61,006 nucleotides of DNA from assembly GCA_947449025.1 (NCBI GenBank), contig CANFQF010000002.1:1-61006 (forward strand), written 5' to 3'. This DNA comes from Comamonadaceae bacterium (GTDB lineage: Bacteria; Pseudomonadota; Gammaproteobacteria; Burkholderiales; Burkholderiaceae_C). Position 1 is the stretch's first letter; each line of letters starts with the position of its first letter. Below, piece by piece: positions 1 through 61,006 of the stretch. A program made the translations under genes and the position numbers. Below the pieces are notes generated by a model, which saw only the letters and a list, made by a program, of their open reading frames with translations, was not told the origin of the DNA and did no database searches.

Positions 1-533
1 ACCTGAGCGCGCATGCCGTCTGCGGGATCCTCCAGAAGCGTCTCCCACTGCGCTTGCTCGCGGTGCTCCATCACCGGGTCTACCGAGAAGATGACCGGAT
101 CCGAGGTGACGTTGCGGCGCTTGCTGGGCCGCAGGCGCTCCCGGTAGCCCGGCTTGTCCAGGTACACCGGCTCCGAGTTGCCGGTGAAGATGCGCAGCGC
201 CACGAAGGACAGTCCGTTGGGGCCGGCCACGATCGGGCCGTAGGCGGTGTGATGGTCTTTGAACTGGATGGTCAGCGCCTTGAGCTCCTGCCCCCGGTTG
301 CCGATGGTGCCCGAGCCGTCCACGAACAGTTGGAACATCGACACGCCGTGGAAGTGCGGCAGGATGCTCTCGCCCGGGTTCAGGTCGGACATCGTGGCTT
401 GCGGGCCAGGCGCGCGTGCAGCCGACGAACGCGGGCCGAAGAACACCGTGCCCCAGTGGCGAATGCCGGTGCCGGGAGAGATGACATCGGCACGTTGTGC
501 CAGAGCGTCGACGGAGCTGCGCGTATGGATCAT
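1..533 (-). CDS. Cupin-fold protein, C-terminus cut off by window edge
   Basis: An open frame of about 177 codons runs off the left edge, so the C-terminus is missing. The ATG at 533 follows a GAGGA ribosome site about 8 bases upstream. The protein begins MIHTRSSVDALAQRADV. It carries a cupin-like metal-site pattern, PHFHGVSMFQLFVDGSG near residues 55-70, and a second histidine pair in FKDHHTAYGP near residue 85. The family holds small beta-barrel dioxygenases, isomerases and sugar- or acid-binding proteins, so the reaction cannot be assigned. It is the only gene seen of its transcription unit and has its own promoter and palindromic operator just upstream (595-611), which ties it to the catabolic locus. 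Confidence 0.75.
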   Translation of the reverse strand, partial: MIHTRSSVDALAQRADVISPGTGIRHWGTVFFGPRSSAARAPGPQATMSDLNPGESILPHFHGVSMFQLFVDGSGTIGNRGQELKALTIQFKDHHTAYGPIVAGPNGLSFVALRIFTGNSEPVYLDKPGYRERLRPSKRRNVTSDPVIFSVDPVMEHREQAQWETLLEDPADGMRAQ

Positions 534-561
534 GGTCGGGTCCTCATCGGATAGCGGCCGG

Positions 562-590
562 ATAATAGCACGCTGGTTTTGTTAGACAGC
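562..590 (-). promoter_or_regulatory. Predicted promoter of the cupin gene
   Basis: On the reverse strand a -10-like TATTAT lies at 567-562, about 28 bases before the ATG. The -35 position 17 bases upstream (590-585) reads GCTGTC, a poor match. The operator at 595-611 begins 4 bases beyond it. A weak -35 with a palindrome directly upstream is the layout expected of an activated promoter. No transcript evidence is available. Confidence 0.4.
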
Positions 591-594
591 ACCA

Positions 595-611
595 GTTTCA
601 CTGGTCGAAAC
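595..611. promoter_or_regulatory. Operator copy 1 of the locus palindrome
   Basis: GTTTCACTGGTCGAAAC is an inverted repeat of GTTTC/GAAAC around a 7-base centre. It is one of six copies of RTTYCRNTGSNYGRAAY in the window. It sits upstream of the cupin gene, with 27 bases between it and the predicted -10. An extra half-site-like CGAAAC follows at 616-621. It is probably bound by the IclR-family regulator encoded at 12206-12976; that assignment is inference. Confidence 0.65.
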
Positions 612-666
612 TCCTCGAAACTTCTGCTTGGTGTCCGGTTCGCGGCGGTCGTGGTGGGGGGCAGGA

Positions 667-1881
667 TCAGGCGCCGCCTTTTGCCGGAATTCCCATCCAA
701 TAGAGCATCTCGCCAGGGGGGGTCTCCACCGCCTGGCGACGCGCGAAGGCAAGGCGTCCGTCCGCGCCGATGCGAAAGATCGTCAACGCCGCAGGCACCG
801 GCACGGCCTGCCCGCCTTCGAGCAGCGCGTGGGGCTTGATGCTGGCGGTGACCAAGAGCTGGCCCGAGGGGTCGCAGGCGAAGGTCCGCACATGGATCGA
901 CTGCGTGTCCGCATGCTGGATCCATGTGGGCTCGCCGGTCTCGGTATCGATCTGATAGACGGCGATGTTGTTCTCGCCGCCGCCAAAAACGCGCGCGCCG
1001 TTCACTTCCACCGTCTGGTCGGCCCGGTTAGCCACATAGACGAATCGACCCGACGGATGCATGTGGATCGGCCCGGCGATCTGCCGGGGCCGCACATGGC
1101 CCGGGTCAGCCAGCGTGTCCAGGGTCCAGGCCGGCTCTGCCTCGAGCCGGTCCTGGGCATCAAAGCGGAACATGTAGAGCCTGTTCAGGCGCTCGTCGGA
1201 CAGGTACATCCAGCGCCGGGTCGGATGAAAGACCGCATGGCGTGGCCCGAAGCCGTAGCCCCCCTGGGGCGCCACCACCTGTCCGGCGCTCAAAACGCCA
1301 TCGCGGACGCCAAAGGTGCGCAAGGCGCCTGGGTCTTCGGGCTTGGACTCGGTGGCCTTGTTGCCCCGATCCACCACCAGCACCGTCCGGCCCGATGGAA
1401 AAACCCGCACCTGGTGCGGGTAGGTGCCGAATTCCAGCCCGGGGTCTTGTGCGATCTCATCGCCCACGCGTCCATCGGCCTCGAGTCCATGGAGGGTCAG
1501 CCGGCCATGCCCGAGGTTGTGGGCATTGACCAGAAAGTGGCCTCCTGGATCGGCGCACATGTGCACCGCCCGCAGGGGCAGCGTGCGGGGCTCGCCATGC
1601 GGCTGGAGGCTGCCGTCTGCAGCGACGGTCCAGGCGCAGACATGGTCGGTGGTGGAAGGCACGCGCGGTCCGCCGTCGCTGCTGCTGGTGTAGAACACGG
1701 GCAGGGTCGGGTGCGGCCAGGCGTACTGCAGCTTGGCCGGCAGTCGCACCTGGGCGCGCTCGGTCAGGGCGGTGCTCACCAGGTCCAGGTCGTGGTGCGT
1801 CAGCACCGAATCGACGGCGCTGTAGAGGGCCATCGTGGGGCCCGACGCCCCGTTCAGGCCACGGCCCCCGGTGCTGCTCAC
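667..1881 (-). CDS. Lactonase-family seven-bladed beta-propeller protein
   Basis: About 404 residues, matching the length and style of the 6-phosphogluconolactonase/3-carboxymuconate cyclase-like propeller family (Pfam Lactonase). Repeating blade motifs are visible: PHQVRVFPSGRTVLVVDRG, GPRHAVFHPTRRWMYLSDE, GPIHMHPSGRFVYVANR and HVRTFACDPSGQLLVTAS. The chosen GTG start at 1881 overlaps the stop of the upstream OB-fold gene by 4 bases (GTGA) and has an AAGGA site 8 bases before it. An in-frame ATG at 1833 gives the start MALYSAVDSVLTHHDLD, which looks like the usual family N-terminus, so the start is open. It is the last gene of the thiolase/OB-fold/lactonase unit. Ring-opening or lactone hydrolysis is a plausible role, but the substrate is unknown. 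Confidence 0.8.
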   Translation of the reverse strand: MSSTGGRGLNGASGPTMALYSAVDSVLTHHDLDLVSTALTERAQVRLPAKLQYAWPHPTLPVFYTSSSDGGPRVPSTTDHVCAWTVAADGSLQPHGEPRTLPLRAVHMCADPGGHFLVNAHNLGHGRLTLHGLEADGRVGDEIAQDPGLEFGTYPHQVRVFPSGRTVLVVDRGNKATESKPEDPGALRTFGVRDGVLSAGQVVAPQGGYGFGPRHAVFHPTRRWMYLSDERLNRLYMFRFDAQDRLEAEPAWTLDTLADPGHVRPRQIAGPIHMHPSGRFVYVANRADQTVEVNGARVFGGGENNIAVYQIDTETGEPTWIQHADTQSIHVRTFACDPSGQLLVTASIKPHALLEGGQAVPVPAALTIFRIGADGRLAFARRQAVETPPGEMLYWMGIPAKGGA

Positions 1882-2297
1882 GGCGCGGATCCTTCGGTGA
1901 CCGGCGTGAACATGGGCACCGTCGTTCCCCCCTCGGTGGTCTGGAAGGTGACCTGCACCCTCTGGCCGATGCGTACCCCGTCCAGGTCGGTGTCCACGAT
2001 GTTGGTCATGAGCACTGGCCCCTCGTCGAGCGTGACATAGGCGATGCAATAGGGCGCCCCGGCGCCCCGGCGGGTCACGCTGTAGGTGTAGACGGTGCCA
2101 GTGCCGCGCGTGTCCATCCATTCCACATCGCTGCTCCAGCAAAACGGACAGAGTGCGCGCGGGTAGTGGTGGATCTCGCCGCAGGCCTTGCAGCGCTTGA
2201 CCAGCAAGCGGCCCTGGGCTGCCGCGTCGAAGTAGGGCGCGTCGCCCGGGTTGAGCGCGGTGTCGAAGAGTTTGCGTTCGGCGGTGAAAGTGGGCAT
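1878..2297 (-). CDS. Zn-ribbon/OB-fold (DUF35-type) thiolase partner protein
   Basis: 139 residues. The N-terminal zinc ribbon shows CKACGEIHHYPRALCPFC (two CxxC pairs, residues about 35-52). An OB-fold-like half follows, with GTVYTYSVTRRGAGAPYCIAY. This is the DUF35/OB-fold family, whose members form complexes with thiolases or thiolase-like enzymes, for example in archaeal acetyl-CoA condensation and bacterial steroid side-chain retro-aldol cleavage. The gene starts 3 bases after the thiolase stop and overlaps the lactonase start, so translational coupling along this unit is likely. It probably binds acyl-CoA for the neighbouring thiolase. Confidence 0.88.
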   Translation of the reverse strand: MPTFTAERKLFDTALNPGDAPYFDAAAQGRLLVKRCKACGEIHHYPRALCPFCWSSDVEWMDTRGTGTVYTYSVTRRGAGAPYCIAYVTLDEGPVLMTNIVDTDLDGVRIGQRVQVTFQTTEGGTTVPMFTPVTEGSAP

Positions 2298-2300
2298 GGC

Positions 2301-3470
2301 TTACTCCCTCTCGAGAATGACGGTGGCGGCCCCGTGGCGGTGACCGATCAAGCCACCAATGCCGGTGGCCAGCGCCAGCGAGCAGCCGGGTACCTGCACC
2401 CGCGGGTGGGCCTCGCCACGCAACTGCCGCACGGCCTCCAGGATCTTGGTCATTCCGCCGCGGTTGGCCGGATGGTTGTTGCACAGGCCGCCGCCGTCGG
2501 TGTTGAACGGCAGCTTGCCCACGCCGGAGATCAGGTTGCCGTCGGAAACAAAGCGTCCGCCCTGGCCCTTGGCACAAAAGCCCAGGTCTTCCAGTTGCAG
2601 CAGCACGGTGATGGTGAAGCTGTCGTAGATCGAGGCGTACTGGATGTCGGCCGGCGTGACGCCGGCTTCTTCAAAGGCGCGTGGCCCGGTCCAGGCGGCT
2701 GCGGTGTAGCTCAGGTCGAGCCGGCCGCCGGCCTGGTGCTTGGTCGACTCACCGCACCCGAGCAAGCGAACGCGCGGCCGATTGAGCGAGCGCGCAATCT
2801 CCGGCCGGGCGATGATGATGGCGCCCCCGCCGTCGGTGACAACGCAGGAGTCCAGCCGGTGCAGCGGATCGGAGATCATGGGCGAGGCCAGCACGTCTTC
2901 GACCGTCACCACATCCCGCAGCAGGGCGTTCGGGTTATGTTGGGCATGGTGGGATGCGGCCACCTTGACCCAGGCGAGTTGCTCCGAGGTGGTGCCGAAT
3001 TCATGCATGTGCCGCATCGCAGCCATGGCATACAGGTTGACCGTCACCGGGTTGTAGGGCATTTCGAAGGGGGCGTCCGGCAGGTTCACCCCGCGTACAC
3101 GCACCATCGTGCCCGACATGCCTTCGGAGCTGGGCCGACCCGCCAGCGTCACCAGGGCCACGTTGCATTTGCCGGCGGCAATAGCCTCTGCCGCATGGGC
3201 CACGTGAATCAGGTAGGAGCAGCCGCCCATGTCGGTTGAATCCACATGGCGCAGGCGGTTGAGGTTCAGGTAATTGGCCAGCGACCAGGCGTTGGCGCCG
3301 GGTGCGTCGCCGGCGCAGAAGAAGCCGTCAATGTCGTCCCGGGACAGCCCGGCATCTTCGATCGCGCCCTTCGCGACTTCCGCATGCAACTGCGCGACCG
3401 AATGGTTCGGCGCCTTGCGCAGCGGATGCTCGTATGCGCCCACGATGTAGGCCTTGCCCTTGATGCTCAC
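2301..3470 (-). CDS. Thiolase-family (lipid-transfer/SCPx-like) acyltransferase
   Basis: 389 residues from a GTG start (protein MSIKGKAYIVGAYEHP), chosen because a perfect AGGAGG lies 9 bases upstream. A longer frame to 3620 exists but would run through the operator. The nucleophile region STDMGGCSYL places a cysteine at about residue 84. The C-terminal NNHPANRGG supplies the histidine of the thiolase GHP motif, and ATGIGGLIGHRHG closes the fold. The family cleaves or condenses 3-oxoacyl-CoA; with a DUF35 partner, a retro-aldol or unusual thiolytic step is also possible. It is the first gene of a three-gene unit that is divergent from the FadB-like gene, sharing a 148-bp control region with operator copy 2. 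Confidence 0.87.
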   Translation of the reverse strand: MSIKGKAYIVGAYEHPLRKAPNHSVAQLHAEVAKGAIEDAGLSRDDIDGFFCAGDAPGANAWSLANYLNLNRLRHVDSTDMGGCSYLIHVAHAAEAIAAGKCNVALVTLAGRPSSEGMSGTMVRVRGVNLPDAPFEMPYNPVTVNLYAMAAMRHMHEFGTTSEQLAWVKVAASHHAQHNPNALLRDVVTVEDVLASPMISDPLHRLDSCVVTDGGGAIIIARPEIARSLNRPRVRLLGCGESTKHQAGGRLDLSYTAAAWTGPRAFEEAGVTPADIQYASIYDSFTITVLLQLEDLGFCAKGQGGRFVSDGNLISGVGKLPFNTDGGGLCNNHPANRGGMTKILEAVRQLRGEAHPRVQVPGCSLALATGIGGLIGHRHGAATVILERE

Positions 3471-3502
3471 GGGTGTGTTCCTCCTGGAGACTGGCGGTAG
3501 TG

Positions 3503-3519
3503 GTTCCGATGGACGAAAC
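3503..3519. promoter_or_regulatory. Operator copy 2 of the locus palindrome
   Basis: GTTCCGATGGACGAAAC lies in the divergent gap between the thiolase unit and the FadB-like unit; the flanking G and C extend the symmetry to 19 bases. On the rightward side a TAGCAT box follows after 25 bases. On the leftward side the operator is only 32 bases from the thiolase GTG. That side cannot keep the same spacing, so any effect on the thiolase promoter would need different geometry, perhaps repression. Confidence 0.65.
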
Positions 3520-3521
3520 CT

Positions 3522-3550
3522 ATATTGAACAACAGAACTCATGATAGCAT
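3522..3550 (+). promoter_or_regulatory. Predicted promoter of the FadB-like operon
   Basis: The -10-like TAGCAT is at 3545-3550, 25 bases after operator copy 2, and the -35 window (3522-3527, ATATTG) is poor. The same TAGCAT hexamer at the same 25-base distance occurs upstream of the Bug gene at 16915. The start of transcription would be near 3557, giving a leader of about 60 bases. Confidence 0.4.
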
Positions 3551-3618
3551 CCACCGCAATTGCGGCTGCCCCTGCGCGGCCGGGCTGCCGCCCTGCTGGC
3601 GGCCCCAATGGGGACAAC

Positions 3619-5739
<2,121 letters not shown>

Positions 5740-5779
5740 GCATGACAAGACCGGCGGCACCGAACCCGAAGGAGGCGCG

Positions 5780-5992
5780 ATGAGCGACAGCGACAAGGCG
5801 GCACCGTCCGCAGGGGACCAGGCGGCGTTCAAGGCCTGGATGTGCGTGCTCTGCGGCTTCATCTACGATGAGGCCGAGGGAATGCCGGACCATGGCATCG
5901 CACCGGGAACCCGCTGGGCCGATGTGCCCGCGGACTGGATATGCCCCGACTGCTCCTGCGGCAAATCTGATTTTGAAATGGTGGAGGTTTAA
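5780..5992 (+). CDS. Rubredoxin
   Basis: 70 residues with the two iron-binding knuckles CVLCG (about residue 22) and [11 protein letters not shown] (about residue 56) around the typical [14 protein letters not shown] stretch. GGAGG precedes the ATG by 5 bases. It begins 40 bases after the FadB-like stop and ends 2 bases before a Bug gene, so it is firmly inside the operon. Rubredoxins carry single electrons to hydroxylases, desaturases or peroxide-removing proteins. No such oxygenase is visible in the window, so the partner is unknown. The N-terminal 18-residue tail is longer than in minimal rubredoxins. Confidence 0.92.
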
Positions 5993-5994
5993 CC

Positions 5995-6978
5995 ATGAGC
6001 CAGAACTTCGGACGACGTGAATTCATTGTTTCCGCGGCGGCCTGCGCCGCCCCATCAGTCTGGGCGCAGGCGGGCGCGGCCAGCTATCCGGCGCAGCCGG
6101 TGCGCATGATCGTTCCCTTCCCGCCGGGCGGTGGCTCCGACACCCAGGCCCGTCTGATTGGCGAGCGTCTGGCGGCGGTATGGAAGCAGCCGGTCAACAT
6201 CGAGAACATCTCGGGCGCAGGCGGCGGGGTGGCTGCCAGTGCAGCGGCCCGGGCCAAGCCGGACGGCTACACCATCTTCTTCGCCACCCACCCGATCCTG
6301 GCCATCAGCCAGTTCATGACCAAGAAGCTGCCCTATGACCCGGAGCGGGACTTCATCCCGCTGATCAAATTGGCAGACTTCCCTCTCGTGCTGCTGGTGC
6401 CGGAGAACAGCCCCTATCGCACCTTGGCCGACCTGATTGCGGCGGCCAAGGCCAAGCCCGGCACGCTCAATTTCGGCTCGGGCGGCATCGGTACCACCCA
6501 GCACCTTGCGGGCGAGCTGCTCGAGGACCGCGCTGGCCTCGACCTCACCCATGTGCCTTTCCGTGGCAATGCGCAGACCACCACCGCGGTGATTGCCAAC
6601 GAGATCCAGATGTACTTCGACAGCGTTCCCCAGGCGCGCTCGCTGGTCAAAGGCGGGCGTGTGCGGGGCTTGGCTGTGACCGCAGCCAAGCGCCTGGCCA
6701 GCTGGCCCGAGCTGCCCACGGTGGCCGAATCGTTGCCCGGCTTCGAGGTGAGCTTGGCCTATGGCCTGCTCGCACCGGCGGGTACGCCCGCGCCGCTGGT
6801 GGCGGCGATCAACGATGCTGCCAACCGCGCGCTGCGTGACGCGGGCTACGCCGGACGCCTGGCCAGCGAGGGCGCCGCAGTCGAAGGCGGGCGGCCGCAG
6901 GACTTCGCCGACTTCCTGAGTCGCGAACGTAGCAAGTGGGGCCCTCTCATCAAGCGGCTGGACATCCAGGCCGATTGA
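5995..6978 (+). CDS. Bug-family (TctC-like) periplasmic solute-binding protein
   Basis: 327 residues. An N-terminal export signal with twin arginine (FGRREFIVSAAACAAPSVWAQA) is followed by the family hallmarks YPAQPVRMIVPFPPGGGSD and AAARAKPDGYTIFF, then FGSGGIGTTQHLAGEL. Bug proteins bind carboxylates or related small solutes in the periplasm for tripartite tricarboxylate transporters or for sensing. The start follows GGAGGT and is 2 bases after the rubredoxin stop. No TctA or TctB membrane gene is present in the window, so its transporter, if any, is encoded elsewhere. Confidence 0.93.
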   Translation: MSQNFGRREFIVSAAACAAPSVWAQAGAASYPAQPVRMIVPFPPGGGSDTQARLIGERLAAVWKQPVNIENISGAGGGVAASAAARAKPDGYTIFFATHPILAISQFMTKKLPYDPERDFIPLIKLADFPLVLLVPENSPYRTLADLIAAAKAKPGTLNFGSGGIGTTQHLAGELLEDRAGLDLTHVPFRGNAQTTTAVIANEIQMYFDSVPQARSLVKGGRVRGLAVTAAKRLASWPELPTVAESLPGFEVSLAYGLLAPAGTPAPLVAAINDAANRALRDAGYAGRLASEGAAVEGGRPQDFADFLSRERSKWGPLIKRLDIQAD

Positions 6979-7046
6979 GTAGCGAGTTCCCGTCGGCGCA
7001 GCCTCGCGAGGGTGCCTGGCAATTGAATTTTTGACCGGAGCACACC

Positions 7047-8048
7047 GTGATTGCGTCCTCGATCATCAAGAAGATTCTGGCCCTGTGCCTCTGCACGGCG
7101 AGCCTCGCCTTGGGCGGTCTGGCGCAGGCTCAGTCTCAACCATTTCCCAACCGGCCCATCAAGGTCATTTTGGGTTACGCCCCCGGCGGCAGCACCGATG
7201 CCTTCGGCCGCTACTACGTGCAAAAGCTCTCCGAGGTGCTCAACACCCCGGTGGTGATCGACTTCAAGCCCGGCGCTGGCCAGATCCTGGCGGTCAAAAC
7301 CGTGCAGGCGGCACCGGCCGACGGCTACACCTTGTGGCTGGGGGCGGGCAGCGCCTTCTCCCAGGGCCCCGGCATCCGCAATGACCTGCCCTATGACCCG
7401 CTCAAGGACATGGTCCTGATCGGCATGGCTGCGACGTCGCCCGGCGTGATCGTGGTCAGCGCTAATTTGCCGGTGAACAACATTCGTGAGCTGACCGCCT
7501 ATTCAAAGGCCAACCCGGGCAAGCTCAATTACGGCTCCTCCGGCGTGGGCTCGGCCAGCCATCTGCAGAGTGCCTACCTGGTCACGCTGACCGAAATGAA
7601 TATTGAGCACATCCCCTTCAAGGCGGATGCGGAAATCATCAACGGCATGTCCACTGGCTCGGTCCACATGGGCATGGCGACAGTGCAGGCGGGGCTGGCG
7701 GCAGTTGCCTCCGGCAGGGCCAAGGCCATCGCCGTGACCGGATCACGGCGCCTGGCGAGCCTGCCCAACGTGCCGAGCCTGAGCGAAGGCGGTCAGAAAG
7801 AACTCGACGGTGTCGATCCCTATACCTATTACGGTTTGGCGGCTCCGGTGGGCACACCGCCCGCAGTGATCGCCCGACTGAGCGAGGCCTTGCAGAAGGT
7901 CAACGCCAACCCGGAGGTCATCGCTCATGTGCGGGAGAAGCTCTACGCCGAACCCGCCAAGGGCGACGCGGAGTCTTTCCGCCAGTTCATCGTCAAGGAC
8001 ACCGCCAAGTGGAAGGCTTTCGCCAAGCATGTGAAGCTCGGCGAGTAA
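7047..8048 (+). CDS. Bug-family (TctC-like) periplasmic solute-binding protein
   Basis: 333 residues from a GTG start with CGGAG 8 bases upstream. A lysine-containing signal peptide (IIKKILALCLCTASLALGG, cleavage likely after AQAQ) precedes FPNRPIKVILGYAPGGSTDAF and the GYTLWLG and NYGSSGVGSASHLQSA motifs. It is the last gene of the FadB-like operon and the second Bug gene in a row. The two share family motifs but differ clearly in sequence, so they probably bind different ligands. It converges on the enoyl-CoA hydratase gene at 8110. Confidence 0.93.
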   Translation: MIASSIIKKILALCLCTASLALGGLAQAQSQPFPNRPIKVILGYAPGGSTDAFGRYYVQKLSEVLNTPVVIDFKPGAGQILAVKTVQAAPADGYTLWLGAGSAFSQGPGIRNDLPYDPLKDMVLIGMAATSPGVIVVSANLPVNNIRELTAYSKANPGKLNYGSSGVGSASHLQSAYLVTLTEMNIEHIPFKADAEIINGMSTGSVHMGMATVQAGLAAVASGRAKAIAVTGSRRLASLPNVPSLSEGGQKELDGVDPYTYYGLAAPVGTPPAVIARLSEALQKVNANPEVIAHVREKLYAEPAKGDAESFRQFIVKDTAKWKAFAKHVKLGE

Positions 8049-8109
8049 GGCCGCACGCGGACTCGGCCCTGAGCGGGCAGGTCGCCCCGGCGCATCGCCC
8101 GTCGGGGGC

Positions 8110-8904
8110 TCAACGCCCCTTGAACACCGGCTTGCGCTTTTCCTTGAAGGCCTTGAGGGCCTCCTTGTAGTCCTCGGTGGACTGCACCACTGCCATATGA
8201 GCCGAGACGGCCTCCAGGCTGGTGAGTAGGTCGGTGCGCTGGGCCTGGTAGGTCAGCTTCTTGATGTCACGCAAGTGCACCGGCGGGCCGTCTGCAATGC
8301 GCTGGGCCAGTTCGAGTGCGCGCGTCATGAGCTCGGCGTCGGGGTAGACATAGTTCACCATGCCCAAGCGCAGGGCCTCGTCGGCATGGACGAAATCGCC
8401 GGTCCACAAAAGCTCGAGCGCCTTGGCCAAGCCCACAACCCGGGGCAAGAAGTAGCAGCCGCCATTGCCCGGAAGCAGGCCGACCCGGATGTAGCCCTCG
8501 GAGAAACGCGCGGAGGCGCCGGCGACCCGCAAGTCGCACATGAGGGCCATGTCCATGCCCGCGCCCACCGCCGCGCCGTTGACCGCGGCGATCAGCGGCT
8601 TCTCAAAGAGCTCCACCGCCCGCGCCACCCGTTGGGAGACCTTGGCCAGGCGCTGCTTGCGCTCGAGCGGAGTCGGGTCTCGGACTTCCTGCTCCTTGGA
8701 TCGACGACCGATGTCGCCGCCCGAGCAGAAGGCATCGCCTGCGCCGGTGATGACAAAGCAGCCCACGCCCGGATCTTCGTCGGCCTCGCGCAGCGCGGCG
8801 CTCAGAAGATCGAGCATCTCCTCGCTCTGTGCGTTCTTCTTTTCGGGCCGGTTCAGTCTTGCGAGACGGACCCGACCGATGGTTTCCAGTTCAAGATCGG
8901 CCAT
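8110..8904 (-). CDS. Enoyl-CoA hydratase/isomerase family protein
   Basis: 264 residues of crotonase fold. The oxyanion hole segments are ITGAGDAFCSGGDIG and VNGAAVGAGMDMALMCD, where the first catalytic glutamate is replaced by aspartate. The second region reads FSEGYIRVGLLPGNGG, as in a branch with FSE..VRVGL rather than PEI..G. The chemistry could therefore be hydration, isomerisation or C-C bond cleavage. It ends the leftward unit after the acyl-CoA synthetase and second hydratase, 84 bases downstream of the latter. A GAGGAGAAAA ribosome site lies just before the ATG. Confidence 0.88.
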   Translation of the reverse strand: MADLELETIGRVRLARLNRPEKKNAQSEEMLDLLSAALREADEDPGVGCFVITGAGDAFCSGGDIGRRSKEQEVRDPTPLERKQRLAKVSQRVARAVELFEKPLIAAVNGAAVGAGMDMALMCDLRVAGASARFSEGYIRVGLLPGNGGCYFLPRVVGLAKALELLWTGDFVHADEALRLGMVNYVYPDAELMTRALELAQRIADGPPVHLRDIKKLTYQAQRTDLLTSLEAVSAHMAVVQSTEDYKEALKAFKEKRKPVFKGR

Positions 8905-8950
8905 CGTTTTCTCCTCTTTGCTCTGTGTTGTGCGGGTAGTGATCGCCTTG

Positions 8951-8976
8951 TTGCGCGCTATTGCGCGCTATTGCGC
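8951..8976. repeat. 10-bp tandem repeat between two hydratase genes
   Basis: TTGCGCGCTA occurs twice in tandem and is followed by a third partial copy, TTGCGC. It lies in the 84-bp gap between the two crotonase genes. No function is visible; it resembles other short tandem duplications found in gaps of this window. Confidence 0.75.
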
Positions 8977-8988
8977 CCTCAGGCTTTA

Positions 8989-9735
8989 TCAGGCCGGGGT
9001 AACCGGCTGCGCCGCTGCCTGCGCACGATGGTGCGCGTGTTCCTGCCTGGCCTCGGCCAGGGCTGCCTTGACCCGGCGGTTGATCCAGCGCTTGTTATCG
9101 GCGAACACGCTGGCCTTCTTGCTTCCCAGCAAAGTGGCCAGGCCGGTGGCGATGGCAGCCAGCTCGGCCCGCGGGGCAAGGGCGCGCACCAGGCCCATGC
9201 CATGGGCTTCGGTCGCCGGCATGCGGCGGCCGCTCTGGACCAGGTCGCGGGCGTGGGCCAGGCCACAGACCGCCTCCACAATGCTTGCGCCGGAAAAAGT
9301 GGCGATTCCGATGTCGATCTCGGACAGGGCAACTTCGGCGCTGTCCACCGCCACGCAGGCATCGGCCAGCAGGGCGAGCATCGCGCCAGCGCCGCTGGCC
9401 ATGCCGTTCAATACCACCAGGACCGGCTTGGGTGTGTCCAGCACCGCGTCTTGCAAGGCCGCCAAGCCCTGCGAGCGGCGTTCACGCTGGCGCGCCATGT
9501 CGCCGTCGGCCGCTTGCTCGCGCACATCGACGCCGGCGCAGAACACGCGCTCTCCAGCGCCGCTCAGAAGCACCGCCTGGACGGAGGGGTCAGTGCCCGC
9601 GGCCACAAGCTGGGCGGTCAGGCGTTCCACCATGCTCACCGTCATCGCGTTGGCCTTATCGGCGCGGTTGAGAGTGAGCCACAACAGGCCACCGTCCTGG
9701 CGGGACAGGACGAGGTCGTCTGGGTTTGTCGTCAT
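8989..9735 (-). CDS. Enoyl-CoA hydratase/isomerase family protein
   Basis: 248 residues of crotonase fold. The markers are LSGAGERVFCAGVDVREQ, the oxyanion-hole region NGMASGAGAMLALLADA, in which the usual first glutamate is methionine, and ALSEIDIGIATFSGAS carrying the second glutamate. Loss of one acid often goes with isomerase or decarboxylase-type chemistry rather than simple hydration. Its ATG overlaps the stop of the acyl-CoA synthetase by 4 bases, so the two are translationally coupled. The C-terminus is a charged helix rich in alanine and histidine. Confidence 0.86.
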   Translation of the reverse strand: MTTNPDDLVLSRQDGGLLWLTLNRADKANAMTVSMVERLTAQLVAAGTDPSVQAVLLSGAGERVFCAGVDVREQAADGDMARQRERRSQGLAALQDAVLDTPKPVLVVLNGMASGAGAMLALLADACVAVDSAEVALSEIDIGIATFSGASIVEAVCGLAHARDLVQSGRRMPATEAHGMGLVRALAPRAELAAIATGLATLLGSKKASVFADNKRWINRRVKAALAEARQEHAHHRAQAAAQPVTPA

Positions 9736-11852
9736 AGGGGTACCACCAGGGCGTCTGCGGCCACCACGCCATCGGGCAGGGCGAACAGCGGGTTGATATC
9801 GACCTCACGCACCTGCTCACGGTGCGCCCAGGCGAAGCGGGACAGGGCGGCCAGGGCCGAGGCGATGGCGCCGACGTCGCAGGCCGGCGCACCGCGCACG
9901 CCGTCCAAAATGGGCCGGCAGCGCAGTTCATCCAGCATGTCGCGCGCAGTGGCCTCATCAAATGGTGCGATGCGCGAAGAGGTGTCCTTCAGGACCTCGG
10001 CGTAGATGCCGCCTGCGCCCACCACCACCACCGGTCCGAACACCTCGTCATTCACCACGCCGGCAATCAGCTCAAAGCCGCCGCGGACCATCTCGGACAC
10101 TAGCGCGCCTTCGATGCGGGCCTGTGGGATATGGCGCCTGGCGTTGGCAAGCACTTCGGCAATGGCCTCGTCGAGCGCCGCCTGACTGGTGATGCCCAGG
10201 CGCACGCCGCCGACCTCGGTCTTGTGCGGGATGTCGGGCGAGACCACCTTGACCACCAGGGGCAGGCGCAGACCTTCGATCGCCAGCTTGCCTGGGCCGG
10301 GCACCATCACGTCGCGGCTGACTGGAATGCCGGCAGCGGCCAGCACCGCCTTCGACTCGGCTTCGGACAGGGCCCGTCCGGCCTGCACCGTGGTGGCGGC
10401 CTCGGCTCCAGCCTCGGCCTTTGCCACGCCCGTGTCGGCAGCGGCTGGCGCCGCCAGCAGCCGCTCGCGCACGCGCCGGTAATCGGCCAGCGTGGCCACG
10501 GCACGCGCTGCGCGCGAGGGCGAGCGTAGCACGGGCACAGCGCCCTTGGCGAACTCGGCCAGTGCCTGCGCGTTCTCGGCCACCGGCGTGGAAGAAAACA
10601 CCACGATGGGCTTGTCGCTCTCCTGCGCCACCCGCACCAGCACCTGTGCGGCGGCCAGGCTTCCCGCCTGGCCGGTGGTGGCCAGGTTCACGCACAGTGC
10701 ATGCACGCCCGGGTCGGCCAGCGTGGCCCGCACCGCGGCTTCGAGCTTGACCTGGTTGGCGGCGGAGAAGTAGCCCGCGGTCAGGTCGATCGGGTTGTGC
10801 ACCGCGCCGATGTTCGGCACCACGCCCGCCAAGGCCTGCTGCGTTTGCGCAGACAACTCGCATAGCTGCAGGCCGCGTCGCTCGCCCGCATCCGCGAACA
10901 CGATGGCCGACCCGCCGGAGACGCCCATGACCGCCACGCCATTGCCAGTGGGGTAGCGTCGGCCTTCAAAGGCCAGCAGGTAGTCGACCGCTTCGTGCAG
11001 CTCTTGAATCTCGACGATGCCGGTCTGCCGAAACAGGGCCCGGTAGAAGTCATAGGTGCCGGTCATGCTGGCCGTGTGCGACTCGGCCGCCTTGGCGCCT
11101 TGTTCGGTCACACCCCCCTTCCACAGCAGCAGGGGCTTGCCGGCGGCCAGCGCTCGCCGGCCCACATCGAGCAGGGCCCGGCCGTCGCTCGTGCCCTCGA
11201 TATAGGCAATGATGCTGCGCGTCTCTTCGTCATCGAGCAGGGCGTCGATCAGTTGGATGGTGTCGATATCGGTTTCGTTGCCGGTGGCGATGACATGGCG
11301 AAAACCGATGCCCGCCTCGGCGCAGGCCAGCGCGATGCTGTAGCCAAAGCCGCCGCTTTGCGTGACCAGCGATACCGCGCCGCGTTGCAGCTTGGGCGGC
11401 CGGGTGATGCTGCCGAAGGCGGCGTACAGGCCGGTGTGGATGTTGGCAAAGCCCAGGCAGTTCGGGCCGAGCAGGCGAATGCCTGCAGCCCGTGCGATTT
11501 CCAGCAGACGCCGCTCGCGCTCGATGCCCTCGGGCCCGCTTTCCCGAAAGCCGCCGCTCAGAATGACGGCGTAGCCGACCTTCTTGCGCGCGCAGCTTTC
11601 GAGCACCGCCAGCACGCCGCTGGCCGGCACCCCGATAACGACCAGGTCGACGGCCTCCGGGATGGCGTCGACCGACGCGAAGCAGGGCAGCTCGTCGAAG
11701 GTCGGGTACTTCGGGTTGACGGGAAAGAGACCTCCCTGGAAACCGTTTTTGACCAGGGCCCGCAGGGCCTGCGTGCCCGGACGGGCGCCGTCGTCGGAAA
11801 CGCCCACCACCGCGATCGCGCGTGGCTCGAACAGATGCTCGAATTTCTTCAT
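9732..11852 (-). CDS. Acetate-CoA ligase (NDP-forming) family acyl-CoA synthetase
   Basis: 706 residues in the fused alpha-beta layout. The N-terminal CoA-binding Rossmann domain has AIAVVGVSDDGARPGTQAL and LGPNCLGFANI. The succinyl-CoA-synthetase-like domains follow, with TQSGGFGYSIALA and the phosphohistidine loop ESHTASMTG (His259). The C-terminal ATP-grasp domain has VVKVVSPDIPHKTEVGGVRLG and REVDINPLFALPDG. These enzymes activate carboxylic acids to CoA thioesters using ATP with a phosphohistidine intermediate. This is the likely entry enzyme of the pathway. It heads a unit with two crotonases; its 353-bp upstream gap carries operator copy 3 and a good promoter. Confidence 0.92.
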   Translation of the reverse strand: MKKFEHLFEPRAIAVVGVSDDGARPGTQALRALVKNGFQGGLFPVNPKYPTFDELPCFASVDAIPEAVDLVVIGVPASGVLAVLESCARKKVGYAVILSGGFRESGPEGIERERRLLEIARAAGIRLLGPNCLGFANIHTGLYAAFGSITRPPKLQRGAVSLVTQSGGFGYSIALACAEAGIGFRHVIATGNETDIDTIQLIDALLDDEETRSIIAYIEGTSDGRALLDVGRRALAAGKPLLLWKGGVTEQGAKAAESHTASMTGTYDFYRALFRQTGIVEIQELHEAVDYLLAFEGRRYPTGNGVAVMGVSGGSAIVFADAGERRGLQLCELSAQTQQALAGVVPNIGAVHNPIDLTAGYFSAANQVKLEAAVRATLADPGVHALCVNLATTGQAGSLAAAQVLVRVAQESDKPIVVFSSTPVAENAQALAEFAKGAVPVLRSPSRAARAVATLADYRRVRERLLAAPAAADTGVAKAEAGAEAATTVQAGRALSEAESKAVLAAAGIPVSRDVMVPGPGKLAIEGLRLPLVVKVVSPDIPHKTEVGGVRLGITSQAALDEAIAEVLANARRHIPQARIEGALVSEMVRGGFELIAGVVNDEVFGPVVVVGAGGIYAEVLKDTSSRIAPFDEATARDMLDELRCRPILDGVRGAPACDVGAIASALAALSRFAWAHREQVREVDINPLFALPDGVVAADALVVPL

Positions 11853-11970
11853 GCCAGATTGGATGGGGCCGCCGGACAGGGCGGCCAGGGTGTCGGAAGA
11901 ATGGCCGGGGCGCCTTCGCGCACGGGCTGATTTGGGGCCGCATGCGCCTCTGGCACGCGGCGTCGCAATG

Positions 11971-11999
11971 ACTCTAGTTCAATCGCTCACCGGGGTCAA
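11971..11999 (-). promoter_or_regulatory. Predicted promoter of the acyl-CoA synthetase operon
   Basis: On the reverse strand TTGACC (11999-11994) and TAGAGT (11976-11971) are separated by exactly 17 bases, the best sigma70-like pair in the locus. The operator lies 13 bases upstream of the -35. Transcription would start near 11964, leaving a leader of about 110 bases. Confidence 0.5.
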
Positions 12000-12012
12000 T
12001 TTTTCGGAATTG

Positions 12013-12029
12013 ATTTCGATGGGTGGAAT
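12013..12029. promoter_or_regulatory. Operator copy 3 of the locus palindrome
   Basis: ATTTCGATGGGTGGAAT fits RTTYCRNTGSNYGRAAY at every position, and the outer G and C extend it to 19 bases. It is separated from the predicted -10 by 36 bases, about one helical turn more than the 25-27 seen at four other promoters, which keeps the same face of the helix. Confidence 0.6.
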
Positions 12030-12054
12030 CGACGAGTTGGGGCGATGGTCCGTT

Positions 12055-12080
12055 GCGAAGGGTGCGTGCGAAGGGTGCGT
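12055..12080. repeat. 13-bp perfect tandem duplication
   Basis: GCGAAGGGTGCGT is repeated twice with no gap. It lies between operator copy 3 and the end of the IclR gene. It has no recognised function. Confidence 0.7.
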
Positions 12081-12160
12081 CCGCCGGGTCCGTGCAGCGT
12101 ATGCCGGCTCCTGAACTCTTACCCAGGCGGGCCGTGGCGAAGGAGATTTCCGTACCGGGC

Positions 12161-12200
12161 CTAAGCGGTCCGAAGCGGGCCGAAGCGGTCCGAACTGGGC
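12161..12200. repeat. 10-bp tandem array beside the IclR stop codon
   Basis: There are four 10-base units of the form CGAAGCGGTC, with one or more changes in three of them. The array ends 5 bases before the IclR stop codon at 12206. Read leftward, IclR transcripts would pass through it. There is no U-tract, so it is not a standard terminator. Confidence 0.65.
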
Positions 12201-12205
12201 CCGGC

Positions 12206-12976
12206 CTAAACCGGTGTCGGCGCGCCGTTCAGGCGGGAGATGCTGGCGGCGGCCTTGACCAGCAGTTTGGCGTATTCCTTCTCGTGCGACTGCATGCGCA
12301 CGCTCGGCCCATTGACCGACAGGCAGTACAGCACCTGCTCGTGGACGTCCTTGATGGGTGCCGAGACTGCCGACACGCCCAGCAGCCGCTCGCCATGCGA
12401 CACCGCATAGCCCTGGCTGCGCACCTGTGCGAGTTCGGCGGCGAGCTCGGCCTTCGGCCGCTTGGTGCTGCGGGCCAGCGCAGTCAGCAGCGGTGACTGC
12501 TCGGTGCTTGTCATGTGGGCGAGCAGCACCTTGGCGGCGGAGCCCGAGCCCAGCGGAATTTGCTCGCCCGGCTGAACGACGCTGCGCAGGGGCGACACGC
12601 CGTTGATCACGTCGATGCAGACCCGATTGCGGCCGCTGATCGTGTGCAGGGACACGGTTTCTTGGGTCGTCTTGGACAGCTCCGTCATCACCGGGCGGGC
12701 GATTTCCCGGATGCCCAGGGTGCTTTTGACCATGCCCGCCAGGCGGGTGAAGCGAAACGACAGGCAGTACTGCTGGTTCTCGAGCCGCACCAGATAGCCC
12801 GCTTGCTCGAGGCTCTGGACGATGCGAAAGGCGGTGGACTTGGGCAGTTCGATCCGGTCGGCGATTTCCTGCAGGGTCAGGCTGTCCGCGTCGGGGGTGA
12901 AACTCTCAAATATGCCAAGAATTCGCTGGACGGCACGCATCATGACGGTCTGTTTCGATCCGGAAGGTGAGGGCAT
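12206..12976 (-). CDS. IclR-family transcriptional regulator
   Basis: 256 residues. The N-terminal winged helix-turn-helix (about residues 12-75) contains LTLQEIADRIELPKSTAFRIVQSLEQAGYL. The C-terminal ligand-binding domain shows the family features IPLGSGSAAKVLLA, SQGYAVSHGERLLGVSAVSAPI and LYCLSVNGPSVRM. IclR proteins bind an aromatic or aliphatic acid and act as repressors or activators at ~15-bp palindromes. The gene lies 57 bases behind the flavoprotein gene on the same strand, so it is probably the last gene of the Bug/PrpD/flavoprotein unit. It is the only regulator seen in the 26-kb locus and the best candidate to bind the six shared palindromes. The ATG has GGAGG about 13 bases upstream, a little far. 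Confidence 0.93.
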   Translation of the reverse strand: MPSPSGSKQTVMMRAVQRILGIFESFTPDADSLTLQEIADRIELPKSTAFRIVQSLEQAGYLVRLENQQYCLSFRFTRLAGMVKSTLGIREIARPVMTELSKTTQETVSLHTISGRNRVCIDVINGVSPLRSVVQPGEQIPLGSGSAAKVLLAHMTSTEQSPLLTALARSTKRPKAELAAELAQVRSQGYAVSHGERLLGVSAVSAPIKDVHEQVLYCLSVNGPSVRMQSHEKEYAKLLVKAAASISRLNGAPTPV

Positions 12977-13033
12977 GGTACCCCAGCACCCTCCGCTTCC
13001 GCGACCATCAAAACCCGCTTTTGCGCGCCACGC

Positions 13034-14455
13034 TCAGGCGGGAACAAGCTGGCGCGCCAGCTCATTGGCCGCGCGCAGCGCGAACACGGTGGACCGCGTG
13101 AGGCCGCCCACATAGGCCACTTGCCCGTCGCCCTTGCCGCCCTCGATGCCGCCGGCGGCGCAGCCGGCCGAGTACAGGCCTGGGATCGGCTGGTCCTGCG
13201 CATCGAGCACATGGCCGTCGGCGTTGATGACGAGGCCGCCCATGGTGTAGGTGATGCCTGCACACAGCTTGACCGCGTGGTAGGGGCCGCCCTGGATTTG
13301 CATGGCCTTGTAGTTGCCGGTGCTGCGGTGGGGCGTGAGTGCAGCCTCCTGCCCTGAAGCGACCGCGGCATTGAATGTCTGGACGGTTTCCGCCAGGGCG
13401 TCGGCAGGCACGCCAATTTGTGCTGCCAGGCTGGGCAGGTCAGGTGCCGACAACAGGGTGCCGCCGTTGGAGGTGAGGGTGGGGTTGGCCGGGATCAGGT
13501 ACTCGCGGCCGGGGCCGTTCCAGATCGCCGCGTCGAAGATGACGGTGGCGCCCAGGGGGTCGGCCTGCCGCGCGATGCGGTTGGCCATGGTCACGCCGCC
13601 CAGACCCTCGTCCATGAAACGGCGGCCCGAGCCATCAACGACCACGCCCGCTGCGCAGACGAAGTCGATCATCGGGAAGGGCCACAGGTCCGGATTGGTC
13701 ATCGCGTCTTGCGACATCACATGGCCGTAAAAGCGGTCCATGCCCACCACTTGCGCGCCCACGGCGCGGGCCATGCGGATGCCGTCGCCGGTACCAGTGC
13801 CGGCGTTTCGCTGCAGCATCCGCTCGGGGGCGGGGCTGATGAACTCTCGTATGAGGGCCGGGTCGGAATGAAAGCCGCCGTCGCAGACCACCACCGCCCG
13901 CGCGCTGATGTCGACCGGGCCGCTGGCTTGCTCGGCCAGCAGGCCGACGCAGGCGCCACCCTCCATCACCAACTGGCGCGCACGCGTGCCACGCACGATG
14001 CCGCCGCCGGCCTTGATGAGGGCCGCCTCCAGGGTGCGAAGCAGCACGTCACCGCCGCGGCCTTCCCAATAGCGGCGGCCGTGGGTGGCAATCGGCGGTG
14101 CCAGGGTGTGCCGGCGATAGGTTTCGTGGCCGACCTTGATGAAGCGCACCCCCTTCTCACGCAGCCACTGCGTTGCCCCGCCGATGTCATTGACCAGCGC
14201 ATCGACCAGGTCCTCGCGCGCGGCGCCCTTGGTGCGAGTGACTACCGCGTTGCGAATGATCTCCGGGTCTTCTGCCACGTCGCGGTGGGCCACGTGAAAG
14301 GCGCCGCCGGCCACGCGGGTGTTGCAGGGATAGCGGTCCTCGGCGCCTTTTTCCAGCACCAGGGAGCGCACCCCCTGATCGGCCAGGCGCAGGGCGGTCA
14401 CCAGACCGGAAATGCCTGCGCCGATGATGGCGACGTCGGTCTCTAGCCGTTGCAT
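13034..14455 (-). CDS. FAD-dependent oxidoreductase of the fumarate reductase/tricarballylate dehydrogenase type
   Basis: 473 residues. The FAD-binding Rossmann motif is DVAIIGAGISGLVTALRLA at the N-terminus, and GGFHSDPALIREF lies mid-protein. The C-terminal flavin loop TYTMGGLVINADGHVLD is followed by IPGLYSAGCAAGGIEGG. This arrangement is shared by fumarate reductase flavoproteins, 3-ketosteroid dehydrogenases and the tricarballylate dehydrogenase TcuA, which is of similar length. These enzymes put in or remove C=C bonds next to carbonyl or carboxyl groups. It has AGAGGAAG before the ATG and stands between the MmgE/PrpD gene and the IclR gene. No acyl-CoA dehydrogenase is seen in the locus, so this protein may supply the desaturation step. 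Confidence 0.88.
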   Translation of the reverse strand: MQRLETDVAIIGAGISGLVTALRLADQGVRSLVLEKGAEDRYPCNTRVAGGAFHVAHRDVAEDPEIIRNAVVTRTKGAAREDLVDALVNDIGGATQWLREKGVRFIKVGHETYRRHTLAPPIATHGRRYWEGRGGDVLLRTLEAALIKAGGGIVRGTRARQLVMEGGACVGLLAEQASGPVDISARAVVVCDGGFHSDPALIREFISPAPERMLQRNAGTGTGDGIRMARAVGAQVVGMDRFYGHVMSQDAMTNPDLWPFPMIDFVCAAGVVVDGSGRRFMDEGLGGVTMANRIARQADPLGATVIFDAAIWNGPGREYLIPANPTLTSNGGTLLSAPDLPSLAAQIGVPADALAETVQTFNAAVASGQEAALTPHRSTGNYKAMQIQGGPYHAVKLCAGITYTMGGLVINADGHVLDAQDQPIPGLYSAGCAAGGIEGGKGDGQVAYVGGLTRSTVFALRAANELARQLVPA

Positions 14456-14487
14456 GTCAACTTCCTCTTGGATGGTTAGGGGTGAAA

Positions 14488-15903
14488 TCAGTGTGCCTCG
14501 GCTGCGGCCAGGGCGGTCAGCGCCTGCGGCGCCAGGTCGGAGGGCAGGGCGTGCAGCGTCTTCAGCAGGGCGCGCGCGCGGGCCTCACCCAGCACGCCCG
14601 TCGTGAGCTCCAGAAACTTGGCGTCGTGGGCCGCTTCGTCCATGGGGTTGTCTGGCGTGCCCAGTGAGTTTTCGACGAAGGTGGTCTCTTGCCTACCGTC
14701 TTTGAAGCTTACCGTGGCCTCGGTCACGAACTTGCCGGGGTACTGCTTGTCGTACTCGGTCGCTTCGACCAGCTGCACCTTGCGCGCGGTGGCCAGCACC
14801 AGGTCCATGTCCAGCGTGCCCTCGAGATAGCGCAGGTGGGCGCCATAGCCGTTGCCGTAGCCAAGCAGCGCGAACGCCGCCTGCGCCGGGAGGCTAAATT
14901 GCACCTGTTCGATATTGCCCGGGGTGTAGGTGTTGGTGTTGACCAGTCCGACCATGGTGTTGCTCAGACGCGGAATGCGCAGCGAGACCGATTCGATTTC
15001 GGCCAGGCGCCCCGCATACGCACTGAGGATGTCGATGGCGGCATGGTTGGCCCCGCAGCAGCAATAGCGCTTGAAGCCGCCGCGCCGGATCTCGTAGGCG
15101 CTGTCAAAGCCGAAGCGCGACGCGGCATCGGCGGCGGGCTCGCGCTGCAAGAAGGCCTTGTAGAAGCCCTTGACCCCACTCAAAAATGCGCGCGGTCCGG
15201 TAATGCCGGCGCGGGCCAGGTCCGCCGCCATCATCCCGCCGCGCACGCCGATGCCTGGATGCACCCGCTTGACCGAGCCGCCGGTGGACGCGTACTCGGC
15301 TGCGCCCGACGCATGACTCAAGGCGATGGCCAGCGCGTGCAGGGTGGTTTCGGCGTCGAACTTGCGAAGCTTGGCGCAGACCGCAGCGGCGCCAAAGCTC
15401 GCCAGCGCGCTGGCCGGATGAAAGCCGCGCTGCATCAGGTCGGGCGCTGCCAGCACGCCGATGCGCGCGTACACCTCGTACCCCATGAGGATCGCGGTGA
15501 TCACCTCGTCGAGCGAGGCGCCCACCTCCTCGCCGACGGCAAACGCCGTAGCCACCGCGCAGCTGCCGGGGTGGCTGTTACTCGGGCGGTGGCCCTCGTC
15601 GTATTCGAAGCCATGGGCGTAGGTGGCGTTGATGAAGGCGGCGTCCGACGCGCTCACCTGCTGCAGGCTGCTGATGATCCGGCTGCGCCCCTGAAGGTGC
15701 TGCGCGTCGACCAGCGCACGGACCTGTCGCGACCAGGGCAGGCGGGTATTGCCTACCTGAGAGCTGAACTGGTCGCGCAGCACGCGGCTGACCATCACGC
15801 GCAGTTCCGGCGTGACATGTTCGATGCCAAACCCCAGGATGAAGCGGACGACGGCGGTTTCCAGAGGCGGGCAATCGGCCGGCCCGGTCAGTGGTGTAGA
15901 CAT
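14488..15903 (-). CDS. MmgE/PrpD family protein
   Basis: 471 residues. The family core is visible in NATYAHGFEYDEGHRPSNSHPG, ALAIALSHASGAAEY, VKRVHPGIGVRGGMMAADLARAGITGP and FKRYCCCGANHAAID. Members include 2-methylcitrate dehydratase PrpD and cis-aconitate decarboxylase, so a dehydratase or decarboxylase acting on a polycarboxylate or hydroxy acid is likely. It starts 7 bases after the Bug gene stop and ends 32 bases before the flavoprotein. The pairing of a Bug receptor, PrpD protein and FRD-type flavoprotein recalls tricarballylate or citrate-like acid use. Confidence 0.88.
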   Translation of the reverse strand: MSTPLTGPADCPPLETAVVRFILGFGIEHVTPELRVMVSRVLRDQFSSQVGNTRLPWSRQVRALVDAQHLQGRSRIISSLQQVSASDAAFINATYAHGFEYDEGHRPSNSHPGSCAVATAFAVGEEVGASLDEVITAILMGYEVYARIGVLAAPDLMQRGFHPASALASFGAAAVCAKLRKFDAETTLHALAIALSHASGAAEYASTGGSVKRVHPGIGVRGGMMAADLARAGITGPRAFLSGVKGFYKAFLQREPAADAASRFGFDSAYEIRRGGFKRYCCCGANHAAIDILSAYAGRLAEIESVSLRIPRLSNTMVGLVNTNTYTPGNIEQVQFSLPAQAAFALLGYGNGYGAHLRYLEGTLDMDLVLATARKVQLVEATEYDKQYPGKFVTEATVSFKDGRQETTFVENSLGTPDNPMDEAAHDAKFLELTTGVLGEARARALLKTLHALPSDLAPQALTALAAAEAH

Positions 15904-15910
15904 GGGTGGA

Positions 15911-16915
15911 TTACTCCGGCTTGATATTGGCCGCCCGGATCACGTCGCCCCAGTACTTGAAGTCCTTGGCAACGAAGGCCGTCATTTCAGTGTGGCTCAT
16001 GTACATCGGGTCGGCGCCGTTGGCGACAAAGCGTTCGCGCACCTCGGCCGACTTCATGATCTTGTCGACTTCGGCGCTGAGGCGATCGACCACATCCTTA
16101 GGCATACCGGCCGGACCGATCAGGCCGTACCAGCCCGAGCCGGTGGACAGCTCCTTCACGCCAGCCTCGGCAATCGTCGGCACCTCGGGCAGCAGGGCCG
16201 AGCGCTTGGAGCCGGTCACCGCGACCGCCAGCAGCTTGCCGGTCTTGATATGCGGCATGGCGGCCAGCACTGTGGGCAAAGACATGTCCACATGGCCTGC
16301 CAGGATGTCGGTCAAGGCGGGGCCGGAGCCCTTGTAGGGGACGTACTCAAACTTGGTGTTGGCCACGCGCTGCAGCAGTTCGCTGGCCAGGTGGCCGGGC
16401 GCCGCATTGCCTGTCGTAGCGAGGGTCAGTGGCTTTTTGGCCGTGGCCCGTGTGCGTGACAGGGCCAGCAGCTCCATGAGGTTCTTCGCTGGCAGTGCGG
16501 GGTTGATCACGACGACGTTGGGCACGCTGGCCAGCATCGCGATCGAAGTGAAGTCTTTGACCGGGTCGCGCTGCGCCTCTTTGTACAGGTAAGGGTTGGT
16601 GGTCATCCCCATGGACGTCAGCAGCAGGTTGTAGCCATTGGGAGGCACGGCAGCGATCGCGTTGGCCGCGACCATGCCGTTGGCGCCGCCGCGGTTTTCC
16701 ACCACCACCGACTGCCCCAGCGCCTCCGAGAGCTTTTGCCCGAGGAGGCGGGCGATGAAGTCGGTGGATCCGCCGGGCGGAAAGCCCGCCACCAGGGTGA
16801 TGGCGCGCGCCGAAGGATAGGCGCCCTGGGCCAGGGCCAGCGGCCCGGCCCCTGCGCCCCACAAGGCCAAGGGCAGCGCCAGCGCTTGGCGGCGGCTCAG
16901 AGAGAGGGTTTTCAT
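15911..16915 (-). CDS. Bug-family (TctC-like) periplasmic solute-binding protein
   Basis: 334 residues from the ATG at 16915 with CGGAGA upstream; the longer frame to 17041 would cross the promoter and operator. The signal peptide MKTLSLSRRQALALPLALWG has a twin arginine. The mature part opens YPSARAITLVAGFPPGGSTDF and continues with AAVPPNGYNLLLTS and LATTGNAAPGHLASEL. It is the first gene of the Bug-PrpD-flavoprotein-IclR unit, which suggests that its ligand is a substrate of those enzymes. Confidence 0.92.
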   Translation of the reverse strand: MKTLSLSRRQALALPLALWGAGAGPLALAQGAYPSARAITLVAGFPPGGSTDFIARLLGQKLSEALGQSVVVENRGGANGMVAANAIAAVPPNGYNLLLTSMGMTTNPYLYKEAQRDPVKDFTSIAMLASVPNVVVINPALPAKNLMELLALSRTRATAKKPLTLATTGNAAPGHLASELLQRVANTKFEYVPYKGSGPALTDILAGHVDMSLPTVLAAMPHIKTGKLLAVAVTGSKRSALLPEVPTIAEAGVKELSTGSGWYGLIGPAGMPKDVVDRLSAEVDKIMKSAEVRERFVANGADPMYMSHTEMTAFVAKDFKYWGDVIRAANIKPE

Positions 16916-17003
16916 GCGTGTCTCCGTTCTTGTTTGGCCGATGCCCGGTGGCGAGGGCAGTTCGCGGGTGCCCAGCCCCGTGTGCTTGGCGCAACCCTTG
17001 TGC

Positions 17004-17032
17004 ATGCTACAGGCAACTCCCATTTTCAGTAC
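17004..17032 (-). promoter_or_regulatory. Predicted promoter of the Bug-PrpD-flavoprotein-IclR unit
   Basis: Reverse-strand TAGCAT at 17009-17004 with a weak -35 window (GTACTG, 17032-17027). Operator copy 4 begins 25 bases before the -10, the same hexamer and spacing as at the FadB-like promoter. Transcription would start near 16997. Confidence 0.42.
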
Positions 17033-17034
17033 TC

Positions 17035-17051
17035 GTTCCATTGGTCGGAAT
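17035..17051. promoter_or_regulatory. Operator copy 4 of the locus palindrome
   Basis: GTTCCATTGGTCGGAAT lies in the 246-bp divergent gap. It is positioned for the leftward Bug unit, with its centre about 46 bases before the predicted start of transcription. Copy 5 lies 49 bases away, serving the rightward unit. Confidence 0.65.
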
Positions 17052-17083
17052 GCAAGCTGCGCCGAAGGGCTCTGCGCTATGCG

Positions 17084-17100
17084 GTTCCGAGCAATGAAAC
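17084..17100. promoter_or_regulatory. Operator copy 5 of the locus palindrome
   Basis: GTTCCGAGCAATGAAAC on the plus strand is GTTTCATTGCTCGGAAC on the other strand. It matches the consensus in the opposite orientation to copy 4. It is 26 bases upstream of the rightward -10 box. Two facing operators each aligned to their own promoter argue for specific activation of both units. Confidence 0.65.
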
Positions 17101-17103
17101 GGA

Positions 17104-17132
17104 TGCCGATGAATGGTTGCCGATGCTACACT
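17104..17132 (+). promoter_or_regulatory. Predicted promoter of the small membrane protein/CapA/SDR unit
   Basis: The -10-like TACACT at 17127-17132 is preceded by TGC, giving an extended -10 form (TGnTACACT). The -35 window at 17104-17109 (TGCCGA) is poor. The start of transcription would be near 17139, about 23 bases before the first ATG. Confidence 0.42.
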
Positions 17133-17161
17133 TTCCCTCGATTTGAACGAAGGAGAACGCC

Positions 17162-17398
17162 ATGGAAGATGGATCCCAGCCCAGCTACCGCACCCTGCAC
17201 ATGCTGGTCAAACATGGCGACAGGGGCGTCCTTGTCCTGACCGTGGGCGTGCTCCTTCTGGGACTGCTGGCGGTGGTCATGACAGGCGCCCTGTGGGCAG
17301 CGCCCCTGGTTCTGGTCGGCACCGGCCTGCTCTATGTAGTGGCACGCAGCTACGTGGAGCTGGTGCGGGTCATCGTGGACATGCTGCTGCCCAAATAA
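17162..17398 (+). CDS. Small two-helix membrane protein of unknown function
   Basis: 78 residues after a strong GAAGGAGA ribosome site. Two hydrophobic helices are clear: VLVLTVGVLLLGLLAVVMTGA and a second of about the same length centred on APLVLVGTGLLYVVA. They are followed by a short amphipathic tail (YVELVRVIVDMLLPK). I do not recognise the family. It is the first gene of the CapA/SDR unit, 43 bases before CapA, and shares the operator-bearing divergent gap with the Bug unit. The place and size would suit a transporter accessory subunit, but nothing in the sequence proves this. Confidence 0.72.
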   Translation: MEDGSQPSYRTLHMLVKHGDRGVLVLTVGVLLLGLLAVVMTGALWAAPLVLVGTGLLYVVARSYVELVRVIVDMLLPK

Positions 17399-17441
17399 GC
17401 CTCCCCAATCCAGCACCGACAGCGCACAACGGAGAGATTCC

Positions 17442-18566
17442 ATGGCTACCTCTGCATCCTTGCTGATTGGCGGCGACTGCGGTCCCGCCCACGGTCCCAA
17501 GCACGGCTTCCCGATCGAGGGATACACCCAAGGTGTGCTCGGCGCACTCCAGTCGGTGGACATGCGCTTCGTCAACTGCATGCGTACCTACTCGGACCGC
17601 AAGGTCGAGAGCGCGCTTGCCCCGCAGGTGGGCCAGCCGGTCGAGATGGCCCAGATCTATACCGATGGCGGTTTCGACGCCGTCACCATGGCCAATAACC
17701 ACAGCTTTGACGCCGGTGTCGAGGCGATGCTGGACACCCGCGAGCTGTTCGCCTCCAGGGGCATACAGGTCACTGGCGCTGGCCGCGACCTGGCCGAGGC
17801 GCGCAAGGCGGCCATCGTCGAGAAAAACGGTGTGCGGGTGGCCTACCTCGGCTGGACCGCCGTGGCGACGGCCGGTACCGAAGCGGGCCCGGGCAAGCCC
17901 GGTGTGGCCTCGATCCGGGTGAAGACCGCCTACGAGACGCGCGGTCCGCACCAGCCGGTGCGGGTGCGCACCGAGCCGGACCCGAAAGACCTGGCCCTGC
18001 TGCTCGAGGACATCCGCGCCCTGCGCCAGGAGGCCGACGTCGTCATCCTGGCCTTCCACGCCGGCATCATCCGCATCCCGCGCGTGATCTGCGACTACCA
18101 GGTCACCGTGGCGCATCAGGCCATCGAGGCGGGCGCCGATATGGTGGTCGGCCACGCGCCGCACCTGCCCAAGGCCATCGAGATGTACCGCAGCAAGCCA
18201 ATCTTCTACAGCCTGGGCGTGTTCGCGATGACCAAGGGCTTCCCGGCGCCTTCCTGGAACGAGCCGGCCTGGGCCCATGGCGCGGTGCGCAATCACATTG
18301 ACCTGGACCCGGAGTTCCCGCTCATGCCCTATGGCAAGGCCTGCACCCTGAGCATGCTGGCCAAGGCGGTCGTCACCAAGGAGGGCATCGCGCGGGTGTC
18401 CTTCCTGCCCGTGGCCATGGACGCCTACTACCGGCCGCAGGCTCTCAAACAGGGCGATCCCAAATTCGACGAGGTGCTCGCTTACCTCGAGTGGGCCTCG
18501 GCCGATATGCCGCACCAGTTCACAGTCGAGGGTGACGAGGTCGTCGTCACCGCGCCGGCTGCCTGA
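17442..18566 (+). CDS. CapA-family (metallophosphatase-like) protein
   Basis: 374 residues, no signal peptide, GGAGAG before the ATG. The CapA/PGA synthesis fold is shown by LLIGGDCGP at the N-terminus, FDAVTMANNHSFDAGVEAM near residue 85, and AHQAIEAGADMVVGHAPHLPKAIEMYRSKPIFYSLG near residue 240. Several usual metal-site positions differ: the NLE motif reads NCM, HWG reads HAG, and GHHPH reads GHAPH. The asparagine-histidine pair ANNH is kept. CapA proteins are usually linked to poly-glutamate capsule synthesis, but no capsule gene is near. Here it sits between a membrane peptide and an SDR under the locus operator, so a catabolic hydrolase role is more likely. Confidence 0.85.
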   Translation: MATSASLLIGGDCGPAHGPKHGFPIEGYTQGVLGALQSVDMRFVNCMRTYSDRKVESALAPQVGQPVEMAQIYTDGGFDAVTMANNHSFDAGVEAMLDTRELFASRGIQVTGAGRDLAEARKAAIVEKNGVRVAYLGWTAVATAGTEAGPGKPGVASIRVKTAYETRGPHQPVRVRTEPDPKDLALLLEDIRALRQEADVVILAFHAGIIRIPRVICDYQVTVAHQAIEAGADMVVGHAPHLPKAIEMYRSKPIFYSLGVFAMTKGFPAPSWNEPAWAHGAVRNHIDLDPEFPLMPYGKACTLSMLAKAVVTKEGIARVSFLPVAMDAYYRPQALKQGDPKFDEVLAYLEWASADMPHQFTVEGDEVVVTAPAA

Positions 18567-18586
18567 CCCCTTTTTGGAGCATCGCC

Positions 18587-19363
18587 ATGGACCTGGGCAT
18601 CAAGGACAAGGTGGCGCTGGTCACCGCATCGAGTGGCGGCATGGGCCGCAACATCGCCCATGCCCTGGCCGCCGAGGGCGCGCATGTGGTGCTTTTTGCG
18701 CGCAGTGCCGACAAGCTTGAGGCCGCTGCCGCTGAGATTGCCGCCACGTACGGTGTGCGGGCCCTGGCGGTGGTGGGCGACATGCTGGTGCCCGCCGACG
18801 TCCTGCGACTGGCGCAGACCATCCAGTCCGAATTCGGGGGGCTCGACATCCTCGTCCTCAACACCGGTCGCGCACCCAATCCGCTGCGTGCCACGCTGCA
18901 GGAAACCGAAGAGGCGCGCTGGCAGGAGGCCTATCGCAACCAGCTCTGGAGCGTGATCCAGATCGCTAACGAGATGCTGCCGCTCATGACCGGTCGCGGC
19001 TGGGGGCGCATCGTCGCCATCACCTCGGCGTCGGTCAAGCAGCCCATGCCGCACCATAGCCTATCCACCGTGTTTCGCGCCGGCGTGACCGCCTATGTGC
19101 GCCACCTGGCCAACGAGGTCGGCGTGCATGGCATCACTGCCAACTGTGTGGCACCAGCGCTGATCGACACCTCCCATCGCGTGGGCGCTGCCGCCTACAC
19201 CCCCGAGCAGATGCAGGCGCGCAAGAAGATGACGCCGCTGGGCCGCATGGGCCAGCAGGCGGAGGTGTGCGGCGTGGTCGCTTTCCTTGCTTCCTCGCAG
19301 GCCGGGTTTGTCACCGGATCGACCGTGGCGGTCGAAGGTGGCATGGTCGGCTCGCTGTTCTGA
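18587..19363 (+). CDS. SDR-family oxidoreductase with atypical active site
   Basis: 258 residues. The NAD(P)-binding motif is VTASSGGMGRNIAHALA, and LNTGR replaces the usual NNAG. In the active-site helix the YxxxK motif reads STVFR: tyrosine is serine and lysine is arginine. C-terminal GSTVAVEGGMVGSLF matches SDR ends. Such Arg-containing forms are known as a branch of SDRs, but they cannot use the standard Ser-Tyr-Lys chemistry. It lies 20 bases after CapA and is the last gene of that unit. Confidence 0.87.
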   Translation: MDLGIKDKVALVTASSGGMGRNIAHALAAEGAHVVLFARSADKLEAAAAEIAATYGVRALAVVGDMLVPADVLRLAQTIQSEFGGLDILVLNTGRAPNPLRATLQETEEARWQEAYRNQLWSVIQIANEMLPLMTGRGWGRIVAITSASVKQPMPHHSLSTVFRAGVTAYVRHLANEVGVHGITANCVAPALIDTSHRVGAAAYTPEQMQARKKMTPLGRMGQQAEVCGVVAFLASSQAGFVTGSTVAVEGGMVGSLF

Positions 19364-19440
19364 CGCTCCGCTCGGCGTGCGCCCGCGCTGCGCTGCACCA
19401 GCAGCCTGGCGCTGGGCGGCAAATTTCTTGCCGGGCGACT

Positions 19441-20226
19441 CTACATGCGGTCGCTGCGGCCGCCGTCGACGCAGAGCGTCTGGCCGGTGACAAAACTCGA
19501 TTCGTCCGAGGCGAAAAACAGCGCCGCGTTGGCGAGTTCTTCCAGCTTGCCTGGCCGCTTCAAAACTGCCATCTCCGAGCGCACCCGGACATGTTCCTCC
19601 ACCTCCTCGGGGGTTCGGGTGGTTGCTGTGAGCGGGGTGAGGAAAAAGCCGGGCGCCAGGCAGTTGACATTGACACCGCTGGGGCCGAGCTCACGCGCGA
19701 GGATTTTCGTCAGCTGGATCACCGCCGACTTGGCCGAGGCGTAGGGCGCAGCCGCCCCGGCTGAGAGCGTCCCGATGTGGGGCGTCGTCCCCGTGCCCAG
19801 GCTCGACGAGATGTTGATGATCTTGCCGTACTGCTGCCGGGTCATATGCGGCGCGACTGCCTGAGCGCAATAGAACACTGCCTTGAGGTCCAGGCGCAGG
19901 ACCGCATCCCAGTCCGGATCGCTGATCGCGTCGAAGGCCTTGTACTTCGTGACGCCCGCGTTGTTCACCAGAATGTCAATCCGTCCTTCGCTGGCAATCA
20001 GCGCGTCGAAGAATTGCTGCAAGCGCAAGGCGTCCGTCACGTCGACCTGGTGACCGCGCGCGCGGCCACCTTGCGCCTCGATCTCCATCACGGTGCGCGC
20101 GGTCGTTTCCGGATTGATGTCCGCCACGACGGCGATCGCACCTTCCTGGGCGAATCGCGTCGCAATGGCCTTGCCCAGGCCAGAGGCCCCACCAGTGACC
20201 ACGGCCACCTTGTCTTTCAAGCGCAT
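19441..20226 (-). CDS. Classical SDR-family dehydrogenase
   Basis: 261 residues from the ATG at 20226, chosen for its AAGGAGA site; an in-frame start at 20280 is less likely. Complete SDR signature: VTGGASGLGKAIA, NNAGVTKY, NISSS and YASAK, ending GQTLCVDGGRSDRM. It should oxidise a hydroxyl or reduce a ketone with NAD(P). It follows the MFS gene on the same strand with a 90-base gap and converges on the atypical SDR at 18587. Unlike the three other SDRs of the locus it has an intact catalytic triad. Confidence 0.9.
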   Translation of the reverse strand: MRLKDKVAVVTGGASGLGKAIATRFAQEGAIAVVADINPETTARTVMEIEAQGGRARGHQVDVTDALRLQQFFDALIASEGRIDILVNNAGVTKYKAFDAISDPDWDAVLRLDLKAVFYCAQAVAPHMTRQQYGKIINISSSLGTGTTPHIGTLSAGAAAPYASAKSAVIQLTKILARELGPSGVNVNCLAPGFFLTPLTATTRTPEEVEEHVRVRSEMAVLKRPGKLEELANAALFFASDESSFVTGQTLCVDGGRSDRM

Positions 20227-20316
20227 CGGTCTTCTCCTTGGCGAATATCGATAACAGGTCAGATCATGGCGTGAGCGCATCCCGCCATGCGCCTTTTGCC
20301 CACGCTTGCGGGCCCC

Positions 20317-21522
20317 TCAGACAGGGGGCGAACCAGACGGCGGCGCAGGTGGGGGTGCAGTTGGTGGAACCCCCTCGGCGTGCTTTTGCTCACGCAGCAA
20401 AGCGAGGACAGCCCGGATGCCCAGCCCGCCTCCCATAAAAACCAGCAAACCCGCGGCATGGAACACGCCCGAGGCGGTCAGCGCGATGCCGGCTGCGCCG
20501 TAGACCATGGGCATGGCGATGCCCGAGCCGTTGAACAGGATCATGCGCAGCGCCATGCCATCGACCTGGCGGTCCTCGGGTGCCACCTTGTGGATCAGGA
20601 TCATGACCAGCGGCTGCACAGCCCCCAGCAGCGCGCCGAGCGCGAACGAGCACGGCATCATCGAAGACAGGCCCTGCAAGAAGGGATAGACCGCCAGCAG
20701 CACACCGGCCAGCGTGACAGCGCCGGCCAGCGCCAGCCAATCTGGCATCCGGGCGGCGATGGCGGGAACCGCCAGGCGGCTCAGGGTGGCTGCCAGCGCA
20801 AAGGCCCCCATCAACAGGCCGATTGACGAGGCGCTCAAGCCGCGCTCGTGGGCGATGACCGGGACCATGAAGCCGTGCAGATCCCAGGACGCGCCCATGA
20901 GCCAATTGAGCACCATCAATTGCCGAAAGTTCGGAATTCGCAGCAGCGACCAAGGCGAGGTGGGGGCCTGTGGGGGTGCGGGTGCCACCGGAATTTCCCG
21001 CGCCAGGCGGGCTGCCAGCAGGCTACCCAGAGGCAGCAGTGCCAGGGCCATGAAGGCCGACTGGAAGCCAGCGGCGTCAATCAACGCTCCGGCCAGCAAG
21101 GGGCCGATGAAGATCGCCACGGTCGGCGCGATGGAGACCCAGGACAGCCCGCGGCGCAACTCGGCTTCGGAGGAGGAGGCCCGGCCCACATGGCGCTGGA
21201 TGGTGATCAGCGACAGGCCGATCGCACCGCCGCAACACAGAGCGCCCAGGCCCAGGGCGGGAAGCGCCGGCCAGGCCGCCGCCAGGCCGATGCCCGAGGC
21301 GGCGCTGATGCCGCACAGGGTCAGACAAAACTTGAGGCCGCGTTCAGTCACCAGACGCCTGCCAAGCATCGCAATGGCAATTTGCGCGGCCGCAAACAGC
21401 GCCATCAGCACCCCGATGGACGCCGTCCCGTAGCCTAGGCTCAGTGCCAGCAGGGGCGTCGACATCCGCATGCCGGAGAACGCCGAATGCAATCCGACAT
21501 GGCCCAGGATCAGCCGGATCAT
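20317..21522 (-). CDS. MFS transporter
   Basis: About 401 residues, twelve hydrophobic segments, with the loop-2/3 region LGRRLVTERGLKF resembling the MFS motif between helices 2 and 3. The ATG at 21522 (MIRLILGHVGLHSAFSG) is preferred. The frame is open to 21630, but that would run through operator copy 6 and a -10-like TATCAT at 21600-21595. The C-terminus is proline-rich. The class exports or imports small molecules; within this locus it may move the substrate or a product. It starts the unit that ends with the classical SDR. Confidence 0.85.
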   Translation of the reverse strand: MIRLILGHVGLHSAFSGMRMSTPLLALSLGYGTASIGVLMALFAAAQIAIAMLGRRLVTERGLKFCLTLCGISAASGIGLAAAWPALPALGLGALCCGGAIGLSLITIQRHVGRASSSEAELRRGLSWVSIAPTVAIFIGPLLAGALIDAAGFQSAFMALALLPLGSLLAARLAREIPVAPAPPQAPTSPWSLLRIPNFRQLMVLNWLMGASWDLHGFMVPVIAHERGLSASSIGLLMGAFALAATLSRLAVPAIAARMPDWLALAGAVTLAGVLLAVYPFLQGLSSMMPCSFALGALLGAVQPLVMILIHKVAPEDRQVDGMALRMILFNGSGIAMPMVYGAAGIALTASGVFHAAGLLVFMGGGLGIRAVLALLREQKHAEGVPPTAPPPAPPSGSPPV

Positions 21523-21874
21523 TTCCAGCGAGGGGCGGTTGCCCGACTCGGGGGTGGGGCGCTCCTGGGACGGTTCAGGCGATGGCACCCGCAGATGATA
21601 GCGTGCCCGTGTTTCATTGGGTGAAACCAATTCTGAAAATCATCTTTTCACAGGCCGTCGCTGAAACAGGGTGTTCACGGGCCACGCATCGTTATCCCTG
21701 ATTTATCAGGTGCCGCAGATGATTCACCATCGTGGGGGCGCGGGGTGCGCCGGGTCCGCAGGGTGGACCTTCGCGGTGTGGTCCACTCTGTACCTCCGGC
21801 CCCCGTCCGGACGCTCGTGCCGACGGGTCACGCCCATCGCTGCCTGCGCTCCCCTTCCACTCAAGACGAAATTC
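21523..21874. other. 352-bp divergent control region between MFS and SDR units
   Basis: It holds operator copy 6 (21611-21627) and a reverse -10-like TATCAT at 21600-21595 that would place the operator over the -35 of the MFS promoter. For the rightward SDR unit I could not find a convincing -10 at the 25-27-base distance seen elsewhere. The right half has no recognised feature. Confidence 0.5.
21611..21627. promoter_or_regulatory. Operator copy 6 of the locus palindrome
   Basis: GTTTCATTGGGTGAAAC is the most symmetrical copy: GTTTCA and TGAAAC are perfect inverted repeats around a 5-base centre. It lies between the MFS/SDR unit and the SDR/Bug/hydrolase/SDR unit and is the rightmost copy found. 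Confidence 0.68.
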
Positions 21875-22630
21875 ATGGACCTGCAAATCAATGACAAGAC
21901 CGCCCTGGTGACGGGCGCCAGCGTGGGCATTGGCCGCGCGATCGCTAAGGCGCTGGCCGCCGAGGGCGTGCAACTGGCCATCTCGGCCCGCCGCGCGGAC
22001 AAGCTCCAGGAGCTGTCCGAAGAAATCGTTGCCGCTGGCGGCAAGAAGCCTGTCCTCATCGAATGTGACCTGTACGCCGAGGACGCAGCGCAGCGTCTGA
22101 CCTCGGCCGCCCTGGCCGGTATGGGCCATGTGGACATCCTTATCAACAACGCTGGCGGCTCGCGCAGCTTCAAGGACCTTCATGTCAGTGAAGAGGCCTG
22201 GCAGGAGGCCATCACCCTGAACTTCCATCGCCCGCGCCAGGTGGCCGACGCCCTGATCGACCAGATGGTCGCGCGCAAATGGGGCCGCATCATCTGCATC
22301 ACTGGCAAGAGCGAGCCCGAACATATCAACGGCGCCTTCTGTGCCAAGGCCGGCATCCACAGCTGGGCCAAGGGCCTCTCGCGCATGGTGGGCAAGGATG
22401 GTGTGACGGTGAACTGCATTCCCCCGGGCCGCATCCATTCCGAGCAGATCTTTCGCAACTACACCCCCGAGTACCGCGCCTGGCAGTCCGAGAACGAGAT
22501 TCCGGTCGGCCGCTACGGCGAGCCTGAGGAACTGGCCAATCTGGTGACGTTCCTGGCCTCGCCGCGGGCGGCCTACATCACCGGCGCCGTCATTCCGGTC
22601 GACGGCGGTTTGCGCAGGTATCAGTTCTGA
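21875..22630 (+). CDS. SDR-family protein lacking the catalytic tyrosine (copy A)
   Basis: 251 residues from the ATG at 21875. The coenzyme motif VTGASVGIGRAIAKALA and NNAGG are intact. At the active site the sequence ITGKSEPEHINGAFCAK keeps the lysine, but alanine stands where YxxxK has tyrosine, and the serine position is shifted by a 3-residue shortening. It is about 82% identical (45 differences in 251) to the SDR at 25827, which encloses the Bug and hydrolase genes from the other side. It opens a four-gene unit. It might reduce an unusual substrate or act as a partner of copy B; no reaction can be assigned. Confidence 0.88.
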   Translation: MDLQINDKTALVTGASVGIGRAIAKALAAEGVQLAISARRADKLQELSEEIVAAGGKKPVLIECDLYAEDAAQRLTSAALAGMGHVDILINNAGGSRSFKDLHVSEEAWQEAITLNFHRPRQVADALIDQMVARKWGRIICITGKSEPEHINGAFCAKAGIHSWAKGLSRMVGKDGVTVNCIPPGRIHSEQIFRNYTPEYRAWQSENEIPVGRYGEPEELANLVTFLASPRAAYITGAVIPVDGGLRRYQF

Positions 22631-22684
22631 GCGCTGCTGTCGCAGCAGGCTTTTCGAGTCGAAATGAATACGAAGGAGACAGAC

Positions 22685-23689
22685 ATGAACGAACGCAAAT
22701 CCGCTTCCCTCACCCGCCGCCAGGCACTGGCGGTGGCCGCCGGCGCCGCCGCGGCGGTGGCTTTGCCCGCTGCCCGGGCGCAGTCGTCCTGGCCTAACGG
22801 CAAGCCGATCCGCTTCCTGGTGCCCTTCGCCCCCGGTGGTACCTCAGAAATCGTCGCCCGCTCGGTGGCCGCCGAACTGACCAAGCAGCTGGGTGTCTCG
22901 GTCTTCGTCGAGAACAAGCCCGGTGGCGCTGGCGTCACGGCCATGCAGGAGGCGCAAAAGGCGGCGCCCGACGGCCACACCATGATCCTCACCCACGTGG
23001 GAACCCTGGCGGTCAACCCCTACATGCTCGCCAATCAGCCCTACGACGTGAACAAGGACTTCATGCCGGTCACGCTGCTGGCCAAAGTGCCCAACGTCTT
23101 CGTCATCCACCCGGACGTACCGGCCAAGGACTTCAAGGAGTTCGTGGCCTATGCCAAGAAGAACCCGGGCAAGCTCAATTACGGCTCCGCCGGCAACGCC
23201 AGCGCGGGTCACCTGGCGATGGAGTACCTCAAGCTGGTGACCGGCATGTTCATCACCCACATTCCCTATCGCGGTACCGGCCCGCAGCTGACCGACCTGC
23301 TGGCTGGCCGCACCCAGGCCTCATCTGCCGGCATGCCCGCCCTGGGCGCCCAGATCCGCGCGGGAAAGTTGCGCGCCATCGCGGTGGGCACCACCCAGCG
23401 CATCACGGCGCTGCCCGACGTGCCCACGGTGGCCGAGCTGGGTTTCAAAGACTTCGAGACCGCGCAGTGGTATGGCGTCCATGTGCCGGCCGGCACGCCG
23501 CCCGACATCGTCAAGCGCTTGCAGGAGGAGTCGTACAAGGCGCTTCGCTCCAGCTCGGTGACCGAGCGCTTTGCCACCGACAACGCGGTGGGCGGTGGCG
23601 GTCCTTCGAGTGATTACGCGGCCTTCATCGCACGCGAGCAAAAGATCTGGAGCGACATCGTCAAGCGCGCGCAAATCAAGCCCGATTGA
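22685..23689 (+). CDS. Bug-family (TctC-like) periplasmic solute-binding protein
   Basis: 334 residues from the ATG that follows AAGGAGA. The twin-arginine signal SLTRRQALAVAAGAAAAVAL ends near ARAQ. The mature protein has the family motifs IRFLVPFAPGGTSEIVAR, KAAPDGHTMILTH and NYGSAGNASAGHLAMEYL. This is the fourth Bug gene of the locus. It is encoded with SDR copies A and B and the large hydrolase, so its ligand is probably the substrate of the hydrolase or a related ester or acid. Confidence 0.92.
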   Translation: MNERKSASLTRRQALAVAAGAAAAVALPAARAQSSWPNGKPIRFLVPFAPGGTSEIVARSVAAELTKQLGVSVFVENKPGGAGVTAMQEAQKAAPDGHTMILTHVGTLAVNPYMLANQPYDVNKDFMPVTLLAKVPNVFVIHPDVPAKDFKEFVAYAKKNPGKLNYGSAGNASAGHLAMEYLKLVTGMFITHIPYRGTGPQLTDLLAGRTQASSAGMPALGAQIRAGKLRAIAVGTTQRITALPDVPTVAELGFKDFETAQWYGVHVPAGTPPDIVKRLQEESYKALRSSSVTERFATDNAVGGGGPSSDYAAFIAREQKIWSDIVKRAQIKPD

Positions 23690-23730
23690 GCCGCGCCGTC
23701 CTGCCAAAACAATTCAAAGGAGTGCCCCAA

Positions 23731-25692
23731 ATGCACGCGCGATGGATCCAATGCGCCCGACTTGCCGGCGCGATCGTACTGGGCGCAGCGGCGGTCGCCG
23801 TCCAGGCCCAGGTGGTCCGCTTCGAGGTTCTTGAGCGCTCGCCCGCCTATGGCGGCCGCAGCTTCGGTGCCGTGGGCGCCTACGAAAAGGTCAGTGCCCG
23901 CGCCACGATCGCGCTCGATCCGGCCGACCCGCGCAACGCGGTCATCGTCGACATCGACAAGGCCCCGCGCACGGCCAATGGCCGGGTCGAGGCGACGGCG
24001 GACGTCGTCTTGCTGCGCCCCGTGGACCCGGCGCGCGGCAACGGAACGCTGCTGGTGGATGTGCCCAATCGAGGCCGCCAGATCGGCCCGCAGATGTTCA
24101 ACGATGCGCCTGACGCTAACAGCCTGGACAAGGGCAACCCCGGCAACGGCTTTCTCGAGCGCCAGGGCTACACCCAGCTGTGGGTCGGTTGGCAGGCGGA
24201 CCTGCCTTCGCAACCGGGTCAGATGGCCCTGCGGGGGCCGGCCCTGCGCGGCGTCACCGGCCCGGTGCGCGAAGAATTCATCTTCGACCACACGCGCAAT
24301 CCCGCAACCGCCACCTTGCAGTGGACGCTGGCCAACCCGGCCAACCTCGCGGTGACGGTGCGCCAGCGCTGGGACCTGCCGCGGCAGACACCGGCGGGGC
24401 TGACCGTTCGCGCCACCGGGCCCACGACCGTCGAAATCCAGCGGCCCGCGGCGGGCTTCGATGCCGGCGCTTTGTATGAGGTGACCTACACCGCCACCGA
24501 CCCCCTGGTGCTGGGCATGGGCTTCGCCGCAGTGCGCGACATCACCGCCTTCTTGCGCCGCGATGGCACCGATGGCAACCCGCTGGCGGTACAGGGTCGC
24601 TCCACGGTCCAGAGAACGGTCGGCTTCGGCGTGTCGCAGTCGGGCCGCTTTCTGCGCGACTTCCTTCACCTAGGGTTCAACGAGGACGTTCTGGGCCGCA
24701 CCGTGTTCGACGGCCTGATGCCGCATGTCGCCGGTGCGCGCCGCATGGCCACCAACGTCCGCTTTGGCCTCATCAACCGCAACGGCCGCCACCTGGAGGA
24801 TCCCGCCTGGCAGGTGGACTTGTTCCCCTTCACCTATGTGGCGATGGACGATCCGCTCAGTGGCCGCCGCGACAGCCTGATGCTGCGCTGCCGCCTCAAC
24901 GCCACCTGCCCGCGGGTGATGCAGACCGACAGCGAACATGAGTGGTGGGCCTCGCGCGCCTCGCTGCTGGTGACCGATCTCGCCGGCAACCACCTGGATC
25001 TGCCGCCGGACGTGCGTGCCTACATGCTCACCGGAACGCCGCACTATGGCAGCGCAGGCGAGCGCATGCGGCGCGCAGAGACCATGGCCTTGCCTGTCAA
25101 TCCGATGCAAAACGGCGCGGTGATGCGCGCCCTGCTCACCGGCATGCACGAGTGGCTGGCCACCGGCAAGGAGCCTCCTGCCAGCCGCGTGCCGATGCGC
25201 GCGCACGGCACCCTGGTCGATGCTGCCGGCGCCGTGCCGGCGGGTATCCCGGGTCTGCCTTATGCGGGCATCTACACCGTTGCCGGCTTCGCCGACCAGT
25301 CGGTGCTCCCGCCCAAGCAACTGGGCCGCTACCCGGTCTACGTGCCCCGCGCCGACGCCGACGGCATGGCGATTGCCGGCGTGCGCCAGCTCGCGTTGGC
25401 AGTGCCCCGCGCCACCTACACCGGCTGGAACCCGCGCGCTGCCGGCTTTGGCCCTGACACGCTGTTCCCGCTCCAGGGCGCTGTTGTGCCCTTTGCCGAA
25501 ACACGCGCGCAGCGCCAGGCCGTGGGCGATCCCCGTCCCTCGCTGGAGGAGCGTTATGCCAGCCCGGCCGCCTATGTGGCGGCGGTGCGCGCCGCCGCCG
25601 AGGCGATGGTGGCCGAGCGCCTCCTGCTGCCGGAAGACGCCCAGCGTGCGGCTGAACTCGCGGCCCAGGACAAGCTGAGTCAGTTGCGCTGA
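23731..25692 (+). CDS. Large secreted alpha/beta hydrolase domain protein
   Basis: 653 residues from the ATG after AAAGGAG. A signal peptide (LAGAIVLGAAAVAVQA) predicts export. The nucleophile elbow GFGVSQSGRFLRDF lies near residue 303, and DSEHEWWASRASLL and GTPHYGSAGERMRR follow, as in the Abhydrolase_10 family (PF20091). The family is poorly characterised; hydrolysis of an ester or lactone in the periplasm fits. The neighbouring Bug protein could collect the product. Long for a hydrolase because of an N-terminal beta-rich region. Confidence 0.87.
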   Translation: MHARWIQCARLAGAIVLGAAAVAVQAQVVRFEVLERSPAYGGRSFGAVGAYEKVSARATIALDPADPRNAVIVDIDKAPRTANGRVEATADVVLLRPVDPARGNGTLLVDVPNRGRQIGPQMFNDAPDANSLDKGNPGNGFLERQGYTQLWVGWQADLPSQPGQMALRGPALRGVTGPVREEFIFDHTRNPATATLQWTLANPANLAVTVRQRWDLPRQTPAGLTVRATGPTTVEIQRPAAGFDAGALYEVTYTATDPLVLGMGFAAVRDITAFLRRDGTDGNPLAVQGRSTVQRTVGFGVSQSGRFLRDFLHLGFNEDVLGRTVFDGLMPHVAGARRMATNVRFGLINRNGRHLEDPAWQVDLFPFTYVAMDDPLSGRRDSLMLRCRLNATCPRVMQTDSEHEWWASRASLLVTDLAGNHLDLPPDVRAYMLTGTPHYGSAGERMRRAETMALPVNPMQNGAVMRALLTGMHEWLATGKEPPASRVPMRAHGTLVDAAGAVPAGIPGLPYAGIYTVAGFADQSVLPPKQLGRYPVYVPRADADGMAIAGVRQLALAVPRATYTGWNPRAAGFGPDTLFPLQGAVVPFAETRAQRQAVGDPRPSLEERYASPAAYVAAVRAAAEAMVAERLLLPEDAQRAAELAAQDKLSQLR

Positions 25693-25722
25693 TCCCTCAG
25701 GGGGTCTGGCAGGGCCGGACTG

Positions 25723-25762
25723 AGTGGGCCTGGTCGCAGTGGGCCTGGTCGGAGCGGGCCTG
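25723..25762. repeat. 15-bp tandem repeat in the hydrolase-SDR gap
   Basis: AGTGGGCCTGGTCGC is followed directly by a second 15-base unit with one change and a partial third unit. It occupies the 134-bp gap between the hydrolase stop and SDR copy B. No terminator U-tract is present. Confidence 0.7.
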
Positions 25763-25826
25763 CGGTTTTCCATCATGCTCCGCGAACGGGCTGCTTCGGC
25801 CCGCCTTGCACTTTAGAGACATAAAA

Positions 25827-26582
25827 ATGAACCTCGATATTTCCGACAAGACGGCCCTGGTGACGGGTGCCAGCGTGGGCCTCGGCCGTGCGATTGCCAA
25901 GGGGCTGGCCGCCGAAGGCGTGCACGTGGCTATCGCCGCCCGGCGTGTGGAAAACCTCGAGGAGCTGTCCGCGGAAATCGTCGCTGCCGGCGGCAAGAAG
26001 CCGGTGGTGATTGCGTGTGACCTTTATCCCGAAGACGCCTCTGCCCGCCTGGCTGCTGCCGCCCTCGAAGGTTTGGGCCGCGTCGACATCCTCGTGAACA
26101 ACGCCGGCGGCTCGCGTGCGTTCAAGCAGTTGCATGTGAGTGAGGACGCCTGGCAGGAGGCGATCACTCTCAACTTTCATCGGCCGCGCCAGTTGGCCGA
26201 CGCCCTCATCGACCAGATGATCGACCACAAGTGGGGCCGCATCGTCAACATCACGGGCAAGAGTGAGCCGCAACACATTAACGGCGCTGTCTGCGCCAAG
26301 GCCGGGATGCATAGCTGGGCCAAGGGCCTTTCGCGCATGGTCGGCAAGCACGGCGTTACCGTCAACTGCATCGCACCGGGCCGAATCAACTCCGAGCAGA
26401 TTCTTCGCAACTACACGCCCGAGTTTCGCGCCTGGCAGTCCGACAATGAGATCCCGGTCGGCCGCTACGGCGAGCCCGCGGAACTGGCCAATTTGGTCAC
26501 CTTCCTCGCTTCGCCGCTCGCCGCCTACATCACGGGCACCGTCATCCCGGTGGATGGGGGCTTGCGCCGATACCAGTTCTGA
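25827..26582 (+). CDS. SDR-family protein lacking the catalytic tyrosine (copy B)
   Basis: 251 residues, about 82% identical to the SDR at 21875 over the whole length, clearly a duplicate. ITGKSEPQHINGAVCAK again shows alanine in place of the YxxxK tyrosine with lysine kept. The GASVGLGRAIAKGLA coenzyme site and VIPVDGGLRRYQF end are intact. That both copies keep the altered active site while differing elsewhere argues the change is functional. It is the last gene of the catabolic locus and converges on the Nudix gene 14 bases away. Confidence 0.88.
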   Translation: MNLDISDKTALVTGASVGLGRAIAKGLAAEGVHVAIAARRVENLEELSAEIVAAGGKKPVVIACDLYPEDASARLAAAALEGLGRVDILVNNAGGSRAFKQLHVSEDAWQEAITLNFHRPRQLADALIDQMIDHKWGRIVNITGKSEPQHINGAVCAKAGMHSWAKGLSRMVGKHGVTVNCIAPGRINSEQILRNYTPEFRAWQSDNEIPVGRYGEPAELANLVTFLASPLAAYITGTVIPVDGGLRRYQF

Positions 26583-26596
26583 GGGGTGAGCCGCTT

Positions 26597-27082
26597 TCAG
26601 CCCTGAGTCGCCAGCACCTCGGGGCTGGTGTAGACCATGTCCAGCGGGTAGCGCCGCCCGGCCAGATAGTCCTCCATGCAGCGCACGATGAGCGGGCTGC
26701 GGTGGCGGTCCGCGCTATCGCGAACTTCTTGCGGCGTCATCCACACGGTCCGCACGATGCCGGTGTCCAGCGCTTGACCCGGCACCTGGTCGCCGAGCTC
26801 GCCGCAAAACGCCAGGCGCAGGTAGGTCACGTCCTCCCCGCTGCTGTTGCTGCGTGAGCGAGTGAGGTACACCCCGACCAAGGCCGTGGGCGTGAAGGAG
26901 TGCGCGGTTTCTTCCAGCGCCTCGCGGCTGCAGCCTTGGGTGGCCGACTCACCCGGGTCCAGGTGCCCGGCGGCGTTGTTCAGGCGCAGGCCATCGGCGG
27001 TGTGCTCCTCGACCAACATGAAGCGGCCCTCGCGCTCAATGATTGCGGCCACAGTGACATGGGGGGTCCAGCGAGTCGTCAT
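26597..27082 (-). CDS. Nudix hydrolase (NudJ-like)
   Basis: 161 residues from the ATG at 27082 (MTTRWTPHVTVAAIIERE). A full Nudix box, GHLDPGESATQGCSREALEE, fits GX5EX7REUXEEXGU except that the final G is not kept (TAH). The family cleaves nucleoside diphosphate derivatives; the sequence resembles the NudJ phosphatase branch found beside mnmA in many betaproteobacteria, but mnmA is not adjacent here. The longer in-frame extension to 27205 is arginine- and proline-rich and unlikely to be translated. Confidence 0.88.
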   Translation of the reverse strand: MTTRWTPHVTVAAIIEREGRFMLVEEHTADGLRLNNAAGHLDPGESATQGCSREALEETAHSFTPTALVGVYLTRSRSNSSGEDVTYLRLAFCGELGDQVPGQALDTGIVRTVWMTPQEVRDSADRHRSPLIVRCMEDYLAGRRYPLDMVYTSPEVLATQG

Positions 27083-27364
27083 GGGCCGGATTATGAAACC
27101 CTGGCGCACCGCGTCCGGCTCACCCATGCGTATCCACGCGCACCCATGCGGACCCTGCGGGGCGCCCCCGCCGACCTGGGCAGGACGGGGGTCCGTATGC
27201 GCCACAGCGGGCAGCCGAGCCGGCTCTGCAGTGCCTTCTCTGACCTAGGGTTTGTGCGGGGGTGCAGCCCTTGGCCAGAACGGGCGCGCAAGCTCATGTA
27301 AGCTCAGGATAAGTTACAAGAAGCGCGGCGTCGCGCATCCTGACAAACCCAGGAGGAGTCCCCC
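27083..27364. other. Divergent gap between Nudix and pntAA genes
   Basis: 282 bp with no credible gene. It must hold the pnt promoter. Only weak candidates are seen (TTGGCC at 27271-27276 with CATGTA at 27295-27300). An AGGAGG ribosome site at 27351-27356 serves pntAA. No copy of the locus palindrome is found here. Confidence 0.45.
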
Positions 27365-28510
27365 ATGCAGATAGGTATCCCCGCCGAGACCCTGGCGGGA
27401 GAAACACGCGTCGCGGCCACGCCCGAGACGGTCAAGAAACTGGTGGCTGCTGGCCATGTGCTGCAAGTGCAGTCCGGCGCCGGCGTACCGGCCAGCGTCA
27501 CCGACGCCGCCTACGAGGCTGCTGGCGCGCGCATTGTGGATGCCGCACAGGCCCTGGCCAGCGAACTGGTCTTGAAAGTGCGCGCCCCCTCGGCGGCCGA
27601 ACTCGCACACATGAAGGCGGGCTCGGTGCTGGTGGGCATGCTCAATCCTTTTGACGGCGAGGGCCTGGCCCGTGTCGCTGCCGCCGGCCTCACCGCCTTC
27701 GCGCTCGAAGCGGCGCCCCGGACCACCCGGGCGCAAAGCATGGACGTGCTGTCTTCCCAGGCCAACATCGCCGGCTACAAGGCGGTGATGATCGCCGCCG
27801 ACCGCTACCAGCGTTTCTTCCCCATGCTGATGACGGCTGCCGGCACGGTCAAGGCCGCCCGCGTGGTCATCCTGGGTGTGGGTGTGGCGGGTCTGCAGGC
27901 GATTGCCACTGCCAAGCGGCTCGGCGCGGTGATCGAAGCCTCCGACGTTCGCCCCTCCGTCAAGGAGCAGGTCGAGTCCTTGGGTGCCAAGTTCATCGAC
28001 GTCCCCTACGAAACCCAGGAAGAAAAAGAGGCTGCCGAGGGCGTGGGTGGCTATGCCCGGCCCATGCCCCAGTCCTGGCTTGATCGGCAAAAGGCCGAAG
28101 TGGCCAAGCGGGTCGCCCAGGCCGACATCGTGATCACCACCGCGCTCATTCCCGGCCGCGCCGCGCCGGTACTGGTCACCGAGGACATGGTCAAGGCCAT
28201 GAAGGCGGGCTCGGTCATCGTCGACCTGGCTGCCGGCAAGGGACCCACCGCCGAGGGCGGGTCGGCCCCAGGCGGCAACTGCCCGCTCACCGAAGCGGAC
28301 AAGACCGTGGTCAAGCATGGCGTGACCCTGGTGGGAGAGACCAACCTGCCCGCGCTGGTAGCGGCCGACGCCTCGGCGCTCTATGCGCGCAACGTCTTGG
28401 ACTTCCTGAAACTTGTCATCGACAAGGAAGGCAGGTTCTCGGTCAACCCTGAAGACGACATCGTCGTGGCCTGCCTGATGGCCCAGGGCGGTGAAGTGAA
28501 GAAGAAATAA
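27365..28510 (+). CDS. pntAA: NAD(P) transhydrogenase subunit alpha, part 1
   Basis: 381 residues. The soluble NAD(H)-binding domain I begins MQIGIPAETLAGETRVAATPETVKKL, and the dinucleotide fold has VVILGVGVAGLQAIATAKRLGA near residue 170. The segment VITTALIPGRAAPVLVTEDMVKAMK and the tail ending EVKKK match the separate alpha-1 subunit of the three-subunit (Rhodospirillum-type) enzyme. It passes hydride between NADH and NADP+ in the complex, driven by the proton gradient. AGGAGG precedes the start and the operon order pntAA-pntAB-pntB is complete. Confidence 0.96.
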   Translation: MQIGIPAETLAGETRVAATPETVKKLVAAGHVLQVQSGAGVPASVTDAAYEAAGARIVDAAQALASELVLKVRAPSAAELAHMKAGSVLVGMLNPFDGEGLARVAAAGLTAFALEAAPRTTRAQSMDVLSSQANIAGYKAVMIAADRYQRFFPMLMTAAGTVKAARVVILGVGVAGLQAIATAKRLGAVIEASDVRPSVKEQVESLGAKFIDVPYETQEEKEAAEGVGGYARPMPQSWLDRQKAEVAKRVAQADIVITTALIPGRAAPVLVTEDMVKAMKAGSVIVDLAAGKGPTAEGGSAPGGNCPLTEADKTVVKHGVTLVGETNLPALVAADASALYARNVLDFLKLVIDKEGRFSVNPEDDIVVACLMAQGGEVKKK

Positions 28511-28532
28511 AGAACAAGAAAGAGGACCGGCC

Positions 28533-28865
28533 ATGGACATCATCTCCCCGACCCTGACCAACCTGATCATCTTTGTGCTGGCCATCTACGTGGGTTATCA
28601 CGTGGTGTGGACCGTGACTCCCGCGCTGCACACGCCATTGATGGCGGTAACCAACGCAATTTCAGCCATCGTCATCGTGGGCGCCATGCTCGCTGCGGCG
28701 CTCACCGAGACGACGCTAGGCAAGACCATGGGCGTGCTCGCCGTGGCCCTGGCTGCAGTCAACGTCTTTGGCGGCTTTCTCGTGACACGCCGGATGTTGG
28801 AAATGTTCAAGAAGAAAGAGAAGAAGGCCCCGGCCACAGCTTCTGCACAGGGAGCGTCCAAATGA
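28533..28865 (+). CDS. pntAB: NAD(P) transhydrogenase subunit alpha, part 2
   Basis: 110 residues with three or four membrane helices: ISPTLTNLIIFVLAIYVGY, a second helix around ISAIVIVGAMLAAALTE and a third in MGVLAVALAAVNVFGGFLVT. The tail is lysine-rich (MFKKKEKKAP). It provides part of the proton channel of the transhydrogenase. It starts 22 bases after pntAA, and its stop overlaps the pntB ATG by 4 bases (ATGA). Confidence 0.95.
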   Translation: MDIISPTLTNLIIFVLAIYVGYHVVWTVTPALHTPLMAVTNAISAIVIVGAMLAAALTETTLGKTMGVLAVALAAVNVFGGFLVTRRMLEMFKKKEKKAPATASAQGASK

Positions 28866-30313
28866 GCGGCCTCGCCTTGAGCATGAACACGGTGACGCTG
28901 CTGTACCTGGTGGCGTCGATCTGCTTCATCCAGGCCTTGAAGGGCCTGTCGCATCCGACGACTTCGATTCGCGGCAATGTCTTTGGCATGACCGGCATGG
29001 CCATTGCGGTGCTCACCACTGCGGCGCTGATCATGAAGCTCTCGGGCGGCAACGCCCTGGGCTTGGGCTGGGTGCTTTTGGGCCTGGTGGTCGGCGGCGG
29101 TGCTGGCGCTGTCATGGCCCAGCGGGTCGAGATGACCAAGATGCCCGAATTGGTCGCCTTCATGCACTCCATGATCGGCTTGGCAGCGGTCTTCATCGCG
29201 GTGGCGGCGGTGGCCGAGCCCCAGGCCTTTGGCATTGCCAAGTCCGTGGGCGAGATTCCGGCCGGCAACCGGCTGGAGCTGTTCCTGGGTGCGGCCATTG
29301 GCGCGATCACCTTCTCCGGCTCGGTCATCGCCTTCGGCAAGCTCTCGGGCAAGTACAAGTTCCGCCTGTTCCAGGGCGCGCCGGTGCAGTTTGCCGGGCA
29401 GCACATTCTCAACCTGGTGCTGGCCCTGGCCACCGTGGGTCTGGGGCTGGTGTTCATGGCCAGCGACAACGTCGACCTTGGCTGGAACGCCTTCCTGGCG
29501 GTGCTGGCGCTGTCCTTGGTGCTGGGCGTGCTGATCATCATCCCCATCGGCGGCGCCGACATGCCGGTGGTGGTGTCCATGCTCAACTCCTACTCGGGCT
29601 GGGCGGCCGCGGGCATTGGCTTTAGCCTGAACAACTCGATGCTGATCATCGCGGGCTCGCTGGTCGGAAGCTCGGGCGCCATCCTCTCGTACATCATGTG
29701 CAAGGCGATGAACCGCTCGTTCTTCAATGTGATCCTGGGCGGCTTTGGCGGTGACACGGCAGTTGCCGCGTCAGGTGCGGCGGTGCAGCGCAGCGTCAAG
29801 AGCGGCAGCGCCGATGACGCCGCCTTCATCCTGGGCAATGCGGAAACCGTGGTCATCGTGCCAGGCTACGGCCTGGCCGTCGCACGCGCCCAGCATGCGG
29901 TGAAGGAACTCGCCGAGAAGCTCACGCACAAGGGCATCACCGTCAAGTACGCCATCCACCCGGTGGCCGGCCGCATGCCGGGGCACATGAACGTGTTGCT
30001 GGCCGAGGCCGAGGTGCCCTACGACCAGGTCTTCGAAATGGAAGACATCAACGGCGAGTTCGGCCAGGCAGATGTGGCCATCATCTTGGGTGCCAACGAC
30101 GTGGTCAACCCCGCCGCACTGCAAAAAGGCAGCGCGATCTATGGCATGCCCATTCTTGAGGCCTACAAGGCCAAGACGGTCATCGTCAACAAGCGCAGCA
30201 TGGCCGCTGGCTACGCCGGTCTGGACAACGAACTTTTCTACATGGACAAGACGATGATGGTCTTCGGCGACGCCAAGAAGGTGGTCGAGGACATGGTCAA
30301 GGCCGTGGAATGA
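28862..30313 (+). CDS. pntB: NAD(P) transhydrogenase subunit beta
   Basis: 483 residues from the ATG at 28862, which overlaps the pntAB stop. About nine membrane helices come first, with GNALGLGWVLLGLVVGGGAG and QRVEMTKMPELVAFMHSMIG. The C-terminal NADP(H)-binding domain III follows, with VVIVPGYGLAVARAQHAV, IHPVAGRMPGHMNVLLAEA and NKRSMAAGYAGLDNELF. All are hallmarks of PntB. The membrane enzyme makes NADPH at the cost of the proton gradient, useful for a cell with many NADPH-using SDRs, though a direct link is not shown. Confidence 0.96.
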   Translation: MSGLALSMNTVTLLYLVASICFIQALKGLSHPTTSIRGNVFGMTGMAIAVLTTAALIMKLSGGNALGLGWVLLGLVVGGGAGAVMAQRVEMTKMPELVAFMHSMIGLAAVFIAVAAVAEPQAFGIAKSVGEIPAGNRLELFLGAAIGAITFSGSVIAFGKLSGKYKFRLFQGAPVQFAGQHILNLVLALATVGLGLVFMASDNVDLGWNAFLAVLALSLVLGVLIIIPIGGADMPVVVSMLNSYSGWAAAGIGFSLNNSMLIIAGSLVGSSGAILSYIMCKAMNRSFFNVILGGFGGDTAVAASGAAVQRSVKSGSADDAAFILGNAETVVIVPGYGLAVARAQHAVKELAEKLTHKGITVKYAIHPVAGRMPGHMNVLLAEAEVPYDQVFEMEDINGEFGQADVAIILGANDVVNPAALQKGSAIYGMPILEAYKAKTVIVNKRSMAAGYAGLDNELFYMDKTMMVFGDAKKVVEDMVKAVE

Positions 30314-30454
30314 TCGTAGTGGGCGCGGACCTGTCCGTCGCCCTCGCATGAAGGCGGCGCAGACCGCAGCAGGGAGTGTCCCGGGTCCGTCTGCGGACGG
30401 CGCCGGGGCTGGAAGTCCTGTCTCAACATTCGGAAGTACCGAGGAGTGACCACG

Positions 30455-32131
30455 ATGACCGACCGCCCTTGGCTGTCTGCCTACCCTGAAGGCGTTCCCA
30501 CCGATATCGACCCGGGTCAGTACCGGTCGCTGGTTCAGTTGATGGAGGAGGGTTTCGCCCGCTTCGCTGACCAGACCGCCTACAGCTTTTTGGGCAAGGA
30601 AACGACCTTCGGCGACACCGACCGCCTGAGTCGGCAGCTGGCGTGTTATCTCCAGGGCCTGGGCCTGTCCAAGGGGGACCGGGTCGCGGTCATGATGCCC
30701 AATTTGCCCCAGTACCCGATCACCGTCGCCGCTATCTTGCGGGCCGGCCTGGTGGTGGTGAATGTGAACCCGCTCTACACCGCGCGTGAGCTCGATCACC
30801 AGCTGCGCGACTCTGGCGCCAAGGCCATTGTCATCGTCGAGAACTTCGCCCATACCCTGCAGGCTTGTATCGCCAACACCAGCGTCCGGCATGTGGTGGT
30901 GGCGGCCATGGGCGACCGCCTGGGTGCGCTCAAGGGGGCCTTGGTCAACTACGTCGTGCGTCGTGTCAAGAAGATGGTGCCGGCATTCAACCTGCCCGGT
31001 TCGGTGCGCTTTAATGCCGCCCTGGCTCAGGGGCAGGGGCACACCCTGTCGCCGGTGGATATTGGACCCGACGACATCGCGGTGCTGCAGTACACCGGCG
31101 GCACCACCGGCGTGTCCAAGGGCGCAGTGCTCTTGCACCGCAACGTGGTGGCCAATGTGCTGCAGTCGGCCGTCTGGAACGACCCGGTGATGAAGAAGAT
31201 TCCGGCGGGCGAGCAACCCGCCGGCGTCTGCGCGCTGCCGCTGTATCACATCTTCGCGTTCACTGTGAACATGATGCTGTCCATGCGCAATGGCTCCAAG
31301 CAGATCCTCATCCCGAACCCGCGCGATCTGCCGGCGGTGCTCAAAGAGCTCTCCAAGCACCGATTCCACAGCTTTCCCGCAGTGAGCACGCTGTTCAACG
31401 GCCTGGTCAACCATCCCGACTTCGGCACCGTCGACTGGAGCCACCTCAAGGTGTCCTTGGGCGGCGGCATGGCGGTGCAAAGCGCGGTCGCCAGTCAGTG
31501 GCTGCAAAAGACCGGCTGCCCCATCTGCGAGGGCTACGGTCTTTCCGAGACAGCCCCATCAGCCAGTTGCAATCCGGTGACCAACACCGAATTCACCGGC
31601 ACCATCGGTGTGCCGATTCCCTCGACCTGGATGAAGATCATCGACGACAACGGCAATGACCTGCCGGTGGGCGAGCGCGGCGAGATTGCGATCAAGGGCC
31701 CGCAGGTGATGGCGGGCTACTGGCAGCGCCCGGACGAGACAGCCAAGGTGATGACCGCCGACGGCTGGTTCAAGAGCGGTGACATCGGCATCATGGACGC
31801 GCGCGGCTACTTCAAGATCGTCGACCGCAAGAAGGATATGATCCTGGTCTCCGGCTTCAACGTCTACCCCAATGAGGTCGAGGACGTGGTGTCGACGCTG
31901 CCCGGCGTGCTCGAGTGCGCAGCGGTGGGCGTGCCCGACGAGCACAGTGGCGAGGCGGTCAAGCTCTTCATCGTGAAAAAGGACCCGGCGCTCACCGAGC
32001 AACAGGTGCGCGACTTCTGTCACGCCAATCTCACCGGCTACAAGCGACCGAGCACCATCGAATTCCGCAGCGAGCTGCCCAAGACCCCGGTGGGCAAGAT
32101 CCTGCGCCGCGAGCTGCGCGACAAGACCTGA
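30455..32131 (+). CDS. fadD: Long-chain fatty acid-CoA ligase (FadD-type)
   Basis: 558 residues from the ATG at 30455; the in-frame GTG at 30446 overlaps the GAGGAG ribosome site and is rejected. Adenylate-forming motifs are YTGGTTGVSKGAVLLHRN (P-loop), GYGLSETAPSASCNPV, the hinge DRKKDMILVSGFNVYPNEVE and the C-terminal lysine in KTPVGKILRREL. The length equals FadD. It activates fatty acids with ATP at the inner membrane. A 141-bp gap separates it from pntB, so it probably has its own promoter. Confidence 0.93.
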   Translation: MTDRPWLSAYPEGVPTDIDPGQYRSLVQLMEEGFARFADQTAYSFLGKETTFGDTDRLSRQLACYLQGLGLSKGDRVAVMMPNLPQYPITVAAILRAGLVVVNVNPLYTARELDHQLRDSGAKAIVIVENFAHTLQACIANTSVRHVVVAAMGDRLGALKGALVNYVVRRVKKMVPAFNLPGSVRFNAALAQGQGHTLSPVDIGPDDIAVLQYTGGTTGVSKGAVLLHRNVVANVLQSAVWNDPVMKKIPAGEQPAGVCALPLYHIFAFTVNMMLSMRNGSKQILIPNPRDLPAVLKELSKHRFHSFPAVSTLFNGLVNHPDFGTVDWSHLKVSLGGGMAVQSAVASQWLQKTGCPICEGYGLSETAPSASCNPVTNTEFTGTIGVPIPSTWMKIIDDNGNDLPVGERGEIAIKGPQVMAGYWQRPDETAKVMTADGWFKSGDIGIMDARGYFKIVDRKKDMILVSGFNVYPNEVEDVVSTLPGVLECAAVGVPDEHSGEAVKLFIVKKDPALTEQQVRDFCHANLTGYKRPSTIEFRSELPKTPVGKILRRELRDKT

Positions 32132-32143
32132 GCAAGACCTGAG
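32122..32143. repeat. 11-bp tandem duplication across the fadD stop codon
   Basis: CAAGACCTGAG occurs twice without a gap. The first copy contains the fadD TGA stop and the second repeats it in the untranslated part. It looks like a recent small duplication. Confidence 0.75.
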
Positions 32144-32197
32144 TTTTTGGACGCGCCTCGCAACGCTGGACTTGCCGCGGCCTGCAAGGAGGGCACC

Positions 32198-32890
32198 ATG
32201 ACACTGGCGATCGTCTCCGCCATGCGCGAGGAACTGGCCGCGGTTCTGGCCCTCATGCCGGCCGAGAGCCGCAGCATCATCGCCGGCCGCGAGTTTTTCC
32301 GCGGACGGCTGCATGGCCAGGAGGTGGTGCTGGTGCTCTCTCGCATCGGCAAGGTGGCGGCGGCCGCCACCGCCGTCACCCTGATCGAGCGATTTGGCGT
32401 CACCGCCATCGTCTTTACCGGCGTGGCCGGCGGGCTCGGCCCTGGCGTGCGAGTGGGCGACGTGGTGGTGGCCGACGCCTTCTTGCAACACGACCTGGAC
32501 GCCTCGCCCCTCTTCCCGCGTCACGAGGTGCCGCTCTACGGGCAAAGCCGCTTTGCCACCGATCCCGCACTCACCGCGCGTCTGGCGCAAGCAGCGGGTG
32601 AGGCCTTGCCCGAAGCCCGGCTCCATCGGGGGCTCATCGTCAGCGGTGACCGCTTCGTCGCCACCACCGCTGAGGCGCGGGCACTGCAGGGAGAGCTGCC
32701 CGACGCGCTGGCAGTCGAGATGGAGGGCGCCGCCATCGCCCAGGTCTGCCACGACTACGGCCTGCCCTATGCGGCGGTACGCACGATCTCTGACCGGGCC
32801 GATGACGAGGCCCACGGCGACTTCTTGCGCTTTGTCCAGGAAGTGGCCAGCCACCACTCGGCAGCCATCGTCGCCCGCCTCCTGGCCTGA
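32198..32890 (+). CDS. mtnN: 5'-methylthioadenosine/S-adenosylhomocysteine nucleosidase
   Basis: 230 residues from the ATG after AAGGAGG. The nucleosidase fold is shown by IVSAMREELAAVL, VFTGVAGGL, GLIVSGDRFVAT, the active-site AVEMEGAAIAQVC and the catalytic aspartate in RTISDRADD. The enzyme cleaves the glycosidic bond of MTA and SAH to adenine and a ribosyl thioether. The gene is 66 bases downstream of fadD and may be co-transcribed with it. Confidence 0.93.
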   Translation: MTLAIVSAMREELAAVLALMPAESRSIIAGREFFRGRLHGQEVVLVLSRIGKVAAAATAVTLIERFGVTAIVFTGVAGGLGPGVRVGDVVVADAFLQHDLDASPLFPRHEVPLYGQSRFATDPALTARLAQAAGEALPEARLHRGLIVSGDRFVATTAEARALQGELPDALAVEMEGAAIAQVCHDYGLPYAAVRTISDRADDEAHGDFLRFVQEVASHHSAAIVARLLA

Positions 32891-32940
32891 TCACGGAAGG
32901 GGTGGGGGCAAGCCACGGCACATCGCGCGCCAGGCTACGC

Positions 32941-32975
32941 ATAAGTACTTATCGGCCAGGTCAGACTGTGGTCAG
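32941..32975. promoter_or_regulatory. Candidate operator region of the metal-efflux operon
   Basis: ATAAGTACTTAT (32941-32952) is a perfect 12-base palindrome. Right after it, GGTCAG occurs at 32959-32964 and again at 32970-32975, an 11-base spacing typical of tandem half-sites for OmpR-type response regulators. The region lies 27-60 bases before the TolC-like gene, and an OmpR-type regulator is encoded at the other end of the efflux operon. Both elements are unusually AT-rich or regular for this region. Assignment is inference. Confidence 0.4.
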
Positions 32976-33001
32976 CGCGACAGTTCGATAACCTCTGGAC
33001 C

Positions 33002-34345
33002 ATGCGTTTTCTCAACCTCACGATTCCTGCGGCCGCCCTTGTGGCGGCTGGCGCGGTGCTGGCGCAGAGCGCGGCGACCACCCCCGCTACCCCAACGCCC
33101 CCGACCACCCCGGCCAGTTCGCCTGCTGTCTTGGGCACGCCCCTGTCCGCCGCTCCTGCCGCCCCACCTGTGACCCTCGAGCAGGCGCTGCGCGCCGCCC
33201 GCGAGAACCCCGACGTGGCCTGGGCCCGCTACGCGGTGTCGGCCGCCCAGGGCGACCTGCAGGCCGCCGACCGCGCGCCTCTGCCCACGCTCTCGGCCAA
33301 GGCCGGCGCCATCGATCTCGACAACGGCCTGGGCCCGGGCAACCTGTGGCGCGAAAAGCGCATCGACAAGGGCGTAGGCCTGGACTGGACGGTCGAGCGC
33401 GGCAATAAGCGCGGGCTGCGAACCGAGGCCGCGCAGCAAGGGCTGCAGGCTACCCGGCTGGATCTGGCCGAGGCCCAGGTGCAGCAGCAGCAAGCGGCCG
33501 CTGGCGCCTTCTACGACCTGCTGGCTGCGCAGGCTCGCCTAGAGCAGGTGGCAGGTCTGGCCCGCAGCGCGGGCGAGTTGGCCGAGGCGGCCCAGAGGCG
33601 CCTGCGGGCCGGCGACATTTCCCAGCAGGACGCGCTGCGCACCGACATCGAGGCGCGTCGCGCCCAATCCGAACTGCGCGTCGCCGAGGCCGAAGTGATT
33701 CGGGCCCAGCTGGCGTTGGCACGCCTGACGGGCCTGCCCGCTGCCCTGCGTGTCGCGGACGCGGGACCGGTGACCTCCGTGCCTGCCGCAGCGGCCGCGG
33801 CCATCGACACCGAGCAGCGCCCGGACCTGCGGGCAGCGCGCAGCCGTGTGCAGGGCGCGCAGGCCGCGCTCGACAGCGCGATGGCGCTGCGGCGCAACGA
33901 TGTCACCGTGGGCGCCTCGCTGGACCATCAGCCTGGCACCTCGCGCAGGATGGTCGAGCTGCGCCTGCAGATGCCGCTCGGCGGCATGCTGGGCACGTAT
34001 GGCTATGAAGGCGAAATCGCCCGTGCCCGTGCCCAGTTGGAGCAGGCTCAGGCCCAGTTGGACAAGGTCCAGCGCACGGCCGCCGCCGACAGCGCCCGAT
34101 TGCAGGCCGACCTGCGCGAGGCCGCCGCCCGCAGCGCCCGCTTTCAGGATGAGATCGTGCCCCGCGCCCGTCAGGTGGCGGGGATGGCCGAACTTGCCTA
34201 TTCCAAGGGTGCACTGTCCTTGACCGAGCTGATCGACGCCCGCCGTACGCTGCGCGCGGTGCTCCTCGACGACATCGCCGCGCGTTCGGACTTTGGCCGC
34301 GCCGCCGCTGTGTGGCAGTTGCGCCAGGCGCCCATCAACCCCTGA
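33002..34345 (+). CDS. czcC: TolC-family outer membrane factor of RND metal efflux (CzcC-type)
   Basis: 447 residues with a signal peptide (ITIP-like hydrophobic stretch ending VLAQ) and a threonine/proline-rich linker. Two outer membrane efflux repeats of coiled-coil type follow, for example VTLEQALRAARENPDV and GAFYDLLAAQARLEQVAGLA. It forms the outer-membrane exit duct of the three-part pump. Upstream region 32941-32975 has candidate operators. The symbol reflects operon context with CzcB/CzcA-like genes; the exact metal is not known. Confidence 0.87.
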   Translation: MRFLNLTIPAAALVAAGAVLAQSAATTPATPTPPTTPASSPAVLGTPLSAAPAAPPVTLEQALRAARENPDVAWARYAVSAAQGDLQAADRAPLPTLSAKAGAIDLDNGLGPGNLWREKRIDKGVGLDWTVERGNKRGLRTEAAQQGLQATRLDLAEAQVQQQQAAAGAFYDLLAAQARLEQVAGLARSAGELAEAAQRRLRAGDISQQDALRTDIEARRAQSELRVAEAEVIRAQLALARLTGLPAALRVADAGPVTSVPAAAAAAIDTEQRPDLRAARSRVQGAQAALDSAMALRRNDVTVGASLDHQPGTSRRMVELRLQMPLGGMLGTYGYEGEIARARAQLEQAQAQLDKVQRTAAADSARLQADLREAAARSARFQDEIVPRARQVAGMAELAYSKGALSLTELIDARRTLRAVLLDDIAARSDFGRAAAVWQLRQAPINP

Positions 34346-34395
34346 GCCTGGCCCCTCGCTTGCCACCCTCGGCCCTGCTACGCGTCACCCCTGCC

Positions 34396-35646
34396 ATGCG
34401 CCCCTTGTCTCTGCCTACCGGATCTATCGTGAAGAACCCGACCCTTTGTCTCCTGCTCTGTGCCGCACTGGCTCTGTCGGCTTGCGACCGCAAGCCCGTA
34501 GCCCCCGCTGTGCCCGTCGCCGCTGAAATACCCGACCCGGTTCTGCAGGGGCGCCAGCTCCGATTCCCGCCCGGCCATCCCCAACTGGCCCAGCTCGGGA
34601 TCGCCCAGGCCCAACCCGCCAGTGATGTTGCGGTGGACCTGCCTGCGCGCTTCGTCTGGAACGAGGACCGTACCCAGCGGCTGTATCCAGCCTTCGCTGG
34701 CCGAGTTGAACGTATCCTGGCCGATGTGGGCCAGGCGGTGAAGCCGGGCATGCCTCTGGCTCAGGTGGCCTCGCCCGACTTCGGGGTGGCCCAGGCCGAC
34801 ACCGCCAAGGCCCAGGCCGATGCCCGTCTAGCCCAGCGCAACCTGGCTCGCCAGCGCGAACTGTTCGAGGCTGGCGTGGTGCCGCGCAAGGATATGGAGC
34901 AGGCCGAGGCCGACGCGGCCCGCTCGGCCGCCGAACTTCAGCGTGCCGAGGCGCGTACCCGGCTGTACGGCGGTGCGCCGGGCGCGGCCGGCGTCGACCA
35001 GCGTCTGGCCCTCTCCGCTGGCATCGGCGGGGTGGTGGTGGAGCGCAACCTCAATCCTTCTCAGGAATTGCGGCCCGACGCCGCTGGCGCTGGCGCGCCG
35101 CCCCTGTTTGTGGTGACCGATCCGACCTCGCTGTGGGTGCTGATCGACGCGCGTGAGAGTGAGGTCGACGCCCTGCGCCCTGGCGCCACCTTCGAACTCA
35201 CCGTGCCCTCCCTGGGAGGACGCAAGGTCAGCGGGCGTGTGCTCGCCGCCGGCGACTTCATTGATCCGGCCACCCGGACCCTGCGCGTGCGCGGGCTGGT
35301 CGCCAACCTGGACCGCCAGCTCAAGGCCGATATGCTGGCCAGCGCCCGCGTGCTGCGCAAGAATGCCGCCGGCGTGGTCGTGCCCTCCGGCGCGGTCAAG
35401 CTCGAGGCCGGGCAGCATGCGGTGATGGTGCAGGTCGCGCCGGGCGTATTCGAATCGCGCGATGTCGAGGTCGGTCAGCAGGGCCCCTCCGAAGCCCTGA
35501 TCACCGCCGGCCTGAAGCCTGGCGAGCAGGTGGTGGTGGGCAATATGTTGCTGCTGGCGCGCCAGTACCGACTGGCCACCGACGCCGCGACTGCCTCCCA
35601 GGCTGCCAAGGGCGCCTCGGCTACCAAGCCGGAGGCTGCCCGGTGA
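34396..35646 (+). CDS. czcB: RND efflux periplasmic adaptor (CzcB-type lipoprotein)
   Basis: 416 residues from the ATG at 34396. A GTG at 34429 would give the classic short lipoprotein signal starting with KNPTLCLLLCAALALSAC, so the start is uncertain. The LSAC lipobox is followed by a proline-rich linker. The lipoyl/hairpin part contains GRVERILADVGQAVKPGMPLAQV and a long coiled coil with ARLAQRNLARQRELF. The beta-barrel part includes DPTSLWVLIDARESEV. It links the inner-membrane pump to the outer duct. Its stop overlaps the czcA GTG start. Confidence 0.88.
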   Translation: MRPLSLPTGSIVKNPTLCLLLCAALALSACDRKPVAPAVPVAAEIPDPVLQGRQLRFPPGHPQLAQLGIAQAQPASDVAVDLPARFVWNEDRTQRLYPAFAGRVERILADVGQAVKPGMPLAQVASPDFGVAQADTAKAQADARLAQRNLARQRELFEAGVVPRKDMEQAEADAARSAAELQRAEARTRLYGGAPGAAGVDQRLALSAGIGGVVVERNLNPSQELRPDAAGAGAPPLFVVTDPTSLWVLIDARESEVDALRPGATFELTVPSLGGRKVSGRVLAAGDFIDPATRTLRVRGLVANLDRQLKADMLASARVLRKNAAGVVVPSGAVKLEAGQHAVMVQVAPGVFESRDVEVGQQGPSEALITAGLKPGEQVVVGNMLLLARQYRLATDAATASQAAKGASATKPEAAR

Positions 35647-38600
35647 GACGCATCATCCAGTTCGCCCTCCACCAACCTCTGTTCGTGGTGCTGGGCACCC
35701 TGCTATTTGCAGGCTCAGGCCTCTTCGCGTTCCTCAACCTTTCGGTCCAGGCCTTCCCGGACGTGACCGATACCCAGGTCACGGTCATTGCCCTCTACCC
35801 CGGCCGCGCTGCTGAGGAAGTGGAAAAGCAGGTGACGCTGCCGATCGAGGTGGCACTGTCTGGCCTGCCCAACTCCATTCGTGTGTTCTCGCACACCCAG
35901 TTCGGCCTGTCCTTCACCGTAATTACCTACGACGACAGCGTTGACGTGCTGGCGGTGCGAGCCCAGGTCAACGAGCGATTGCGCGGAGTCGACCTGCCAC
36001 CCGGCGTCGAGGCCAATATCGCGCCCAACGCCACGCCGGTGGGCGAGGTCATGCGCTATCGTGTTCGCGGTGATGGCCTGACATCCACCGAGCTGCGCTC
36101 GCTCGAGGACTGGGTGGTGGAGCGCCAACTGCGCCAAGTGCCCGGGGTGGCCGATGTGGTCGCCATGGGCGGCTACATCAAGCAGTACGAAGTCCAGCCC
36201 GACCTCGACAAGCTGCGCGCCGCCAAGCTGAGCTTTCAGAACCTGCTCGACGCGCTGGGCCGAGGCAACTCGAACGCAGGCGGCAGCTACGTGGCCCAGG
36301 GACAGCAGCAATATGCCATCCGCGGTATTGGTCTCCTGAAGTCGGCAGACGACATTGGTCGCATCGTCGTCACCTCCCGCGGCAGTACGCCCATCCTGGT
36401 GCGCGATGTCGCACAGGTCAAGGTGGGCGCAGTGCCCCGTCTGGGTACCGTCGGCCAGGACGATGCCGACGACGTGGTCACTGGCATCGTGGTCATGCGC
36501 AAGGGCGAGAACCCCAGCGTGGTTCTCAAAGCGGTGAAGGACCGCATCGAACAGATCAATGCCCGCAGCCTGCCACCGGGTGTGCAGGTCGTGCCCTATT
36601 ACGACCGCACCTGGCTCATGGGCAAGACCCTGTCGACGGTATTTCGCAACCTGGTCGAGGGCGCGCTGCTGGTCTCCCTGGTGCTGTACCTGTTTCTGGG
36701 TAATCTGCGCGCCAGCCTGGCGGTGGTCTTCGTCATTCCCTTGTCCCTGCTGGCCACCTTCATGGGCTTGAAGATCATGGGCGTGCCGGCCAACCTGCTT
36801 TCGCTGGGAGCGATGGATTTCGGCATCATCGTCGACGGTGCGGTGATCGTGGTCGAGAACATCATGCACCGCCTGTCCGAGCGGCGAGATGGCATGGACG
36901 ACCAGGAGCGGCGCTCCACCATCATCAAGGCGGCCAGTGAGGTAGGACGGCCGACCCTGTTCTCAATGCTCATCATCATCGCAGCGCACATTCCGATTTT
37001 TGCGCTGCAACGCCATGAAGGCCGGATCTTCCAGCCGATGGCGCTGTCAGTGACGGCCGCCCTGATCGGCGCGCTGATTTTTTCGTTCACCCTGGTGCCC
37101 TTGCTGGCGTACTGGATGCTGCGGCGGAAACTCCCGCACCAGGACAACCGCCTGGTCGCCACCTGTAAGCGCCTCTACGCACCGGTGCTGGACTGGGCCC
37201 TGTCACGACGCCGGGCGATCTTCGCCCTGGTGCTGGGCGCCTTTGCGCTCACCATGGTGGTTGCCTCTCGGCTCGGTTCAGAATTTTTGCCCGAACTCAA
37301 CGAGGGCACCACCTGGGTCAACCTGCGACTGCCCTCGAGCATTTCCAACGACGAGGCTACCCGGGTGTTGCGGCAGGTGCGGCTGGCTCTGCTCAAGGTG
37401 CCCGAAGTACGCACGGCAGTCTCCAAGGCCGGCCAGCCGGAAGACGGCACGGACCCCAAGACCATCTCGATGGCCGAGGTCTTCGTCGACATCAAGCCGC
37501 AGGAGGAGTGGCGCGAGGGCCTGACAAGGGATGCCTTGCTCGACGAGATGGATCGAAATGTTTCCGCGATCCCCGGGATGGAGCCCATCTTCTCGCAACC
37601 AATTCGCGACAACGTGCTGGAGTCGATCTCGCAGATCGACGGGCAGATCGTGATCAAGGTGGCAGGTGACGACCTGGCGGAGCTGCGGCGCATCACCCAG
37701 GCGATCCAGGGCGCAGTGCGGCAGGTGCCCGGTGTCTACCGGGCCGAGATCGACCGCTTCGGCGATCTGCCGCAGATCGCGATTGATATTGACCGTGACC
37801 GCGCTGCCCGTCTGGGCTTGAATGTGCAGGACATCCAGGATGTGGTCGAGGCTGCACTCGGCGGCAAGGGTGCCACCGAGATCTGGGAAGGCGAGCGCAA
37901 GTTCTCGGTTGCGGTGCGCCTGCCAGAGGCGCGTCGGCAACTGGTGGCCTTGCCTCAGGTGCTGATTCCTACTCCCGATGGCGGCTACGCGCAGCTGTCG
38001 AGCGTGGCGGAGATCCGCGAGGTCAGTGGTGCAATGAACATCGCCCGCGAGGCCGGCCGGCGCACTATGGCGATTGGTATTTTCATCAAGGGCCGGGATA
38101 TGGGCTCGGTGGTGGCCGACATGCAAAAGGCCGCCGAGGCCGCGGTCAAGCTGCCCCAGGGTTACACCGTCACCTGGTCGGGCGAGTTCGAGAACCAGGA
38201 GCGGGCGATGAAGCGGCTGTCGGTGGTGGTGCCGATTTCCTTGCTCCTGATCTTCGTACTGCTGTTCGACGCCTTCAAGTCGGTCCAGTTGGCAGCGCTT
38301 ATCCTGATCAATGTGCCCCTGGCCCTGCTGGGCGGTTTCGTCGCCCTGTGGGTGTTCAACATTCCGCTCTCGGTGTCGGCTGCCATTGGCTTCATTGCCC
38401 TGTCGGGGCAGGCCGTGCTCAATGGGGTGGTGATGCTGTCCGTCTTTCAGCAGTTGCAGCAAGCCGGGCAAGACTATGTCACCGCGGTGAGAGAAGGCTC
38501 AATGCAGCGTCTACGCACGGTGCTCATGACGGCCATGCTGGCCGCCCTGGGTCTGCTGCCGATGGCGCTGTCGCACGACATTGGTTCTGAGACCCAACGA

Positions 38601-38771
38601 CCCTTGGCCATTGTGGTGATCGGCGGTTTGATCTCGGCCACCTTCCTGACCCTGGTGGTGCTGCCGGTGCTCTACGTGGCCTTGCTGGAGTTCAGCGGCC
38701 GGCGCGCCGATGCAAAGGCCAAAGCGAGAGTTGCCAGGGCCGCCAAGGCCAAGGGAACGACGGGGTCATAG
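35643..38771 (+). CDS. czcA: Heavy-metal RND efflux pump (CzcA/HME type)
   Basis: 1042 residues from a GTG that overlaps the czcB stop by 4 bases. It has twelve membrane helices and two large periplasmic loops. The N-terminus includes FPDVTDTQVTVIALYPGRAAEEVEKQVTLP. The helix-4 motif DFGIIVDGAVIVVEN is the signature of divalent-cation (Co/Zn/Cd/Ni) HME pumps rather than the Cu/Ag type. A lysine/alanine-rich tail ends the protein. It expels divalent metals from periplasm or cytoplasm using proton influx. A terminator follows at 38782. Confidence 0.93.
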   Translation: MRRIIQFALHQPLFVVLGTLLFAGSGLFAFLNLSVQAFPDVTDTQVTVIALYPGRAAEEVEKQVTLPIEVALSGLPNSIRVFSHTQFGLSFTVITYDDSVDVLAVRAQVNERLRGVDLPPGVEANIAPNATPVGEVMRYRVRGDGLTSTELRSLEDWVVERQLRQVPGVADVVAMGGYIKQYEVQPDLDKLRAAKLSFQNLLDALGRGNSNAGGSYVAQGQQQYAIRGIGLLKSADDIGRIVVTSRGSTPILVRDVAQVKVGAVPRLGTVGQDDADDVVTGIVVMRKGENPSVVLKAVKDRIEQINARSLPPGVQVVPYYDRTWLMGKTLSTVFRNLVEGALLVSLVLYLFLGNLRASLAVVFVIPLSLLATFMGLKIMGVPANLLSLGAMDFGIIVDGAVIVVENIMHRLSERRDGMDDQERRSTIIKAASEVGRPTLFSMLIIIAAHIPIFALQRHEGRIFQPMALSVTAALIGALIFSFTLVPLLAYWMLRRKLPHQDNRLVATCKRLYAPVLDWALSRRRAIFALVLGAFALTMVVASRLGSEFLPELNEGTTWVNLRLPSSISNDEATRVLRQVRLALLKVPEVRTAVSKAGQPEDGTDPKTISMAEVFVDIKPQEEWREGLTRDALLDEMDRNVSAIPGMEPIFSQPIRDNVLESISQIDGQIVIKVAGDDLAELRRITQAIQGAVRQVPGVYRAEIDRFGDLPQIAIDIDRDRAARLGLNVQDIQDVVEAALGGKGATEIWEGERKFSVAVRLPEARRQLVALPQVLIPTPDGGYAQLSSVAEIREVSGAMNIAREAGRRTMAIGIFIKGRDMGSVVADMQKAAEAAVKLPQGYTVTWSGEFENQERAMKRLSVVVPISLLLIFVLLFDAFKSVQLAALILINVPLALLGGFVALWVFNIPLSVSAAIGFIALSGQAVLNGVVMLSVFQQLQQAGQDYVTAVREGSMQRLRTVLMTAMLAALGLLPMALSHDIGSETQRPLAIVVIGGLISATFLTLVVLPVLYVALLEFSGRRADAKAKARVARAAKAKGTTGS

Positions 38772-38781
38772 CGTCTGACGC

Positions 38782-38809
38782 GTGCGGGCCCGCGACCCGC
38801 ACTTTGTTT
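38782..38809 (+). terminator. Rho-independent terminator after the czc operon
   Basis: A 7-bp perfect stem GTGCGGG/CCCGCAC with a 7-base loop is followed by TTTGTTT. It ends the rightward efflux operon in the 57-bp gap before the convergent histidine kinase gene. This is the clearest intrinsic terminator seen in the window. Confidence 0.75.
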
Positions 38810-38828
38810 CCCTTGGGCCCTCTTCGAA

Positions 38829-40313
38829 TCAGGGCGCAGGAAAGTGAATGCGGCAGATCCAGCCTGGGCCTTCGCCCGGCTGACCCAGCGTCATGCGCGC
38901 CCGCATCAGGCGCGCGTACTGCGCGACCAGGGCCAGACCGAGGCCAGCGCCCTGTCCCAGCAACTGGCCGGTCTCGCCCTGCGCGCCCCGTTCGACCAGC
39001 CGGGCCTGCTGCTCGCCTGGAAGTCCGGGGCCGTTGTCCTGCACGCTCAGCACGATCTCGCCGCTCTCGCGTTCGATGGCCACCGTGACCACCGGGTGGG
39101 GTGTCTGCGGGCTCACCGCGTAGCGCAAGGCGTTGTCCAACAGGTTGTCGAGGATGCCTTCGACGAGAGTCGGATCGCCCACCACCACCATCGGCTGCTC
39201 GAGGCCCTGGGCACCCAGGTCAATTCCAGCGGCATCGGCCCGGGGCAGGAAGCGCAGCACCGCCTCGCGCACCAGCGTGTCCAGGGCCAATGCCTGCAAT
39301 TGCAAGCCGGCCTCGGCCTCGGCGGCTGCCGCCAGGCTCAGCAGCTTGTCGACCAGTCGGCTGGCGCGCTGCTCGCTGCGGGTGATGGCGGTCAGCTGCT
39401 CGCGCCAGACGCGTGGGTCCTCGTGGCTCAAGGCGTAATCCGCCAGGGCGCGGATGCCGGCCAGGGGCGTGCGCAGTTCGTGGGCGACGTTGCCCGCAAA
39501 TTCGCGCTGGGCCCGCAGGCTGCGGCCCAGGCGCTGCAGCAGGGCGTTGATGGCGGCCGTCAGGGCCGCCAGGTCATAAGTCGTCGCTCGGACCTGAATC
39601 GGCGCGAGGTCATACGAGTCGCGGTTTTCCAGCGCCTGCTCGAGCCGGGCCAGGGGCTGCATGTCGCGGGTGATGCCCCGGTGCAGCCAGATCGCCAGCG
39701 CCAGAAACAGCAGGCCCTGCGGCAGCAAGGAGTACAGCAGCAGCTGGCGCAGCATCTCGTCGCGCGCACCGGTGGTCTGGGCCACGACCACCGAGAAAGG
39801 TGCAGCCACGTTCATTTGCAAAGAGACCGCCCGCAGGCGCCTGCCATGCAGTCGGATGTCTTCGAACTCGTAGAGCACGTTGCCCGCCAGATTCCCCTGC
39901 AGTTCGGGCTCGCCGGCGACCAACAGGCCGCTGGGATCACGGACACTGAAGTAGGCCTGCTCGGCCTGGTCGAACAGGGCGGTCTTGAGTTCGCGCGGGC
40001 TCAGGTCCAGCGCCAGCCGGCCGCCGGCCAGGTGCACGTTGGAGGCCAGCAGGTAGGCGTCGTCGAGCAGAGACCGGTCGAAGGCGCGCTGGGTGAACAG
40101 GCCGGCGATACCGACCACCATCAAGGTGCCCAGCAGCCAGGCGGCTGCCAAGGGCACCAGCACATGGCGCAACAGCCGGTCCCGCAGGGTGGGCCCGCTG
40201 ACGGCTGCGGTTGCTTCCTGCCCCTCGCCGGTCTCCCGGATCCTGAATTCGGCAGCGTCCTGCACCGGATCGGGCCTAGCCGCCGCCAGCGGCTGCTTCG
40301 GTGCCGCGCTCAC
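38829..40313 (-). CDS. Sensor histidine kinase
   Basis: 494 residues from a GTG at 40313 that overlaps the regulator stop by 4 bases and has GGAGG upstream. A first membrane helix lies near residues 48-72 and a periplasmic sensor domain of about 115 residues follows (2CSK_N-like). The second helix is near 190-210. The HisKA box is FAGNVAHELRTPLAG with His278. The ATPase domain has DNLLDNALRY, DNGPGLP and GQGAGLGLALV. It phosphorylates the adjacent response regulator. The sensor type is shared with TctE-like kinases for carboxylates as well as metal sensors, so the signal is open; position next to the efflux operon favours metals. Confidence 0.9.
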   Translation of the reverse strand: MSAAPKQPLAAARPDPVQDAAEFRIRETGEGQEATAAVSGPTLRDRLLRHVLVPLAAAWLLGTLMVVGIAGLFTQRAFDRSLLDDAYLLASNVHLAGGRLALDLSPRELKTALFDQAEQAYFSVRDPSGLLVAGEPELQGNLAGNVLYEFEDIRLHGRRLRAVSLQMNVAAPFSVVVAQTTGARDEMLRQLLLYSLLPQGLLFLALAIWLHRGITRDMQPLARLEQALENRDSYDLAPIQVRATTYDLAALTAAINALLQRLGRSLRAQREFAGNVAHELRTPLAGIRALADYALSHEDPRVWREQLTAITRSEQRASRLVDKLLSLAAAAEAEAGLQLQALALDTLVREAVLRFLPRADAAGIDLGAQGLEQPMVVVGDPTLVEGILDNLLDNALRYAVSPQTPHPVVTVAIERESGEIVLSVQDNGPGLPGEQQARLVERGAQGETGQLLGQGAGLGLALVAQYARLMRARMTLGQPGEGPGWICRIHFPAP

Positions 40314-40999
40314 GGCTGTGCCTCCAGCACATAGCCCAGTCCGCGCAAGGTTCGGATCTGCGCGCCACTGCCGGCGAGCTTTTTGCGCAGGCGTGAAATG
40401 AAGGCCTCCAGCGCGTTGTCGGCCAGCACCCCGTCCCACTCGCTGAGCTTGAGCGCCAGCTCGCGTTTGCTGCAGACGCGGCCAGCGGGTGTCATCAGCT
40501 CCCACAGCACCTCGAACTCACGCGCTGGCAACTCGAGTGCCTGACCCTCCAGGGTGAACAGGCGCAGGTGCCGGTCCAGCGCCAGGCGGCCCACCCGCAC
40601 ATCGTCTTGCGTGGCCTGGGAGCGCCGCACCAAGGCCCGCAGCCGGGCCTCGACCTCGGCCAGGTCGAAGGGCTTGCCCAGGTAGTCGTCAGCGCCGGCG
40701 TTGAGGCCGGCGATGCGCTCGTCGGTCCGATTGCGCGCGGTCAGCACCAGGACCGGGGTGGCGTCGCCCCTCGCCCGAGCCTGGCGCAGGATGGACAGGC
40801 CCGAGCCCAAGCCGCTGCGCGGATCGGGGCCCTGCGGCAGGTTGAGGTCGAGCAAAACCGCGTCAAATGGTTGGACCATCCAGAGGTGGGCGGCATCACT
40901 CAGGTTGTCGGCCCTATCCACCCGGTGGCCGGCCTCCTGCAGGCTGCGCAGCATCACCTGGCACAGGACCTGGTCGTCCTCGACGAGCAGGATGCGCAT
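40310..40999 (-). CDS. OmpR-family response regulator
   Basis: 229 residues. The receiver domain shows MRILLVEDDQ, the phosphoacceptor Asp51 in AVLLDLNLP, VLVLTARN and DDYLGKPF. The winged-helix DNA-binding domain ends with ALEAFISRLRKKLAGSGAQIRTLRGLGYVLEAQP. A GSGLG-containing insertion after the phosphorylation site (about residues 56-67) is longer than usual. It is encoded just before its kinase. It may bind the 11-base-spaced GGTCAG repeats before the efflux operon. Confidence 0.92.
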   Translation of the reverse strand: MRILLVEDDQVLCQVMLRSLQEAGHRVDRADNLSDAAHLWMVQPFDAVLLDLNLPQGPDPRSGLGSGLSILRQARARGDATPVLVLTARNRTDERIAGLNAGADDYLGKPFDLAEVEARLRALVRRSQATQDDVRVGRLALDRHLRLFTLEGQALELPAREFEVLWELMTPAGRVCSKRELALKLSEWDGVLADNALEAFISRLRKKLAGSGAQIRTLRGLGYVLEAQP

Positions 41000-41029
41000 G
41001 GCGGCTCGGGTTCCTCGGCCTCGTCCGTA

Positions 41030-42016
41030 CTAGCGCAGCCAGCCGCGCTTGCGGAAGTACCACATGGGGACCAGGGCGCTGGCCAGCATCAGGCCCAGGG
41101 CAAGGGGGTAGCCGGCGCTCCACTCCAGCTCGGGCATGTACTTGAAGTTCATCCCGTACAGGCTGGCCACCAGAGTCGGGGGCAGCAGGGCAACGCTGGC
41201 CACCGAGAAGATCTTGATGATCTTGTTCTGGTTGATGTTGATGAAGCCGACGGTGGCATCCATCAGGAAGTTGATCTTGTCGAACAGGAAGGCGGTGTGG
41301 TTGTCCAGCGACTCGATGTCGCGCAGGATCTGCCGCGCTTCCTCGAACTGATCGGCCGAGAGCATGCGGCTGCGCATCATGAAGCTCACCGCGCGGCGGG
41401 TGTCCATCACGTTGCGTCGGATGCGCCCATTCAAGTCCTCCTGGCGGGCGATGGCACCCAGCACTTCGCCGGCCAGGGTGTCGGTCACTTCGCCGGACAG
41501 CACCTGCTTGCCGGCTTTCTCGAGCTCGTCGTAGATGCCCTCGAGCGTATCGGCCGAGTACTCGGCGTCGGCGTCGAACAGCTTGAGCAACACTTCCTTG
41601 GCATCTTCGATCAGCCCGGGTGCGCGGCGCGCGCGCAGGCGCAGCAGCCGGAACACCGGCACATCTTCGTCGTGGATGGAAAACAGCACGCCCTTGCTGC
41701 GCAGACTGTCGTTCACCAAATTCATGATGAAGGCCACGCGCACCGTGCGCGGCTCGTCGTCGCCGGCGATCAGGAAGTCGCTGCGGATGTGGAGGTCGCC
41801 GTTGTCTTCTTCATAGAAGCGGGCGGACTCCTCGATGTCCTCGTCCATCGCATCGTCGGGGATGGACAGGCCGAAGTACTGCTTGACCCAGCGCTTTTCT
41901 TCTAGCGTGGGTGATTCAAGATCCACCCAGATAGGCTGGAACTTGGAAAGCTCTTCCAGGGACTCGATTTCTTCCTGGAAGAGGCGCCCATTGACGAGCG
42001 TGAAGATATTGAGCAT
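41030..42016 (-). CDS. corA: CorA-family magnesium/cobalt transporter
   Basis: 328 residues. A long soluble N-terminal funnel is followed by two C-terminal membrane helices separated by the pore motif, seen as SLYGMNFKYMPEL. The last helix ends with WYFRKRGWLR. It forms a pentameric channel for Mg2+ (and Co2+/Ni2+) uptake in the inner membrane. It is encoded 30 bases before the response regulator on the same strand and could be co-transcribed with the two-component system. Its presence next to a metal exporter is suggestive. Confidence 0.93.
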   Translation of the reverse strand: MLNIFTLVNGRLFQEEIESLEELSKFQPIWVDLESPTLEEKRWVKQYFGLSIPDDAMDEDIEESARFYEEDNGDLHIRSDFLIAGDDEPRTVRVAFIMNLVNDSLRSKGVLFSIHDEDVPVFRLLRLRARRAPGLIEDAKEVLLKLFDADAEYSADTLEGIYDELEKAGKQVLSGEVTDTLAGEVLGAIARQEDLNGRIRRNVMDTRRAVSFMMRSRMLSADQFEEARQILRDIESLDNHTAFLFDKINFLMDATVGFININQNKIIKIFSVASVALLPPTLVASLYGMNFKYMPELEWSAGYPLALGLMLASALVPMWYFRKRGWLR

Positions 42017-42157
42017 GGCTCACTCCGTGACAAGGCGGGGATGCGGCGGGATGCAGGGGCTTCCGACGCCGCGGTCACGGGCGTCGAAAGCTACCGACTC
42101 GGGTAGGTTTCCAAGGCTGATGCCTCCGGTGGTTTCGACGAGTTGATTATGCCGCGC

Positions 42158-43414
42158 TCAGCTGCCGAGAGCGGTCTGAACTGTGCGGCCGCCGTCCAGA
42201 AAGGCCAGCAGCTCTGATTTGTGGGCATAGGCGTCCTGCTCCCCCAGGTTGACCAAGGCGCCCACGAAGCCTGGCTCGAACAGCAGGTAGCTGGCCAAGG
42301 GGCCGCCGCTGCGCATCGCTCCGAGGCCTGCCAAGGCGCGGCGCACCTCGCGCGGTAGCGCGCCCGCATGGGTCTGGGCCAGCGCGTCCAGCGATTGGCT
42401 GGGTTGGAGCGCCATCACGTCGACCGCCCGATAGGGCATGAGCGCTGCCACCTCGCGTGGCATCTGGCGCAGGGTCTGGGTGACCCGCTGGGCCTGCTCC
42501 ACGTCGGCCTGCAGGGTGTCGTGAAAGACGCTGGCCAGAGCGTGACCCATGATCGCGCCCATGCGAGGCTCTCCCGAGGCCGGGCCTGCCGCTGCGCCGG
42601 CGTTGCCCATCCCGGCGCGCTGGGGCTGCCCCACCCCGATCACCAGCACCCGCTCGGCCTGCAGGTGCAGGGCCGGCGAGAGCGGGGAAATCTGTCGCAT
42701 CGAGCCGTCGCCGAAGTACTCGCGCCGACCCTCCACCCACAGCGGTGTGGCGGGGAACAGCAGCGGGATGGCGGCCGACGCCATCAGGTGCTCGATCGTC
42801 AGCGGCTGAAACTCCCCGCGCCGTCCCGGGCGCGCCCAGGGTTGGCGCGGGCCGCCTGGGCCGGAGGGGCCCGCCGGATGGGTCTGGCAAAAGGTCCAGT
42901 GCTCGCCGGAGGTGTAACTCGAGGCGGTCACGGCCACCGCGTCCAGCGCGCCGCTGGCCAGAGAGGCCTCGATGCCTTCGAGTGAAATGGCCTGATGCAG
43001 GGTGTCGACCAGCGGCATGGTGTCCAGCAGCGCGCCCTCCTGGCGGGCCCGGCTCCACAGCCGCACCGCGGCCAGAAGCCGGGAGAACCGCACCCAGTGA
43101 GGGACGTCCAGCCGGTAGACGCGGTCGCTGCGCAGCCTGAGCCAGAAGTCGGCCAGCCGGTCGAAGGCGTCCAGCCCTTCGGTGGCGACGCTGGCCAGGA
43201 AGGCGGCGTTGAGCGCGCCGGCCGAAGTTCCCACGATCACCTGGAAGGGAAAGGGGGTGCGCGGGGCGGTCGATTGCAAGCGCAGGAGGTTGGCCAGCCC
43301 GCGCAGCACGCCGGCCTGGTAAGCGGTGCGGGCCCCGCCCCCCATGAGGACCAGCGCCTGGCGCTTGCGCGAGGGAGCCCGGGCGGGCATCTGGATCATG
43401 GTCGCGAGGGGCAT
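42158..43414 (-). CDS. Patatin-like phospholipase family protein
   Basis: 418 residues. The patatin elements are the oxyanion loop LVLMGGGARTAYQAGVLRGL, the nucleophile elbow VIVGTSAGALNAAF and the catalytic aspartate in YFGDGSMRQISPLSP, where DGS replaces the common DGG. No signal peptide is seen. It would hydrolyse phospholipid or other acyl esters. The start at 43414 has no strong ribosome site; nearby ATGs at 43399 and 43390 are alternatives. The gene stands alone, divergent from the hpf unit. Confidence 0.88.
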   Translation of the reverse strand: MPLATMIQMPARAPSRKRQALVLMGGGARTAYQAGVLRGLANLLRLQSTAPRTPFPFQVIVGTSAGALNAAFLASVATEGLDAFDRLADFWLRLRSDRVYRLDVPHWVRFSRLLAAVRLWSRARQEGALLDTMPLVDTLHQAISLEGIEASLASGALDAVAVTASSYTSGEHWTFCQTHPAGPSGPGGPRQPWARPGRRGEFQPLTIEHLMASAAIPLLFPATPLWVEGRREYFGDGSMRQISPLSPALHLQAERVLVIGVGQPQRAGMGNAGAAAGPASGEPRMGAIMGHALASVFHDTLQADVEQAQRVTQTLRQMPREVAALMPYRAVDVMALQPSQSLDALAQTHAGALPREVRRALAGLGAMRSGGPLASYLLFEPGFVGALVNLGEQDAYAHKSELLAFLDGGRTVQTALGS

Positions 43415-43913
43415 GGCATTGTGAAAACTGATCAGCTCAAGTCCATGCTAATTCAAATGTATTCCTGTGCCAATTTGTCATCCTGCTCCGACGCCTGTGC
43501 GCTCCATGGGCCGACATCGCAGCGTGCACCTGGGTACTACATTGGCTGGATCCTTGATGTCATCTGCGCGTGTGCGGGCCTGCGCGTTTTCTCCGCTCCA
43601 CTCAGCGCGCATCCCCTGGCCCCGCTCTCACTCACCCGGAGTCCTCCCAGATGTCCCTCGCGCGCATGACCCGTCGCCGGCGCAAGCCCTCGTCGCCCGA
43701 CAAGCCGCAAATCGAGCGGATCGAGCACGCCAACCTCAACCACCCGGGCGCGCGGCTCCACCCGCGTGCAGATACCGCGCGATACCCCCTGAACCCGGGG
43801 CTGCGTTGCAAATCCGAGCGGCCAGGCGCATAGTGTTTCCGAGAGAAGTTCCTTCCAGCCGCTGCGCTGGCCAGTGCAGCGGCCCTTCCCACCGTGCAAC
43901 AGGAGACGTACCC
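43415..43913. other. 499-bp gap before hpf without a recognised gene
   Basis: The left part is AT-rich (around 43440-43470) and may hold promoters. A TTGCAA...CATAGT pair with 17-base spacing (43806-43834) is a possible hpf promoter. A 60-codon frame at 43651-43833 (arginine- and proline-rich) has no recognisable family. In many proteobacteria rpoN and the lpt genes precede hpf, but no trace of them is seen here. Confidence 0.4.
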
Positions 43914-44267
43914 ATGAATTTGACGATCAGCGGTCACCATCTGGAAGTCACCCCCGCCCTGCGCGAATATGTCGTCAACAAGCTCGAGCGCATCACTCGC
44001 CATTTCGACCAGGTGGTGGACATACGCATGCTGCTGAAGCTAGACAACCAAAAGGAAAAGGAGCTCAGGCAACGTGCCGAGTGCCGCATCCACGTCAAGG
44101 GCAGCGACCTCTTTGCCGAATGTGCCGACGAAGACCTCTACGCTGCGATTGATCTGCTGGTCGACAAGATGGACCGCCAGGTGTCCGAGCACAAGAGCCG
44201 CATGGGTGATCGGGTCCTCTCCGGGCGGGCCGCCAAGCGAGAGGTCCTGGCCAGCTCGGCGCCCTGA
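43914..44267 (+). CDS. hpf: Ribosome hibernation-promoting factor (short HPF)
   Basis: 117 residues after an AGGAGA site. The fold is clear from [27 protein letters not shown] and [25 protein letters not shown]. It lacks the long C-terminal dimerisation domain, so it is the short type that acts at the 30S decoding centre in stationary phase. It is followed by ptsN and hprK, the usual betaproteobacterial nitrogen-PTS neighbourhood. Confidence 0.93.
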
Positions 44268-44322
44268 GTCTGTGTCGTACGGGCCGGCTGGCGCCCTGGG
44301 TCTGTGTCGCACGGAGCCGGCC
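44258..44322. repeat. 32-33-bp tandem duplication across the hpf stop codon
   Basis: A unit starting GGCGCCCTGAGTCTGTGTCG (44258) is repeated from 44290 with three or four changes. The first copy holds the hpf stop codon. The repeats lie in the 153-bp hpf-ptsN gap. GC-rich inverted parts (GCCGGC) could fold, but no U-tract is present. Confidence 0.65.
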
Positions 44323-44420
44323 GGCTCCCTCTGTGGCGCCCCGCCCACGGCCCGCGCACGGACCCGCACATGAGTGGCAGAGCCGGCGGGGAGAGGGGTG
44401 CATAATTCGCTTCCCCAACC

Positions 44421-44888
44421 ATGAACCGCCTCGCCTCTATCCTGCCGGCCGCCCAGGTGCTGGTGAACGTCGATGCCACCAGCAAGAAGCGGGCATTCGA
44501 GGAGGCGGGCTTGCTGTTCGAGAACCTGCATGGTCTCTCGCGCGCCCTCATCACCGACAGTCTCTTTGCCCGCGAGCGACTGGGATCTACCGGTTTGGGC
44601 CACGGAGTGGCCATCCCCCATGGTCGGATCAAGGGATTGAAGTCGCCCATGGCGGCGCTGCTCCAACTGTCCAGCCCCATCGGCTTCGACGCCCCTGACG
44701 AGCAACCGGTCAACCTGCTGATCTTTCTGCTGGTGCCCGAGGCGGCGACCCAGAAGCACCTTGAAATCCTGTCGGAGATTGCCGAGCTTTTGAGCGACGG
44801 CCCCCTGCGGGAGCGCATCAAGTCCAGCGTAAGTTCCCAGGAACTGCACGCCCTGATCCAGGGCTGGCAATCGGCCCAGCCGGCCTGA
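44421..44888 (+). CDS. ptsN: PTS IIA-like nitrogen-regulatory protein
   Basis: 155 residues of EIIA-fructose/mannitol fold. The phosphorylated histidine is His67 in GLGHGVAIPHGR, and LIFLLVPEAATQKHLEILSEIAELL is the C-terminal family motif. It receives phosphate from NPr in the nitrogen PTS and regulates potassium and nitrogen responses. It fits with hprK downstream and the Kup transporter further right. Confidence 0.94.
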   Translation: MNRLASILPAAQVLVNVDATSKKRAFEEAGLLFENLHGLSRALITDSLFARERLGSTGLGHGVAIPHGRIKGLKSPMAALLQLSSPIGFDAPDEQPVNLLIFLLVPEAATQKHLEILSEIAELLSDGPLRERIKSSVSSQELHALIQGWQSAQPA

Positions 44889-44923
44889 GCTTTGCCCGCC
44901 ACTCGCCGGTTCAGCCAGTAGAT

Positions 44924-44950
44924 CCAGTCCAGCCAGTCCAGCCAGTCCAG
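44924..44950. repeat. 9-bp tandem repeat between ptsN and hprK
   Basis: CCAGTCCAG is present in three perfect consecutive copies, with degenerate copies on both sides (CCAGTAGAT before, CCTAGCCAGTCC after). It fills much of the 94-bp ptsN-hprK gap, where no strong ribosome site for hprK is visible. Confidence 0.8.
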
Positions 44951-44982
44951 CCTAGCCAGTCCACCCGCACCGCCTTCGAATT

Positions 44983-45945
44983 GTGAAGCCCACCGTTGTC
45001 AGTGCCGACGTCCTGTTTGAGGACCATCGCGCCAAGCTCAGGTGGGAGTGGGTCGCTGGGCTGGGCGCTTCCGAGCGACGGTTTGACGAGATCGCCATTC
45101 GCGCGGCCCGCTCCGGTGCCGACCTGGTGGGCTATCTCAACTACATCCACCCCTATCGTGTGCAGATCCTGGGTGAGCGTGAGATCGCCTACCTCACCAA
45201 TTCCACCTCGGAGGACTGCGCCCGTCGAATCTCCCGGATCGTGACCCTGGAGCCGCCGGTGCTGGTGCTAGCCGACGGTCAGGTGGCCCCCGACGCGCTC
45301 ACCGCCATGTGCGAACGGGCGCAGATCCCGATGTTTGCCACCCGGGAATCCTCGGCCTTCGTGATCGACGTGATGCGGGCCTACCTGTCCAAGCATTTCG
45401 CCGAGCGCACCACCATGCATGGGGTGTTCATGGACATCCTGGGGCTGGGCGTGCTGATCACCGGCGAATCCGGCCTGGGCAAGAGTGAGCTGGGCCTGGA
45501 GCTGGTGTCTCGCGGCAACGGCCTGGTGGCCGACGACGCGGTCGACCTCTACCGCATCAACCAGACGACGATCGAAGGCCGCTGTCCTGAGCTGCTACAG
45601 AACCTGTTGGAGGTCCGCGGCATCGGACTGCTGGACATCCGCGCCATCTTTGGTGAGTCGGCGGTGCGCCGCAAGATGCGCTTGCGGCTCATCGTTCACC
45701 TGGTGCGCCGCGAAACCCTGGAGCGCGACTACGAGCGCCTGCCCTCACAGCCCCTTACCCAGGACGTGCTGGGCGTGCCCATCCGCAAGGTGGTGATCCA
45801 GGTGGTTGCCGGGCGCAACATTGCCGTGCTGGTGGAGGCGGCCGTGCGCAACGCGATTTTGCAGATGCGCGGTGTGGACACCTACGAGGAATTCGTGGAG
45901 CGGCATCGCCGCGCCATGGAGGCCGAAGGCAGCGACAAAGGCTGA
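44983..45945 (+). CDS. hprK: HPr kinase/phosphorylase
   Basis: 320 residues from a GTG start. The P-loop is [17 protein letters not shown] (residues 160-176), His146 precedes it in TTMHG, and the second signature reads [19 protein letters not shown]. The enzyme phosphorylates and dephosphorylates a serine of HPr in response to energy state. In betaproteobacteria it accompanies ptsN and an incomplete PTS. The start lacks an evident Shine-Dalgarno sequence, and the gap ahead is repeat-filled. Confidence 0.94.
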
Positions 45946-46028
45946 GCGTCGCCCCGCCACCCCATACTTTCTTGGGAGGCCGGACCTTGGCGTCGTTCCC
46001 GAAGAGACGTGGTGCCTGCAGCAGGGCG

Positions 46029-46487
46029 CTAAACCGCGGGCGGCAGGCCGCTGTGGGCGCTTGCCGGATGGTTGGCGCAGTCGGTCTTGGTGCAGTGGGC
46101 GTACAGGCTCAGTGCGTGGTCGGCGATGGCAAACCCTTTGGCGGCCGCCACCTTCTGCTGCCGCTTTTCGATTTCAGCGTCGAAAAATTCCTCGACCCGG
46201 CCGCAGTCCAGACAGACCAGATGGTCGTGGTGCTGGCCCTCATTGAGCTCATAGACTGCTTTGCCGCTTTCGAAGTGGCCGCGGGACAGGATGCCCGCCT
46301 GTTCGAACTGGGTCAGCACCCGGTAGACGGTCGCCAGCCCGATATCGGAGCGCTCCTCGAGCAGCACACGGTAGATGTCCTCGGCCGTCATGTGGCGCAG
46401 CGTGCCGCGCTGGAACACGTCCAGGATTTTCAGGCGCGGCAGCGTGGCCTTGAGGCCGTTGCTCTTGAGTTCGTCGATGTTGGCCAT
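46029..46487 (-). CDS. fur: Ferric uptake regulator
   Basis: 152 residues from the ATG at 46487. The N-terminal winged helix has [15 protein letters not shown] and [20 protein letters not shown]. The metal-binding part shows [16 protein letters not shown], with Cys92 and Cys95, and a second pair Cys132 and Cys137 in HCTKTDC. It represses iron-uptake genes when loaded with Fe2+. It is divergent from bamE, a conserved arrangement, and converges on hprK. Confidence 0.95.
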
Positions 46488-46555
46488 GGGCAGGCAGGGT
46501 GGCGCGGGCCTTGCAGTCATCACCCCGGACAGGCTTCGATCAGGGGGTGCGCCGC

Positions 46556-46561
46556 TACAAT
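46556..46561 (+). promoter_or_regulatory. -10 box of the bamE promoter
   Basis: TACAAT in the context GCTACAATGGGG lies 30 bases before the bamE ATG. The same TACAAT box is found before leuS and gshA. The -35 is weak. It lies in the 103-bp divergent fur-bamE gap. Confidence 0.45.
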
Positions 46562-46590
46562 GGGGCAATCATATCCGCGACACCTCCGCG

Positions 46591-47190
46591 ATGCCCTCCG
46601 CCCCCCTCCAAACACCCGAGCGCTCTGGCGTTCAGCTGCAAGCCCTGCGCCTAGGCCTGGTCTTGGCCGGCTGTGCGCTGGCGGCGGCCTGCGGCAGCTT
46701 GGAGTCCACCAGCCAGCGTGTGGCTGGCGTCGTGCAGCCTTACCGCCCTCAGGTGGTCCAGGGTAATTTTGTGTCCCGCGAGCAGGTCGAGTACCTGCGG
46801 CCTGGCATCACCCGCGATCAGGTACGCGACATCCTGGGCACCCCGCTGGTCACCAGCGTTTTCCATTTGGACCGCTGGGACTACGCCTTCACCCTGCGTC
46901 GTCAGGGCGTGACGCCGCAGGCCTTCCGCCTGAGCCTGTTTTTCAAGGACGACCGGCTCGAGCGCCTGGAGGGCGACACCCCACCGACCGAGGCCGAGTT
47001 CGCCGATGCGGTGGACAAGCGCCAGGTTGGCAAGGTGCCGGTGCTCGAAGCAACTGAGGCCCAGTTGTCCCGCTTTGCCCGGCCGCGAGCCGCCGCCGCA
47101 TCTGCGCCCGCTGCCCCGGCCGCTGTCTCCGTCGGCCGCTATCCGCCGCTCGAGCCGGCACCCGCACCCGCACCCGCACCCGCGCGCTGA
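46591..47190 (+). CDS. bamE: Outer membrane assembly lipoprotein BamE
   Basis: 199 residues. A lipoprotein signal with lipobox LAAAC is followed by the SmpA/OmlA domain: [44 protein letters not shown] (shown here only as landmarks: [23 protein letters not shown]). BamE stabilises the BAM complex that folds outer-membrane proteins. The protein is long for the family because of an Ala/Pro-rich C-terminal tail ending in a run of Pro-Ala repeats coded by a 6-base microsatellite. Confidence 0.93.
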
Positions 47191-47231
47191 AGCCGCCGGG
47201 ATGTCCAGTCACCCCCCTAACTGACCTGCTG

Positions 47232-48047
47232 ATGGCGACTTCCTCCTTCCACCGCGTGGCTGTTGCCGGCGCGACCGGGCGCATGGGTCACATGCTGATC
47301 GAATCACTGCGTGCCTCCGACGACTGCCGCCTGACCGGCGCGCTCGACATTCCAAGCAGCCCGGCCCTGGGCAACGACGCCAGCGCTTTTCTCGGTCACG
47401 CCAGCGGCGTGCCGGTGACGGCCGACCTGCGCATCGGGCTGGCCAATGCCGATGTGCTGATCGACTTCACCCGGCCCGAGGGCACGATGGCTCACCTTCG
47501 CGCCTGCCGGGAGCTGGGGGTCAAGCTGGTGATCGGGACCACCGGCTTTTCCGAGTCGCAAAAGCGCGAAATCCAGGACGCCGCCCGCGACACCGCCATC
47601 GTCATGGCGCCCAATATGAGCGTGGGCGTGAACGTCACCCTCAAGCTGTTGGAGATGGCCGCCAAGGCGCTGTCCACCGGCTACGACATCGAGATCATCG
47701 AGGCCCACCACCGTCACAAGGTGGACGCGCCTTCGGGCACCGCCCTCAAGATGGGCGAGGTGATTGCCGAGGCGATGGGCCGCGACCTGAAAGACTGCGC
47801 GGTGTACGCCCGCGAGGGCGTGACGGGCGAGCGTGACCCTTCTTCCATCGGCTTTGCCACCGTGCGCGGCGGCGATATCGTGGGCGACCACACCGTGCTC
47901 TTTGCCGGGACCGGCGAGCGCATCGAAATCACCCACAAGTCCTCCAGCCGCGCGACCTATGCACAGGGCAGTTTGCGGGCGGTGCGCTTCTTGGCAGACC
48001 GCCCGGCGGGCCTGTTCGACATGTTTGATGTTCTCGGGCTGCGCTGA
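47232..48047 (+). CDS. dapB: 4-hydroxy-tetrahydrodipicolinate reductase
   Basis: 271 residues. The NAD(P)H-binding motif [16 protein letters not shown] is at the N-terminus. The substrate and catalytic signature [20 protein letters not shown] is near residue 155-175, and [17 protein letters not shown] follows. It performs the second committed step of lysine and meso-diaminopimelate synthesis. It follows bamE by 41 bases, an order seen in many betaproteobacteria. Confidence 0.96.
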
Positions 48048-48072
48048 GCCGGCCTGGACCAGGCACTGATCC

Positions 48073-48711
48073 ATGGACCTGCTCCATCTCCTTCGCCAAG
48101 GCGATGCGCTGACCCAGGGCGTGGCCTTGCTGATGCTCGCCATGTCAGTGGCCTGCTGGGTTGTCATCCTCTGGAAGCTCTGGTTCCTGCGCCGCGCAGG
48201 CGCCGACATCATGGGCGGCATCGCCACCTTCTGGCAGGCGAGTGACCTGGCCGAGGCGCGCGCCCGCATCGCCGACCTGGAGCGCGAGCCCATGGTCTCC
48301 CGCTTGGTGGATGCCACCGAGCCACCCTCGGGCGGCCTGGCGGCGGGCGGCGACCGCGCCCAGCAACTGACCCGCAGCCTGCGCGACGCTTTGCACGCCG
48401 TCGGCGACCGGCTCCAGTTTGGCCAGGTGCTGTTGGCCACGGTCGGCTCCACCGCGCCCTTTGTCGGTTTGCTGGGTACCGTTTGGGGCATCTACCACGC
48501 CCTGGCGGGCCTGACCGGCGGTGGCCAGGTCACGCTCGATCAGGTCGCGGGGCCTGTGGGGGAGTCCCTGGTCATGACCGCCGCCGGCCTGGCCGTGGCG
48601 CTGCCGGCAGTGCTGGCCTACAACGTCTTCAACCGCCGCGTCGCCCGATTGGAAGCCGAGCTCGAGGGCTTCGCCCTCGACCTGCGGGACCTGCTTTCGG
48701 AAAAGTCATGA
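48073..48711 (+). CDS. exbB: MotA/TolQ/ExbB-family proton channel subunit
   Basis: 212 residues with three membrane helices, near residues 12-32, 115-140 and 155-185. The conserved family segment is VLLATVGSTAPFVGLLGTVW, followed by LVMTAAGLAVALPAVLAYN. With its ExbD partner it uses the proton gradient to energise TonB-dependent uptake or the Tol system. It starts 25 bases after dapB, and its stop overlaps the exbD ATG. The symbol is based on pairing; no tonB or tolR/A is adjacent, so ExbB versus TolQ is not settled. Confidence 0.9.
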   Translation: MDLLHLLRQGDALTQGVALLMLAMSVACWVVILWKLWFLRRAGADIMGGIATFWQASDLAEARARIADLEREPMVSRLVDATEPPSGGLAAGGDRAQQLTRSLRDALHAVGDRLQFGQVLLATVGSTAPFVGLLGTVWGIYHALAGLTGGGQVTLDQVAGPVGESLVMTAAGLAVALPAVLAYNVFNRRVARLEAELEGFALDLRDLLSEKS

Positions 48712-49127
48712 CCTTCGGCCGTCTCGAGCGCGGCGGTCAGCCCGCGCCGATTTCCGAAATCAACGTCACGCCCCTGGTCGACGTCCTGCTGGTGCTGGTG
48801 GTCATCCTGCTGGTCACCGCCCCCTTGCTGGCCAGCGCCCTGCGGCTGGACCTGCCCCAGGCGGCCGGCACCCGGCCCGCCGACGCGCCCCTCTTCCTGT
48901 CGGTGTCGATCGACGCCCAGGGCCAGCGCTTCGTGAATGACCAGCCCGTCAGCGCTGCCGAACTGGCCGAGCGTCTGGCCCAGGCTGCCCGCGACAAGCC
49001 GGACACGGAGCTGCGGCTGCGCGCCGATCAGACCGTGCCCTACGGCCGGGTGGCCGAGGTGATGGGCGTGGCCCAGCAGGCCGGACTTTCGCGCATCGCC
49101 TTCGTCGCCGAGCCGGTCAAGCCCTGA
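48708..49127 (+). CDS. exbD: ExbD/TolR-family energy transducer
   Basis: 139 residues from an ATG overlapping the exbB stop (ATGA). A single N-terminal helix contains the essential proton-carrying Asp25 in [19 protein letters not shown]. The periplasmic domain ends with [22 protein letters not shown], as in ExbD. It works with the ExbB-like channel protein upstream. Confidence 0.92.
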
Positions 49128-49174
49128 TCACGGCCCTCTCCGGCATAGCGGCCGTTGCGGCCAGTGCCCGACCC

Positions 49175-49180
49175 TACAAT
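49175..49180 (+). promoter_or_regulatory. -10-like box directly before leuS
   Basis: TACAAT in ACCCTACAATTTGCGCACC ends only 9 bases before the leuS ATG. If used, transcription would begin within about 3 bases of the start codon, giving a leaderless or nearly leaderless leuS transcript. No clear -35 at 16-18 bases and no ribosome site are seen. Confidence 0.4.
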
Positions 49181-49189
49181 TTGCGCACC

Positions 49190-51868
49190 ATGCAAGACAA
49201 GTACAAGCACCTCGAGATCGAGAAGGCGGCCCAGGACCACTGGAATGCCCGCGATGCCTACCGCGTCGTCGAGGACCAGAACAAGAAGAAGTTCTACGCC
49301 TGCTCCATGCTGCCCTATCCCAGCGGCAAGCTGCACATGGGGCATGTGCGCAACTACACCATCAACGACATGCTCACGCGCTACCTGCGCATGAACGGCT
49401 ACAACGTGCTGATGCCGATGGGGTGGGACGCCTTCGGCCTGCCGGCCGAGAACGCGGCGCTCAAGAACGGCGTGCCGCCGGCCAAGTGGACCTACGACAA
49501 CATCGCCTACATGAAGAAGCAGATGCAGGCGATGGGGCTGGCCATCGACTGGTCACGCGAGATCGCCACCTGCGACCCTAGCTACTACCAGTGGAACCAG
49601 TGGCTGTTCCTCAAGATGCTTGAAAAGGGCATTGCCTACCGCAAGACCCAGGTCGTCAACTGGGACCCGGTGGACCAGACGGTGCTGGCCAACGAGCAGG
49701 TGATCGACGGCAAGGGCTGGCGCACCGGCGCGGTGGTGGAAAAGCGTGAGATCCCGGGCTACTACCTCAAGATCACCGACTATGCCGAGGAACTGCTGGG
49801 GCATGTGCAGCACCAGCTGCCCGGCTGGCCCGAGCGCGTCAAGCTGATGCAGGAGAACTGGATCGGCAAGAGCGAGGGCCTGCGCTTTGCCTTCCCGCAT
49901 GCCATTGCTGGCCCTGACGGCAAGCTCATTGGCGATGGGAAGCTCTACGTCTTCACCACCCGCGCCGACACCATCATGGGCGTGACCTTCTGCGCGGTGG
50001 CGCCCGAGCACCCGCTGGCCACCCATGCAGCCCAGGGCAACCCGGCCCTGGCCGCCTTCATCGAGGAATGCAAAAAGGGCGGCACCACCGAGGCCGAACT
50101 GGCGCTCAGGGAGAAGGAAGGCATGCCCACCGGGCTGCAGGTCACCCATCCGCTCACGGGCGAGCCGGTCGATGTCTGGGTGGGCAACTATGTGCTCATG
50201 GGCTATGGCGACGGTGCGGTGATGGGCGTGCCCGGCCACGACGAGCGCGACTTCGCCTTCGCCCTCAAGTACAGCCTGCCGATCGTGCAGGTGATCGATG
50301 TCGATGGTCAGGACTACGACTACCACCGCTGGCAGGAGTGGTACGCGGACAAGGCGCAGGGCGTGACCATCAATTCCGACATCTTCAGTGGCTTGGGTTA
50401 CAAGGAGGCGGTCAATGCGGTCGCCGCGGCCCTGGGCAAGAAGGCCCTGGGCGAGAAAAAGACCACCTGGCGCCTGCGTGACTGGGGCATCAGCCGCCAG
50501 CGTTACTGGGGCACGCCGATTCCCATCATTCACTGCGCCGAGCATGGCGCGGTGCCGGTGCCCGAGAAGGACCTGCCGGTCGTCCTGCCTCTCGACTGCG
50601 TGCCTGACGGCTCGGGCAACCCCTTGAACAAGCGCGAGGACTTCCTAGCCTGCTCTTGCCCCGTTTGCGGCAAGCCGGCCCGGCGCGAGACCGACACCAT
50701 GGACACCTTCGTGGACTCGTCCTGGTACTTCATGCGCTACTGCGACCCGACGAACAGCCAGCAGATGGTGGCCGAGGGCGCCCAGTACTGGATGCCGATG
50801 GACCAGTACATCGGCGGCATCGAGCACGCCATCTTGCACCTCTTGTACGCGCGCTTTTGGACCAAAGTGATGCGCGACATCCGGGTGAAGGGCCCCGGAG
50901 ATTCCGAAGCCCGTGGGCTGGTGAACATCGACGAACCCTTCACCAAATTGCTCACGCAGGGCATGGTGCTCAACGAGGCCTTTTCGCGCACTACCACTGG
51001 CAAGCAGTACTACTGGCAGCACGAGCTCGACATCGTCCGCGACCCGCAGACCAAGGCGGTGACGGCCACGCTCAAGGCCGACGGACAGCCGGTGACCTAC
51101 GAGGGCTGGACCACCATGTCCAAGTCCAAGAACAACGGCGTCGACCCGCAGGCCCTGATCGAGACCTACGGCGCCGACACCGCGCGCCTCTACACCATGT
51201 TCACCGCGCCGCCCGAGGCCACGCTGGAGTGGAACGACGCCGCGCTTGAGGGCAGCCACCGTTTCCTGCGGCGGGTGTGGAACTTCGGCGTCAAGCTCGC
51301 GGGTCAGGACAGCGGCGCGGTTGCGGGCCGCGCCAAGGCTCTTGCCGAGGCCGCCGGTTTCGGCAAGGCCGTCAAAGCCTTGCGATTGGAAATTCACACC
51401 GTGCTGCGCCAGGTCGACTACGACTACCAGCGCATGCAATACAACACGGTGGTCTCCGGCGCGATGAAGATGCTCAACGCCCTGGAGGACTTCAAGGCCG
51501 ATGGCGAGCCCGGTGCCGACGCAGTTCTCGCCGAGGGTTTGGGCATCCTGCTGAGGGTGCTGTACCCGGCCACGCCCCATATTGCCCAGGGCCTGTGGCA
51601 GGCGCTGGGGTATGCCGCGGCCCATGGTGACCTGATTGACGCGCCCTGGCCTCAGGTCGACGAATCTGCCCTGGTGCAAGACGAGATCGAGTTGATGCTG
51701 CAGGTCAATGGCAAGTTGCGCGGCAGCCTGCAAGTGCCCGCGAGCGCCAGCCGCGAACAGATCGAGCAGATCGCCCTCGCCTGCGAGGCCTTCACCAAGT
51801 TCGCCCCGGGGGCGGTGCCCAAGAAGGTGGTGGTGGTGCCAGGCCGCTTGGTCAACCTGGTGGTCTGA
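49190..51868 (+). CDS. leuS: Leucyl-tRNA synthetase
   Basis: 892 residues from the ATG ([18 protein letters not shown]). Class I signatures are [19 protein letters not shown] (HIGH motif, near residue 48) and [12 protein letters not shown] (KMSKS variant, near residue 643). The connective-peptide editing domain includes [13 protein letters not shown] and [11 protein letters not shown]. The enzyme charges tRNA-Leu. It lies after exbD and overlaps the lptE start by one base. The usual ribosome site is missing. Confidence 0.97.
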
Positions 51869-52380
51869 TGCAAAGGCGCCGCCTGCTCCGCTTGGTGACG
51901 GTCACGGGCGCCACCTTGTCCTTGGCGCCCTGGCTGGGCGCCTGCGGTTTTCGCATCCGGGGGTCGGCCCAATTTGCCTATGGCAGCGTTCACCTGGGGG
52001 CCACCACGCCCCTGGCCGAGGAGTTGCGGCTCGCGCTGCGGGGCAGCGGCCTGCAGGTCTACGGGCCTCAGGATCCGCCGGAGCGGGCCCAGGTCGTATT
52101 GCTGATCTCGGGCGAGCAGCGAGCCCGTGTGGTGGTCAGCCGCACCAGCAATGGCCAGGTGCGCGAGCTGCAGTTGCGGCTCTCGGCTCGTATCACCGCC
52201 CGCTCGGCGCGCGGCGCAGACCTGATCACCGATCTGCTCATGGAGCAGCAGCGGGATGTGAGTTACAACGAAACCGCAGCCTTGGCCAAGGAGGCCGAGG
52301 AGGAAATCCTCTACCGCGACATGCAGTCCGACCTGGCCCAGCAGCTGCTGCGCCGGCTCGCCACGCTGCAGCCGGGTTGA
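51868..52380 (+). CDS. lptE: LPS-assembly lipoprotein LptE
   Basis: 170 residues. The N-terminal RRRLLRLV stretch and hydrophobic core lead to the lipobox LGAC, then GFRIRGSAQFAYGSVHLG, typical of LptE (RlpB). LptE plugs and helps assemble LptD, the outer-membrane LPS translocon. The ATG overlaps the leuS stop (TGATG). leuS-lptE-holA is a widespread gene order. Confidence 0.92.
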   Translation: MQRRRLLRLVTVTGATLSLAPWLGACGFRIRGSAQFAYGSVHLGATTPLAEELRLALRGSGLQVYGPQDPPERAQVVLLISGEQRARVVVSRTSNGQVRELQLRLSARITARSARGADLITDLLMEQQRDVSYNETAALAKEAEEEILYRDMQSDLAQQLLRRLATLQPG

Positions 52381-52421
52381 GCGGTACGCCATCCCCACCG
52401 CCGCTTCCTCGCAGTCACCCC

Positions 52422-53492
52422 ATGCAGCTGGCACCGAACCAACTCCAGCCCCATCTCCAGAAGGGGCTGCGCTCGCTTTACGCCCTGCACGGTGATGAGC
52501 CGCTGCTGGTGCAGGAGGCGGCCGATGCCATTCGTGCCGCCGCGCGCAGCCAGGGCTACACCGAGCGAACCGTGCACACCGTCGCCGGTGCGCATTTCGA
52601 CTGGGGTGCGGTGCTGGCGGCAGGCGGGTCCATGAGCCTGTTTGCCGACCGTCAGATCGTCGAGGTCCGCATTCCCTCGGGCAAGCCGGGCAAGGACGGC
52701 AGCACCGCTTTGCAGCAGCTGGCCCAGCAGGCCGAGGGCAACGAAGGCGTGTTGACCCTGGTGCTCTTGCCCCGTCTGGACCGCATGAGTACCCAGGGCG
52801 CCTGGTTCAGCGCGCTAGAGACTTTTGGCGTCACCATCAAGGTCGAGCCGGTGGAGCGCGCCCAACTGCCGGCCTGGATCGCCGCTCGGCTGGCCCGCCA
52901 TGGTCAGCGGGTGCTGGCGGGCGAGGCCGGCCAGCGCACCTTGCAGTTCTTCGCCGACCGGGTCGAGGGCAACCTGCTGGCGGCGCACCAGGAGATCGAA
53001 AAGCTGGCCTTGCTTTACCCGCCGGGCGAGCTGGCCTACGAGCAGGTCGAGGCGGCGGTGCTCAATGTCGCCCGCTACGACGTGTTCAAGCTGTCCGAGG
53101 CGGTCTTGGCCGGTCAGGTGCAGCGGGTTCAGCGCATGCTCGAGGGTCTGCAGGCCGAGGGTGAGGCCGAGGTGCTGGTGCACTACACCCTGGCCGAGGA
53201 CATCCGTGCGCTCAAGCGGGTCAAGGACGCGATGGCCGCCGGCCGGCCGCTACCGATGGCGCTGCGCGAGCAGCGGGTCTGGGGCCTCAAGGAGCGCCTG
53301 TTCGAGCGGGTCCTGCCCCGGCTCACGCCCCTGGCGCTGGACGGCTTGCTGCACGGGGCGCATGTGGTCGACGGCATCGTCAAGGGACTCAAGGCGCCCG
53401 GCTGGCCGACCGACAGCTGGCAGGCTCTGCAGCGGCTGGCGCTGGAGCTCTGCCTGGCCTGCGCGCCGGCGCATGAGAAAATTTCGGCATGA
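52422..53492 (+). CDS. holA: DNA polymerase III subunit delta
   Basis: 356 residues from the ATG at 52422 ([20 protein letters not shown]). The clamp-loader delta features are [60 protein letters not shown] and [14 protein letters not shown]. Delta opens the beta clamp in the clamp-loader complex. It follows lptE by 41 bases and overlaps the proA start by 4 bases. Confidence 0.94.
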
Positions 53493-54769
53493 ATGCGCCG
53501 AACATCGCCGAATACGTCCAGTCCCTGGGCGCCCAAGCCCGCGCCGCGTCGGCCGCCATGGCCCGTGCCGACGCTGCCACCCGCAACCGCGCCCTGCGCG
53601 TCCTGGCGGGTCTGCTGCGTGAAAGCGCGCCGGCGCTGGGGCAAGCCAATGCACTGGACATTGAGCGGGCGCAGGCCGCCGGCCTGTCCGATCCGATGGT
53701 GGACCGGTTGCGCCTGACGCCCAAAGTCATCGAGACCGTGGCCCAGGGTTGCGAGCAACTGGCCGCCATGGCCGACGTGATCGGCGAGATTTCTGGCCTG
53801 CGCCAGCAGCCCTCGGGCATCCGGGTGGGCCAGATGCGGGTGCCCATCGGCGTCTTCGGGATGATTTTCGAGAGCCGCCCCAACGTCACCATCGAGGCGG
53901 CCAGCCTGTCCATCAAAAGCGGCAACGCCTGCATCTTGCGTGGCGGCTCAGAGGCCATCGACTCCAACCGGGCCCTGGCGGCTCTGGTCCAGCAGGCTCT
54001 GGCCGCCGCGGGCCTGCCCGCCGAGGCCGTGCAACTGGTGCAGACCACCGACCGCGAAGCGGTGGGCCAGCTCATCGCCATGCCCCAGCATGTGGATGTG
54101 ATCATTCCCCGTGGCGGCAAGAGCCTGATCGAGCGCATCTCACGTGAGGCCAAGGTGCCGGTCATCAAGCACTTGGACGGCAACTGCCACACCTATGTCG
54201 ACGACCCCTGCGACCTCGACCTCGCGCTGACCGTCACCGACAACGCCAAGACCCAGAAGTACAGCCCCTGCAATGCCACCGAGGGGCTGCTGGTGGCCCG
54301 GGGCGTGGCAGCAGCCTTTTTGCCCCGCATCGGCGCGGTGTTCGCGGCCAAGGGCGTGGAAATGCGCGCCTGTCCTGAGTCCCAGGCCCTGCTGGGCTCT
54401 GTCCCCGGCGCCAAGGTCGTGCCCGCCAGCGAGCAGGATTGGTTCGAGGAGTACCTGGCGCCCGTCATCAGCGTGAAGGTGGTCGCTGGTCTCGACGAGG
54501 CCATTGCCCACATCAACCACTACAGCAGCCACCACACCGACGCCATCCTCACCCGGGACCATGTGCATGCCCAGCGCTTTCTGCGCGAGGTTGACTCCTC
54601 CAGCGTCATGGTGAATGCGAGCACCCGCTTCGCAGACGGCTTCGAGTATGGCCTGGGGGCCGAGATCGGCATCAGCACAGACAAGTTCCACGCCCGCGGC
54701 CCGGTGGGCATCGAGGGCCTGACCTCGCTCAAATGGGTGGTGCTCGGCGAGGGTCAGGTCCGGACCTAA
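53489..54769 (+). CDS. proA: Glutamate-5-semialdehyde dehydrogenase (gamma-glutamyl phosphate reductase)
   Basis: 426 residues from an ATG overlapping the holA stop. It belongs to the aldehyde dehydrogenase fold. Landmarks are [49 protein letters not shown] and the catalytic cysteine in [12 protein letters not shown]. It makes glutamate semialdehyde for proline synthesis. Full length. Confidence 0.96.
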
Positions 54770-54782
54770 TCGGGTGAAACCC

Positions 54783-54788
54783 TACAAT
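54783..54788 (+). promoter_or_regulatory. -10 box of the gshA promoter
   Basis: TACAAT in the context CCCTACAATGGGAAC lies 35 bases before the gshA ATG and 14 bases after the proA stop. The context matches that before bamE. The -35 is not clear. Confidence 0.42.
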
Positions 54789-54823
54789 GGGAACTCGCAT
54801 TCCCGTAGCAACCCAAGGCCTCC

Positions 54824-56119
54824 ATGGTCCCCCATCTCGTCACGGCCCTGACCGGCCCGATCAACGAACTCGAGCAGCGCATCCTCGAGTCCATGCCAGC
54901 GATCGAGCGCTGGTTCCGACTGGAGTGGATGGAACACACCCCGCCGTTTTACTGCTCGGTGGACATCCGCAACGCTGGCTTCAAGCTCGCGCCGGTCGAC
55001 ACCAACCTGTTTCCCGGCGGCTGGAACAACCTCACCCCCGAGATGCTGCCGCTGGCGGTGCAGGCAGCCATGGCGGCGATTGAGAAGATCTGCCCGGAAG
55101 CCAAGAACCTGCTGGTGATTCCCGAGAACCACACGCGCAACACGTTCTACCTGAGCAACCTCGCGCAGCTCCAGCGCATCTTCCACATGGCGGGCCTGAA
55201 CGTCCGCCTGGGCTCCATCAGCCCCGACATCACCGAGTCCACCCGGATCGAGTTGCCTGGTGGCGAGGTCATCACGCTCGATCCTGTGGTGCGCAACAAG
55301 CACCGTCTGGGTTTGAAGGACTTTGACCCCTGCACCATCCTCCTCAATAACGACCTGTCGGCGGGAGCCCCCGGCATCCTGGAGGACCTGCACGAGCAGT
55401 ACCTGCTGCCGCCTCTGCATGCCGGTTGGAGCGTGCGCCGCAAGACCCACCACTTCCAGAATTACGAGGAAGTCGCCAAGCGCTTTGGCAAGATGCTGGG
55501 CATCGACCCTTGGCTGATCAATCCGATGTATAGCCATTGCGGCGAGGTTGACTTCGCCTCCGGCGACGGCGGTGAGTGCGTGATGGAGAAGACCGACGCG
55601 CTCCTGGCCAAGATCCGCAAGAAGTACAAGGACTACGGCATTCACGAAAAGCCCTTTGTCATCGTGAAGGCCAACAACGGCACCTACGGCATGGGCATCA
55701 TGACCGTGCGCGACGCCAAGGAGCTCGAGCAGCTCAATCGCAAGACGCGCAACAAGATGTCGGTGGTCAAGGACGGCCAGCAGGTTCACGAGGTCATCAT
55801 CCAAGAAGGCGTCCTCACCCAGGAGCGCATTCATGAGGCGGTGGCCGAGCCGGTGGTCTACATGATGGACCGCTACGTGGTCGGCGGCTTCTACCGGGTG
55901 CATGCCGAGCGCGGCGTGGACGAAAACCTCAACGCGCCCGGGGCCAGCTTCGTGCCCCTGGCCTTTGAGAGCGCCAGCCGGCTGCCCCAGCCGGGCGAAA
56001 AGCCCGGCGTCAGCGCGCCGAACCGCTTCTACATGTACGGCGTGATCGGCCGCCTGGCCCTGCTGGCAGCCAGCTACGAGCTCGAGGCCACCGATCCCGA
56101 CGCCGAAAACTACGACTGA
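54824..56119 (+). CDS. gshA: Glutamate-cysteine ligase (ATP-grasp-like proteobacterial type)
   Basis: 431 residues. It belongs to the GshA family of PF08886, found in Burkholderiales and Acidithiobacillus, not the larger E. coli GshA type. Landmarks are [58 protein letters not shown] and [18 protein letters not shown]. It joins glutamate and cysteine in the first step of glutathione synthesis. It has its own TACAAT box. gshB, the second-step gene, lies at 59311, separated by kup and the BenE-like gene. Confidence 0.94.
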
Positions 56120-56127
56120 CCCCCCAA

Positions 56128-57996
56128 GTGTCCTCTTCCAAATCTTCCCTGACCGCTCTGACCCTGGGCGCCATCGGCGTTGTGTACGGCGACATCGGGA
56201 CCAGCGTGCTGTATGCGGTCAAGGAGGTGTTTGGCTCCGGCCATGTGGCCTTCACGCCCGGCAACGTCTTCGGCATCCTGTCCCTGTTCTTCTGGACACT
56301 CACCGTTATCGTGTCCATCAAGTACGTGTTGCTGGTGCTGCGCGCCGACAACCACGGCGAGGGCGGCCTGGTGGCCATGCTGGCCCTGGCCTCGCAGGCA
56401 GTCAAGGACAAGCCGAAGCTGCGTAGCGTGATGCTGATGGTGGGCATTTTTGGAACCAGTCTGTTTTATGGCGATGGCGTCATCACGCCGGCGATCTCGG
56501 TGCTGTCTGCCGTCGAAGGCCTGGAGGTGGTCTCGCCCGATTTCAAACGCGCCGTGATTCCGCTGACCCTGGCCATCTTGTTTTGCCTGTTCTGGGTGCA
56601 AAAGCGTGGCACCGCCGGCATCGGCCGGTTTTTCGGCCCGATCACCCTGGTCTGGTTTGGCGTGATCGCCCTCTTGGGCGTGGCCAACATCCTGGCCCAC
56701 CCCACCATTTTGGAGGCGCTCAGCCCGCACCATGCGGTGGCGTTTGCTTGGGGCCAGCCCGGCACGACCTTCATCATCCTGGGCGCGGTGGTGCTGTGCG
56801 TCACCGGCGGCGAGGCGCTCTACGCCGACCTGGGCCACTTCGGCAAAAAACCTATTCGTCTGGCCTGGTTCAGTGTGGTCATGCCTTCGCTCACCCTCAA
56901 CTACTTTGGCCAGGGCGCCCTGCTGCTGGAGCATCCGGAGGCGGTCAAGAACCCCTTCTTCCTGATGACGCCCGACTGGGCCCAGCTGCCGGTGGTCCTG
57001 CTGGCCACCGCGGCCACCGTGATCGCGTCGCAAGCCCTGATCACCGGCGCCTTCAGCGTCACCAAGCAGGTGATCCAGCTGGGCTACCTGCCGCGCCTGA
57101 ATGTGCAGCACACCAGCGTGCGCGACACCGGCCAGATCTACATTCCCTTCGTCAACTGGGGCTTGTTCGTGGCCATCGTGCTGGCGGTCGTAATGTTCCG
57201 GTCGTCGAGCAATCTCGCGGCGGCCTACGGCATCGCGGTCACGCTGGACATGCTGATCACCACGACCCTGACCTTCTTCGTCATTCGCTACGGCTGGCGC
57301 TACCCATTGTGGTTGTGCATTGCCGCGACGGGCTGGTTCTTCCTGATTGATGCCGTCTTCTTTGCCTCGAACATGCTTAAGCTCTTGGACGGCGGTTGGT
57401 TCCCGCTGCTGATCGGCGGCGCCATCTTCACGCTCATGATCACCTGGAAGCAAGGCCGTGCGCTGATGAATGACGCGCTCAAATCCGACGCGATCGAGCT
57501 GCCTGGCTTCCTCGAGGCGGTCTTCATCAGTCCGCCGGCCCGGGTCGAAGGCACGGCCGTCTTCCTCACCGCCGAGCCGGGCTCTGTGCCCAACGCGATG
57601 CTGCACAACCTCAAGCACAACAAGGTCCTGCACCAGCAGAACCTGTTCGTCACGGTTTGCAGCCATGAGGTGCCTTGGGTGGGTCTGACCCGCCGGGTCG
57701 AGGTCACCCAACTGGGGCATAACTGCTGGCAGGTCATCCTCAATTACGGTTTCAAGAACGACCCCGACGTGCCGCGGGCTCTCACCCTGTTGCGAGAGCA
57801 TGGCTGCCAGGTCGACCCGATGACCACCAGCTACTTCCTCTCTCGCGATGTGGTGGTGCCCACCATAGGAGGCGGCATGTCGCCCTGGCGCGAGAAGCTG
57901 TTTGCCCAGATGCACCACAACGCGAGTGCGGCGGCCGACTTCCTCAGCCTGCCCAATAACTCGGTTGTCGAGCTCGGTTCGAAGGTGGCGATCTGA
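56128..57996 (+). CDS. kup: Kup-family potassium uptake protein
   Basis: 622 residues from a GTG start 8 bases after gshA, with no clear ribosome site. It has about twelve membrane helices; the N-terminal signature is [21 protein letters not shown] and the next is [21 protein letters not shown]. The C-terminal soluble region ends [10 protein letters not shown]. It is a K+/H+ symporter of the inner membrane. Its closeness to gshA suggests co-transcription. Confidence 0.95.
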
Positions 57997-58084
57997 GCGC
58001 GGCCCTGCGCCGCGCAATGGCCTGGGTTGTCGGCGCGGCGCCCCTGCCGGCAACGCGCCCTGGCGCCTCGGGTCCGCTGTCGCG

Positions 58085-59263
58085 ATGCGCTTCGTCCGCG
58101 ACCTGAGCTTTTCGGCGGCGACCGCCGGCTTCGTTGCGGTGCTGGTGGGGTTCACCAGCTCAGTCGCCCTGATCTTCCAGGCTGCACAGGCGCTGTCGGC
58201 CACCCCTGAGCAGATCAGCTCCTGGATCTGGGCCCTGGGGCTGGGCATGGGGCTGTGCACCGCGCTGCCCTCACTCTGGCTGCGCAAGCCCGTGATGGTG
58301 GCCTGGTCTACCCCAGGTGCGGCGGTGGTGGCCTCTGCCGCTCTGGCGGGCGGCCTGTCCATGGCCGAGGCGGTGGGCGCCTTTCTTGCCAGCGGCGCGC
58401 TCATCACCCTGGCGGGGGCCACGGGCTGGTTCGAGCGGGTGATGGACCGCATCCCCTTGGCCCTGGCCTCGGCCCTGCTCGCCGGCGTGCTGGCCCGCTT
58501 TGGTCTGCAGGCCTTTGGCGCCGCTGCCACCGACCTGGCGCTGATCCTCGTGATGCTGGCGGCTTACCTTCTGGCGCGCCGCTTCCTGCCTCGTTACGCG
58601 GTGGTGCTCACCCTGGCGGCGGGTGTGCTCGAAGCCCTGGCCAGTGGCCGCATGGTTTGGCAGCCCATGGTCCTGGCCCTGGCGCAGCCGGTGTTCACCG
58701 CGCCGGAGTTCAGCGTTCGCGCCTTGGTGGGCATGGCCTTGCCGCTGTTCGTCGTGACCATGGCCTCCCAGAACCTGCCGGGGGTGGCGGCGATCCGCGC
58801 CGCCGGTTATGCCATGCCGATCTCGCGTCTGGTGACGATCACCGGCCTGGCCACGCTGGTGCTTGCACCTTTCGGCGGCTACGCCCTGTGCCTGTCGGCC
58901 ATCACCGCAGCGATCTGCATGGGGCCGCAGGCGCACGAAGACCCGGCGCGCCGTTACACCGCTGCGGTGGCCTGCGGGGTGATCTACCTCGCAGTCGGCC
59001 TGTTCGGCGGCGCGGTGGCGGGCGCGCTTAGCGCCTTTCCGAAGGAACTGGTGTCGGCCATCGCCGGGCTGGCCCTGCTCGGGACCATCGGCAGCGGCCT
59101 GTCCACTGCGCTCGCCGACGAGGGTCGGCGCGAGGCGGCGTTGCTCACCTTCCTGGTGACGGCCAGTGGCGTGGTGATCGCCGGCATCGGATCGGCCTTC
59201 TGGGGTCTGGTGGCCGGCGCGCTCGCGCTTTTCGTGCAACATTACGGACGCTCACGCGCCTAG
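58085..59263 (+). CDS. benE: BenE-family benzoate/H+ symporter-like transporter
   Basis: 392 residues from the ATG at 58085. The protein is almost wholly membrane-embedded with about twelve helices. Family landmarks are LVGFTSSVALIFQAAQAL, WSTPGAAVVAS, VVTMASQNLPGVAAIRAAGY and TALADEGRREAALLTFL. BenE proteins take up benzoate with protons, but members outside ben clusters may carry other aromatic or purine-like solutes. It sits between kup and gshB, with no catabolic neighbour. Confidence 0.88.
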   Translation: MRFVRDLSFSAATAGFVAVLVGFTSSVALIFQAAQALSATPEQISSWIWALGLGMGLCTALPSLWLRKPVMVAWSTPGAAVVASAALAGGLSMAEAVGAFLASGALITLAGATGWFERVMDRIPLALASALLAGVLARFGLQAFGAAATDLALILVMLAAYLLARRFLPRYAVVLTLAAGVLEALASGRMVWQPMVLALAQPVFTAPEFSVRALVGMALPLFVVTMASQNLPGVAAIRAAGYAMPISRLVTITGLATLVLAPFGGYALCLSAITAAICMGPQAHEDPARRYTAAVACGVIYLAVGLFGGAVAGALSAFPKELVSAIAGLALLGTIGSGLSTALADEGRREAALLTFLVTASGVVIAGIGSAFWGLVAGALALFVQHYGRSRA

Positions 59264-59310
59264 GTGACCTGCTCCGGGCCGCCACTGCCGCGCCAAAAAA
59301 TACACGCCCC

Positions 59311-60261
59311 ATGAACCTGCTTTTCGTCGCCGACCCGCTCGAGTCCTTCAAGATTTACAAGGACACCACCTTCGCCATGATGCGCGAGGCCCAGCGCCGC
59401 GGCCACACCATTGCCGCCTGCGAGCCGCACGATCTGGTCTGGCGCTCGGGCGGTCAGGTCGAGGCGCGGGTGCGCGAGATCACGCTCACCGGCACCGAGG
59501 ACGAGTGGTTCGCCGAGCGCCGCAGCGCGGTGCATGCGCTGGCTGGTTTCGACGCTATCGTGATGCGCAAGGACCCGCCCTTCGACAGCGAATACTTCTA
59601 CGCCACCCACCTGCTGCAGCAGGCCGAGCGCGAAGGCGCCCGTGTCTTCAACAAGCCGGCGGCCTTGCGTGACCACCCGGAGAAGTTGGCCATCATGGAG
59701 TTCCCTCAGTTCACAAGCCCTACGCTGGTGACCCGGAGTGAACAGGCGGTGCGCGACTTCCACGCCCAACACCGCGACATCATCTTGAAGCCCCTGGACG
59801 GCATGGGCGGCATGGGCATCTTCCGGGTCAAGGACGATGGCCTGAACCTGGGCGCCATCATCGAGACGCTCAATGCCGGCGGCGCCACCACCCTGATGGT
59901 GCAGCGCTTCGTGCCCGAGATTTCCGAGGGTGACAAGCGCGTGCTGGTCATTGGCGGCAAGCCGGTGCCGTTTTGCCTGGCCCGCATCCCGCAAGGTGGC
60001 GAGGTGCGCGGCAACCTGGCTGCTGGCGGCAAGGGCGTGGCCCAGCCGCTGTCATCCCGTGACCGCGAGATTGCCGAGGCGCTGGGCCCGGTGCTGGCCG
60101 CGCGCGGCCTCTTGCTGGTCGGCCTGGACGTGATTGGGGAATGCCTCACCGAGATCAATGTCACCTCGCCGACCTGCTTCCAGGAAATCACCCAGCAGAC
60201 GGGTTTTGATGTGGCGGCGATGTTCGTCGACACCCTGGAGGCTGCGGTCGCGGCTTCCTGA
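59311..60261 (+). CDS. gshB: Glutathione synthetase
   Basis: 316 residues. The prokaryotic GshB features are MNLLFVADPLESFKIYKDTTFAMM, VMRKDPPFDSEYFYATHLL, the ATP-grasp region DIILKPLDGMGGMGIFRV, KRVLVIGGKPVPFCLARIP and the metal/ATP-site NVTSPTCFQEI. It adds glycine to gamma-glutamylcysteine. Together with gshA the glutathione pathway is complete in the window. Confidence 0.96.
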   Translation: MNLLFVADPLESFKIYKDTTFAMMREAQRRGHTIAACEPHDLVWRSGGQVEARVREITLTGTEDEWFAERRSAVHALAGFDAIVMRKDPPFDSEYFYATHLLQQAEREGARVFNKPAALRDHPEKLAIMEFPQFTSPTLVTRSEQAVRDFHAQHRDIILKPLDGMGGMGIFRVKDDGLNLGAIIETLNAGGATTLMVQRFVPEISEGDKRVLVIGGKPVPFCLARIPQGGEVRGNLAAGGKGVAQPLSSRDREIAEALGPVLAARGLLLVGLDVIGECLTEINVTSPTCFQEITQQTGFDVAAMFVDTLEAAVAAS

Positions 60262-60313
60262 GCCATCGCGCTGCGGCCGCGGCCCACGCAAGCAATCTGC
60301 TCTCGGTCCGCGC

Positions 60314-61006
60314 TCAGCCTGCACTCACTCCGTCCACGAATACCCGCAGCTCGCCCGGCGTCATCTGCGTCCAGGTTTCGTTCGTGGTGAGCGGCGCGGT
60401 GACCACCACCGCCACCCGGTCGCCCTGCGCGGTCACAGTGGCGAAGTCCACCGACAAATCTTCATCGGCCAGTTGCGCATGCGCAAAGGGGTGGCTGCGC
60501 TCGACGAAGTAGAGGTTAGTCGCGCAATGCGCCCATAGCGCCTCCCCGTTGGACAAGAGGAAGTTGAAGCTGCCATGCCGGGCGATCTGCGGCGCGAGCT
60601 CGCGCAGGGTCAGCGTCAATTCGGCGACGCTAGGCACGCTGACATGGGATTTGGCCAGCTCCTGCATCAGCCAGCAAAAGGCGCGCTCGCTGTCAGTCTG
60701 GCCCACCGGCCGGAAGTTTCCGTGCAGCCGGGGGTGAAAGTCCTTCAAGGTGCCGTTGTGTGCAAACACCCAGTAGCGCCCCCACAGCTCGCGCACGAAG
60801 GGGTGGCAGTTCTCCAGCGCTACTGCGCCCTCGGTGGCCTTACGGATATGGGCCACCACGTTGCGGCTTTTGATTGGGTAGCGGGCGATCAGCTCGGCCA
60901 CCGGTGAGGTGGACGCCGGCTCATGGTCGACGAAATGCCGCACGCCCCGTCCTTCGAAGAAGGTGATGCCCCAGCCGTCCGCATGGTGGTCGGTCTGGCC
61001 ACCGCG
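60314..61006 (-). CDS. Class II glutamine amidotransferase (YafJ-like), N-terminus cut off by window edge
   Basis: The reverse frame stays open to the right edge, so the N-terminal cysteine is outside. The visible part starts RGGQTDHHADGWGITFFEGRG and continues with NVVAHIRKATEGAVALENCHPF, WVFAHNGTLKDFHPRL and TDSERAFCWLMQ, all typical of Ntn-type glutaminase domains such as YafJ. It would release ammonia from glutamine or act on a related gamma-glutamyl compound. It converges with gshB; a gamma-glutamyl/glutathione link is possible but not shown. Confidence 0.9.
   Translation of the reverse strand, partial: RGGQTDHHADGWGITFFEGRGVRHFVDHEPASTSPVAELIARYPIKSRNVVAHIRKATEGAVALENCHPFVRELWGRYWVFAHNGTLKDFHPRLHGNFRPVGQTDSERAFCWLMQELAKSHVSVPSVAELTLTLRELAPQIARHGSFNFLLSNGEALWAHCATNLYFVERSHPFAHAQLADEDLSVDFATVTAQGDRVAVVVTAPLTTNETWTQMTPGELRVFVDGVSAG

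What the first reader, a model, noticed from the sequence alone, without database searches (positions are those of the whole stretch)
595..21627. One 17-bp palindrome at the control regions of all eight transcription units of a 26-kb locus
Six copies of RTTYCRNTGSNYGRAAY are seen at 595-611, 3503-3519, 12013-12029, 17035-17051, 17084-17100 (reverse orientation) and 21611-21627. Each is intergenic. Together they cover the upstream regions of the cupin, thiolase, FadB-like, acyl-CoA synthetase, Bug/PrpD/flavoprotein/IclR, small membrane protein/CapA/SDR, MFS/SDR and SDR/Bug/hydrolase/SDR units. I found no copy in the control regions I read to the right of 26582. Known: IclR regulators bind ~15-bp palindromes. 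Inference: the IclR protein at 12206-12976 binds them and the whole locus is one regulon, including its own gene.
Basis: partly seen in the sequence, partly recalled or inferred. Interest (0 to 1): 0.87.

Follow-up and report, generated by a model that had tools for sequence, protein, structure and literature searches.

The report
One switch controlling a catabolic gene cluster
A soil bacterium carries the same short landing site for one regulator protein at the control regions of a gene cluster that probably breaks down an unknown organic acid, and related bacteria keep the site and its layout, so the cluster is very likely switched as a unit, in a way mostly known from related regulators.

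Summary
The six sites are real and exact; the 3.64-Mb own genome has no other exact copy. The motif is a known IclR-family type (PMC8222616). Each site proves to be the strong half of a longer operator: strong palindrome, 2 bp, then a weaker second site 19 bp away (centre to centre) on the gene side. That composite pattern occurs 7 times in the own genome: the six window sites plus one before a Bug-Ldh-Bug-PrpD operon whose homologs sit inside the IclR locus of Cupriavidus. In 60 genus genomes 26 of 28 composite hits fall in the 5 genomes with a close IclR. Sites are enriched around IclR homologs of 41-91% identity, not clearly around those of 38% or less. New detail: two promoter layouts, never on the same side of one operator, seen at 91 of 155 operators and constant for coaL, cupin and fadB. 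Open: activation or repression, effector, substrate, the thiolase, MFS and SDR3 promoters, and a second IclR paralog found in 6 of 12 other genomes but not in this assembly.

The parts
12206..12976 (-). IclR-family regulator (IclR-A, 256 aa)
   Evidence: HTH_IclR and IclR_C Pfam domains above cut-off; 90% orthologs with the same HTH helix PKSTAFRIVQSLEQAG in G029 and G006 (that this is the recognition helix is my assignment)
595..611 (-). strong operator before cupin (strand = side on which the weak site lies); weak site 576-592; extended -10 TGCTATTAT, hexamer 562-567 (layout A)
   Evidence: conserved in G029 and G006
576..592 (-). weak tandem site of the cupin operator, 19 bp centre to centre
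   Evidence: score 7.7
3503..3519 (+). strong operator between thiolase (-) and fadB (+); weak site 3522-3538; extended -10 TGATAGCAT toward fadB, hexamer 3545-3550 (layout A)
   Evidence: place conserved
3522..3538 (+). weak tandem site, fadB side
   Evidence: score 8.8
12013..12029 (-). strong operator before the CoA ligase; second site 11994-12010; TTGACC (11994-11999) and TAGAGT (11971-11976) 17 bp apart (layout B)
   Evidence: (second site 8.3); place conserved
17035..17051 (-). strong operator before bug3-prpD-FAD-iclR; weak site 17016-17032; TAGCAT 17004-17009 at the layout A distance, without the spaced TG
   Evidence: (weak site 1.1); kept although only the last 29-36 residues of bug3 are found in G006 and G029
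17084..17100 (+). strong operator before small membrane protein-capA-sdr1; weak site 17103-17119; extended -10 TGCTACACT, hexamer 17127-17132 (layout A)
   Evidence: (weak site 5.0); place conserved
21611..21627 (+). strong operator between MFS (-) and SDR3 (+); left half of a second site at 21630-21635 on the SDR3 side; no promoter of either layout recognised
   Evidence: (second site -0.8); place conserved
3..533 (-). cupin-like protein, cut by the contig end
667..3470 (-). thiolase (2301-3470), DUF35/ChsH2-like protein (1878-2297), beta-propeller lactonase (667-1884); starts are my choice
3619..8048 (+). FadB-like protein (3619-5739) and two Bug/TctC-type receptors (5995-6978, 7047-8048)
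   Evidence: the second Bug by similarity to the others
8110..11852 (-). enoyl-CoA hydratase (8110-8904), crotonase-like ORF (8989-9735), ADP-forming acyl-CoA ligase coaL (9732-11852)
   Evidence: 8989-9735 by similarity to the hydratase
13034..16915 (-). FAD protein (13034-14455), MmgE/PrpD (14488-15903), Bug3 (15911-16915), in one row with iclR
   Evidence: short gaps
17162..17398 (+). small membrane protein (78 aa), first gene of the capA unit
   Evidence: ATG/GTG start and protein conserved in G029 and G006; 'membrane' judged by eye
17442..19363 (+). CapA-family protein and SDR1
19441..21579 (-). SDR2 and MFS transporter (start uncertain)
21875..26582 (+). SDR3, Bug4, alpha/beta hydrolase (PF20091), SDR4
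   Evidence: Bug4 by similarity

Best explanation
The sites are operators of the IclR-family protein at 12206-12976 (IclR-A, perhaps together with a paralog), which controls a conserved catabolic regulon of unknown substrate. Supported by sequence: each operator is a strong 17-bp palindrome followed, 19 bp further toward the gene, by a weaker second site. Two promoter layouts exist. In layout A the second site is a near-complete palindrome, no -35 box is seen, and an extended -10 (TGNTANNNT) lies at a nearly fixed place, so that (taking the -10 hexamer as -12 to -7) the two sites would cover about -54 to -38 and -35 to -19. In layout B only the near half of the second site is kept, followed by a TTGAC -35 box and a -10 box 17-18 bp later, so that the strong site is centred near -58. 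Inferred: two dimers bind the pair. Without the effector both sites of layout A are filled and RNA polymerase is kept off; with the effector (perhaps a pathway acid or its CoA ester) the weak site is left, while the dimer on the strong site stays and helps polymerase at both layouts. The switch steps and the sense of control are my inference.
For: Exact sites only in this locus of the genome. Composite pattern 7 times in the own genome at 0 mismatches, 0 in the reversed control (row G000); at the four sites with one neighbouring unit on the promoter side it points to that unit, 4 of 4; the seventh copy stands before a pathway-like operon. Co-occurrence with the IclR in 60 genus genomes, hypergeometric p 3.8e-6. 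Enrichment by identity band. 67 of 134 strong sites have a second site at exactly 19 bp, the next commonest distance 9. Site columns 89 of 102 identical in three genomes, flanks 625 of 928, p 1.4e-5. Layout by gene: coaL 15 B, 0 A; cupin 16 A, 0 B; fadB 16 A, 0 B. 77 composite hits against 3 control hits in 12 other genomes, 59 of 77 within 50 kb of such an IclR by my count from the listings. 6 of these 12 have one such IclR at E <= 1e-40 and still have composite hits. IclR-family motif and tandem spacing are published.
Against: No binding, expression or effector data. With 1 mismatch allowed the composite pattern has 14 hits in the own genome against 8 in the control. The own genome has 20 IclR-family matches, and another IclR has a similar palindrome near it (C8), so cross-binding is possible. 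An IclR of about 30% identity to IclR-B lies beside the seventh site. A second close paralog is in 6 of 12 other genomes. 64 of 155 operators show neither layout on either side; thiolase 0 of 19, iclR 1 of 19, capA only 3 of 19 sides, and those 3 are orthologs. Five of 16 loci in the 41-49% band have no site. Relatives are not independent samples, so the p-values overstate. Plain repression or plain activation fits the layouts too.
Confidence: 0.8

Rival explanations
1. A second IclR paralog (IclR-B, about 59-65% identical), encoded beside cupin in some relatives, is the main binder or shares the sites with IclR-A; in this genome it lies beyond the contig end.
For: G029 has IclR-B next to cupin at C45:123-863; L052, L058, L065 and Caballeronia, Paraburkholderia and Trinickia genomes have two close IclRs. 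HTH helices are nearly the same. The window's contig ends inside cupin.
Against: No IclR-B in the own assembly; 6 of 12 genomes have a single close IclR at E <= 1e-40 and still composite hits. The grouping of the IclR-B copies next to cupin has support 88/92 only.
Confidence: 0.25
2. IclR-A is a plain repressor: the tandem dimers cover -54 to -19 and block polymerase; layout B is an operator further upstream.
For: The weak site of layout A overlaps the -35 to -19 region. Repressors are common in the family: 4 of 20 PDB rows are named repressor or negative regulator.
Against: Strong sites of layout B lie upstream of a -35/-10 pair, a poor place for blocking. The extended -10 sits at one exact distance in 49 of 62 layout A cases, stricter than blocking needs.
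Confidence: 0.35
3. IclR-A is a plain activator of the PcaU/PcaR kind, replacing the missing -35 contact in layout A.
For: No -35 box and near-fixed spacing in layout A; -58 centre in layout B. Best NCBIfam neighbours are pcaR_pcaU and BhcR, far below cut-off. A paper title in a reference list says that PcaR activates and represses by binding the -35 and -10 elements (title only).
Against: The weak site lies where polymerase must sit; neighbours below cut-off say little.
Confidence: 0.3
4. The palindromes are chance or belong to an unrelated regulator.
For: The pattern was derived from the sites themselves; the 17-mer alone occurs in 29 of 60 genus genomes.
Against: tie conserved sites of this build to the IclR.
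Confidence: 0.03

Closest known systems
IclR-family group-1 operators, subgroup GTT-11-AAC (Suvorova and Gelfand 2021, PMC8222616; outline with abstract, section 12 part 1 and passages seen)
   Same: Half-sites GTTYCR...YGRAAC at the same distance; tandem sites 18-22 nt apart in 94 ortholog groups
   Different: Centre is TGG or TGC, not W3; strong-weak pairs tied to two promoter layouts; more units than the 'one or two adjacent operons' that the paper calls general
GenR of Corynebacterium glutamicum (site ATTCC-N7(5)-GGAAT in a table passage of PMC8222616; original paper not read)
   Same: Same spacing and almost the same half-sites; its listed title says it activates and represses
   Different: Other bacterial group and pathway (3-hydroxybenzoate, gentisate)
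PcaU, PobR and HmgR three-box sites (passages of PMC8222616)
   Same: Palindrome plus a further half-site, like layout B
   Different: Here the extra half-site starts 2 bp after the palindrome and is followed by the -35 box; layout A has a whole second palindrome
TtgV (PDB 2xrn, 2xro)
   Same: IclR-family protein; a listed title says it represses two different promoters
   Different: Only distantly similar (E 7.7e-13); controls efflux genes (recalled)

Membership tests
IclR-family regulator | IclR HTH and IclR C-terminal effector domains, about 250 aa | tested here: met
   PF09339 and PF01614 above cut-off, 256 aa
IclR-family regulator | binds DNA as dimer or tetramer | not testable with these tools
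   only operator geometry suggests it
PcaR/PcaU/PobR subfamily (TIGR02431) | score above the curated cut-off | tested here: not met
   117 bits against 284.75
BhcR (NF045644) | score above the curated cut-off | tested here: not met
   117 bits against 350
Group-1 GTT-11-AAC operators | half-sites GTTYCR and YGRAAC at 11-nt distance | tested here: met
   TTYCR and YGRAA with this spacing in 6 of 6; outer G and C both kept in 4 of 6 (consensus)
Group-1 GTT-11-AAC operators | W3 centre | tested here: not met
Tandem IclR sites | second palindrome 18-22 nt away, centre to centre | tested here: met
   19 nt at 67 of 134 strong sites in other loci; in the window the second sites are weak, scores -0.8 to 8.8
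Autoregulation in the IclR family | operator controls the regulator's own gene | tested here: inconclusive
   iclR is last in a row of four close genes behind the 17035 operator; in several relatives a site lies just before iclR, but 18 of 19 iclR-facing sides show neither layout; no expression data

The most novel reading that the evidence does not exclude
One IclR regulator uses a strong site plus a tunable second site to run two built-in promoter types: several enzyme genes on -35-less extended -10 promoters covered by a second dimer, and the CoA-ligase gene and a Bug-type uptake operon on ordinary promoters with only a second half-site. The genes that make and import the signal would thus answer by another rule than those that consume it, and for coaL, cupin and fadB this split is kept across several genera.
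Probability: 0.35. Interest if true: 0.6.

Novelty: new member of a known kind. Interest (0 to 1): 0.42.

Why it matters
It gives a sequence-defined regulon of at least seven operators for a catabolic cluster whose substrate is unknown and whose core is shared by Ramlibacter, Cupriavidus, Caballeronia, Paraburkholderia and relatives; the pattern finds pathway genes elsewhere in a genome, as with the seventh site. The two gene-specific promoter layouts make the question how one IclR protein could both activate and repress testable with a handful of promoter fusions.

Tried and rejected
Chance: rejected. A link between the asymmetric centre (TGG) and gene direction: looked at by eye, but in the orientation set by the weak site the centre is CCA or GCA at four sites and TGG at two, so I dropped it. 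ORF 17113-17466 as the small protein: wrong frame; the conserved frame is 17162-17398. Paper searches: for the cluster's gene types held 0 papers; others (9 of 9 listed; 9 of 9; 10 of 169; 8 of 10; 8 of 11) showed no closer case than PMC8222616 in what was listed; whether its supplement already holds this regulog could not be seen. PDB searches of the cupin-like protein (E 0.01) and the hydrolase (E 0.001): no hit; thiolase and FAD protein hit only broad families. Substrate: not identified.

Counts and dropped rows; some loci overlap on one contig (for example L051 with L076, L060 with L074), so some sites are counted twice, in observed and expected alike; expectations come from 10 first-order Markov sequences per locus. 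One search left out L050, L051, L076, L092 and L095 (same stretches as other loci or as the window's near orthologs) and duplicate sites; a pair of two strong sites counts from both ends. One search kept 82 of 136 operators with a second site of score 5 or more (70 of 82 printed). Searches use different locus sets and rules, hence 62/30 and 70/32 sides for layouts A/B; 2 of the 30 have no -10 match, and the -10 test there is lenient (A and T at two places, four spacings); 123 sides with a gene homolog within 450 nt have neither layout; many are the far side of an operator that fits on its other side; the flanks of the 17035 and 17084 sites overlap. One search used 4 control hits for the 12 genomes; the listing shows 3, and I quote no p-value from it. 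In one search the 2 hits of G003 are one palindrome read in both directions, and 2 of the 8 hits of G006 have the same 25-mer.
Full report
Observation. The own genome (G000, 3.64 Mb, 304 contigs; its nearest named relatives at this locus are Ramlibacter) has these six and no others; the control pattern has 2. In 60 genus genomes the 17-mer alone is less telling: 29 of 60 have at least one, own, G006 and G029 have 6 each, G051 has 5 without a close IclR, G003 4, and G016 none. All six window sites have counterparts at orthologous places in G029 and G006: 89 of 102 site columns are identical in the three genomes against 625 of 928 flanking columns (p 1.4e-5). At two of the six places (before fadB and in G006 at 17084) a counterpart departs from the exact pattern by a letter.

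Genes. Pfam and NCBIfam give a beta-propeller lactonase, a DUF35/ChsH2-like protein and a thiolase, a FadB-like protein, Bug/TctC receptors, enoyl-CoA hydratase, ADP-forming acyl-CoA ligase, IclR, FAD protein, MmgE/PrpD, CapA, four SDRs, MFS and an alpha/beta hydrolase. The cupin has no Pfam hit. By my reading this is a set for activating an acid to its CoA ester and breaking it down; the substrate is unknown.

The motif is of a known kind. Suvorova and Gelfand (PMC8222616: outline with abstract, section 12 part 1, and passages seen) define IclR group-1 sites, subgroup GTTYCRYW3RYGRAAC, and report tandem sites 18-22 nt apart in 94 ortholog groups. Our half-sites fit; the W3 centre does not.

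Link to the IclR. One scan of named genomes with the IclR alignment gave 59 loci. A matrix made only from the six window sites gives, per identity band, observed/expected sites of score 14.5 or more: 79% and over 10/0.4 (3 loci), 60-70% 94/10.5 (24), 50-59% 12/1.0 (7), 41-49% 24/2.2 (16), 38% and under 12/7.3 (9; p 0.07). Five of the 16 loci in the 41-49% band have no site. Around 25 IclR paralogs of 29-36% identity, with 1.5 kb on each side (91 kb in all), there is 1 site.

In the window a second, weaker site lies 19 bp from each strong one on the gene side; averaged over the six, +19 is the best of all offsets tried (z 4.9; 4.4 for the four one-sided cases; for the two divergent sites I chose the side). 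Single scores are modest: 8.8, 8.3, 7.7, 5.0, 1.1 and -0.8. In other loci 67 of 134 strong sites have a second site of score 7 or more at exactly 19 bp; the next commonest distance has 9.

Genome-wide test. The composite RTTYCRNNNNNYGRAAYNNRTNYYR occurs without mismatch 7 times in the own genome: six in the window and one at C25:11447; its reversed control has 0. With 1 mismatch allowed there are 14 against 8. The box part of the pattern came from the six sites, the seventh hit did not. That one stands before Bug-Ldh-Bug-PrpD and is kept before 90% orthologs in G006 and G029; the operon's proteins are 64-74% identical to proteins encoded near IclR-A in two Cupriavidus plasmids, and all but the second Bug also in Candidimonas (L059), Ldh and PrpD in an Alcaligenaceae strain (L061). 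An IclR about 30% identical to IclR-B lies beside it. In 60 genus genomes there are 28 composite hits: own 7, G029 7, G006 8, G016 2, G003 2, and 2 in the other 55; the five are exactly those with an IclR of 44% or more. The reversed control gives 8 hits in the 60.

Twelve other genomes, picked from the loci with close IclRs, hold 77 composite hits against 3 control hits; by my count 59 of 77 lie within 50 kb of such an IclR. The other 18 may be further targets, targets of other IclRs, or chance.

Regulon core. Despite shuffled gene order sites recur beside coaL, thiolase, cupin, capA and fadB in Cupriavidus, Caballeronia, Paraburkholderia, Trinickia and others (51 loci; not every locus shows every gene). 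The Cupriavidus necator NH9 plasmid pENH92 carries a version with one close IclR in the record, TcuAB, rubredoxin and further Bug and PrpD genes.

Two promoter layouts. Aligning 82 oriented operators shows TG and TANNAT downstream of the weak site. Among 155 operators, 62 sides have TGNTANNNT at offsets 38-41 (49 of them at 39), 30 have TTGAC at 28-36, 28 of these with a -10 match 17-18 bp on, and no side has both; 91 of 155 operators show a layout on at least one side and 64 on neither. With more loci and a gene assignment: coaL 15 B, 0 A, 13 neither or weak; cupin 16 A, 0 B, 16 neither or weak; fadB 16 A, 0 B, 6 neither; first gene of the C25-type operon 4 B, 0 A, 2 neither or weak; capA 3 A (window, G029, G006) and 16 neither; thiolase 19 neither; iclR 1 A and 18 neither. 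Many of the 'neither' sides are the far side of an operator that fits on its other side. Related promoters are not independent, but non-orthologous promoters within one genome share a layout too. In the window cupin, fadB and capA are A, coaL B, bug3 A-like; SDR3, MFS and thiolase fit neither.

Which IclR. The tree puts the window protein with L050-L052 (97/95) and the copies next to cupin (L076, L052b, L058b) in another group (88/92); second copies of Caballeronia and of Paraburkholderia form further groups. Six of 12 genomes have one close IclR, six have two. The own assembly has no second one, but the contig ends in cupin.

Mechanism. Shown by sequence: operator and promoter geometry, conservation, co-occurrence. 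Inferred: dimers on both sites, blocking in layout A, help from the strong site in layout B, and an effector from the pathway. The stated confidence 0.8 is for the regulon and the operator build; the two-site switch I put at about 0.35.

Noticed in passing
G000:C25:11447-11471 (L046 6448): Seventh composite operator of the genome, outside the window, before a Bug-Ldh-Bug-PrpD operon; another IclR (about 30% identical to IclR-B) lies at L046 11254-12033.
   Followed up: yes
window 15911-16915 and 19441-20280: In the fetched loci of G029 and G006, SDR2 has no counterpart at its place and only the last 29-36 residues of Bug3 are found, while the operators beside them are kept.
   Followed up: partly
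window 21875-22627 and 25806-26579: Two SDRs of the same unit are close duplicates (206 identical positions, 251 and 258 aa).
   Followed up: no
G000:C8:8434-8450 and G029:C35:4474-4490: An identical palindrome AGTTCATCCAATGGAAC in two genomes; in G000 another IclR gene is near (C8:8625-9239), so it may be the site of that IclR.
   Followed up: no
L037 7723, 7767, 8631 (G003:C211): Three palindromes of the same kind between divergent Bug genes beside a CoA-ligase homolog, with no iclR hit in the locus: perhaps another regulon.
   Followed up: no
window 1-533: The contig ends inside the cupin gene, where G029 has a second IclR paralog next door.
   Followed up: partly
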